DNA of 36,197 nt, from contig NZ_JAKFUM010000006.1 in NCBI RefSeq assembly GCF_021732705.1, positions 1 through 36,197 on the forward strand. The letters are read 5' to 3'. A program made the position numbers and the translations under genes. The DNA is from Nevskia sp. (GTDB lineage Bacteria; Pseudomonadota; Gammaproteobacteria; Nevskiales; Nevskiaceae). This document shows positions 1 through 36,197 of the stretch, piece after piece. The notes under the pieces were generated by a model, which saw nothing but the letters and a program-made list of their open reading frames with translations, was not told the origin of the DNA and ran no database searches. The first letter of the stretch is position 1. Each line of letters opens with the position of its first letter.

Positions 1-2
1 TC

Positions 3-185
3 GCGCCGGAACTGTATTTCGCGATCGGCATCTCGGGCGCGATCCAGCATCTGGCCGGCATCAAGGATGCCCGCACCATCGTCGCCATCAACAAGGACCC
101 GGAAGCCCCGATCTTCGAAGTGGCCGACTACGGCCTCGTCGGCGACCTGTTCACCCTGGTGCCGGAACTCGAAGCGAAGGCCTGA
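3..185 (+). CDS. etfA: Electron transfer flavoprotein alpha subunit, C-terminal fragment
   Basis: Only the last 60 residues lie in the window; the gene begins upstream. The fragment reads [19 protein letters not shown], then [19 protein letters not shown], and ends [17 protein letters not shown]. This is the FAD-binding C-terminal signature of EtfA: the SGAIQH loop contacts FAD and the [10 protein letters not shown] strand is nearly invariant in the family. EtfAB is the soluble heterodimer that takes electrons from acyl-CoA dehydrogenases and passes them to ETF-ubiquinone oxidoreductase. That fits the two acyl-CoA dehydrogenase genes further along the window. A hairpin terminator follows the stop codon. 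Confidence 0.95.
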
Positions 186-216
186 GGCTGCAGCCACAGC
201 GTCACCGTTGAACCAC

Positions 217-246
217 GGAGGCCGGGAAACCGGCCTTCGTCTTTTT
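217..246 (+). terminator. Rho-independent terminator after etfA
   Basis: A 7-bp perfect stem (aggccgg at 219-225, ccggcct at 230-236) encloses a gaaa tetraloop. It extends by a G-T and a G-C pair to 217/238 and is followed by cgtcttttt. It lies 31 bp after the etfA stop and just before the SDR gene, so the SDR probably has its own promoter or depends on read-through. Confidence 0.75.
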
Positions 247-265
247 CGTCGCCGGAAGCCCCGAC

Positions 266-1126
266 ATGCCTTACCAATCGATCTTTTCGCGCGACCTGTT
301 TCGCGGCCAGACCATCGTCGTCACCGGCGGCGGTTCCGGCATCGGTCGCTGCACGGCGCATGAACTCGCCGCCCTCGGCGCCACGGTGCTGATCACCGGC
401 CGCAAGCGCGAAAAGCTCGATGCGACCGTGGCCGAGTTGCACGAGGACGGCGCGTCGGCGGCGTCTTACGCCTTCGACATCCGCGACGAGGACGCAGTCA
501 CCGCGACCGTCGCACAGATCGTCGCCGAGCACGGCCCGATCCACGGGCTGGTCAACAACGCCGGCGGCCAGTACCCGATGCCGCTCGCGTCGATCGGCAA
601 GAAGGGCTGGGATGCGGTGATCGCGAACAACCTGAGCGGCGGCTTCCTGATGAGCCGCGAGGTCTATCGGCAGTCGATGCAGATGCAGGGCGGCGCCATC
701 GTCAACATGATCGCGGACATGTGGGGCGGCATGCCGCTGATGGGGCACAGCGGTGCAGCGCGCGCCGGCATGATGAATCTGACCGAGACCGCCGCGGTGG
801 AATGGGCGCCGTCCGGCGTGCGCGTCAATGCCGTGGCGCCGGGCTTCATCGCGTCCAGCGGCATGGCGCACTACGACGAGAAGTTTCGCACCGAAACCAT
901 TCCGCAGATGGCTGGACTCGCCGCGCTGAAGCGCATGGGCGAGGAAGACGAGGTGGCTGCGGCGATCGTGTTCCTGCTGTCGCCGGCCGCCGCCTTCATC
1001 ACCGGCGCCTGCCTGAAGATCGATGGCGGGACGAGTCTGAGCCAGAAGATGCTGCCGGTGCCGGCCCATGGCGCATCGACGCCATTCCACGGCTTTCACC
1101 GCGGACGTCACCGCCGCCCGGCGTGA
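266..1126 (+). CDS. SDR family oxidoreductase, trans-2-enoyl-CoA reductase (PECR)-like
   Basis: The 286-residue protein is a classical-length short-chain dehydrogenase. The NAD(P)-binding motif TGGGSGIG is at residues 20-27 and NNAG at 97-100. The family-typical VNAVAPG and FLLSPAAAFITG stretches follow in the C-terminal half. The catalytic region reads HSGAARAGM (161-169), as in peroxisomal trans-2-enoyl-CoA reductase and related dienoyl-CoA reductases. The usual YxxxK pair is therefore replaced by Ser162/Arg166. This argues for a fatty acyl-CoA or isoprenoid substrate rather than a simple alcohol dehydrogenase. An AtuB/AtuG-type citronellol dehydrogenase role is possible because a terpene operon lies downstream, but 17 kb separates them. 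A ggaag ribosome site sits about 8 nt before the ATG. The last ~25 residues are Arg/His-rich and unlike the family. Confidence 0.85.
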   Translation: MPYQSIFSRDLFRGQTIVVTGGGSGIGRCTAHELAALGATVLITGRKREKLDATVAELHEDGASAASYAFDIRDEDAVTATVAQIVAEHGPIHGLVNNAGGQYPMPLASIGKKGWDAVIANNLSGGFLMSREVYRQSMQMQGGAIVNMIADMWGGMPLMGHSGAARAGMMNLTETAAVEWAPSGVRVNAVAPGFIASSGMAHYDEKFRTETIPQMAGLAALKRMGEEDEVAAAIVFLLSPAAAFITGACLKIDGGTSLSQKMLPVPAHGASTPFHGFHRGRHRRPA

Positions 1127-1395
1127 GCGGCCGCTGCCTTCGCGACGCGCCACTTCGCGCCGTCACCCGGCGCTGACGGACAGCAATCCCGCCGCACGGC
1201 CCCGGTCACGACGGAAAAGTCAGGCTTTCGCCCTGTGAACGGCTGCCCGAACTGACGCCGGCCGCAGCTTGCAAGCGTCGTGGCCGCTGGACGAAATTAA
1301 GGGCCCGGCCTCGGCACGCGCAGTCGATCCGGACGCTTCCAACCCGGCGAATACTCCATGCGCGAATGATGCACGCGGATCGGATAGGGACAAAC

Positions 1396-2376
1396 ATGCT
1401 CAGAATCATGTTGTTCGGATCGGTGTCGGTGTCTCTGTGCCACGGGGAAACAAGCAAGGTCCTGCCGCTGTCGCCGCAACTGACAGCGCTGCTGGCCTTC
1501 CTCGCGCTCGGTCGTGGCCGCGAGTACTCGCGCGGCGAGCTGCTCGACATGCTGTGGGGCGAGGGCGATGCCTCGATGGCGCCCGGCGCGTTGAACACCG
1601 CGCTGTGGCGATTGCGACGGCTGATCGAGGTGCCGCCGGTGCGCTCGGGCGAATACCTGTCGGTCAAGCGCCTCGGCCACATCGGCCTGAATGGACCGGG
1701 CGAGATCGAGCTGGATTCCGACCGCTTCGAGCGCATCGTCCGTGCCTGCCTCGCGCGGCCGCTGCATCAGCTGACGCCGCGTGATCTCGATGACATGCGC
1801 AGCGCTGCGGCGATGTACAGGGGCGACATCCTCGGCGAGCTGAGCAGCGCCTGGGCGCTGCGCGAACGCGAGCGGCTGCGGCGGCTGCATCTCGACCTGC
1901 TCGGGCGGCTGATGCAGGCCAGCGCCGCGCAGGGCGATCACGAGGCGGCCATCCGCCACGCGCAGGCGATCCTGTACATCGACGCGCTGCGCGAGGACGT
2001 GCATCGCGACCTGATGCGCTGGTACGTGCTGAATGGCCAGCGGGCCTCGGCCCTGCGCCAGTTCGAGACCTGCCGTGCCCAGCTGCGGCGGGAACTCGCG
2101 ATCCAGCCGATGCGCGAAACCCTGCTGCTGTACCAGCGCATCGCCGACAGCGCGATCGCTCAGCCGGAACTGGAGCGCTCGCTGTTCGGGCCGGCCTCGG
2201 CACCGCTTGCGGCAACGCCCGGCGCCGAGCCGACCAGCGCCGGCGGACTCTGGGAACGCCGCGAGATGACGGTTCCCACCACCGGTGGCAGCAATCCGCA
2301 CATCGCGGCTGCCCGGCAACTGCTGCTGCAGGCCGATCACCACCTGCAACTGTCGCTCGGCTTCAGCGAGCACTGA
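1396..2376 (+). CDS. SARP-like transcriptional regulator (winged helix + BTAD)
   Basis: The 326-residue protein starts MLRIMLFGSVSV, the usual opening of an OmpR-type winged-helix domain in SARP regulators. I chose ATG 1396 for this reason and because taggga lies 5 nt upstream; an in-frame ATG at 1366 would add ten residues unlike the family. The winged helix spans about 1-95 (SPQLTALLAFLAL, SRGELLDMLWGE, ALNTALWRLRRLI). A bacterial transcriptional activation domain follows at about 100-245, with TPR-like helices such as HHEAAIRHAQAIL-type repeats and ALRQFETCRAQLRREL. There is no NB-ARC/AAA module, so it is a small SARP. SARPs usually activate nearby gene clusters by binding direct heptamer repeats with an 11-bp period. 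Exactly such an array lies between this gene and the next, so it probably drives the twelve-gene block downstream. The Pro/Ala-rich tail (about 260-326) is not assigned. Confidence 0.85.
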   Translation: MLRIMLFGSVSVSLCHGETSKVLPLSPQLTALLAFLALGRGREYSRGELLDMLWGEGDASMAPGALNTALWRLRRLIEVPPVRSGEYLSVKRLGHIGLNGPGEIELDSDRFERIVRACLARPLHQLTPRDLDDMRSAAAMYRGDILGELSSAWALRERERLRRLHLDLLGRLMQASAAQGDHEAAIRHAQAILYIDALREDVHRDLMRWYVLNGQRASALRQFETCRAQLRRELAIQPMRETLLLYQRIADSAIAQPELERSLFGPASAPLAATPGAEPTSAGGLWERREMTVPTTGGSNPHIAAARQLLLQADHHLQLSLGFSEH

Positions 2377-2532
2377 CCCGCGGCCCGCACGCCGCGGACC
2401 GCGCGTGCCGCGAACGGGGCCGCTGTTGCCGGATGCCGGCCGGCTTCGCGCGGCTTTCTCCATCGATGGTCACGAGGGCCGTTCGGTCGCCGCTCGCGGC
2501 TGCGCGTCGTCACCTCTGAGCGCGACCTCACG

Positions 2533-2612
2533 GCGACATCACCGAATCGCGGCGCGCATCACGGGATTGGTGATGTCGCGGTGATCTGGCGGTGACGCCG
2601 CGGTGACCGACG
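2533..2612 (+). promoter_or_regulatory. Candidate SARP operator: four direct repeats at 11-bp period plus inverted copy
   Basis: The heptads ggtgatg, ggtgatc, ggtgacg and ggtgacc start at 2569, 2580, 2591 and 2602, each separated by 4 nt, so the period is exactly 11 bp. A reverse-complement copy of the first unit (11 bp, gcgacatcacc) lies at 2533-2543 and forms a perfect inverted repeat with 2569-2579. Direct heptamers with 11-bp spacing are the known mode of SARP binding, and the preceding gene encodes a SARP-like protein. The array ends about 45-50 bp before ATG 2658. I cannot recognise a clear -10 box after it. The site assignment is inference; the repeat pattern is direct observation. Confidence 0.7.
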
Positions 2613-2657
2613 AGGACGACAGTCGAGTCCAGTTCCTGACCCGGCGCTGCCCATGCC

Positions 2658-2987
2658 ATGTCGCTGCTTGGAGATCGGTCTGCCTCGTTCATCGTTCGCG
2701 TCTGGCGCGAACCGGGCGAATACGACGGCGCGGCCTGCGAATGGCGCGGCTCGATCGAACACATCGGCAGCGGCCAGCGCCAGTTCTTCCGGGATCTCGA
2801 CGTGATCACGGCGTTCCTGAAGCCGCATCTCGAAGCGATCGGCATCGATCCGTCCGAGCGCTTCTGGGAGCGCATCTCGCCGTCGATCGGCGATGACGCC
2901 GCTCTGCTGCCCGCCGCTGCGCCCGCTGCAGCACCCGCCCGTTCCGCCCGCCCGGTCCGCAAGCGCGGTCCGCGCCGCCAGGAGTAG
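2658..2987 (+). CDS. Small conserved-looking protein, first gene of the peptidase block
   Basis: The product has 109 residues. The N-terminal ~65 residues form a compact predicted alpha/beta domain: FIVRVWREPGE, EWRGSIEHIGSGQRQFF and LDVITAFLKPHL. The pattern 'RVW..., WRG.IEH..SG...F..L..L..F' is one I believe recurs in small uncharacterised bacterial proteins, but I cannot name a family. The last ~35 residues are Ala/Pro-rich and end in the basic string RPVRKRGPRRQE, which could bind nucleic acid or simply be a disordered tail. There is no signal peptide or membrane segment. Its stop codon is three bases before the start of the giant peptidase gene, so the two are almost certainly co-expressed. 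It is the first gene after the putative SARP operator. Confidence 0.75.
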   Translation: MSLLGDRSASFIVRVWREPGEYDGAACEWRGSIEHIGSGQRQFFRDLDVITAFLKPHLEAIGIDPSERFWERISPSIGDDAALLPAAAPAAAPARSARPVRKRGPRRQE

Positions 2988-2990
2988 ACC

Positions 2991-5900
2991 ATGCCCGTCA
3001 TTCGCGCCAATCGTGATTCGATCGACGACCGCTTCGCCGTGCTCGGCTTCAGCGTGCGCACCGAAAGCCCGCTGTTCGAGGTCGGGCTGGCCACCGATCC
3101 GGAGCTGTTCAAGCCGGAAAACCGGCCGCGCCGGACGCGGCGCAACTTCTACTCGAGCCGCACTCAGGGCGCGATGCGGGCGCGCCGCGGCGAGGCCGTC
3201 TATCTGGTGCCACCCGACGTGATGACCCGCTTCGTCGGCGCGCAGCGCGTCTACTTCGGGCTTGCCACGTATCCGGAAAGCCCGCGCTCGAAGCCGGACT
3301 TCGTGCAGGCACCGACGGCCGGCAGCATGTACGTCAACGTCTCGGGGCTGACCGAGCGCGGCCTGCGCCGGCTGGTGCCGGGGCGGATGGCGCCCTCGAG
3401 CTACGGCAAGCCGGACGGCGCCGAGGCCGGCCTCGACTGGGGCGGCGATCTGCTGGCTGCCGGCGGCGCGATGCCGGGCAGCGCCGCACCGGTAGCGCCA
3501 GCGCCAGCCAGCGGTGGTGCCAACAGCGCCGCGCCCCCCGCGCCGGCCACGGCCCAGGCCTACAGCGACGGCTATTCCGACGACCTCTGGCAGCAGCCGG
3601 CGCCGCTGTCCGGCGCGCAGGAACTGCTGACCCGGCCGTACGAGGGCGGTCTGTGGAACCAGCTGCAGTTCTTCGCCGAAAGCATCAACTGGTTTGCCGG
3701 CGTGACCGACACCCGCGATTTTCCGCATTCGGCGATCTGCGCCATCGGCCCGTTCGGCGATCTCTGGGCCACCGGCTTCTACATCGGCCCGAACCGCATC
3801 CTGACCGCCGCGCATGTGCTCAGCGGCGCCCGTTCGATCACGGTGGTGCCGGGCAAGAACGGGGCAGGAACGTCGCCGGCGGAAGAACCGTTCGGCCGCC
3901 GCACGATCGCGTCGAGTTCGTGGCGGATCGCGCCGGGCTACACCGGCAGCGGCAACTTCGTGAACGACCTCGCGGTCATCGACAATTTCCCGATCCCGGC
4001 GCCGGGCGGCAAGTGGTTCGAGTTCCTGCAGCAGACGCCGTCGGATCGCATGCCGATCGTCGTCTGCGGCTATTCCGGGCAGTCGCGCACGGTGCCGCAG
4101 CTGACGGGCGTCATCAACGGCAGCAAGCAGCACCTGCACGGCAGCTTCGCTCGCCAGATGACCGACCCGGACCTGATCGACTACTCGATCCAGACCCTGG
4201 CCGGTGCCAGCGGCTCGCCGGTGTATCACCTCGACGACAGCAGCGGCGAGGTCCGCGCGCTGATCTGCGCGGTGCACGTCACCACGGTCGGCAGCGGTGA
4301 CCTGAACCGCGGCTGCTTCATCACGCCGGCCAAGATCGACTGGATCGAAGGCCGGACCACGGCGTTCGCCTATGACGAGGCACCGGCCGCACGCGTCGCC
4401 AGCCGGGCGCAGGGCATTCCGCTCGATCCCGGCGCCGGTGGCCAGTCGATCGGCCTCGCCGCGCTGCAGGCCGGCGACCTGATCGTCTCGACCGTGCGCG
4501 CGGCGGTCTCGTACGCGATCCGCGGCGGCACCTTCTCGTCGGTCAGCCACGCGATGCTGTACATCGGCGACGGCGAGGTGGTCGAAGCCGTCGGCAGCGG
4601 CGTGCGCCGGACCACGCTGGCCACCGCCATCGACGACGCCATCCTCGCCGTCGCCTACCGCGATCCGCGCGTCGATGCCGACAAGGCGCAACTGATCTGC
4701 GAATACGCCAAGGCCCAGGTCGGCAAGCCGTACAGCTACGCCGGCGTGGCCGCCACGGGTCTGCGCATCATCAATCCGGTGGCCGCCGTTGCCGGCTGGA
4801 TTCACGACCGCCTGAGCGTCGATCCCGACACGGCCGGTTCGTACTACTGCTCGGAACTGCTGTTCGCCGCCTATGCCCACGCCGGCATTCCGCTGACCGG
4901 CGATCGCGCCAGCAACTCGGTGCCGAACGACATCGTGCGGCTGTCGCACGGCCGGCTGAACTATGTCGGCCACCTGAAGGCACGCGACGAGTTCCTCGGC
5001 GTCGCGCTCGGCATCGACGCGCCGATGGCCGCCACGCCGCCGGCCCGCGCGACGGTGCGGCCGTTGTCGGCGGAGGCTCCGGAAGTCGAGGTCAAGCTGC
5101 GCGTGTTCATCCCGGCACCGGCGCTGCCGGCGCCCGGCATCACCGGCGCCCGCGGTTTCCATGGCGATGGCCGCAGCTTCTCGTACAGCGGCGGCACCAG
5201 CCGGGCCGAGATCAAGGCCCGCGTGCGGCTTGCCGCCAGCGGCGTGGCCCCGGCGATCACCGTGCTCGACCGGCGCTGGGGCGAGACCACCGAGTACGAG
5301 CCTTCGGCCCTGCTCGACGTGCCCGGCCGGGCCGACTGGTACAAGCAGCTCGCGAGCGGCGCCATGCCGATCGCCCGGGCGACGCTGGCCTTGACCGACG
5401 ACAACCTGAAGATCGTGCTCGGCGGCGCGGGCAGCACCACCAACAACATCCTCAGCGTGACCGAGGGCACGACGCTCGTCACGTTGATCGTCTCCGGCGG
5501 CAACCCGCTGGTCGGCTACGCGCCGAACATCGACGCGACCTTGCATCTGCACCTGAAGAACGACGGTGGCCGGCTCAAGGCCTGGGTCAAGGGCAGTCAC
5601 GACGGCTTCCCGGCCTACGAGCTGTACGTGGCCGGCAAGCGCGTCTACGAATACGACCCGGAACCGGTCGGCGAATCGCCGTACGCGCTGTCGCCGCCGG
5701 AAGACCGCAGCGTCGACACCGGCTATGTCGAGATCGGCGCCGCGTCCGCCGTCGCGCAGGGCCTCGCAACCGGCAGCCAGGCGCTGTCCGGGCAATCGTG
5801 GTCGGTGCACTGGGACACGGTGCCGTACATCAGCCAGCAGACCGATTCCTCGTGCTGGGCCGCCGCGGCGGCGATGGTGGTCGGCTGGCGCGACGGCACG

Positions 5901-6971
5901 GTGCCGAGCGACGCCGACATCGCCGCGAAGGTCCCGGCGCTGGATGCCTACCGCAAGGGGCTGTGGCCGCGTGATCGCCGCCAGCTGCGCGATGTCTGGC
6001 ACCTGGTGCCGGAGCCGCCGGCCTCGTACACGATCGACGCCTGGCGCAACCTGCTCGAAACCTGCGGCCCGCTGTGGCTCGACATGACCAACAGCGCGGC
6101 CACCGGCGGCCATGCCTGGGTGCTGGTCGGCATGACCAGCGACGGCGCCGAGGACGGCTCCGACACGATGATGTACCTGCACAATCCGACCGCCAGTCGC
6201 GGCAAGGTCAAGTGGCCGTTCCGGGATTTCCTGCGCTTCTACGAAGGCCGGGTCGGCACCGAAGGCAAGGTGCTCGAAAACCAGATCCTGCATGCGGCAT
6301 CGGTCCCGGCAGGGCGTCGCCCGGTCACGGTGTCGCCGTTCGCGCTGGTGATGTCGGCCGACGGCAACGCCCGTCCGGCGACCGACATCAAGGTGACCCT
6401 GCCGCCGCCACCGGCGCCGGTGGTCGGCGTGCCACTGTCGGCCGCGGCGTCGGCACGGCCGCTGGCCGCACCGGTGGTGATCCCGATCGTGGCGGCGTTC
6501 GTCGGCGCGGTCAGCACGCGGCTGCTGAACGATGACGGTGACGTGAGCTGGGAACTCGACCAGCTCAACGGCCTGAAGCATCCGAACAACGTGGCGCCGA
6601 ATCCGCTGCCGCCGGCGATGGACGGCCCGGTGATCCGGCTCACCGACTGGCCGAAGTGGGAGCTGAACATCGGCGACGAGATCTCCGCCGGCTTCGAGAT
6701 CAACTGGCAGTACAACGGCCAGTCGGTCGGCAACGTGTCGATCAGCAACGTCGCCACCAACGACGCCGTCGCCTGGGGCCTGACGGTCAAGGCCCACATC
6801 ATCGACGACGCCATCGTCTACCCGCGCGACAACCCGACGTTCGCGGCGCTGAAGATCCGCTTCGAGTACCGCTTCTCGAGCCCGATCCACGACGATGCGA
6901 TCGCCATTCAGGACGTGCACCTGTTCGGCAACGGTCGCTACAACGTGACCGGCCGCTGGGAACAGCACTAG
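2991..6971 (+). CDS. Multi-peptidase protein: trypsin-like, permuted NlpC/P60-like and papain-like domains
   Basis: This 1326-residue protein has no signal peptide. Domains in order: (1) residues 1-150, an unassigned N-terminal domain (DDRFAVLGFSV, GEAVYLVPPDV, YFGLATYPES); (2) about 150-215, an Ala/Pro linker; (3) about 220-440, a trypsin-like serine peptidase with LTAAHV (His275), NDLAVI (Asp326) and GASGSPV (Ser407), a complete triad; (4) about 480-665, a circularly permuted NlpC/P60 (YiiX/DUF830-like) domain with SHAMLYIGDG (His520), VVEAVG (Glu532) and YYCSELLF (Cys620); (5) about 690-910, a beta-rich region with HDGFPAYELYV that resembles DUF3238 (tentative); (6) about 930-1100, a papain-like (AvrRpt2/C39-like) cysteine peptidase with DSSCWAAAAA (Cys955), GGHAWVLVGM (His1041) and LHNPTA (Asn1065); (7) about 1190-1326, an unassigned beta-rich domain ending VTGRWEQH. 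All catalytic residues appear intact. It could be a self-processing polyprotein, a protease cascade in one chain, or an effector. Confidence 0.88.
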   Translation: MPVIRANRDSIDDRFAVLGFSVRTESPLFEVGLATDPELFKPENRPRRTRRNFYSSRTQGAMRARRGEAVYLVPPDVMTRFVGAQRVYFGLATYPESPRSKPDFVQAPTAGSMYVNVSGLTERGLRRLVPGRMAPSSYGKPDGAEAGLDWGGDLLAAGGAMPGSAAPVAPAPASGGANSAAPPAPATAQAYSDGYSDDLWQQPAPLSGAQELLTRPYEGGLWNQLQFFAESINWFAGVTDTRDFPHSAICAIGPFGDLWATGFYIGPNRILTAAHVLSGARSITVVPGKNGAGTSPAEEPFGRRTIASSSWRIAPGYTGSGNFVNDLAVIDNFPIPAPGGKWFEFLQQTPSDRMPIVVCGYSGQSRTVPQLTGVINGSKQHLHGSFARQMTDPDLIDYSIQTLAGASGSPVYHLDDSSGEVRALICAVHVTTVGSGDLNRGCFITPAKIDWIEGRTTAFAYDEAPAARVASRAQGIPLDPGAGGQSIGLAALQAGDLIVSTVRAAVSYAIRGGTFSSVSHAMLYIGDGEVVEAVGSGVRRTTLATAIDDAILAVAYRDPRVDADKAQLICEYAKAQVGKPYSYAGVAATGLRIINPVAAVAGWIHDRLSVDPDTAGSYYCSELLFAAYAHAGIPLTGDRASNSVPNDIVRLSHGRLNYVGHLKARDEFLGVALGIDAPMAATPPARATVRPLSAEAPEVEVKLRVFIPAPALPAPGITGARGFHGDGRSFSYSGGTSRAEIKARVRLAASGVAPAITVLDRRWGETTEYEPSALLDVPGRADWYKQLASGAMPIARATLALTDDNLKIVLGGAGSTTNNILSVTEGTTLVTLIVSGGNPLVGYAPNIDATLHLHLKNDGGRLKAWVKGSHDGFPAYELYVAGKRVYEYDPEPVGESPYALSPPEDRSVDTGYVEIGAASAVAQGLATGSQALSGQSWSVHWDTVPYISQQTDSSCWAAAAAMVVGWRDGTVPSDADIAAKVPALDAYRKGLWPRDRRQLRDVWHLVPEPPASYTIDAWRNLLETCGPLWLDMTNSAATGGHAWVLVGMTSDGAEDGSDTMMYLHNPTASRGKVKWPFRDFLRFYEGRVGTEGKVLENQILHAASVPAGRRPVTVSPFALVMSADGNARPATDIKVTLPPPPAPVVGVPLSAAASARPLAAPVVIPIVAAFVGAVSTRLLNDDGDVSWELDQLNGLKHPNNVAPNPLPPAMDGPVIRLTDWPKWELNIGDEISAGFEINWQYNGQSVGNVSISNVATNDAVAWGLTVKAHIIDDAIVYPRDNPTFAALKIRFEYRFSSPIHDDAIAIQDVHLFGNGRYNVTGRWEQH

Positions 6972-6995
6972 GACGCCTGCGCCGCGACGACCGCC

Positions 6996-7991
6996 ATGAG
7001 CCACCGTCCACCACCGCCGCCGCCGCAGGTCGGATTCGCCGAAGGGCTGGCGCTGGTCGCGCCGCCCGGCAGCCTGCCGGCGCAGCGTCAGGCCACGCCG
7101 CCCGCGGCGGCCGGCGCCCCGCCGGCAGCACCCGCGAAGGCGCCGCCGGCGACGGAAACGCTGGCCCGCCGCACTGGCGCGCTGGTCAATGAGGTCGACT
7201 TCCCCGGCTTCGTCGCGCAACTGGTGCACGGCACGTTCGACGCCATCGTCGATGCCTCGATCCGGCAGATGGAAAGCTATTCGAGCCTGGTTTCGGCCGT
7301 GGCCAAGACCGTCGACCAGTTCACCGAGGAAAACGTCAGCGTCAATCAGGCGCGGGACTGGCTCGCGCAGCGCTATCCGGGCGAGGTGGTCGTGATCCTG
7401 CCGACCGCCGAACAGCCGCAGCCCCGGCTGGCCCCGCGCGCCGAAGGCCTGACGCCGATCTGGCTGGTCGACTACGGCGTCGACGGCGAGGAATTCACGG
7501 CCGAACTGCTGGAAGACCGCATCCTGCCGCAGGTGCGGACCAAGGTCGGTTCCGAGCGTCAGCAGCTGCTCGCGACGATGGTGCTGCTCGGCATGAACCG
7601 GGTCGCGGTCAAGGATGGCTCGATCTCGGCCAAGGTCATGTTCCGGGCAGCGGCGAACGATGTCGCCAAGGTCGGCTATGCCGCCGGTGCCGACCCGCAG
7701 GGCTCGGCCAACTGGGGCGAGCGCGGCTCGAACACCTACGGCGGCGCGTCGACGATGGTCTCGACGCTCGGCGTCAACGCCCAGAGCGGCACCGAACTCA
7801 GCGCCCAGCTGTTCGGCGAAGTGAAGCTGAACTTCGTCAGCGAGAGCCTGCCGCTCGATCGTCTGGCCGATCAGGCCAAGATCGCGCTGGTGCAGCGCAA
7901 CGCGCCGGGCGTTCGTCAGCAGGGTGCGGCACCGGCACCGGCGGCCGCCGCGCCGCCGCCGCCGTCGCCGGATCGCGGAGGCAACGGCTGA
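6996..7991 (+). CDS. Paralogue 1 of an undescribed four-member family
   Basis: The 331-residue protein opens with a Pro/Ala-rich tail (1-60). Three modules shared with the products at 13527, 14893 and 17058 follow. Module A (about 65-131) has VDFPGFVAQLVHGTFDAIV, then QMESYSSL and ARDWLAQRYP, and is predicted helical. Module B (about 175-222) has RQQLLATMVLLGMNRVAVKDG followed by a strand, SAKVMF. Module C (about 263-302) has GEVKLNFVSESLPLDRLAD. Unlike the other three it lacks the N-terminal 'LLERS..F..L.P' module. There is no signal peptide, transmembrane segment or known catalytic motif, so a structural or adaptor role is more likely than an enzymatic one (inference). It begins 24 nt after the peptidase gene, and its stop overlaps the next start (TGATG). 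Confidence 0.78.
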   Translation: MSHRPPPPPPQVGFAEGLALVAPPGSLPAQRQATPPAAAGAPPAAPAKAPPATETLARRTGALVNEVDFPGFVAQLVHGTFDAIVDASIRQMESYSSLVSAVAKTVDQFTEENVSVNQARDWLAQRYPGEVVVILPTAEQPQPRLAPRAEGLTPIWLVDYGVDGEEFTAELLEDRILPQVRTKVGSERQQLLATMVLLGMNRVAVKDGSISAKVMFRAAANDVAKVGYAAGADPQGSANWGERGSNTYGGASTMVSTLGVNAQSGTELSAQLFGEVKLNFVSESLPLDRLADQAKIALVQRNAPGVRQQGAAPAPAAAAPPPPSPDRGGNG

Positions 7992-8266
7992 TGCTGCGCG
8001 AACTCGCCACCGTGCTCGAAGAGCTGAACGACGCCGTCGCCGGGGTGTCGGCGCAGGCGCTCGCGCAGCAGGCCGGCGTGCGCATCGCCGATCTCGCGCT
8101 CGACCTGCCGATCGACGTGGTGCCGGTATTCCGCAACGGTGGCTGCGTGCTGCTGGCCGATGTCACCCGCAATCAGGCCGATGCCAGCGGCTGGGGCGGC
8201 GATCGGTCGCGGCTGCAGATCGTCTGGCAGTCGCGGCCGCTCGATGCGGCCGGAGGCGCCGCATGA
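7991..8266 (+). CDS. Small Trypco2-like protein
   Basis: The product has 91 residues. It has an amphipathic N-terminal helix (LRELATVLEELNDAVAG), then IADLALDLPIDVVPVF, NGGCVLLADVTRN and a final strand, RLQIVWQSRP. The arrangement 'helix, strand with alternating L/V, short turn, strand, final hydrophobic strand' resembles Trypco2, the trypsin-co-occurring domain 2 that I recall from conflict-system gene neighbourhoods containing trypsin-like peptidases. The same layout appears at the N-terminus of the next gene. The assignment comes from memory of the family pattern and is tentative. ATG 7991 overlaps the previous stop by one base, and its own stop overlaps the next ATG (ATGA), so translation is probably coupled. 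Confidence 0.68.
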   Translation: MLRELATVLEELNDAVAGVSAQALAQQAGVRIADLALDLPIDVVPVFRNGGCVLLADVTRNQADASGWGGDRSRLQIVWQSRPLDAAGGAA

Positions 8267-9042
8267 ACGCCGCCGTGCCGCCGCTGGTGCAGGACGCGGG
8301 CATTCCGCTGGACCTGTTCATCCAGACGCTGACCGAGCAGCTCGACAAGGCCCAGGCGTCGATGGCGATCAAGGCGCGCATCGGCAAGCTGCCGCTGACC
8401 TTCGCAGTGAAGGATGTCTCGCTCGACCTGCGGACCTTCGTCAACATCGTCGACGACGACATCTACCTGCGCCCGGCCGGTCCCGGCGATGCCGCCGCCA
8501 GCACGATGAAGTTCTCGCTGACCACGATCACCAAGTCGATGGTCGAGGAGAACGCCGTGTCGTACGAGGTCGAGGACACCCGGCTCAATCTGAAGGAAGC
8601 GCTCGGCGACCAGATTTCGGACGAGGAACAGCGGCGGCTCGAACGCATCGGCGTGCGCACCGTCACCCAGCTCGACGAGCTGAAGAAATCGGCCGGCGCC
8701 GATGTCATCGCCCGCCTCGCGCGGCTGCCGGTCAACCGCCTGCAGCAGGCGCTGCTGTCGGCGGCGGCGCCGCGCGTGACGAAAGTCGAATCGCCGGCAT
8801 CCGGTGCCGGCGAGCCGGCCGCGCGCGTGCACCTGCGCGCGCCCGGCCTGCGCGGCGGCGTGCTGCCGCAGGTGCGGGCGGCCGGACTCGAAGTGCCGGT
8901 GGTCGCCGCCCCCGATGGCGGGCTGGTGCTGGCGCCGCTGGCGAGCCAGCTCGGCTGCGAGGCCGAACTCGACTACGGCAATGGCGAAGTCGGCCGGGTT
9001 GCGCTGGCCGATGGCAGCGTCGGCCGCTGGGAGGGACGATGA
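8263..9042 (+). CDS. Trypco2-like domain + helix-hairpin-helix-like protein
   Basis: The product has 259 residues. Residues 13-92 (IPLDLFIQTLTEQLDKA, KLPLTFAVKDVSLDLRTFV, STMKFSLTTI) fit the Trypco2 pattern: an N-terminal 'IPL..FI..L..QL..A' helix followed by an 'LPFtV..V.vdL' strand. Residues about 120-165 (EQRRLERIGVRTVTQLDEL, LARLPVNRLQQAL) look like a helix-hairpin-helix or DUF4332-like helical repeat, often a DNA- or protein-binding fold. Residues about 190-259 form a beta-rich domain (RVHLRAPGLRGGVLPQVRAAG) like an Ig or carboxypeptidase-regulatory fold. It overlaps both neighbours by 4 nt (ATGA), so it is likely made in fixed ratio with the subtilisin that follows. An adaptor between peptidase and target is plausible but unproven. 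Confidence 0.72.
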   Translation: MNAAVPPLVQDAGIPLDLFIQTLTEQLDKAQASMAIKARIGKLPLTFAVKDVSLDLRTFVNIVDDDIYLRPAGPGDAAASTMKFSLTTITKSMVEENAVSYEVEDTRLNLKEALGDQISDEEQRRLERIGVRTVTQLDELKKSAGADVIARLARLPVNRLQQALLSAAAPRVTKVESPASGAGEPAARVHLRAPGLRGGVLPQVRAAGLEVPVVAAPDGGLVLAPLASQLGCEAELDYGNGEVGRVALADGSVGRWEGR

Positions 9043-10454
9043 ACACCGCGTCGATCCTGCGCAGCTCCGATGGCCTGCCGGAGCGCCTGCCGCGCCGGCT
9101 GCTGCTGACCCTGCGGCTCGGCGAGACCCCGGAACACCTGCCGCCCCCGCGGCACGCGCGGCGCGGCGGCATCGCGCTGGCCGAGAGCATCGATGGCGGG
9201 CCGATCGACCGCATCCTGCGCCATCACGGCGAAGCGCTCGGCGCCGCCCATCTGCACGCACCGCGCCGGGCGACGACGCGCTTCGACGACATCGAGCAGA
9301 TCAGCGGCGTCGCCCGCGTGCTGCGGGTCCGCGTGGTCAACGACGCCGGACTGCCGGCGCTGGTCGACGCGCTGTCGCAGCTGCACAAGGTCGAACGGGT
9401 CAGCGTCGATCGCTGCTGCCGCATGCCGTTCGATGTCGGGCAGGCGCCGTCGCGCAGCGCGATCGATCCATTCGCCGCACGCGACCAGATCCGCCTCGCC
9501 GAAGCGCTGGGCTACGAGCCGGGCGATCCGGCGATCGTCATCGGCCTCGCCGATTCCGGCGTCGCGCTTGGTCATGCCGAACTGCACGAGCGCCTGCGCG
9601 CGGGCTTCGACACCGTGGACCTGAGCGACGCCATGACCGGTGGCGCGCGGCTGTTCGGCGACGACCGCGGCATCGACACCGATCCCAGCGACGAGGTCGG
9701 CCACGGCAGCGGCTGTGCCGGCATCATCGCCGCGCTCGGCGAGGCGATGCCGACCGGTGCCGGCGGCCGCTGCAGCCTGACGCCGGCGCGCGTGCTCGGC
9801 ACCGCCCTCGGCGCCAACGGCAAGCGCCTCGGCATCGGCGCGCTGACCAACATCGATGCCGGCATGAAGCGGCTGATCGATCTCGGCGCGAAGGTCATCA
9901 ACATGAGCTTCGGCACGCCGGCCTCGGCCCTGCGGCCGGACGATCCGCTGCCGCATGCGGAGATCGTGGCCTATGCCCGCGCGCGCGGCGTGATCCTGGT
10001 GGCCGCCAGCGGCAACTCCGGAGCGGCCGAGCGCTTCTACCCGGCCGCGCATGACGGCGTGATCGCGGTCGGCTCGGTCGACTGCGACAACCGCCCGAGC
10101 CGCTTCAGCACGCGCGGCGAGCACGTGGCGCTGTGCGCGCCCGGCCGCGACATCCTGACCTGCGGCCTCGACGGCCTCCAGCACGCCACCGGCACCAGCT
10201 TCGCGTCGCCGTTCGTGGCCGCGATCTGCGGCCTGATGGTGGCCCGCGCCGAGCGCCGCGCCTACGCCCTCGGCGCGGCCGACTGCCGCGACCTGCTGAT
10301 GCGCACCGCGCGGCCGTTCGCGCAGGCCGGCGTCGACGGCTGCGGCCACGGCGTGCTCGACGCGCTCGCCGCGCTGCAAGCCCTGGATGCGCACATCGAC
10401 GACGCGATCGACGCCGACGAGCGCGCCTCCACCGACTGGGAGAACGCCGCCTGA
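9039..10454 (+). CDS. Intracellular subtilisin-like serine peptidase (S8)
   Basis: The 471-residue protein has a complete S8 catalytic set: Asp172 in IGLADSGVALGH, His222 in EVGHGSGCAG, oxyanion Asn326 in VAASGNSG, and Ser387 in GTSFASPFVAA. The first ~150 residues precede the catalytic core and probably act as a prodomain or inhibitory/recognition domain (VARVLRVRVVNDAG, LPALVDALSQLHKVERVSV has the I9 propeptide flavour). It has no signal peptide, which is unusual for subtilases and implies action in the cytoplasm on co-expressed proteins. Candidate substrates are the neighbouring paralogues or the triple-peptidase protein (inference). The start overlaps the upstream Trypco2-like gene by 4 nt. 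The protein ends in an acidic tail (DDAIDADERASTDWENAA). Confidence 0.9.
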   Translation: MNTASILRSSDGLPERLPRRLLLTLRLGETPEHLPPPRHARRGGIALAESIDGGPIDRILRHHGEALGAAHLHAPRRATTRFDDIEQISGVARVLRVRVVNDAGLPALVDALSQLHKVERVSVDRCCRMPFDVGQAPSRSAIDPFAARDQIRLAEALGYEPGDPAIVIGLADSGVALGHAELHERLRAGFDTVDLSDAMTGGARLFGDDRGIDTDPSDEVGHGSGCAGIIAALGEAMPTGAGGRCSLTPARVLGTALGANGKRLGIGALTNIDAGMKRLIDLGAKVINMSFGTPASALRPDDPLPHAEIVAYARARGVILVAASGNSGAAERFYPAAHDGVIAVGSVDCDNRPSRFSTRGEHVALCAPGRDILTCGLDGLQHATGTSFASPFVAAICGLMVARAERRAYALGAADCRDLLMRTARPFAQAGVDGCGHGVLDALAALQALDAHIDDAIDADERASTDWENAA

Positions 10455-10476
10455 CCGGCGGCCTCGAGGACCGGCC

Positions 10477-12393
10477 ATGGCCACGAAGAAGACACGAACG
10501 AGAGCCGGCAGCGCGCCGCCCGCCGTCCCCGGCGATGCGATGACGGCATTCATTGCTGGAAGCGGAGGAACGCAACCTCCGGGCGGAACACCTAATGATC
10601 CGAATGGAGGTAGCACCATGAATCGCATCTTGCTGGTCGATCTGAGCGAGCGGGAACTGAAGGCACGGCGCGCGCTGGAGTCGCAGGCGCAACGCCTGAA
10701 GAATCTGTCCGAACGGCGCGACGGCGCCGGCCTGACCCCGGATCAGGAAGCGGATCTCGAGCGCTTCGTCGAACTGCTCGACAGCGACAGTCCGGTCGAC
10801 GAGTTCTATCAGGTCGTGGCATCGACCTATACCCAGCGCAGCTGGCAGCAGATGCTGGAGTCGGACGAAGGCGAGGGGGACTACATCCTCAAGCATGGCC
10901 TGTTCGGCAGCCAGCGCGGCGTGCCGACCCCGAGTGCGCTCGGCGAGAAGGAGCAGGAGATCGCCGGCATCTGCGGCCTGCTGCAGCTCGACAACATCGT
11001 CGACGCCAAGCGCACCAACTTCCGGCGCAAGGTCGCCGAGGCGCAGGGCGAGTACCGCGAGAACCGCGAGCTGTTCGATGCCGTGTTCGCGCGGCTCAAC
11101 GGCAAGTTCGTGGTGCGGCTGCAGAGCCAGATCGACAAGATGCAGGTCGGTGCCGAAATCATCGGCTGCATCCGGCCCGACCAAAGCATTTCCAGCCGCA
11201 GCAAGCGCGGCACCAAGAACGGCCCGTCGACCGAGGGCCTGATTCCGGCGAGCGGCGATCTGGTCAACGCGATCAGCGCGAGGAGCGCGGCCGCCGTCGT
11301 CCGTCGTCTGGCCGAAGACCGGGTCAGCGCCAATGATCCGTGGCTGAACAGCCGCATCGACAACGGCTTCGACCTGCAGACCGGCGTCGTCGGCGGAGCG
11401 CCGGCGTCGGCGATCGAGATCATGCTGCCGGACCTCGAAGAAAGCGTGGATGTCGAGATCGTCAAGGAGAACCTGCATGCGATGCAGGCCCACTACTTCG
11501 CGTTCATGCTCGAGGAGATGCGCCTGTTCCAGGTGGTCGAGAAGATCGTCGACCTGTTCCGGCAGGGCCTGCTGCCGCTCGGCCGCGGCAAGGCCGGCGA
11601 CTACCTGTACAAGTACTACAAGACCGCCTCGACCCGGATCACCGAAAGCGAGCGCCGCGACATCTACGTGCGGGCGTTCGGCGCGCCGGGCGGCGATCCG
11701 GAAGCGAACCTGCCGAACCGCGAGTTCAACGAGCTGTTCCTGCGCTTCGTCTCGGCGGTGTCGAACTTCTCGCGCCAGAACACGATCGAGAAGCTGCTGC
11801 GCAACTCGCTGCCGATGGCGGTGAGCCAGGAGCAGGTGCGCAAGTCGGCGCGCGATCTTGCCGCCAACCTGTCGCTGCATGGCTACGGCATCGCCTACTT
11901 CGCGGCGACCGAGCTGCAGTCGACGATCCTCGAATTCCGCGACGTGCTGTCCGACCCGGAAGTGAAGGGCGCGTTCGGCGCGCGCGACATGTGGCAGGTG
12001 ATCGATCAGGTCAACGTCAACTACTTCGGCGGCGCCAAGAACACGCAGCGCTTCAGGACGCAGGCCCGCGCCGGCGCGATCATCATCCGCTGGCTGGCCA
12101 ACAACCACGAGCGGCTGACCGGCCGCTACGGCACCGACGTGCTGTCGGTCGCCAGCCTCAACGACCCGGCGCTGCGCGGCTTCGGCAGCGATCAGCCGAC
12201 GGTGACGCCGAGCGACTGGGATCTGGTGCAGTCCTGCGAGCAGTGGCTGGCGGTCGGCGGCGTGCAGGACACCAGCATCGAACAGTACTCGCAGCCGATC
12301 GAATCGCCGGTGATGACGTCGCGGCCGATCGACATCCCGCCGGCCGCGCGCGATGTGCTGAGCGCCGCCGGCATCAGCCTGCCGGGCATGTAG
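10477..12393 (+). CDS. Large helical protein with C-terminal domain duplicated in a second gene
   Basis: The product has 638 residues from ATG 10477 (cgagga 7 nt upstream). An in-frame ATG at 10618 with ggagg 7 nt upstream would give 591 residues starting MNRILLVDLSERELKARR. The first 47 residues are disordered and basic, so either or both starts may be used. From residue 48 the protein is strongly helical and charged, with probable coiled-coil stretches (LKARRALESQAQRLKNLSER, RRKVAEAQGEYRENRELF). Residues about 339-548 (HYFAFMLEEMRLFQVVEKI, RITESERRDIYVRAFG, AYFAATELQSTILEFRDVL) align by eye with most of the product of 16132-17052. I know no family for this domain. There is no enzyme motif or export signal, and it probably forms a scaffold or subunit of a complex (inference). 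Confidence 0.78.
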   Translation: MATKKTRTRAGSAPPAVPGDAMTAFIAGSGGTQPPGGTPNDPNGGSTMNRILLVDLSERELKARRALESQAQRLKNLSERRDGAGLTPDQEADLERFVELLDSDSPVDEFYQVVASTYTQRSWQQMLESDEGEGDYILKHGLFGSQRGVPTPSALGEKEQEIAGICGLLQLDNIVDAKRTNFRRKVAEAQGEYRENRELFDAVFARLNGKFVVRLQSQIDKMQVGAEIIGCIRPDQSISSRSKRGTKNGPSTEGLIPASGDLVNAISARSAAAVVRRLAEDRVSANDPWLNSRIDNGFDLQTGVVGGAPASAIEIMLPDLEESVDVEIVKENLHAMQAHYFAFMLEEMRLFQVVEKIVDLFRQGLLPLGRGKAGDYLYKYYKTASTRITESERRDIYVRAFGAPGGDPEANLPNREFNELFLRFVSAVSNFSRQNTIEKLLRNSLPMAVSQEQVRKSARDLAANLSLHGYGIAYFAATELQSTILEFRDVLSDPEVKGAFGARDMWQVIDQVNVNYFGGAKNTQRFRTQARAGAIIIRWLANNHERLTGRYGTDVLSVASLNDPALRGFGSDQPTVTPSDWDLVQSCEQWLAVGGVQDTSIEQYSQPIESPVMTSRPIDIPPAARDVLSAAGISLPGM

Positions 12394-12442
12394 ATCCCTC
12401 GCGCAGCCACGCCACGCACGCGACATTCATCAGGAGCACGCC

Positions 12443-13495
12443 ATGCGCGAGTATCCCCGCGGGAAACGGCCGATGGCCGAACACGTCAAGCATTCGCTGG
12501 CGATGGCCGCCCACCGGCTGGGCACGCGCGATCCGCTGCCGCTGGTCGGCCGCATGGTCGATCAGGCGTTCAGCCTGCCGGAAGACGATGCCAGCTATGC
12601 CCGCAATCGACTGGCGCCCGGTGCCGTGCCGTACGAGCCGTCGTTCTCCGAAGCCGAGCCCGACACCCTGCGCTTCACCATCCAGCCGCTGCCGCCGGAT
12701 GCGCCGCCGATTGCCCGGCGCGATGAAGCGACGCGCGAGATGCGCCGGCTGATCTCGCCGATCTTCGGCAACGAGGCGCTGCGCTGGTTCGATTCGCGCA
12801 GCGAGGAATGGCGCGGCATGGGCGGGCTGGGCTGGATGAGCTACGGTGCCTGGTTCGGCAGTGCCTTCGACGAGGATGGCCTGTACGCCGCGAAGATTTA
12901 CTACGAGCTGCTGCCGTCGCAGATCGGCGCGCTGGCACCGGGGCTCGCGCGGCTGACGCGGACTGCGATGGACGTGATGCCGACCCTGATGCCGATCTTC
13001 ACCTCGATCGGCTGCAAGCGCGACGCCGGCAGCCAGCGCGTCAGCTTCATGCATCGCGGACCGCTGACCGTGTCGTCGCTCGGGCCGCTGATGAACCAGC
13101 TCGGCATCGGCCATCAATTGCCCAGCCTGATGCGGGTGGTCGGCGTGGCCTTGGGCGGCCGCTTCGAGCTGCCGGATGGCGGCGTGCTGATCGGCCTGCG
13201 CGAAGGTGCGGATGGCCCGGAGCTCAAGCTCGAGATCCTGCTCGCGGCAATGCCGGACCTGCCGTCGCGCTTCCTCGACCTGCTGAAGCTCGGTCTGGCC
13301 GAACGGCCGCGCCAGCTCGCGGCACTCGATCGCTGGCTCGGCGCCTTCGGCATGCAGGACGCCAGCGAGCAAGGCAGCTTCTCGGTCCTGAGCGTGCGGG
13401 TCACGCCGCGCGCGCAGGCGCGCATCAGCCTGTACGTGCGACCGATCGAGTTCGAGCTGCGCGACACCATCGATCAGGGCCGCATCCTCCAGTAG
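12443..13495 (+). CDS. Uncharacterised alpha/beta protein of the peptidase block
   Basis: The product has 350 residues, with aggag about 7 nt before ATG 12443. The sequence alternates helices with paired strands: WFGSAFDEDGLYAAKIYYEL, RLTRTAMDVMPTLMPIF, GGRFELPDGGVLIGLREG, ELKLEILLAAMP, and near the end SFSVLSVRVTPRAQARISLY followed by VRPIEFELR. Lys/Tyr-containing strands such as AKIYYEL and ISLYVRP recall the repeated alpha-beta-beta-alpha units of ABBA-type (aromatic/peptide) prenyltransferases, but I cannot align it with confidence and offer this only as a fold hypothesis. It has no signal peptide or membrane segment. It lies 49 nt after the large helical protein gene and 31 nt before the first of two adjacent paralogues. 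Confidence 0.72.
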   Translation: MREYPRGKRPMAEHVKHSLAMAAHRLGTRDPLPLVGRMVDQAFSLPEDDASYARNRLAPGAVPYEPSFSEAEPDTLRFTIQPLPPDAPPIARRDEATREMRRLISPIFGNEALRWFDSRSEEWRGMGGLGWMSYGAWFGSAFDEDGLYAAKIYYELLPSQIGALAPGLARLTRTAMDVMPTLMPIFTSIGCKRDAGSQRVSFMHRGPLTVSSLGPLMNQLGIGHQLPSLMRVVGVALGGRFELPDGGVLIGLREGADGPELKLEILLAAMPDLPSRFLDLLKLGLAERPRQLAALDRWLGAFGMQDASEQGSFSVLSVRVTPRAQARISLYVRPIEFELRDTIDQGRILQ

Positions 13496-13526
13496 TTCCC
13501 GCCCCGCGCCACCGCGAGCCTCGAAC

Positions 13527-14855
13527 ATGAGCCACGCCCCGCAAGCTGCTTCCGTCGGCGGACCTCCGGTCAGCCGTGAAACCCGCGACGCCGCGCGCGT
13601 TGCCGTCCGTGACCTGCTGGAGCGCAGCGATGCCTTCAAGCAGCTGTCGCCCGACAAGCGTCAGGCGCTGGCGCAGGGTCTGGTGCAGATCGGCAGCTAT
13701 CTGGCCGAGCCGGACGGCGTGCGTCTGAAGCCCGAACAGCAGAGCGAGCCGGTGCGGGCGCTGGCCGACGATGGTCGCCGCCTGGCGCAGAAGAAATCAC
13801 CCGATGAAGACGCGGTGCCGGAATTCAGGGCCCAGGCCGCGCGCGAGGGCGCAGCCGTGGCCGGGGCGCTGCTTGATCAGGTCGACTTTCCGGCGTTCTG
13901 TTCGGGCCTGATCAACGGCGTGTTCCATTCGATCGTGCAGAGCTCGATCGAGCAGATGGAGGCCTACGCCAAGATGGTGGCGGACGTCTCGAAAAGCCTG
14001 AACCAGTTCCGCGACGACAACACCACGCAGAACCAGGGCCGCGATCATCTGGTCGAGCAGTTCCCGGACGTGTTCCAGATCAGCGTCGGCGGCGATGACG
14101 ACTTCGGCAGCTTCGGCGGCGGTGGCGGTGGCGGTAGCGGTGGCGGACCGAAGGTGACCCTGCGCGACGATGTCGACACCCGGGCGGCGATCGAGAAGAT
14201 CAACCGCACGCTGCCGCTCGACAAGCCGCTGGAGAAGCTCGACAACGACGTCGCCGAGTCGATCCTGGTCTCGGCCGCACGAACCCAGATGGCGACCAGC
14301 CGCCAGCAGCTGCTCGCGACGATGGTGCTGCTCGGCATCAACCGCATCGTCGTCACCGACGGCAAGCTGCAGGCCAAGGTCCAGTACGAGTTCCAGGCCC
14401 GCGACAACTTCCAGTACCGCAGCAGCGCCCAGAAATACGACTACGACCGCGAGCTGAAGAACACCACGAGCCAGGGCGCCTACGAGAGCGACCGCCAGGA
14501 CAGCCGCACCGGCGCCTCGTCGTCGTACAACAAGGATGCCGGCTACCAGTCGCAGGGCGCGACCCGCAACGCCAGCTACTACGCCAAGGGCGAGTACAAG
14601 AACACCGCGCAGCCGGTGATCACCCTGTCGAAGGCGTCGACCACCTCGATCGACGCCAACATCCAGACCAAGGCGCAGCTGGCCGGTCTGATGGAAGTGA
14701 ATTTCAAGAGCGACTACCTGCCGCTGGAGAAGCTGGCGAATCCGGAGTCGATCGCCCAGATCCAGTTCAACGCGCAGCCGGGCATGACCAAGACGCTGGC
14801 CTCGCGGCCGGCGGCACCGGCAGCGGCGGCGACGCCACCGGCGGCCACGCCGTGA
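13527..14855 (+). CDS. Paralogue 2 of the four-member family
   Basis: The product has 442 residues. Module N (22-64) reads ARVAVRDLLERSDAFKQLSP, then RQALAQGLVQIGSYLAEPDG. Module A (117-182) has VDFPAFCSGLINGVFHSIV, QMEAYAKMV and FRDDN. A Gly-rich linker (197-207, eleven residues, almost all Gly) separates A from module B (246-293), which has RQQLLATMVLLGINRIVVTDG and AKVQYEFQARD. Residues 295-370 are Tyr/Asn/Ser/Gln-rich (YRSSAQKYDYDREL, SYYAKGEYKNTAQP), an extended low-complexity insert unlike the other paralogues. Module C (about 380-430) has LMEVNFKSDYLPLEKLANPE. The shared modules with variable inserts suggest that subunits of one assembly differ in exposed segments (inference). It contains no recognised catalytic residues. 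Confidence 0.78.
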   Translation: MSHAPQAASVGGPPVSRETRDAARVAVRDLLERSDAFKQLSPDKRQALAQGLVQIGSYLAEPDGVRLKPEQQSEPVRALADDGRRLAQKKSPDEDAVPEFRAQAAREGAAVAGALLDQVDFPAFCSGLINGVFHSIVQSSIEQMEAYAKMVADVSKSLNQFRDDNTTQNQGRDHLVEQFPDVFQISVGGDDDFGSFGGGGGGGSGGGPKVTLRDDVDTRAAIEKINRTLPLDKPLEKLDNDVAESILVSAARTQMATSRQQLLATMVLLGINRIVVTDGKLQAKVQYEFQARDNFQYRSSAQKYDYDRELKNTTSQGAYESDRQDSRTGASSSYNKDAGYQSQGATRNASYYAKGEYKNTAQPVITLSKASTTSIDANIQTKAQLAGLMEVNFKSDYLPLEKLANPESIAQIQFNAQPGMTKTLASRPAAPAAAATPPAATP

Positions 14856-14892
14856 TGTCCGTCTGATCCCGACCTGAGCGCCGAGCCCGACC

Positions 14893-16110
14893 ATGACCAC
14901 GACCGCCGCGGCCCCGAGCGATTCCCGCCATCCGGCCTGGCTCGACGACGAGACCCTGGCCGCCGTGCGGCCGCAGGTGCGCCGTCTGCTCGAATCCTCG
15001 CCCGGCTTCCGCGCACTGCCGCCGGCGGAGCAGCAGGACATCGCCCGCAACATGGTGCGCGTGGCCTCGTACATGGCCAATCCCGACGGCCTGGCGAAGC
15101 AGGAACTGACGCCGGGGCAGGGCATCCTCGCCAAGGCGCAGGCCGATGCCGGCGTCGACAACGCGAAGAAAAAGGCCTCGGACAAGGTCGGCACGTTCGC
15201 CGGCGCCGATTTCAAGGGGGGCGCGATCAAGGAAGGCACGCAGCAGTTCAAGGAACTGGTCGGCTCCGTGAACTTTCCCGAGTTCGTCGGCGGGCTGATC
15301 CAGAACGTGTTCCAGGCCATCGTCACGGCGTCGATCCAGCAGATGAACGCCTACGCCGCGATGCTCAAGTCGGTGTCGCAGTCGGTCAACGATTTCGCCC
15401 AGGACAACATCTCGACCAACAACGCTCGCGACTGGCTGGTGCAGAAGTTTCCGGATGCGCTGGATCTCGACGAGAGTGGTGCCGGCGACGACAGCGCGCC
15501 GAGGATCACGGTCAAGGCCGACGACGCCGATGCCGCGATCAAGCGCATCAACGAGGAACTGCAACTCGCGAAGCCGGTCAGCGACCTGTCGAACGAGGAA
15601 GACGAGGCGCGGCTGGTGCAGGCCGCTCGCCTGCAGATGGCGCGCAGTCGCCAGCAGTTGCTGGCGTCGATGGTGCTGCTCGGCATCAACCGCATCGTCG
15701 TCACCGATGGCCTGATCAATGCCAAGGTGGTGTTCGACCTGAAGGCCAGCGATCAGGCCCAGCGCCACGCGCGGGCGTCGCTGTACGACCGCAATGCCAG
15801 CTCCAACACCAATCGCGTGGCGGCCGGAGCCTTCCTGCCGTGGGGCGGCGCGGCGGCGTCGAACGTCAACACCCAGAGCCATGTGACGACGGTGGCCTCG
15901 TCGGTCGACGAGAACTCGGAATCGAAGGCGGAAGTGAAGGCCAAGCTGACCGGCGAGGTGCGGGTCAACTTCAAGTCCGACTACTTCCCGATGGAAAAGC
16001 TGGCATCGCCCGGCATGATCGCCGCGATCCAGGGCAATTCGACGCCGGTGGACCCGAACGTCAAGCCGTCGGAACGCGGCGCGGCCGCCACCGCGCCGGC
16101 GCGTCCCTGA
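14893..16110 (+). CDS. Paralogue 3 of the four-member family
   Basis: The product has 405 residues and is closest in layout to the product of 13527. Module N (about 25-66) reads VRPQVRRLLESSPGFRALPP, then IARNMVRVASYMANPDG. Residues 80-120 are Lys-rich and helical. Module A (121-188) has VNFPEFVGGLIQNVFQAIV, QMNAYAAML, FAQDNISTNNARDWLVQKFP. Module B (240-285) has RQQLLASMVLLGINRIVVTDG then NAKVVFDLKASD. Module C (about 345-380) has KLTGEVRVNFKSDYFPMEKL. It lacks the Gly linker and the Tyr-rich insert. It begins 37 nt after paralogue 2, consistent with a tandem duplication that has since diverged. Function unknown; no enzyme motif. Confidence 0.78.
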   Translation: MTTTAAAPSDSRHPAWLDDETLAAVRPQVRRLLESSPGFRALPPAEQQDIARNMVRVASYMANPDGLAKQELTPGQGILAKAQADAGVDNAKKKASDKVGTFAGADFKGGAIKEGTQQFKELVGSVNFPEFVGGLIQNVFQAIVTASIQQMNAYAAMLKSVSQSVNDFAQDNISTNNARDWLVQKFPDALDLDESGAGDDSAPRITVKADDADAAIKRINEELQLAKPVSDLSNEEDEARLVQAARLQMARSRQQLLASMVLLGINRIVVTDGLINAKVVFDLKASDQAQRHARASLYDRNASSNTNRVAAGAFLPWGGAAASNVNTQSHVTTVASSVDENSESKAEVKAKLTGEVRVNFKSDYFPMEKLASPGMIAAIQGNSTPVDPNVKPSERGAAATAPARP

Positions 16111-16131
16111 GCTTCGGACCGGCCCGGTTCG

Positions 16132-17052
16132 ATGGCGCACGCGCCACCCGTAGCTGCCGCAGCATCCGACGAGCCGGCGTGGGCGGCCGGTCTGGGCCTT
16201 GCGCTGGCCGATGCCGCGGACACGCTGCAGCACTGCAGTCAGGCGCTGGCGGCGGCACTGACCGAACTCGGCGACATCGATCTGCCCGATGGCGCGCCGA
16301 CCCGCGATGACGCCCGCACGCTCGGCCCGCTCGGGCCGTTCTATCTGGCGCGCGAACTGGATCAGGCCGGCGTGCTGCGCGCGGCCGAGCAGGTGGCCGG
16401 GCTCTATGGCAGCGGCGCGATCACGCAGCCGGTCGGTGCGGCCGGGCCCCTGCTGCGGCGCTACTGGCAGGAGCGTCGCAACCGCCTGACCGAGGCCGAG
16501 CGCGGCGAACTGTTCGAGCGCGTGTTCGAAGCGCCGCACTTCGACCGGATGCTGGCCGCGCTGATGCGCGATCTGGCCGCGCATGCCGACAACGGCCCGG
16601 TCGAGGATCTGCGGGAAGCGGTCGCGCTGGAAGTCAGCGCCCGCGCGCTGGCCGAGTTCCTGCTGACCCGCGCCGGCGGCATGACCCTGTTCGCCGCGAC
16701 CGAGATCGTCGCTTCGATCACCGAAGCGCTGGCCTTCCTGCGCGAGCCGGCACTGCATGCCGCGTTCTCGGTGCGCGGGCTGTGGCCGCTGGTGGCGCTG
16801 GCCTCGGGCGATGCCACCGGCGGCTCGACCCGCAGCCTGCAGGATCACGTCGACCGCGCCCGCAATGGCCAGACGGTGCTCGGCTGGCTGGCCCGGGCGA
16901 CGGCCGCTGGCCAGCATCGGCTCGATCTGCGCGCGCCGGACACCGCCGGCGTCATCGCCGCCGCCGAGCGCTGGCTGCTGGCGGCGCCGGCCGCAGCGCC
17001 ACCGCCGACGCTGCCCGGCGCCGGTCGTCGGCGCAGTCTCGTCGCCGGCTGA
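16132..17052 (+). CDS. Helical protein homologous to the C-terminal domain of the 10477 product
   Basis: The product has 306 residues and is Ala/Leu-rich and almost entirely helical. Residues about 70-262 (FYLARELDQAGVLRAAEQV, RLTEAERGELFERVF, TLFAATEIVASITEAL, FLREPALHAAFSVRGLWPL, TVLGWLARA) correspond in order to residues 339-548 of the 638-residue protein (MLEEMRLFQVVEKI, RITESERRDIYVRAF, AYFAATELQSTILEF, VLSDPEVKGAFGARDMWQV, IIIRWLANN). The shared core FAATE and the spacing of motifs make common descent convincing by eye. It lacks the other protein's N-terminal half. I know no named family for the domain. It lies between paralogues 3 and 4, with a gap of 21 nt before and 5 nt after. Confidence 0.75.
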   Translation: MAHAPPVAAAASDEPAWAAGLGLALADAADTLQHCSQALAAALTELGDIDLPDGAPTRDDARTLGPLGPFYLARELDQAGVLRAAEQVAGLYGSGAITQPVGAAGPLLRRYWQERRNRLTEAERGELFERVFEAPHFDRMLAALMRDLAAHADNGPVEDLREAVALEVSARALAEFLLTRAGGMTLFAATEIVASITEALAFLREPALHAAFSVRGLWPLVALASGDATGGSTRSLQDHVDRARNGQTVLGWLARATAAGQHRLDLRAPDTAGVIAAAERWLLAAPAAAPPPTLPGAGRRRSLVAG

Positions 17053-17057
17053 AGGCC

Positions 17058-18737
17058 ATGACGGCAGCCCGTGCCGGGGCATCCGCACCGCCCGCCGCCG
17101 CCCGCCCACCGCCGCCCGCGCCGTGGGTGCGCAGTGCCGTGCGCGACGTACTCGAACGCTCGCCGGGGTACCACGCGCTGACGCCGGAACATCGGCAGCG
17201 GCTGGCGCACGCGATGGTCAAGGTGTCGGCGCTGGCCTCGGACCTGATCGGCGAGGAACTTGCCGTCGCCGACACGACCCCCGCCGCGCGTGCGCCGCTG
17301 GCGCAGGCACAGGAAGCGCAGCCGTTCGGGGAATCGGCACGGCGGGTCGCCGGCACCACGCGCGACGTGCTGAATGCCGTGTCGTTTCCGCGCTTCGTCA
17401 CCGAGCTGATCAATGGCGTGTTCAAGGCCATGCTCGATTCGAACGCCACCCAGATGCACCAGTACGTGGAGTTGCTGAACAACGTCGCCGCGTCGGCCGA
17501 GGGCTTCGCCGGCAGTCAGTTCAGCCTGGACTACGCGCGCGGCTGGCTGGCCGACCGGTTTCCGGATCAGTTCGAACTGGAAACGCCGGATCCACCGACC
17601 CCCGGCGAGCCGCCGCCGGACCCGGACGATGTCGAGCCGTCCCGTCTGCGCCTCAGGCCCAGCAAGGCGATGCCGGAACCGGACGCGATCCGCACCGCGC
17701 TCGGCATGCAGCCGGACGAAGCGGTGGACGCCGGGAATCCCGAGCAACTGGTACCGCTGGCCCGGCGCCAGATTGCGCGGCAACGGCAGCAGATGCTGGC
17801 GACGATGGTGCAGATGGGTATGCAGCGCATCGTCATCGACAGCGGCAAGATCAACGCCGCGATGCGCTTCCACATCGACACCCGCAGTGTCGCCAACGAC
17901 GACCGTGGCAGCAGCTTCAACTTCCAGAACCGGGTGAAGGCCGGTGCCAGCGCTTCGGTCGGGCCGTGGGGCGCGAGTGCGGAAGTCGAGAACACCATCG
18001 GCTACGTCTCGACCCAGCGCAGCCAGTCGAGCGAGGAACTGAACACCGATCTCGACCTGTCGTCGTCGGTCGAGATCCACTTCCGCAGCGACTACCTGCC
18101 GCTGAACCGGATGGCGGCCGACAGCAGCGCCGAGCGCATCCGCGCCAACTCGCTGAACCCGGACGCCGAAGCCGCAGCCGCGCGCACCGAGCGCGGCGCG
18201 CGCCAGACCGCGCAGCGCGCCGCCGAAGCCGAGCGACGCACGGCGACCAACACCGTGCTTGGCCGCGAAGGCCCGGCGCTCGGGGCCTCGCCGACCTTGA
18301 GCGTGCCGAGACCGGGCGCGGCAGCAAGTGCGGGTTCCGGGTCGGGGTCGGGGTCGGCCTCGACGGGTACAGGCACGGGCACAGGCACCGGCACAGGCAC
18401 AGGCACAGGCAGCCGCCCGCCCGGCAGCGGAACCGCTGCGCCGGCTGCAGGCACTGCCCCCGCGTCCGGCACGGGTTCCACCTCGGGTTCGGGTGCCGGC
18501 TCCAGTACCGGATCGGGCTCAAGCGCTGTCGCACCGGCCGCGTCGGGTGGCTCGGCGCCGGCCTCCGGCGGTGCAGCACCGGCCGCCGGCTCCGGACCTG
18601 TCACGGGCTCGAGTTCGGGCTCGGGGTCTGGGTCTGGGTCTGGGTCTGGGTCTGGGTCTGGAGCGGGAAGTGGTGACGCGACCCGCGCGGCGGCCGGCCC
18701 GCCGGCATCGCCCGGGCGTGGCGCGACGGTTGGCTAG
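17058..18737 (+). CDS. Paralogue 4 of the family, with long Gly/Ser/Thr/Pro tail
   Basis: The product has 559 residues. ATG 17058 follows the previous stop by 5 nt; an open frame extends upstream but only inside the previous gene. Module N (about 23-60) has VRSAVRDVLERSPGYHALTP. Module A (105-172) has VSFPRFVTELINGVFKAML, QMHQYVELL, YARGWLADRFP. A Pro/Asp linker (175-205) follows. Module B (230-275) has RQRQQMLATMVQMGMQRIVI then SGKINAAMRFHID. Module C (about 330-365) has SVEIHFRSDYLPLNRMA. Residues 380-420 are charged and helical. From about 415 to the end the chain is a disordered tail with (Thr-Gly)8 and (Gly-Ser)6 runs encoded by hexanucleotide repeats. The stop abuts the convergent TetR gene without a gap. 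It is the last gene of the block. Confidence 0.78.
   Translation: MTAARAGASAPPAAARPPPPAPWVRSAVRDVLERSPGYHALTPEHRQRLAHAMVKVSALASDLIGEELAVADTTPAARAPLAQAQEAQPFGESARRVAGTTRDVLNAVSFPRFVTELINGVFKAMLDSNATQMHQYVELLNNVAASAEGFAGSQFSLDYARGWLADRFPDQFELETPDPPTPGEPPPDPDDVEPSRLRLRPSKAMPEPDAIRTALGMQPDEAVDAGNPEQLVPLARRQIARQRQQMLATMVQMGMQRIVIDSGKINAAMRFHIDTRSVANDDRGSSFNFQNRVKAGASASVGPWGASAEVENTIGYVSTQRSQSSEELNTDLDLSSSVEIHFRSDYLPLNRMAADSSAERIRANSLNPDAEAAAARTERGARQTAQRAAEAERRTATNTVLGREGPALGASPTLSVPRPGAAASAGSGSGSGSASTGTGTGTGTGTGTGTGSRPPGSGTAAPAAGTAPASGTGSTSGSGAGSSTGSGSSAVAPAASGGSAPASGGAAPAAGSGPVTGSSSGSGSGSGSGSGSGSGAGSGDATRAAAGPPASPGRGATVG
18363..18410 (+). repeat. Hexanucleotide repeat encoding (Thr-Gly)8
   Basis: Eight in-frame units of the form acNggN, mostly acaggc, encode alternating Thr and Gly in the tail of paralogue 4. 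Each unit is six bases, so a change in copy number keeps the frame and alters only tail length. Confidence 0.85.
18624..18659 (+). repeat. Hexanucleotide repeat (gggtct)6 encoding (Gly-Ser)6
   Basis: Six perfect copies of gggtct stand in the reading frame of paralogue 4 and encode alternating Gly and Ser. The perfection of the repeat suggests recent expansion by slippage. Length change would not shift the frame. Confidence 0.9.
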
Positions 18738-19355
18738 TCAGGGCGGCGGCGTGCCGCCGACGGCGCGCACGCAGAACGTGCAGATCGAGCGGATCAGCGC
18801 ATCGCGATCGCGCACCGGTTCGCGCGCCGGGCCGATCGGGCCGACCAGGGCCTCGGTGTACGCGCCGACGATGCAGGCGGCGCTCGCATCGACGTTCTGC
18901 GGCGCGAATTCGCCGCGGGCAATGCCATCCGCGACGATCAGACCGATGACGCTCGCGAAGCGCCGGCGCTCGCGAATACGGGCCACGTCGACCTCCGGAT
19001 CGGCCGGTTCGGCGATGAAGGCGTACGCGAGGTTCGGCCCGGCCAATGCCCGCCGCGTGAACGACTCGACCGCGGCATACAGGCGTTCGGTGGCGCTGCC
19101 CGGACCGACGCGGATCGCGTCCAGCCGTTCGATCTCGGAGGTCACCGCCGCTTCGAGCACTTCGACGAACAGGTCGGTCTTGGCCTTGAAGTAGCGGTAG
19201 ATCATGCCGGTCGACATGCCGGCGACGTGAGCCACGGCGCTGATCTGCGCGCCGCGCAGGCCGCCCTCGGCGATCAGCGTGCGGCAGGCGTCGACGATCC
19301 GCTCGCGATTGCTCGCGAGGCGTTCCTCCATCAGGGCTGAGCGGCGGTAGACCAT
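18738..19355 (-). CDS. TetR family regulator, AtuR-like, divergent from the terpene operon
   Basis: The product has 205 residues from ATG 19355 (a second in-frame ATG at 19331 begins MEERLASNRERI). The N-terminal TetR helix-turn-helix spans about 14-62: RIVDACRTLIAEGGLRGAQI, AVAHVAGMSTGMIYRYFKAK. The C-terminal ligand domain has AYAFIAEPADPEVDVARIRE and a hydrophobic helix, CIVGAYTEALVG. It is divergent from the atuC-like gene, with 117 bp between the two starts and a perfect 12-bp palindrome in that gap. In Pseudomonas aeruginosa the TetR protein AtuR represses the atu cluster through inverted repeats in the equivalent position, so a repressor relieved by a terpenoid acyl-CoA is likely here (inference). 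The gene ends directly against the convergent peptidase block. Confidence 0.88.
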   Translation of the reverse strand: MVYRRSALMEERLASNRERIVDACRTLIAEGGLRGAQISAVAHVAGMSTGMIYRYFKAKTDLFVEVLEAAVTSEIERLDAIRVGPGSATERLYAAVESFTRRALAGPNLAYAFIAEPADPEVDVARIRERRRFASVIGLIVADGIARGEFAPQNVDASAACIVGAYTEALVGPIGPAREPVRDRDALIRSICTFCVRAVGGTPPP

Positions 19356-19383
19356 GACGACCGGGCAGAAGTGACTCTGGATT

Positions 19384-19411
19384 CAAGAAATGAAGGTTAC
19401 TTCATTTCTTG
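19384..19411. promoter_or_regulatory. Palindromic operator between tetR and atuC (12-bp perfect inverted repeat)
   Basis: The half sites caagaaatgaag (19384-19395) and cttcatttcttg (19400-19411) are perfect reverse complements separated by gtta. The element is AT-rich in a GC-rich region and lies in the divergent intergenic space. A possible extended -10, tgctagatt, begins at 19412, so bound repressor would cover the promoter of the carboxylase operon. The size and place fit a TetR-family operator. Confidence 0.88.
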
Positions 19412-19472
19412 TGCTAGATTTCGCGCCAGCCGCCGTGCCAGCCTGCACGCGCACACCGATCAGGAAGCCGTC

Positions 19473-21098
19473 ATGCCGGTACTCGAATCGAAGGTCGACA
19501 CCAACAGCCCGCAGTTCCGGCAGCAGCGCGAGGACCTGCTGGCGAAGATCGCCGAGTTCCGTGCGCTCGAAGCCCGCGGCCGGGCCGAGGAAGAAACCAA
19601 GCGCGCCCGCTATCACGAGCGCAGGCAGCTGCTGCCGCGCGAGCGCGTGCACCTGATGCTGGATCGCGGCTCGCCATGGCTGGAGCTGTCGACCTTGTGC
19701 GGATACCAGATGCACGACGACAAGGATGGCTCGCTGGCCGGCGGCAACATGATCACCGGCATCGGCTACGTGTCCGGCGTGCGCTGCATGGTCATCGCGT
19801 CGAATTCGGCGATCAAGGGCGGCACGATGACGCCATTCGGCGTGCAGAAGACGCTGCGCCTGCAGGACATCGCGCTGAAGCAGAAGCTGCCGGTGGTGTC
19901 GATGATCGAGTCCGGCGGCGCCAACCTGCTGTATCAGGCCGAGCTGTTCATCCCGGGCGGCACCACGTTCGCCAATCAGGCGCGGCTGTCGGCTGCCGGC
20001 ATTCCGCAGGTCACCGTCGTCCACGGCTCGTCGACCGCCGGTGGCGCCTACATGCCGGGCCTGTCCGATTACGTCGTGATGATCCGCAAGAACGCCAAGG
20101 TGTTTCTTGCTGGCCCGCCGCTGCTGAAGGCGGCGACCGGCGAGATCGCGGTCGACGAGGACCTCGGCGGCGCGGAGATGCACACGCAGGTCGCCGGCAC
20201 CGGCGAGTTCCTCGCCGAGAACGATGCCGACGGCATCCGCATCGCGCGCGACATCGTCCGCAACCTCGACTGGAACCGGAGCAAGCCGACGGCCGTGCTG
20301 CGCGAAGTGCGCGCGCCGCTGTACGACATCGACGAACTCTGCGGCGTGGTTCCGGCCGACTACCGCAAGCCGTATGACTGCCGCGAAGTCATCGCGCGCC
20401 TGGTCGACGGCTCGGAATTCCTCGAATTCAAGAACGAGTACGACCAGCAGACCATCTGCGGCCGCGCGGTGATCCACGGCCATCAGGTCGGCATCATCAG
20501 CAACAACGGGCCGATCACGATTCGCGGCGCGACCAAGGCCGGCCAGTTCATCCAGATGTGCTGCCAGTCGGACATCCCGCTGGTGTATCTGATGAACACC
20601 ACCGGCTACATGGTCGGCACCGAGAGCGAGCAGGGCGGCATCGTCAAGCACGGCTCGAAGATGATCCAGGCCGTGGCCAATGCCACCGTGCCGCAGCTCA
20701 CGATCGTCATGGGCGGCAGCTTCGGTGCCGGCAACTACGGCATGTGCGGCCGCGGCTTCGGTCCGGAATTCATCTTCGCGTGGCCCAATTCACGCACCGC
20801 GGTGATGGGCGGCGAACAGGCGGCGAAGGTGATGGGCATCGTCACCCGCGAGAAGTGGCTGAAGGAAGGCCGCACCATCGGCGATGCCGAGGAAGCCAAA
20901 CTCGCCGCGATCGAGGCCGGCATCGTCCGGCAGTTCGACGAACAGTCCACCGCCTACGCCGCCAGCGCCCGGCTGTTCGACGACGGCATCATCGACCCGC
21001 GCGATACCCGCCGCGTGCTCGGCATGACCTTGTCGATCTGCCGCGAAGCGCAGAGCCGGCCGGTGTCGCCGAACAGCTTCGGCGTCGCCCGTTTCTGA
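19473..21098 (+). CDS. atuC: Acyl-CoA carboxylase beta subunit, geranyl-CoA carboxylase type
   Basis: The 541-residue protein is the usual length for the carboxyltransferase subunit of methylcrotonyl/geranyl-CoA carboxylases. ATG 19473 follows caggaag by about 6 nt. Motifs include IESGGANLLYQAELFIPGG, FANQARLSAAGIPQVTVVHG, SSTAGGAYMPGLSDYVVMI, FLAGPPLLKAATGE, the VYLMNTTGYMVG region and GGSFGAGNYGMCGRGFGPEF. The HGSSTAGGAYMPGLSDY segment matches geranyl-CoA carboxylase (AtuC) better, as I recall it, than methylcrotonyl-CoA carboxylase, which has GSCTAGGAYVPAM. It would carboxylate the gamma-methyl group of cis-geranyl-CoA or a similar 3-methyl-2-enoyl-CoA using carboxybiotin from the subunit at 24549. 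The gene order that follows (dehydrogenase, hydratase, alpha subunit) equals atuCDEF. Methylcrotonyl-CoA carboxylase remains possible. Confidence 0.85.
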   Translation: MPVLESKVDTNSPQFRQQREDLLAKIAEFRALEARGRAEEETKRARYHERRQLLPRERVHLMLDRGSPWLELSTLCGYQMHDDKDGSLAGGNMITGIGYVSGVRCMVIASNSAIKGGTMTPFGVQKTLRLQDIALKQKLPVVSMIESGGANLLYQAELFIPGGTTFANQARLSAAGIPQVTVVHGSSTAGGAYMPGLSDYVVMIRKNAKVFLAGPPLLKAATGEIAVDEDLGGAEMHTQVAGTGEFLAENDADGIRIARDIVRNLDWNRSKPTAVLREVRAPLYDIDELCGVVPADYRKPYDCREVIARLVDGSEFLEFKNEYDQQTICGRAVIHGHQVGIISNNGPITIRGATKAGQFIQMCCQSDIPLVYLMNTTGYMVGTESEQGGIVKHGSKMIQAVANATVPQLTIVMGGSFGAGNYGMCGRGFGPEFIFAWPNSRTAVMGGEQAAKVMGIVTREKWLKEGRTIGDAEEAKLAAIEAGIVRQFDEQSTAYAASARLFDDGIIDPRDTRRVLGMTLSICREAQSRPVSPNSFGVARF

Positions 21099-21126
21099 TT
21101 CCCCCTTTCCTTTCCGAGAGCGCGCC

Positions 21127-22293
21127 ATGCACTTCACGCACGAACATCAATCGCTGTACGACACGACGAAGAAGTTCGTCGAAACCGAGCTGAACCCGCA
21201 CGTCAAGGATTGGGAGAAGGCCGGCATCTGGCCGGCGCGCGAAGTGCTGAAGAAGATGGGCGACCTCGGCCTGCTCGGCATCGCGAAGCCGGAAAGCGTC
21301 GGCGGGCTCGGGCTCGACTACAGCTATCAGGTGGCGTTTGCCGAAGCGCTCGGCACGTGTTCCTGCGGCGGTGTTCCGATGGCCATCGGCGTGCAGACCG
21401 ACATGGCCACGCCGGCGCTGGCGCGCTTCGGCAACGACTATCTGAAGGAAAACTATCTCAAGCCGGCGGTCGCCGGTGATCTGGTCGCGGCGATCGCGGT
21501 CAGCGAAGCCGGGGCCGGTTCCGACGTGGCCGGCGTCAAGACCGTGGCCCGCAAGGTCGGTGACGAATACGTGATCACCGGCTCGAAGATGTGGATCACC
21601 AACGGCACGCAGGCGGATTGGGCCTGCATGCTCGTCAACACGGGCGATGCATCGATCAACAAGCATGCGTCGAAGTCGCTGATCGTCGTGCCGCTCGATG
21701 CCAAGGGCGTTGATCGCACGCAGAAGCTGGACAAGCTCGGCCAGCGTTCGAGCGACACCGCGATGATCTTCCTCGATGAAGTCCGCGTGCCGGCCCGACA
21801 CCTGATCGGCGAAGAAGGCCGCGGCTTCGTCTACCAGATGCAGCAGTTTCAGGAAGAGCGGATCTTCCTCGCCGCCAGCGTCATCGCGGCGATGGAGAAG
21901 GTCATCGCCGATACCGCCGACTACACGCGCCAGCGGCAGGCCTTCGGCGGCTCGCTGCTCGACAATCAGGTGATCAACTTCCGCCTCGCCGAACTGACGA
22001 CGGAAGTCGAGGCCCTGCGGGCGCTGACCTATCGCGCCACCAGCGAACACGTCGCCGGCCGCGACGCGACGATGCTGGCCTCGATGGCCAAGCTCAAGAG
22101 CGGACGTCTGGCCCGTGAAGTGACCGACAGCTGCCTGCAGTACTGGGGCGGCCAGGGCTACATGTGGGAATCGTCGGTCGCGCAGTTCTACCGCGACCTG
22201 CGTCTGCACTCGATCGGCGGCGGTGCCGACGAGATCATGCTGCGCATTCTGGCGAAGGGTCTGGGCTACGGGGGCAAGCGGAAGGTGTCGTAA
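21127..22293 (+). CDS. atuD: Acyl-CoA dehydrogenase, citronellyl-CoA dehydrogenase type
   Basis: The product has 388 residues, full length for an acyl-CoA dehydrogenase. The FAD/substrate motif is AVSEAGAGSDVAG (125-137), followed by GSKMWITNG (152-160). The catalytic base is probably Glu244 in FQEERIFLAAS, the isovaleryl/long-chain-type position, because the C-terminal motif is IGGGADEIM rather than YEGT. The segments CGGVPMAIGVQTDMATPALA and DSCLQYWGGQGYMWESSVAQ are typical of the AtuD-like group rather than LiuA (isovaleryl-CoA dehydrogenase). It would introduce the alpha,beta double bond into citronellyl-CoA or a related beta-methyl-branched acyl-CoA and pass electrons to ETF. It starts 28 nt after atuC. 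A dRS3-like repeat starts 4-6 bp after its stop codon. Confidence 0.85.
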   Translation: MHFTHEHQSLYDTTKKFVETELNPHVKDWEKAGIWPAREVLKKMGDLGLLGIAKPESVGGLGLDYSYQVAFAEALGTCSCGGVPMAIGVQTDMATPALARFGNDYLKENYLKPAVAGDLVAAIAVSEAGAGSDVAGVKTVARKVGDEYVITGSKMWITNGTQADWACMLVNTGDASINKHASKSLIVVPLDAKGVDRTQKLDKLGQRSSDTAMIFLDEVRVPARHLIGEEGRGFVYQMQQFQEERIFLAASVIAAMEKVIADTADYTRQRQAFGGSLLDNQVINFRLAELTTEVEALRALTYRATSEHVAGRDATMLASMAKLKSGRLAREVTDSCLQYWGGQGYMWESSVAQFYRDLRLHSIGGGADEIMLRILAKGLGYGGKRKVS

Positions 22294-22296
22294 TTT

Positions 22297-22322
22297 GTCA
22301 TTCCCGCGCAGGCGGGAATCCA
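22297..22322 (+). repeat. Left dRS3-like palindromic repeat
   Basis: The 20-bp core ATTCCC-N8-GGGAAT is at 22300-22319, with an 8-bp stem and a 4-nt loop gcag. It may also act as a hairpin attenuator after atuD. Confidence 0.85.
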
Positions 22323-22340
22323 CGGTCAAAGGATTGACCG
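22323..22340 (+). repeat. Hairpin just upstream of the GIY-YIG gene
   Basis: The stem cggtcaa (22323-22329) and ttgaccg (22334-22340) is perfect, with loop agga. It ends 3 nt before the ATG of the GIY-YIG gene and would include or hide its ribosome binding region, so it may limit translation. Confidence 0.65.
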
Positions 22341-22343
22341 CGC

Positions 22344-22640
22344 ATGAACGAAAAGCACTTCTTCGTTTACATGCAGGCCAGCCAGAAGAACGGAACACTC
22401 TACATCGGCGTCACTTCCGATCTGGTGCAACGAGTCTGGCAACACAGGAATGATGTAGTAGCGGGGTTTACGCGCCAATACGGTGTCCACCGACTGGTTT
22501 GGTTCGAGGTTCATCCGGATGCGGTATCGGCGATCACGCGCGAGAAGCAGCTCAAGAAGTGGAATCGTCCTTGGAAAGTCGGTTTGATCGAAGCTGAAAA
22601 TCCCAATTGGAATGATCTGTTTGACGGCATCGCAGTCTGA
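22344..22640 (+). CDS. GIY-YIG nuclease family protein
   Basis: This 98-residue single-domain protein has FFVYMQASQKNGTLYIGVTS, the GIY-YIG signature (here VYM and YIG). It also has the conserved Arg in LVQRVWQH and the Glu in TREKQLKKWNR. It belongs to the short UPF0213/YhbQ-like group of GIY-YIG proteins, metal-dependent single-strand or structure-selective nucleases whose cellular role is mostly unknown. The gene is bounded by dRS3-like inverted repeats and looks less GC-rich than its neighbours, which fits horizontal gain or mobility as a cassette. It has the same orientation as the atu-like operon and interrupts it between D and E. Confidence 0.9.
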   Translation: MNEKHFFVYMQASQKNGTLYIGVTSDLVQRVWQHRNDVVAGFTRQYGVHRLVWFEVHPDAVSAITREKQLKKWNRPWKVGLIEAENPNWNDLFDGIAV

Positions 22641-22644
22641 ACCA

Positions 22645-22670
22645 TGGATTCCCGCCTTCGCGGGAATGAC
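22645..22670 (-). repeat. Right dRS3-like palindromic repeat
   Basis: The 20-bp core ATTCCC-N8-GGGAAT is at 22648-22667, with an 8-bp stem and a 4-nt loop cttc. It is inverted relative to the left copy, with one mismatch in 26 bp. Confidence 0.85.
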
Positions 22671-22685
22671 GATTTGTATTGAGTG

Positions 22686-23510
22686 ATGAACTTGGCCGAC
22701 ATTCCACAACACCCTCAGCTACCGGCACGCCTCGAGCGCGGCGTGCTGCACGTGACGCTGAACCGGCCGGAGGCGCGCAATGCGATGACGCGCGACATGG
22801 TCGCGGCGATCGGTGCGCTGTTCGATGCCGTGCGCGACGACCGGACGATCCGGGCGATCGTGCTGCGCGGTGCCGGTGGTCACTTCTGTGCCGGTGGCGA
22901 CCTGAAGGAGATGATGGCCAGCGGCCTGAAGCCAGCGGTTGCCGGCGAAACCGATCCGGTGGCCGCGAACTCGCGGGCGTTCGGGGCGGTGATGCGGAAG
23001 GTCGGCACGGCGCCGCAGGTCGTCATCGCGATCTGCGAAGGCGCGGTGCTCGGCGGGGGCTTCGGGCTGGCGTGCGTGTCCGACATCGCGTTCGCGAAGT
23101 CGGATGCGAAGTTCGGCCTGCCGGAAACCACGCGCGGCTTGCCGCCGGCGCAGATCGCCCCGTTCGTGGTCGAGCGCATCGGCCTGACGCAGGCCCGCCG
23201 CCTGTGCCTGACCGGCGCGATGTTCGATGGTGCCGAAGCGCTGCGTCTGGGAGTGGTGCATGACGGCTACGTGGACGAGGCGGAACTGTCGACGAAGCTC
23301 GATGCGGCGCTGGCGCAGGTGCTGAACTGCGCGCCGGCTGCGAACGCGATGACCAAGGCGATCATCCTGAACGTCGCGCGTCAGGACATGGATCAGGTGC
23401 TCGACGATGCCGCCGCGAAGTTCGCGGAAGCGGTGCGCGGGCCGGAGTCGGCCGAAGGCATTGGTGCCTTCGTCCAGAAGCGAAAACCGAACTGGGTGGA
23501 GCCAACATGA
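22686..23510 (+). CDS. atuE: Enoyl-CoA hydratase family, isohexenylglutaconyl-CoA hydratase type
   Basis: The product has 274 residues from ATG 22686; a GTG three bases earlier is also in frame. It has the crotonase fold, with oxyanion-hole segments GGHFCAGGDLKEM (64-76) and GAVLGGGFGLACVSDIAFA (119-137). Glu147 in KFGLPETTRG is the likely catalytic base. The other crotonase Glu (in GGGxELA) is replaced in GGGFGLA. The run FGLPET-G-PPAQIAPFVVERIGLTQA and the C-terminal FVQKRKPNW are, as I recall, features of AtuE (isohexenylglutaconyl-CoA hydratase) rather than LiuC. It would hydrate the carboxylated product of the AtuC/AtuF enzyme. Its stop overlaps the next gene by ATGA. The GIY-YIG cassette lies directly upstream. 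Confidence 0.84.
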   Translation: MNLADIPQHPQLPARLERGVLHVTLNRPEARNAMTRDMVAAIGALFDAVRDDRTIRAIVLRGAGGHFCAGGDLKEMMASGLKPAVAGETDPVAANSRAFGAVMRKVGTAPQVVIAICEGAVLGGGFGLACVSDIAFAKSDAKFGLPETTRGLPPAQIAPFVVERIGLTQARRLCLTGAMFDGAEALRLGVVHDGYVDEAELSTKLDAALAQVLNCAPAANAMTKAIILNVARQDMDQVLDDAAAKFAEAVRGPESAEGIGAFVQKRKPNWVEPT

Positions 23511-23926
23511 CGTGCACGCTGAACCTGCCGCTCGCAGCCCTGCTGGCGGCAACCCTGATGGTCGCGGGCTGCTCGGACAAGAAGTCGAACGATGCCAAGA
23601 CCGGCGCAGCTGCCGATCCGGTGACGGCAGGCGCCAGGCTGAAGGGCGACGTCGCGCCGATCCTGCCGGTCGACAACCCGACCGAGTACCAGCGCGTGCA
23701 GTACGTCTGCAATGGCGGTCAGACGATGGTGCTGCAGTTCTTCACCGATCAGCGCACGCGCGTCGTCCTGGATGGCGACACGCATGTGCTGCGACCGGTC
23801 GCGACCGAAGACGGCACCCTGTTCCTCGGCGACTCGGTCAATGTCCGCGTGGTCGGCGAGAAGGCCACCGCTTCGCGCGATGGCATCGTGCTGCTGAGCG
23901 GCTGCCAGGTGAAGCTGCCGTCGTGA
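23507..23926 (+). CDS. Small lipoprotein, MliC-like
   Basis: The 139-residue protein has a lipoprotein signal (LLAATLMVAGC, lipid-accepting Cys22). Residues about 62-133 (YQRVQYVCNGGQTMVLQFF, VVLDGDTHVLRP, DGIVLLSGC) show the Cys...Cys beta-barrel pattern of MliC/PliC membrane-bound inhibitors of c-type lysozyme, with Cys68 and Cys133 as the likely disulfide. The MliC assignment is tentative, since the usual SASG motif is not clear. The start overlaps the atuE-like stop by 4 nt (ATGA) and its stop overlaps the following GNAT gene (GTGA), so it is translationally coupled to a catabolic operon in which an envelope lipoprotein is unexpected. Confidence 0.75.
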   Translation: MTCTLNLPLAALLAATLMVAGCSDKKSNDAKTGAAADPVTAGARLKGDVAPILPVDNPTEYQRVQYVCNGGQTMVLQFFTDQRTRVVLDGDTHVLRPVATEDGTLFLGDSVNVRVVGEKATASRDGIVLLSGCQVKLPS

Positions 23927-24552
23927 GCGTGCTCGCGCGACCGCCGATGCCGGTGCCCGTGCGCATGCCGCACGACGCCGGGGACGGTCTGACCACCGCG
24001 CGTCTCGTGCTGCGCCGCTACACGCTCGATGATCTGCCGTCGCTGGTCGCGATCAACGCCGATCCGGAAGTGATGCGCTATCTCGGCGGCGTGATGACAC
24101 GAGAGCAGTCGCGCGCGTTCCTCGATGCCCGGATGCTGAACTACTACGACGTGCATCCCGGCTTCGGCATCTGGCTGACCACGCTGCGCGAGACCGGCGA
24201 AACCGTCGGCATGCACTGCCTGAACCATATCCACGGCGAGCCGCTGATCCAGGTCGGCTACCGCATCGAGCGCGCGCACTGGGGGCGGGGTTATGCCACC
24301 GAGATGTCGCTGGCGCTGATGCTGTACGGCTTCACCCGCAAGCGCCTCGAGCTGATCACCGCGATCACCGATCTCGATCACGTCGTGTCGCAGCGCGTGC
24401 TGACCAATGTCGGCCTCCACCGCGTCGGTGATCGCCTGTTTCCGCATCCGAATCTCGTGAAGAGCGGCCGGCTCGCGTACTTCGAATGTCACCGGGCCGC
24501 ATGGCTCGGCCACTTTGCCGCGGGACTCGATCCCGAAGGAATTCCCGCTTGA
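23923..24552 (+). CDS. GNAT family N-acetyltransferase (RimJ/RimL-like)
   Basis: The product has 209 residues from GTG 23923, which overlaps the lipoprotein stop (GTGA); no better start follows before the conserved part. It has the RimJ/RimL-type pattern: LTTARLVLRRYTLDDLPSLV, DPEVMRYLGG, acetyl-CoA-binding GYRIERAHWGRGYATEMSLA, and SQRVLTNVGLHRVGD. It probably N-acetylates a small amine, amino acid or protein N-terminus; the substrate cannot be read from sequence. It ends in a TTGA overlap with the TTG start of the biotin-carrying subunit, so atuE, lipoprotein, GNAT and atuF form an unbroken coupled chain. Confidence 0.85.
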   Translation: MSVLARPPMPVPVRMPHDAGDGLTTARLVLRRYTLDDLPSLVAINADPEVMRYLGGVMTREQSRAFLDARMLNYYDVHPGFGIWLTTLRETGETVGMHCLNHIHGEPLIQVGYRIERAHWGRGYATEMSLALMLYGFTRKRLELITAITDLDHVVSQRVLTNVGLHRVGDRLFPHPNLVKSGRLAYFECHRAAWLGHFAAGLDPEGIPA

Positions 24553-26561
24553 ACCCGTCCGCCCAGAAGCGCTTCACCAAGGTCCTCGTCGCCAACCGGG
24601 GCGAGATCGCCGTTCGCGTCATCCGCGGCGCCAAGGCGCAGGGATACCGCACGGTCGCCGTCTACAGCGATGCCGACGCCGACGCGCTGCACGTGCGTGA
24701 AGCCGATGAGGCGGTGCGCATCGGTCCGGCGCCGGCGAAGGACAGCTATCTGCGGATCGAGCAGATCCTCGCCGCGGCCAAGACCAGCGGCGCGCAGGCG
24801 ATCCACCCGGGTTACGGCTTCCTGTCGGAACGTGCCGACTTCGCGCAGGCCGTGCACGACGCCGGCCTCGTCTTCATCGGCCCGGATGCCGCGTCGATCG
24901 AAGCGATGGGCAACAAGAGCGCGTCAAAGATCCGCATGCTGGCCGCCGGCGTGCCGTGCGTGCCGGGCTATCAGGGTGATGACCAGCGCGACGCCACGCT
25001 GATCGCCGAAGCCAAGCGCGCCGGCCTGCCGGTGATGGTCAAGGCGGCAGCCGGCGGCGGTGGTCGCGGCATGCGACTGGTCCACGATGAGGCGCAGCTT
25101 GGCGACGCGATTGCCTCGGCACGCTCGGAAGCGAGCAACGCCTTCGGCAGCGGTCAGCTGCTGATCGAGAAAGCGGTGATCGACGCACGCCACGTCGAGA
25201 TCCAGATCTTCGGCGATCGTCACGGCAACGTCGTGCATCTGGGCGAGCGCGATTGCTCGATCCAGCGCCGCAACCAGAAGGTGGTCGAGGAAGCGCCGAG
25301 TCCGGCGGTCGATGACGCGCTGCGGGCGCGAATGGGCGAAGCCGCCGTGGCCGCGGCGAAGGCGGTCAACTATGTCGGTGCCGGTACTGTCGAGTTCCTG
25401 CTGGCCGCCGACGGGGCGTTCTACTTCCTCGAAATGAACACGCGCCTGCAGGTCGAGCATCCGGTGACCGAGCTGGTCTACGGCGTCGATCTCGTCGCCT
25501 GGCAGCTGCGCATCGCGCAGGGCGAGCCGCTGCCGCTGACGCAGGCGGAGATCCTCGACAATCGCTTCGGCCACGCCATCGAAGTGCGCCTGTGTTCGGA
25601 AGATCCGCGCCAGAACTATCTGCCGCAGACCGGCGATGTGCTGCTGTGGGAGGCGCCCGGCGGCGATGGCATCCGCGTCGATACCTATCTCGAAACCGGC
25701 GGCCGCATCAGCCCGCATTACGACTCGATGCAGGCCAAGCTGATCGCCTGGGGCGAGGATCGCGAGATCGCCCGCACGCGGCTGCTGAAGCTGGTGCGCG
25801 ACACGGCACTGCTCGGCGTGGCCTCGAACAAGGATTACCTCGCGGCCATCCTCGCGACCGACGCGTTTGCCTCCGGCGCGTTCAGCACGGCGTTCGTCGG
25901 CCAGCACTTTCCGCAGTCGACGATCGCGTCGGCGCAGCCTTCGGCGCGCCTCGTGCTGCTGGCCGCCGTCGCGCTGTATCTCGATGACGCGCAGCGCCTG
26001 GCGGCCGAGCATGGGCTCGGCAGCGAGATGATCGGCTGGCACAGCTCGCACGAGTCGCCGGTCGATCTCGCATTGCGCTGGGGTTCCACCGACTACGCGC
26101 TTGAATTGCAGGCACGCCATGGCCGGCAGTTCAGCGCCGTGATCGGCGGCAGCGTCCTCGGCGTTGACGTGACCGCGGTCGAAGCCGGCCGCTTCCGCTA
26201 TCTGGCCGACGGCGTGCAGGGCCACGCCCGCTACGCCCGCGGCGCGAACGAGGTGCTGTGGATCATGGCGGAAGGCGCCACCGAAGCGTTCGTCGATCGC
26301 ACCTACGCGCCGGCCGAGACCACCGCCGCAGGTTCCGATGGCCGCATCACCGCGCACAGCGACGGCAAGATCGTCGCGGTGATGGTTCAGCCGGGCGCGC
26401 GTGTCGCCAAGGGTCAGACCCTGGCCGTGCTGGAGGCGATGAAGATGGAGTTCCAGCTCGCGGCCCCGGTGGCCGGCACGGTCGAAACCGTCAGTGTCGC
26501 GCCCGGCACGCAGGTGAAGGCGCGACAGTTGCTGGTACAGCTGACGCCGGACGCGGGCTGA
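24549..26561 (+). CDS. atuF: Acyl-CoA carboxylase biotin-carrying alpha subunit
   Basis: The product has 670 residues from a TTG start that overlaps the GNAT stop (TTGA). I chose it because RFTKVLVANRGEIAVRVIRG follows within nine residues. The biotin carboxylase region spans about 1-450, with the ATP-grasp loop KAAAGGGGRGMRL, ERDCSIQRRNQKVVEEAPSP and EMNTRLQVEHPVTE. A BT linker domain spans about 470-600. The C-terminal biotinyl domain carries EAMKME with biotinylated Lys632. This is the alpha subunit architecture of methylcrotonyl-, geranyl- and propionyl-type carboxylases. With the beta subunit at 19473 it should form an alpha6beta6 enzyme. Its last place in the order C-D-E-F matches the atu cluster. 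It ends 14 bp from a convergent gene. Confidence 0.9.
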   Translation: MNPSAQKRFTKVLVANRGEIAVRVIRGAKAQGYRTVAVYSDADADALHVREADEAVRIGPAPAKDSYLRIEQILAAAKTSGAQAIHPGYGFLSERADFAQAVHDAGLVFIGPDAASIEAMGNKSASKIRMLAAGVPCVPGYQGDDQRDATLIAEAKRAGLPVMVKAAAGGGGRGMRLVHDEAQLGDAIASARSEASNAFGSGQLLIEKAVIDARHVEIQIFGDRHGNVVHLGERDCSIQRRNQKVVEEAPSPAVDDALRARMGEAAVAAAKAVNYVGAGTVEFLLAADGAFYFLEMNTRLQVEHPVTELVYGVDLVAWQLRIAQGEPLPLTQAEILDNRFGHAIEVRLCSEDPRQNYLPQTGDVLLWEAPGGDGIRVDTYLETGGRISPHYDSMQAKLIAWGEDREIARTRLLKLVRDTALLGVASNKDYLAAILATDAFASGAFSTAFVGQHFPQSTIASAQPSARLVLLAAVALYLDDAQRLAAEHGLGSEMIGWHSSHESPVDLALRWGSTDYALELQARHGRQFSAVIGGSVLGVDVTAVEAGRFRYLADGVQGHARYARGANEVLWIMAEGATEAFVDRTYAPAETTAAGSDGRITAHSDGKIVAVMVQPGARVAKGQTLAVLEAMKMEFQLAAPVAGTVETVSVAPGTQVKARQLLVQLTPDAG

Positions 26562-26575
26562 GCCGCGGCGGCGCG

Positions 26576-27253
26576 TCAGCCGCGGCTGGCGGCGGCCTCA
26601 GCTTCGACGTCCGCCGTGAAGTCGGCAGCCCGATCAAGGCCGATCAGCCGCGGGTAGTGCTTGGCGAAATCGCGGCGGAGCGCGGCGATCGGCAGGTCGT
26701 CGAACTCGCCGCGAAAGTTCACGTATTCCATGTGGCGATTGCCGACGAGATCGAACGGGTGATAGATCGAGTCTTCACGGCCATCGAACTCCAGCGGCTT
26801 CAGCGACAGCTTCGTGCACAGTTCGATGTTGAACGCCGGTGTCGCCTTGCGCCACACACCGTCGATCAGGATCGCGGTGTAGCCGTGCCAGTAGTAGACA
26901 TCGGTCTGCATCGTTTCGCGCAGGCGTTCGGTCGACAGGTGATTCTTCACGTCGGCAAAGCCGAGCCGGGCGGGAATGCCGGTGGCGCGACACACGGCGG
27001 CGAGCAGCGCCGCCTTCGGCACGCACCAGCTGCGGCCATTCGCGAGCACCGTGCTGGCCTGCATGCCGCGGTCCGACAGGTCGATCGCGTACGGGTCGTA
27101 GCGAAAACCATCGCGCACGGCGTAGTACAGCGCGACGGCCTTCTCGCGGTCATCGCTCAGCGTGCCGATGGCCTCGGCGGCAAACGTGCGGATCGCCGGG
27201 TGATCGGCATCGACGAAGGCCGTGGCGGCCAGGGCAGCGGATTGATCGTTCAT
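26576..27253 (-). CDS. Transglutaminase-like cysteine peptidase superfamily protein
   Basis: The 225-residue protein has the transglutaminase core: Cys77 in NGRSWCVPKAALLAAVCRA, His123 in YYWHGYTAILIDG, and WRKATPAFN in the place of the third catalytic segment, where the common Asp is replaced. Segments ADHPAIRTFA and HYPRLIGLD flank the core. No signal peptide is seen, so it is probably cytoplasmic. Members of this bacterial group are mostly uncharacterised peptidase or amidase-like proteins. It lies 40 bp downstream of the minus-strand acyl-CoA dehydrogenase and is probably its operon partner. Confidence 0.87.
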   Translation of the reverse strand: MNDQSAALAATAFVDADHPAIRTFAAEAIGTLSDDREKAVALYYAVRDGFRYDPYAIDLSDRGMQASTVLANGRSWCVPKAALLAAVCRATGIPARLGFADVKNHLSTERLRETMQTDVYYWHGYTAILIDGVWRKATPAFNIELCTKLSLKPLEFDGREDSIYHPFDLVGNRHMEYVNFRGEFDDLPIAALRRDFAKHYPRLIGLDRAADFTADVEAEAAASRG

Positions 27254-27293
27254 GCGCCGAATCGTCGCATTCGAGGCGGCGGGCGGGAAGCCT

Positions 27294-28457
27294 TCAGTAG
27301 CCGAGCTGCTTGGCCGCGAGATCCTTCATGATTTCCGAGGCACCGCCGCCGATCGACAGCACCTTGGTTTCGCGGAAGATCCGCTCGACCTTGCTGCCGC
27401 GCAGGTAGCCGGCGCCGCCGAGGATCTGCACCGCTTCGCCGGCCACGTGTTCGAGCGTCGAGGTCGCGAGATTCTTCAGCAGGCAGACATCGGCGATCGG
27501 CAACTGCTTCTGCGCGATGCGCCAGCACAGGATGTCGAGCTGCGCCTTGACCGAATCGATCCGCATCTTCAGATCGACCAGCTTGTGGCGAATGACCTGC
27601 CGCGTGATCAGCGGCTTGCCGAAGGTCTGACGCTCGCGCGCCCAGGCCAGCGCTTCCTCGTAGCAGACCTGCGCCGACGCCCAGGCCTGCGCGGCGAGCA
27701 TGATCCGCTCGCTGTTGAAGTTCATCATGATCGCCATGAAACCGGCGTTCTCCGGGCCGATGCGGTTCGCCACCGGCACCCGGCAATCCTGGAAATAGAG
27801 CGTGGCGGTATCCGAGCACCACCAGCCCATCTTCTGCAACGGCGTGCGCGAGAAGCCCGGCGTGCCGGCTTCGACCACCAGCAGCGACACGCCGCCCATG
27901 CCATCGCCGCCGGTGCGCACGCCGACGGTGAGGTAGTCCGCCCGCATGCCCGAGGTGATGAAGGTCTTGCTGCCGTTGACGATGTAGTGATCGCCGTCGC
28001 GGACGGCCTTGGTTCGCAGGTTGGCGACGTCCGAGCCGCCGCTGGGCTCGGTGATCGCGAGCGCCGCGATCTTCTCGCCGCGCAGCACCGGCGCCATGAA
28101 CTTCTCCTTCTGCTCGTGCGAGCCCATGTGCATCAGCGGCGGCGTCGCGATGCCGTGACTCAGCAGGCTGGCAATGAGACCCCCGCTGCCGGTGCGCGCC
28201 AGCTCCTCGACCGCGATCACCAGATAGAACAGGTCCGGTACCGGAATGCCGCCGTAGGCTTCCGGAAAGCCGATGCCGAGCAGGCCCACTTCGGCGGCCT
28301 TCGCGTGCAGCTCGCGCGGCAGTTCCTCGGCCGCTTCCCAGGCGTCGAGGTTCGGTGCACATTCACGCTCGACGAAGCGGCGAACCTGCGTCCGGAAGGC
28401 CTCGTGCTCCTCGGTGTAGAACGGCGACGCGATGCTGGGGGTGACGGGCTTGTTCAC
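27294..28457 (-). CDS. Acyl-CoA dehydrogenase family protein
   Basis: The product has 387 residues from GTG 28457 (VNKPVTPSIASPFYTEEHEA). The open frame extends further upstream, but those residues do not resemble the family and an agga ribosome site precedes the GTG. Motifs: ALAITEPSGGSDVANL, NGSKTFITSGMRADYL, MNFNSERIMLAAQAW (probable catalytic Glu), FGKPLITRQVIRHKL, and the C-terminal IGGGASEIMKDLAAKQLGY. The catalytic Glu is of the isovaleryl/long-chain position type. The acyl chain specificity is unknown. It is divergent from a long-chain acyl-CoA synthetase gene, which suggests a shared fatty-acid-like substrate and control. Confidence 0.9.
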   Translation of the reverse strand: MNKPVTPSIASPFYTEEHEAFRTQVRRFVERECAPNLDAWEAAEELPRELHAKAAEVGLLGIGFPEAYGGIPVPDLFYLVIAVEELARTGSGGLIASLLSHGIATPPLMHMGSHEQKEKFMAPVLRGEKIAALAITEPSGGSDVANLRTKAVRDGDHYIVNGSKTFITSGMRADYLTVGVRTGGDGMGGVSLLVVEAGTPGFSRTPLQKMGWWCSDTATLYFQDCRVPVANRIGPENAGFMAIMMNFNSERIMLAAQAWASAQVCYEEALAWARERQTFGKPLITRQVIRHKLVDLKMRIDSVKAQLDILCWRIAQKQLPIADVCLLKNLATSTLEHVAGEAVQILGGAGYLRGSKVERIFRETKVLSIGGGASEIMKDLAAKQLGY

Positions 28458-28528
28458 GGTAATCGTCCTGTTTCCATCGGCGGCTGGTTTGCGTTGGGCA
28501 GACTCTAGGGCGTCGGTTACCATTGCGC

Positions 28529-28551
28529 TACAACAATATTCGTTACAACAA
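28529..28551. promoter_or_regulatory. Direct repeat in the divergent dehydrogenase/synthetase control region
   Basis: The octamer tacaacaa occurs at 28529-28536 and 28544-28551, a 15-bp period, around the palindrome aatatt. The stretch is AT-rich compared with its surroundings and sits between the two divergent starts, so it may be an operator or part of overlapping promoters. I could not assign -35 and -10 boxes. Confidence 0.4.
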
Positions 28552-28642
28552 CGGACATTACCGTCAGCCGTACCATTCGCGCTGCTTTTGACGCACGATG
28601 GCCGCCACCCGCCCGGAACATGCACGACCGAGGAAGCAACCG

Positions 28643-30337
28643 ATGATGCCGATTTCACAGGATGACCTGCCGCTTTCCCGCATCTACCGCTGGGAAAAGG
28701 AACTGGCGGATCACACCTGGCTGACCCAGCCGATGGGCAAGGGCGAGGTCAGAAGCTGGACCTGGGCCGAAGCGATCAACGAAGCGCGCCGCGTGGCCGA
28801 ATGGCTGCAGTCGTACGGCCGCATCCACCAGTGGCCGGTCGATGCGAAGGTCGCGATCCTGTCGAAGAACTGCGCGCACTGGATCATGGCCGACATCGCG
28901 ATCTGGATGGCCGGCTATGTCAGCGTGCCGCTGTACCCGACCCTGACCGCGAACAGCGTTCGCCAGATTCTCGAACACAGCGAGTCGAAGGCGATCTTCG
29001 TCGGCAAGCTCGACGATTACGCGATGATGCGGCCGGGCATTCCGGACGAGGTCACGCGCTTCGGCTGCGTGCTGTCGCCGGCCGACGACCATCGCACCTG
29101 GGAGGACATCGTCGCATCGAATCCGCCGATGCCGGGCGAGACGCGGCGCGTGCCGGACGAGCTGGCGACGATCGTCTACACCTCCGGCACCACCGGCATG
29201 CCGAAGGGCGTGATGCACAGCTTCCGCACGATCGCCCGCGCGCCGATCACGATGGAGCAGCGCATCAACCCGACACCGCAGGACCGCATGCTGTCGTACC
29301 TGCCGCTGTCGCACATCGCCGAGCGCTGGGCGGTGGAATCGGTGTCGATCCGCAGCGGCGTGCAGATCTTCTTCGCCGAGACCCAGGAAACCTTCCTGCA
29401 GGATCTGCAGCGTGCGCGTCCGACCCTGTTCATCTCGGTGCCGCGCCTGTGGGTCAAGTTCCAGCAGGGCGTGTTCGCCAAGGCGCCGAAGGAAAAGCTC
29501 GACCGCCTGTTCCGCATCCCGATTCTCGGCCGCATCGTCAAGAAGAAGATCCTGAAGCAGCTCGGCTTCGATACCGTGCGCTTCGCCGGCGGCGGGGCGG
29601 CCCCGATGCCGGCCTCGATGATCTACTGGTATCGCTCGCTCGGGCTCGATCTGCTCGAAGGCTATGGCATGTCCGAGAACTTCGGTGTCTCGCACGGCAG
29701 CAAGCCGGGGCAGGGGCGGCCGGGCTATGTCGGCGTGCCGTATGACGAGGTCGAGCATCGCATCGCCGAGAACGGCGAGATCATGGTCCGCTCGCCTTGC
29801 AACATGATGGGCTACTTCAAGGAGCCCGAGAAAACCCGCGAAGCGCTGACCGAGGACGGCTGGCTGCACACCGGCGACCGCGGCGAGATCGATAGCGAGA
29901 ACCGCCTGAAGATCACCGGCCGCGTGAAGGAACTGTTCAAGACCGGCAAGGGCAAGTACGTGGCCCCGGCGCCGATCGAGAACCGCCTGGCGGCGCACCC
30001 GAAGATCGAGGCGGTCTGCGTCACCGGTGCCGGCTTCCCGCAGCCGTTCGCGATCGTCATCCTGAGCCCGGATGCGCAGCCCGCGTTCACCGATCCGGCG
30101 CAGCGCGAAGCCCTTGGCGCCTCGCTCGCGGCGACGATGGCCGCAGCGAACGAGCAGGCCGATCCGCACGAGCACCTGACCCATCTCGTGGTCGTGCCCG
30201 GCTCGTGGACGGTCGAGAACGGCTTCATCACGCCGACGCTGAAAATCAAGCGCAACGTCGTCGAAGACGCCTACACCAAGGACTTCGACACCTGGGCGAA
30301 GGCGAAGAAGGCGGTGGTCTGGCACGGTGCCGCGTGA
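28643..30337 (+). CDS. AMP-dependent long-chain acyl-CoA synthetase
   Basis: The product has 564 residues from ATG 28643, with aggaag 6 nt upstream. Adenylate-forming motifs: the P-loop YTSGTTGMPKG (179-189), then YLPLSHIAER, EGYGMSENFG, the hinge GWLHTGDRGEIDSENRLKIT and the terminal motif TPTLKIKRN. The FACS-like start (RIYRWEKELADHTWLTQP) and the GKGKYVAPAPIENRL segment point to the long-chain/very-long-chain group. It activates a carboxylic acid to the AMP ester and then the CoA thioester. The substrate could be a fatty acid, or, by analogy with AtuH, an isoprenoid acid. The next gene overlaps by 4 nt. Confidence 0.92.
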   Translation: MMPISQDDLPLSRIYRWEKELADHTWLTQPMGKGEVRSWTWAEAINEARRVAEWLQSYGRIHQWPVDAKVAILSKNCAHWIMADIAIWMAGYVSVPLYPTLTANSVRQILEHSESKAIFVGKLDDYAMMRPGIPDEVTRFGCVLSPADDHRTWEDIVASNPPMPGETRRVPDELATIVYTSGTTGMPKGVMHSFRTIARAPITMEQRINPTPQDRMLSYLPLSHIAERWAVESVSIRSGVQIFFAETQETFLQDLQRARPTLFISVPRLWVKFQQGVFAKAPKEKLDRLFRIPILGRIVKKKILKQLGFDTVRFAGGGAAPMPASMIYWYRSLGLDLLEGYGMSENFGVSHGSKPGQGRPGYVGVPYDEVEHRIAENGEIMVRSPCNMMGYFKEPEKTREALTEDGWLHTGDRGEIDSENRLKITGRVKELFKTGKGKYVAPAPIENRLAAHPKIEAVCVTGAGFPQPFAIVILSPDAQPAFTDPAQREALGASLAATMAAANEQADPHEHLTHLVVVPGSWTVENGFITPTLKIKRNVVEDAYTKDFDTWAKAKKAVVWHGAA

Positions 30338-30804
30338 GCCGCGACGCGGCCGCAGCGGTTCACGCGCGCGCCTACGAAGCGGGTGACCGCGAGGCCTGCC
30401 TCGCCGCGTTCGACAGCAATGTGCCGATGTTCTTCGATCCGTCCGAGCGGGCGGATTTCGAGGATTTTCTCGATGCGCGGCCGGGTCGCTACTTCGTCGT
30501 CGTCGATGCCGATGGCGCGGTGCAGGGCAGTGCCGGCTACGCGCTCAGCGCCGATGGCCGCTGCGCCGACCTGTGCTGGGCGATGGTGCAGCGGAACCAG
30601 CATCGCGCCGGCTACGGCACCGTGCTGCTCGATGTTCGCCTGCGCGCGATTCGTGCCGAAGGCGGCGTGCTCGACGTGCGCCTGAGCACCAGCCAGCACG
30701 CGGCCGGCTTCTACCAGCGCCACGGCTTCGTCACAAAGCGCATCGTGCCCGGCGGCTTCGCGCCGGGCATCGACCGCTGCGACATGGTGCTCGCGCTCGG
30801 CTGA
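30334..30804 (+). CDS. GNAT family N-acetyltransferase
   Basis: The product has 156 residues from GTG 30334, which overlaps the synthetase stop (GTGA). It follows the GNAT fold: VHARAYEAGDREACLAAF, YFVVVDADGAVQGSAGYAL, the acetyl-CoA segment QRNQHRAGYGTVLL and HAAGFYQRHGFVTKRIVPGG. The substrate is unknown. Overlap with the acyl-CoA synthetase suggests co-translation. A weak GC hairpin (30812-30826) without a T-run follows. Confidence 0.84.
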   Translation: MSRDAAAAVHARAYEAGDREACLAAFDSNVPMFFDPSERADFEDFLDARPGRYFVVVDADGAVQGSAGYALSADGRCADLCWAMVQRNQHRAGYGTVLLDVRLRAIRAEGGVLDVRLSTSQHAAGFYQRHGFVTKRIVPGGFAPGIDRCDMVLALG

Positions 30805-31053
30805 CCGCCGGCCGGCCTGCGGCCGGGCGCCTGCGGCTTCGGAAGCGATGCGGCAGCGGATCGATGCTGCGCTGCGCGTACGCCGCATGATCGGCGAAAC
30901 CCGATGCCGCATGGGTCACGGCATCCGCGCTTCGCAATGTTCGGCGTCGTACCGAGTGGCGGTCAGTGCCGGCGCAAAGTCGGCGCGTTGCGAATCCCCG
31001 CGACTGCAGTGAACCACGGTCCCCGACTGCTGGCTGCACGCCGAGGAAATTCC

Positions 31054-32220
31054 ATGATCACCATCAGCAAGCGCATGCGGCTCCGGCTCGTCTGCGCGGC
31101 ACTAATTGCCAGCGCCGTTTTCGTCACCACCGGTTGCGGCAAGGCCAATGGCCAGGACACGCAAGGTGCCGTCTTCGCCGTGACCAATGTCACGGCCGAC
31201 AACCGCATCGTGGCCTACACCCGGGCCAGCGACGGCAGCCTGACCCGCAATGCCGACAGCGTTTCGACCCGCGGCCTCGGCATCGGCGTCGATCTCGATA
31301 CGCAGGGATCGCTGCGCCTGAGCCGCGACAACCGCTTCCTGTACGCCGTCAACGCCGGCAGCGACGATCTGACGGTGTTTTCGGTCAGCGGTTCGACTCT
31401 GACCTTCGTGCAGCGCATTGCCGTCGGCGATCAGCCGGTCGGCCTGACGCTGTCCGGCACGCTGCTGTACGTGCTCAATGGCTCGGTGGCCGGCAATGGC
31501 ATCACCGGTTTCCGGATCGCCGCCGACGGCACGCTGACGCCGATCGCGAACTCGTTTCGCGCGCTCAGTTCGCCGATCGCCGTGCCCGGCATCGTGCAGT
31601 TCAGCCCGGATGGCGGATTGCTGCTGGTCACACACAAGACCGCCAACGCGCTGCTGACGCCGGTCAACACCATCGATGCGTTCACAGTCGGCAGCGATGG
31701 TCTGGCGAGTGCGGTGCCGGTGGCCAATGCCTCGGTCGGCATACGGCCGTTCAGTCTCGCGTTCCGTGCGGATGGCAGCGTCGTGGTGGTGGAAGCGTTC
31801 AACGCGTTTGCCGCGCGTTCGGCCACGTCGTCCTACAGCGTGCAGGCCACGGGGGCGATGACGCCGGTCAGCCGTTCGATCGCCAACGGCCAGACCGATG
31901 CCTGCTGGATCGTGGTCAGCCCTGATCAGCGCTACGTCTACACCGCCAACTTCGGCAGCGGCACGATCTCCAGCTACGCCAGCGCCAGCAACGGCACGCT
32001 GAGTCTGCTGAACGGGCAGGCGGCCAGCGTCGGTGCCACCAGCCAGCCGGTGGACGTGGGCATCAGCGGCGATGGCCGCTACCTGTACCAACTGCTGCGC
32101 GGCAGCGGTGGCGTGGCGCCGTTCCGGCTCGAAACCGACGGCAGTCTGACCGCGCTCGGTGCCGCAGTGATCGGCGGCCTGCCGGTGGCCGATGGCGCTT
32201 CCGGCCTCGCGGTCTACTGA
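31054..32220 (+). CDS. Beta-propeller (lactonase/YncE-like) lipoprotein
   Basis: The 388-residue protein has ATG 31054 after a gagga site. A basic start and a hydrophobic stretch (RLRLVCAALIASAVFVTTGC) suggest a lipoprotein signal with Cys28, although TTG before the Cys is not the best lipobox. The mature part shows repeated blades of the form 'RDNRFLYAVNAGSDDLTVF', 'GDQPVGLTLSGTLLYVLNG', 'QRYVYTANFGSGTISSYA', 'DGRYLYQLLRGSGGVAPF', typical of the seven-bladed lactonase/YncE-like propeller. It probably sits on the outer face of the periplasm or on the outer membrane. Sugar lactonase activity cannot be inferred from sequence. The DUF417 gene follows after about 10 nt. Confidence 0.8.
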   Translation: MITISKRMRLRLVCAALIASAVFVTTGCGKANGQDTQGAVFAVTNVTADNRIVAYTRASDGSLTRNADSVSTRGLGIGVDLDTQGSLRLSRDNRFLYAVNAGSDDLTVFSVSGSTLTFVQRIAVGDQPVGLTLSGTLLYVLNGSVAGNGITGFRIAADGTLTPIANSFRALSSPIAVPGIVQFSPDGGLLLVTHKTANALLTPVNTIDAFTVGSDGLASAVPVANASVGIRPFSLAFRADGSVVVVEAFNAFAARSATSSYSVQATGAMTPVSRSIANGQTDACWIVVSPDQRYVYTANFGSGTISSYASASNGTLSLLNGQAASVGATSQPVDVGISGDGRYLYQLLRGSGGVAPFRLETDGSLTALGAAVIGGLPVADGASGLAVY

Positions 32221-32230
32221 GTTGCCGGAC

Positions 32231-32737
32231 GTGAGCCCCCGTGCGGAGCACAGGATCGAAGCGGCCGGCTTCCAGATGCTGCGCTACGCACTGGCCGCGG
32301 TCTTCCTGTGGATCGGCCTGCTGAAGTTCACCGAATACGAGGCCTTGGGCATCGAGCCGTTTCTCGTCAACAGCGCGATCTGGTCTCCGCTCCACCAGTC
32401 GATGGGCCTGCGCAACCTGTCCAAGCTGATCGGCGTGATCGAGGTATTGATCGGCCTGCTGATGGCGGCTCGCAGCGTGTCGCCGCTGGCGTCGGCGATC
32501 GGCAGTGGCGGTGCCGTGCTGACCTTCATCATCACGCTGAGCTTCATGGCGACCACGCCGGGCGTCTGGCAGCCGGGCTACGGCTTCCCGTATCCGTCAC
32601 CGATGCCGGGGCAGTTTCTGGCGAAGGATCTGGTGCTGCTCGCGGCATCGGTCTGCACGGCGGGCGAGGCATATCGGGCGGCGCGAGTGTCGCCGATGAA
32701 TCCGGGTGCGGCACCGGCGAGCAGTGCCGCGCGCTAG
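32231..32737 (+). CDS. DUF417 family inner-membrane protein (YkgB-like)
   Basis: The product has 168 residues from GTG 32231. Longer in-frame starts at 32222 (TTG) and 32192 (ATG, inside the previous gene) are possible. It is hydrophobic, with about four transmembrane helices: LRYALAAVFLWIGLLKF, LIGVIEVLIGLLMAARS, IGSGGAVLTFIITLSFMATT and FLAKDLVLLAASVCTAG. The motif FLWIGLLKFTEYEALGIEPF is diagnostic of DUF417. Members occur in enterobacteria and others and have been linked to chlorine or oxidative stress (RclC/YkgB); the molecular role is unclear. Confidence 0.88.
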   Translation: MSPRAEHRIEAAGFQMLRYALAAVFLWIGLLKFTEYEALGIEPFLVNSAIWSPLHQSMGLRNLSKLIGVIEVLIGLLMAARSVSPLASAIGSGGAVLTFIITLSFMATTPGVWQPGYGFPYPSPMPGQFLAKDLVLLAASVCTAGEAYRAARVSPMNPGAAPASSAAR

Positions 32738-32771
32738 ACGCTCGGCGGTGGTCGGCGGTCGCCCGGCGGAT

Positions 32772-32810
32772 CGAAAAAAAAACCGGAGCCGCCGATCGCG
32801 TGCTCCGGTT
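32772..32810 (-). terminator. Rho-independent terminator for the exported protein gene
   Basis: Read on the minus strand, a perfect 9-bp stem (aaccggagc at 32781-32789 with gctccggtt at 32802-32810) is followed by a run of nine T (nine A at 32774-32782 on the plus strand, partly in the stem). It lies 55 bp after the stop of the minus-strand gene at 32865. It may also stop plus-strand transcription from the DUF417 gene weakly. Confidence 0.88.
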
Positions 32811-32864
32811 TCAGGTCAGCCGCGGCGGGTCGTCAGGCCCGCCGCATCGGATGGATCGCCGGCA

Positions 32865-34262
32865 TCAGTTGCCGGTATTGATGCCGTTGCGGAACGGCCG
32901 GTAGTTGGCGCGGCATGCGGCGATCAGCGCCGCACCGCCGGCATCGGCATTGGCGTTGAAGGTCTGGGTGTCGCAGTAGGTCAGCTCCGGTGCCCAGACG
33001 CCGATCGTCGTCGACAGCGGCTGGCGCGGCTGCGCCTCGGCCAGATCGTAGTTCCCGACGAAGCCCGGATTCGGCAGGATCTGCCGGATGTAGACCAGCA
33101 CTTCGTTTGCCGGGCCCCACGGCATCCAGTTGTAGCCGAACGCGGGCGAGGCCTTGACCGGCCGGCGCTGGTTGGTCGAGATCACGGTGATGGCATAGCC
33201 ATCCGGCTGCACGGTCAGTTCGCGGTCGGCCAGGCAGGCGACGACGGCGGTGTTGTTGTACTGGTTCTGGCAGATCGAGGTGTAGCGTACGAGGGCGTTC
33301 TGAGCGTCGGCATCGGGCGACACCGGCATGCGGAAGCGGGCGATGACCATGTCGGAATAGATCCGTGCAGCCGGGCCGCGCATGTAGTTGGTGCCACCGT
33401 TCGGATAGGTGTGGAAGGTATCGACACTGGTATCCGGCCGGAACTCCACATTCTCGGGGCCGCTGACCCGGGCCTGCGGAAACACCGTCAGCAGCAGGTC
33501 CTGGCCGTTGCTCAGGCGATCGCATTGGGCCTGATCGGGATTGTTGCGCGAGTCCACCACGGTGCCATCCGGCGCGGTGTAGGTGATCACCGGCAGTGGC
33601 GCGCCGCCGAACTCGTTCTGGCCGGCATCCGGCAGATAGGTGCGCAGGCCGAGCTGCTTGTTGCCGAACACGTTCGGGATCTGGAAGCCGAGATAGCGCA
33701 CGGTGTCATCGCTCATGTAGAGCGTGTCCGGCTCGCGGTCGGCATCGTTGGCCGGCGGCGGCGTGTATTTCAGCGTGATTTCCCAGGTGTAGGTGTGGTT
33801 GCCGCTGTTCGGCAGATTTGCCGGCAGCAGGTTCGGCGGCAGCACCGGCTGACCATTGAGCCGCGGCGTCAGTTGCCAGTCCTGAATGGAGTCGAGCAGA
33901 TTGCCCGGCCGGAAGCCGTCGTAGACCGAAAACGTGAAGTAGCGTGTTCGCGGATAGACGCCGGAGACCTTGATCACCGTGCCGGCCGGCGGCAGCACCG
34001 GCATTGCCGATACCTGATAGTTCGCGTGCGTATCCGGGTAGCCGGTGTTGCGTCGCTGATGATGAATCGACTCGATCCAGTTGCAGGGATAGGTCAGCGT
34101 CTGGCGCACGGGCACGTTGATCGGCAAGGTCGGCAGGCCCGGCAGCCCCAGCTGTGCTGTCGCCGGCAGGCTTGTCGTCAGTGCCAGCCCGATCGATGCA
34201 AGCGCAAGGCCTGACGTCGCCACAACCGCATTCCATCCGCGTTTCAATCCCCGATTCGACAT
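32865..34262 (-). CDS. Exported protein of unknown function
   Basis: The product has 465 residues, with ggga(g) about 6-7 nt before the ATG. A signal peptide is clear: NAVVATSGLALASIGLALTT then SLPATAQ, with probable cleavage after ATAQ at about residue 37. The mature protein is beta-rich, with segments such as GVYPRTRYFTFSVYDGFRPG, HTYTWEITLKYTPPPAN, VRYTSICQNQYNNTAVVACL and FGYNWMPWGPANEVLVYIRQ. The 'R.RYFTFSVYD' piece recalls the jelly-roll domains of DUF1254/DUF1214 proteins, but this is only a partial resemblance. It has paired Cys residues (for example in SICQNQ and VACLAD) that could form disulfides in the periplasm. It is monocistronic, with its own terminator. Confidence 0.78.
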   Translation of the reverse strand: MSNRGLKRGWNAVVATSGLALASIGLALTTSLPATAQLGLPGLPTLPINVPVRQTLTYPCNWIESIHHQRRNTGYPDTHANYQVSAMPVLPPAGTVIKVSGVYPRTRYFTFSVYDGFRPGNLLDSIQDWQLTPRLNGQPVLPPNLLPANLPNSGNHTYTWEITLKYTPPPANDADREPDTLYMSDDTVRYLGFQIPNVFGNKQLGLRTYLPDAGQNEFGGAPLPVITYTAPDGTVVDSRNNPDQAQCDRLSNGQDLLLTVFPQARVSGPENVEFRPDTSVDTFHTYPNGGTNYMRGPAARIYSDMVIARFRMPVSPDADAQNALVRYTSICQNQYNNTAVVACLADRELTVQPDGYAITVISTNQRRPVKASPAFGYNWMPWGPANEVLVYIRQILPNPGFVGNYDLAEAQPRQPLSTTIGVWAPELTYCDTQTFNANADAGGAALIAACRANYRPFRNGINTGN

Positions 34263-34588
34263 GGTGGTCTCCCTGTGCGCGGCAGGCGCTGCCTGCGTTC
34301 TGATCTCGTTGTCAGGCTAGCACGCGAAAAATGCCTCGCCAGTGACCGAAGTCAGCATTGCCGTCGGCCATTCGGACTCGGCCGAATGGAGGAGGGACGG
34401 ACGCGAATGGAGGATTGATTTCGGGATTCCGACGAGTGGAGTCCACGTTCACGATGCCCGAGCGCATCGCCGAATCCACTGGAACCGAACCGTCTTGCCC
34501 GTCGGCAGCGCGGATCGGCGATCCGCACTGCCGACGCCGGAACGGTCTGACGACACGGCCGGCGACAAGCGACCGGCCGCCGCGCCGT
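34263..34588. other. 326-bp intergenic region with promoter for the exported protein gene
   Basis: The part next to 34262 must hold the promoter and leader of the minus-strand exported protein gene. The part next to 34589 is the 3' region of the universal stress gene. I see no convincing gene here. The only clear structure is the long hairpin at 34501-34535. Confidence 0.5.
34501..34535. repeat. Long near-perfect hairpin downstream of the universal stress gene
   Basis: The arms 34501-34516 and 34520-34535 pair at 15 of 16 positions (one C/A mismatch) around a 3-nt loop, ggc. The outer arm is gtcggcag/ctgccgac and the inner arm is gcggatc/gatccgc. It lies 54 bp beyond the stop of the minus-strand gene at 34589. 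No T-run follows on either strand, so it may be an mRNA 3' stabiliser, a REP-like element or a factor-assisted terminator. Confidence 0.7.
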
Positions 34589-35596
34589 TCACGCCGGCAG
34601 CGGGCTCCGCCAGCCATTGCCGGTGCCATCGAGCGCCAGCCAGGCGCCCAGCGATTTCGTCGCGAAGCGCTGACGATGCAGCGATGCCACCGGAGCCGCC
34701 AGCCGGTCCAGCGGCTTTCTGGCGTTTGGCGGCGGCAAGCGATCGCGTTCCGCTGCGTTGCCCGACGGTACGCTGACCAGCAGGCAGGGGCTGTCGCGTA
34801 GCGCCGAGGCAAACGAGTGCCGCAGCAACTGCTTGCGAACCGTGGTGTCGCGATCGACCACCAGCACATTGGCCCGGCTGTCGCGCAGCAGCCGCGCCAG
34901 GGTGGGCCGCGCGCTGCCCGTGCCGAGATGCACGCGCACCCGCACGCCGTTGCCGATGCGCGCGGCGATGTCATCGAGCATCCGGATGGCGGCCGGCTCG
35001 GCCAGCGGCCGATTCGAGTACAGCGCCTCGATCATCAGGCCTTCGCTGACTTCCGGCAGCACGAACAGCAGGTGCAGTTCGGCGCCGCGCTGCTGCGCCA
35101 ACGCCGCCGCTTCGCGCACGTGCTCGAGGTGACTTTCCTCGCCCGTGATCCAGCAGGCCACATGGCCGCCGGCCGTGGCCTGCGTGGCGATCGCCCGCGT
35201 GTCGGGCAACATCGTCAGCATCGGCGTGGCCGCCGTGCGCAGCACCTCCGTGCGCAGCGATACATGCAGCGGCCGCGGCAGGTAGCTGCGCACGCTCGGC
35301 GGCATCACCAGCATCGCCTGCGGATGCTGGCGGCAGAACTCGGCGATGCCGGTGGCGGCCGGACCGCTGAGCAGCTGCCGCTCGCTGTTCGGGTAGTGGG
35401 CGGATTCGGCGAAGAACGAATCGAGCGCCCGCGCTGCCTGCACGCCGTTGCCGCGCGGATGCACATGCAGCAGCGTCAGCCGCGCCTGCAGGCTGTCGAC
35501 CCAGTTGGCGACCATCGGGATCGCGGCGTGACAGGCCTCGGAGAAGTTGGTGGCGAAGATCAGATGCGGGTTCGGGGTGCAGGACATCGGCAGCAT
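34589..35596 (-). CDS. Tandem universal stress protein (two USP domains)
   Basis: The product has 335 residues from ATG 35596, with a strong ggagga site upstream; the open frame continues further but without family similarity. Domain 1 (about 8-140) has HLIFATNFSEACHAAIPMV, RLTLLHVHPRG and PATGIAEFCRQHPQAMLVMP. Domain 2 (about 150-275) has GHVACWITGEESHLEHVREA, AELHLLFVLPEVS, VHLGTGSARPTLARLLRDS and ANVLVVDRDTTVRKQLLRHS. The classical ATP-binding G2xG9xG(S/T) motif is not evident, so it may not bind ATP in the usual way. The last ~45 residues are an Arg/Pro-rich extension. It lies just downstream of the bestrophin-like gene on the same strand (44 nt gap). Confidence 0.82.
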   Translation of the reverse strand: MLPMSCTPNPHLIFATNFSEACHAAIPMVANWVDSLQARLTLLHVHPRGNGVQAARALDSFFAESAHYPNSERQLLSGPAATGIAEFCRQHPQAMLVMPPSVRSYLPRPLHVSLRTEVLRTAATPMLTMLPDTRAIATQATAGGHVACWITGEESHLEHVREAAALAQQRGAELHLLFVLPEVSEGLMIEALYSNRPLAEPAAIRMLDDIAARIGNGVRVRVHLGTGSARPTLARLLRDSRANVLVVDRDTTVRKQLLRHSFASALRDSPCLLVSVPSGNAAERDRLPPPNARKPLDRLAAPVASLHRQRFATKSLGAWLALDGTGNGWRSPLPA

Positions 35597-35640
35597 GGCG
35601 GTTCCTCCGCTGATGGATTCGGGATGGCTGGGGGAAGGGT

Positions 35641-36197
35641 TCAGTAGACGAAGCCGTCGATGGCGCGGACCTCGGGCAGCGCCTTGCGCTGGTCGAGCAT
35701 CTCTCGCAGCGTCAGCTCGATGCCGCGCGACAGCGCCGTCATCGGCGTGTCGTTGACGGTGTTCTCGAACGGGTCCTCGATCGCCTGGCTGGCGGTGTCG
35801 ATGGCGATCAGGGTGAAGCTGATCAGCGCCGAGGCGATCGGCGTGAAGATGCCGAGGCCGGACACCAGCGCCAGCGGAATCAGCCAGCAGAAGGCATCGA
35901 CCAGCATCCGCGGCAGGAAGCTGAACTGGCGCGGCAGCGGCGTGTTCTTGATCCGCTCGCAAGCGCCCTGGATGTTGGCCAGCGTGGTCAGGCTGCCGTC
36001 CAGCGCGCTCCAGCGCAGGCTGTCGATCAGGCCGAGCGCACGCGCCTCCTGCAACTGCTCGGCCACGCGCAAGGTCAGCGCATTCGGGATGTTGCCGTAG
36101 CCGCGCAGCGCTTCGGCCTCGGCATGGCCGAGCACGCCGACCAGCTCCGGGAACGGATTCTGGCGCCGCAGATGGCAGCGCAGCGCATGCACGAAGG
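35641..36197 (-). CDS. Bestrophin-family channel, C-terminal part (truncated by the window)
   Basis: The frame stays open to the window edge. At least 184 residues are present and the N-terminal third or more is outside. IKNTPLPRQFSFLPRMLVDA followed by FCWLIPLALVSGLGIFTPIA and LISFTLIAIDTASQAIEDPF is characteristic of bacterial bestrophins (UPF0187), including the membrane helices near the pore and the ED-P-F motif that in the family forms the cytoplasmic Ca/regulatory region. Bacterial members are cation- or anion-selective pentameric channels. The stop is 44 bp before the start of the universal stress gene, so the two may be co-transcribed. Confidence 0.85.
   Translation of the reverse strand, partial: FVHALRCHLRRQNPFPELVGVLGHAEAEALRGYGNIPNALTLRVAEQLQEARALGLIDSLRWSALDGSLTTLANIQGACERIKNTPLPRQFSFLPRMLVDAFCWLIPLALVSGLGIFTPIASALISFTLIAIDTASQAIEDPFENTVNDTPMTALSRGIELTLREMLDQRKALPEVRAIDGFVY

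Follow-up and report, generated by a model that had tools for sequence, protein, structure and literature searches.

Within the 36,197-nucleotide stretch of Nevskia sp. DNA analysed here (the window), twelve plus-strand genes at 2658–18737, lying downstream of a SARP gene, make up a cassette that we tentatively read, with a probability of about 0.4, as encoding a SARP-switched cytoplasmic complex that would process and carry a lytic payload. The reading starts from the gene content and order, the modularity of the payload, the retained active sites of the proteases, a predicted ABBA fold and an operator recognized in the sequence; how the complex assembles, what it is aimed at and how it leaves the cell we infer. 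About eleven genes, most of which Pfam does not name, keep a fixed order in several phyla, and this argues strongly for a working machine. Such a machine would bring proteases and enzymes that degrade the cell wall together with an aromatic-prenyltransferase fold. It would also widen the reach of SARPs to a hydrolase cassette in Pseudomonadota, and lytic enzymes could be drawn from its exchangeable payload.

Gene order, regulator and putative operator

The twelve genes are tightly packed. With refined gene starts, the largest intergenic gap was 49 nt when gene 7 is taken from 10477 (alternative start, 10618), and three overlaps of 1, 4 and 4 nt occur within the block, in agreement with the small gaps and overlaps described in an earlier reading made from the letters alone (henceforth the sequence-only reading). 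The same reading saw no transposase, phage or NTPase gene; a Pfam scan of the block likewise found none of these families, and no nuclease family. As that reading also supposed, the upstream gene (1366–2376, plus strand) encodes a SARP-type activator, with a BTAD domain (Pfam E 1e-24) and an OmpR-like winged helix (Trans_reg_C, 2.2e-6). Four GGTGA(T/C) direct repeats on the plus strand (2569–2608, starting at 2569, 2580, 2591 and 2602) lie 50–89 nt ahead of gene 1 at 11-bp spacing and constitute a putative SARP-type operator; direct heptamer repeats in an 11-bp register are the rule for such operators (PMC10972967). The start of this element pairs with an arm at 2521–2543 to form an 83% inverted repeat.

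We applied one operator rule throughout and scored 36 of 45 loci, leaving out five with short upstream DNA and four without the payload domain N1 described below. For 18 loci, the window's included, the upstream DNA retrieved contains a SARP of more than 300 bits. At least three of the four GTGA repeats were present in 18/18 tested loci with a SARP versus 5/18 without, the rows of this comparison being partly related (e.g. L094 and L122) and not independent; none of 720 Markov resamples reached three of four. L018 was counted as lacking a SARP, its match being one of 25 bits to a response regulator. Among the five loci with repeats in which no SARP was found is L035, whose sequence stops 619 nt before N1, leaving any SARP out of view. 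One of the loci without N1, L088, has a 142-bit SARP-like match.

Related loci, 74 in all, were gathered via the paralogues, and the whole region is present in 44; since the paralogues were the bait and gene 8 was demanded of a full-length locus, these genes are present by construction in the counts. One order, payload–paralogue A–gene 4–gene 5–S8–gene 7–gene 8–paralogue B–paralogue C–gene 11–paralogue D, is common to 38/44 (37 loci and one that also shows gene 1), with gene starts in the relatives set by a custom caller favouring family matches. The other 30 loci comprise three without gene 8 (L073, L075 and L084) and 27 that are too short. Distances between backbone proteins correlated at 0.82–0.96 over 50 loci, which, with no control gene pair, speaks for shared history and not for direct contact. 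The conserved order and the operator counts strongly support the view that the SARP-linked block of peptidases and scaffold-like paralogues described in the sequence-only reading is kept together in many genomes; the neighbourhood test named in that reading, which looked for a failure to co-occur or for matches of every part to a described secretion or injection system, left it standing.

The cassette is rare, being found only in its own genome among 369 and among 398 genomes scanned, with up to five candidates scored per genome in the first scan and up to four in the second. Its flanking genes, 17.6 kb apart in the window's genome, are 0.2 kb apart in the relative G004. Both flanks were found in 12 other genomes of the genus and lie within 2 kb of each other in two, G004 and G015, the latter with a separation of 1.8 kb and a dehydrogenase match in two pieces; in 10/12 they are on different contigs, so that the empty junction cannot be taken as typical of the genus. 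The cassette was probably acquired horizontally, and the block of about twelve genes is apparently mobile. Downstream of 3/74 loci (L025, L052 and L076) is a gene resembling integron-type recombinases, and in L052 and L076 it is the next gene after the cassette. There is little to suggest a phage or plasmid origin: gene 9 gave no phage record and gene 8 no viral contig by one conserved pattern, a single plasmid record was found, and PHROGs, which like NCBIfam and PADLOC was scanned with 10 of the 12 products, returned as its best structural match a tail fibre, for gene 11, at E 0.03.

A modular payload between fixed ends

The 1326-residue product of gene 2 (2991–6971) is a modular payload, in which exchangeable enzyme modules stand between a fixed N-terminal domain, N1 (3000–3374), and, usually, a fixed C-terminal domain, Cter (6504–6959). 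The three peptidase-type domains that had been recognized in it all exceeded Pfam cut-offs: Trypsin_2 (3768–4253), Peptidase_C92, a permuted papain-like module of the YaeF/YiiX type (4464–4739), and Peptidase_C70, a papain-like module of the AvrRpt2 type (5805–6200; E 9.7e-30). So did a DUF3238-like module, 'mid', at 5472–5630. N1 was present in 20/20 upstream regions of the first batch of loci and overall in 36 proteins, which represent 34 loci (L026 and L099 are the same genome, as are L069 and L109) and which display 23 different domain strings. The exchangeable modules are C70, in 28 of these 36 proteins, trypsin in 19, C92 and Amidase_2 in 10 each, and the DUF3238-like module in 7; C70 occurs in one to three copies per payload in the relatives. 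Cter is found in 30/36, in up to four tandem copies (L057). Neither N1 nor Cter found a credible relative in PDB profile searches.

The active sites of the modules are largely retained. The catalytic Ser of the trypsin module is kept in 38/38 copies, with His in 30/38 and Asp in 32/38 (the remainder being gaps); C92 keeps His in 15/19 rows and Cys in 17/19, and C70 keeps Cys in 55/56 copies and His in 56/56. Further payload matches among the relatives are to Amidase_2, CHAP and M15_4, with GH46 and PG_binding below threshold, which suggests a payload aimed at peptidoglycan. The trypsin and C70 modules, however, are not specific to antibacterial attack, and this counts against the preferred reading of the cassette. 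The protein has one strongly hydrophobic stretch (residues 1158–1176, mean hydropathy 2.13), at odds with the sequence-only reading, which saw no membrane segment in the block; hydropathy of at least 1.6 at that place occurs in just 5/48 Cter copies, and a conserved membrane helix preceding Cter was therefore dropped.

The backbone proteins

Sequence comparison bore out the suggestion that genes 3 (A; 331 aa, 6996–7991), 9 (B; 442 aa, 13527–14855), 10 (C; 405 aa, 14893–16110) and 12 (D; 559 aa, its tail rich in Gly, Ser and Thr, 17058–18737) encode four paralogues. Against Pfam, DUF6683 matched 7/63 members of the family (best E 8.2e-5), with the gene 10 match below cut-off; PHROGs gave no match for the three paralogues scanned, and neither of the two scanned against NCBIfam passed a cut-off. 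The best PDB profile match of the paralogues, nephrocystin-1 at E 0.0033, was judged to be chance. The common domain noticed in two further proteins is real, the C-terminal part of the gene 7 product (638 aa, 10477–12393, or 591 aa from 10618) being homologous to the gene 11 product (306 aa, 16132–17052) with an hhalign E of 7e-36. PDB profile searches with the gene 5 and gene 7 products gave no credible relative.

Two Trypco2-like proteins had been proposed, and one of them survives, as a remote likeness. In the family of gene 5 (259 aa, 8263–9042), with a Trypco2-like N-terminus and a TIG-like C-terminus, Trypco2 matched 14/39 members (best E 1.7e-4) and TIG 4/39; the window's own gene 5 product had no Trypco2 match, and there was none in its genome at E ≤0.1. 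For the 91-residue product of gene 4 (7991–8266) the assignment is unsupported (hhalign probability 3%, P 0.014). Gene 4 is present in 42/44 full-length loci, and its consensus shows conservation mid-sequence and close to the C-terminus, with no pattern of a leader followed by a variable core. The slot of gene 1, which encodes a small protein of 109 aa (2658–2987), is taken by a DUF3467 gene in a Burkholderia plasmid locus and by apparent DUF3467 relatives in L062, L064 and L065.

Gene 6 (9039–10454) encodes an S8 subtilase (Pfam E 1.1e-32) whose catalytic triad and oxyanion Asn are kept in 64/66 rows, the other two being gaps. A hydropathy scan found no strongly hydrophobic stretch in it, which is consistent with the intracellular location previously assigned. 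The product also matches the PatA/PatG model, below that model's cut-off.

The 350-residue product of gene 8 (12443–13495), formerly classed as an orphan, is predicted to adopt the ABBA/DMATS prenyltransferase fold, a barrel of five alpha-beta-beta-alpha repeats. Its AF2 model (pLDDT 89.4, pTM 0.87) has five strand pairs with helices after each, and Foldseek returned 108 matches at E ≤0.001, the best being CymD (E 2e-12). The best 50 of the 108, which we take to be ABBA-type prenyltransferases, match over the full length with a query TM of 0.59–0.73 and 11–17% identity. At the sequence level the likeness is faint: Pfam Trp_DMAT was matched by 30/59 family members at E ≤1 (best 1.2e-4) and, at E ≤0.1, by gene 8 products in 12/24 genomes, every one below cut-off and the window's own not among them, and a gene 8 profile, compared with two real DMATS frames, matched them only weakly and locally (probability <3%). 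A weak CymD match in the PDB profile search (E 1.2) was later borne out by the predicted fold; a match to STENOFOLIA (E 0.023) was judged to be chance. Four residues that we presume to be prenyl-diphosphate contacts are kept in 44/59 (Lys151), 46/59 (Tyr153), 51/59 (Arg327) and 59/59 (Arg333) rows, so that these candidate ligand-side residues are not universal, a point against the preferred reading.

Possible function and relation to known systems

In the reading that we prefer, a backbone comprising the four paralogues, the two common-domain proteins, the Trypco2/TIG-like protein, the small protein, the S8 protease and the ABBA homologue would come together in the cytoplasm as a complex, with N1 and Cter serving to attach the payload. 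The S8 protease would mature or release the payload, the ABBA protein may modify a residue of the backbone or payload or be merely structural in the divergent clade, and the released payload would lyse other cells. Several results count against this reading: the block shows no route of export, having neither a hydrophobic signal-like N-terminus nor a holin-like product in the hydropathy scan, the type VI sheath gene is missing from 10/27 cassette genomes, and no immunity-like family recurs beside the cassette, although murein hydrolases that stay in the cytoplasm might do without one. Both functions put forward in the sequence-only reading, a conflict effector and a heteromeric particle, may still apply; the modularity of the payload suits an effector. 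In its fullest form this would be a new protein weapon, namely a non-phage, non-contractile cytoplasmic particle of four paralogous subunits and helpers, for which the cassette itself would supply both the modifying ABBA prenyltransferase and the maturing S8 protease. An interchangeable multi-protease and murein-hydrolase payload would be loaded through N1/Cter, and a SARP would switch the system on in many Pseudomonadota, different regulators doing so in other hosts; we consider that whole construction doubtful.

The cassette may instead be directed at its producer, unleashing proteases there, for example during phage attack or development, while murein modules help to open the cell. We regard this as unlikely. 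In its favour, the products look cytoplasmic by hydropathy, and no immunity-like family was recognized as recurring beside the cassette when its neighbours were judged by reading. The gene 5 family also brings in Trypco2, a domain whose name reflects its association with trypsin-like peptidases in systems predicted to mediate conflict (PMC7159879). However, for the 10/12 products scanned PADLOC matched just its subtilase model and, weakly, LmuA; to act on the wall, murein modules in the cytoplasm would have to pass through a pore, which the block does not encode; and the absence of nuclease and NTPase families also counts against such a system. Because no NTPase family is present and the Trypco2 matches are remote only, a Trypco conflict label for the block is weak.

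A scavenging machine, that is, a proteolytic and murein-degrading complex digesting dead cells or stored protein, would suit the broad hydrolase set and the chitin degraders among the host names, but enzymes used for scavenging usually leave the cell one by one, each with its signal peptide, and the fixed backbone and the rarity of the cassette fit poorly, making this improbable. Slightly more improbable still is a pathway like that of the cyanobactin clusters, which combine an S8 protease with an ABBA prenyltransferase: here the two would process a peptide or protein tail encoded by the cassette, in keeping with their joint presence and the sub-threshold PatA/PatG match, but the small gene 4 product is not precursor-like, and a pathway of this kind would have no use for four large paralogues and a 1300-residue multi-peptidase. 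That the block merely supplies cargo to a known secretion system, type VI or one like it, is very improbable. Type VI effectors do include enzymes similar to the amidase and papain-like modules, and the sheath gene VipA is found in 17 of the 27 cassette genomes scanned (the window's own and 26 of 33 other host genomes). VipA was unmatched in 10/27, however, including a cyanobacterium, three Lysobacter, a Luteimonas and two Sphingomonas (drafts may miss genes), and on these counts dependence on type VI secretion was dropped; a Pfam scan of the block found no PAAR or VgrG family.

Among the matches listed from open-licence PMC papers there was no description of the system or its parts, as had been anticipated; the cassette matches no described system found in the literature searched. 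Polymorphic toxins combine a constant part and interchangeable enzyme modules in a single protein, and the payload resembles them in carrying exchangeable modules on a fixed carrier, but here the modules lie between two fixed ends, several at once, and the cassette has neither an export domain (Pfam scan of the block) nor a recurring immunity-like gene. The trypsin-like peptidase with a Trypco2-like neighbour recalls the Trypco/VMAP predicted conflict systems, whereas the block lacks MoxR, vWA or other NTPases, its Trypco2 match is remote and it has many extra constant genes. The cassette shares with cyanobactin-type RiPP clusters the pairing of an S8 protease with an ABBA-fold homologue, and differs in its large constant proteins and in a gene 4 product unlike a precursor. 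The predicted fold of gene 8 matches DMATS-type ABBA prenyltransferases (CymD, DMATS1, IptA, PriB and FgaPT2) over its full length, whereas the gene sits in a peptidase/scaffold operon instead of a natural-product cluster and its candidate ligand residues vary. Like the SARPs of Actinobacteria, the regulator combines BTAD with a winged helix and has repeats in an 11-bp register upstream of the operon, but it occurs outside Actinobacteria and ahead of hydrolases instead of an antibiotic cluster. Finally, the C70 module is of the AvrRpt2 type with Cys and His kept, and differs from AvrRpt2 in being one module inside a large multi-enzyme protein.

A tight gene block and its putative SARP operator

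The window is high in GC and lies on one contig of a 4.5-Mb genome assembled in 28 contigs. Beside a SARP gene (1366-2376), twelve plus-strand genes (2658-18737) form the tight block that the sequence-only reading had described, with a largest gap of 49 nt and three short overlaps. Pfam matches above cut-off were obtained for two of the twelve products, those of gene 2 (henceforth referred to as the payload; trypsin, C92, C70 and DUF3238) and gene 6 (a subtilase; S8). The other ten gave no Pfam match over the cut-off, the nearest case being gene 10 (DUF6683, 22.7 bits vs 23.6), and NCBIfam and PADLOC, each run on 10 of the 12 products, added nothing specific. Common blocks such as RQQ(L/M)LA(T/S)M bear out the four proposed paralogues, A-D (genes 3, 9, 10 and 12), and the domain thought to be shared by two further products proved to be homology of gene 11 to the C-terminal part of gene 7 (hhalign E 7e-36). 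The same reading had seen no NTPase, phage gene or export signal, and we found none either: Pfam returned no NTPase family in the block, Pfam and PHROGs no phage structural family (the top structural PHROG match was a tail fibre, E 0.03, for gene 11), phage records and viral contigs no relative, and none of the products has a hydrophobic signal-like N-terminus.

Four GTGA repeats with 11-bp spacing (2569, 2580, 2591 and 2602) lie upstream of gene 1. According to a review (PMC10972967), SARPs bind direct repeats of heptamers whose spacers measure 4-15 nt, and classical sites are of 11 bp. Among the related loci tested, at least three of the four repeats were present in 18/18 with a SARP above 300 bits (all four in 15/18), in 5/18 without such a SARP, and in 0/720 Markov resamples. 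Where this operator is lacking, some loci are flanked by regulators of another type, such as the sigma-54 activator close to L018, on a Burkholderia pyrrocinia replicon.

Conservation, rarity and a possible insertion site

When the paralogue alignment was scanned once against a genome collection, at least 73 loci emerged (from the best 80 of 128 matches); a search of plasmids added a single record, from Burkholderia pyrrocinia, so that 74 loci were taken. Judged by record titles and tree labels, the hosts include Pseudomonadota, Myxococcota, Thermodesulfobacteriota, Acidobacteriota, Cyanobacteriota, Gemmatimonadetes and Anaerolineae, although several records are metagenome bins in which misbinning is possible. 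In the 44 loci that extend far enough to both sides of gene 8, each family is present in 42-44 (the paralogues and gene 8 by construction) and an eleven-gene order is identical in 38; the exceptions include a Cupriavidus locus (L036) whose front half is missing. Distance matrices of nine genes of the backbone (genes 3-12) correlate at 0.82-0.96 across 50 loci, in a comparison made without a control pair. The cassette is a conserved unit.

Several loci depart from this pattern or carry additional genes. A divergent lineage (L074, L076 and L079) carries one more paralogue, an unknown ~1000-aa protein and, as a gene of its own, C70 at the operon end. Outside the 44, a Rhodobacter bin holds a lone paralogue (L084:9932-10810) with no other cassette gene in the stretch fetched, and the genes around it may point to a different role for the family. 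Downstream of paralogue D in three Lysobacter-type loci (L041, L043 and L073) we read a small gene resembling an antitoxin together with a zeta-toxin-like kinase, which look like an ordinary toxin-antitoxin pair. In the Burkholderia pyrrocinia replicon, annotated nucleotide cyclase and patatin-like phospholipase genes (L018:25409-30006) lie immediately downstream of the cassette in the same orientation.

Among 100 relatives, we found the cassette's own genome and one marginal match, nothing else; gene 8 among 369 genomes of the class, and the paralogues among 398 genomes of the phylum, were likewise found in the own genome only. A marginal match in the same genus (G014:C23:203702-204160, L010; E 7.9e-4) is paralogue-like with two internal TGA codons, and may be chance or a relic. 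The gene 8 tree nests Bradyrhizobium with Albitalea and Aliikangiella with Chitinibacteraceae, a pattern such as horizontal transfer would give. The cassette is rare and looks acquired. The short-chain dehydrogenase and TetR genes that border it are 17.6 kb apart in the window and about 0.2 kb apart in a genome of the same genus (G004, contig C21: 48499-49338 and 49550-50158), which therefore resembles an unoccupied site. In G015 the distance is 1.8 kb, and in the remaining 10 genomes of the genus that have both genes the two lie on separate contigs; the junction is not general within the genus. Downstream of the cassette in 3/74 loci (L025, L052 and L076) is a gene that we read as resembling an integron-type tyrosine recombinase; it directly adjoins the cassette in L052 and L076, and might bear on its movement.

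The payload and the prenyltransferase-fold protein

The payload was cut into six segments, each searched in relatives and in 20 upstream regions. Its N-terminal domain, N1, stood at the protein start in 20/20 of these regions and its C-terminal domain, Cter, at or near the end in most; N1 was also found in 11/13 further regions, the other two being short contig-end stretches. Between the N1 and Cter domains lie trypsin, C92, DUF3238-like, C70 (1-3 copies) and Amidase_2 modules, and CHAP was seen once, after Cter. The 36 N1 proteins (34 after removal of two same-genome duplicates) show 23 domain strings; Cter is present in 30/36, and N1 stands alone in 4/36, in three of whose loci C70 is a separate gene at the operon end. 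One payload protein has four tandem Cter domains (L057:1499-3550), as if multiplied independently. In L077, genes at both operon ends carry M15_4 and sub-threshold GH46/PG_binding matches. Catalytic residues are conserved: the S8 triad in 64/66 rows (the other two being gapped), the trypsin Ser in 38/38 copies, C70 Cys in 55/56 and His in 56/56, and C92 Cys in 17/19 and His in 15/19. The variable part thus consists of peptidases and cell-wall hydrolases that are probably active.

For gene 8, Pfam Trp_DMAT matched 30/59 family members at E <=1 (best 1.2e-4), whole-genome matches were all below cut-off, and the window's own 350-aa protein gave no Trp_DMAT match. Its AlphaFold model, built from 33 sequences (pLDDT 89.4, pTM 0.87), has five strand pairs with helices after each. 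Foldseek against the PDB gave 108 matches at E <=0.001, and the 50 listed were DMATS/ABBA-type prenyltransferases (CymD first, E 2e-12; query TM 0.59-0.73, identity 11-17%). The predicted structure thus has the ABBA/DMATS prenyltransferase fold, and an enzymatic role is putative; the candidate ligand residues Lys151 and Tyr153 are conserved in 44/59 and 46/59 rows. Separate from the cassette, a true Trp_DMAT homologue occurs in Bradyrhizobium lablabi (L119, G115; frame 1306-2994), whose C-terminal part reads like a NUDIX-like isopentenyl-diphosphate isomerase, perhaps making a prenyltransferase-isomerase fusion.

Proposed function and relation to known systems

Our leading but tentative reading, with a probability of roughly 0.4, is that the cassette serves to lyse other cells with a backbone-held payload on SARP command. 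The backbone proteins would form a cytoplasmic complex to which the payload is attached by its N1 and Cter domains, the S8 subtilase would mature the payload-bearing complex, and the ABBA protein would modify or brace it; the SARP would trigger production, and the payload would be used to lyse other cells. We infer both the assembly of a complex from the products of the conserved cassette and the exit from the producer. The main rival to this reading, in which lysis is directed at the producer itself, seems to us unlikely. Across loci, neighbour genes include no recurring family that reads like immunity.

Turning from lysis of other cells to known systems, a T6SS sheath is absent in 10/27 cassette genomes. 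The Trypco2 label given earlier is putative, with 14/39 remote matches in the gene 5 family. The naming paper (PMC7159879) places the domain in NTP-dependent systems, and a partner of that kind is absent from the block.
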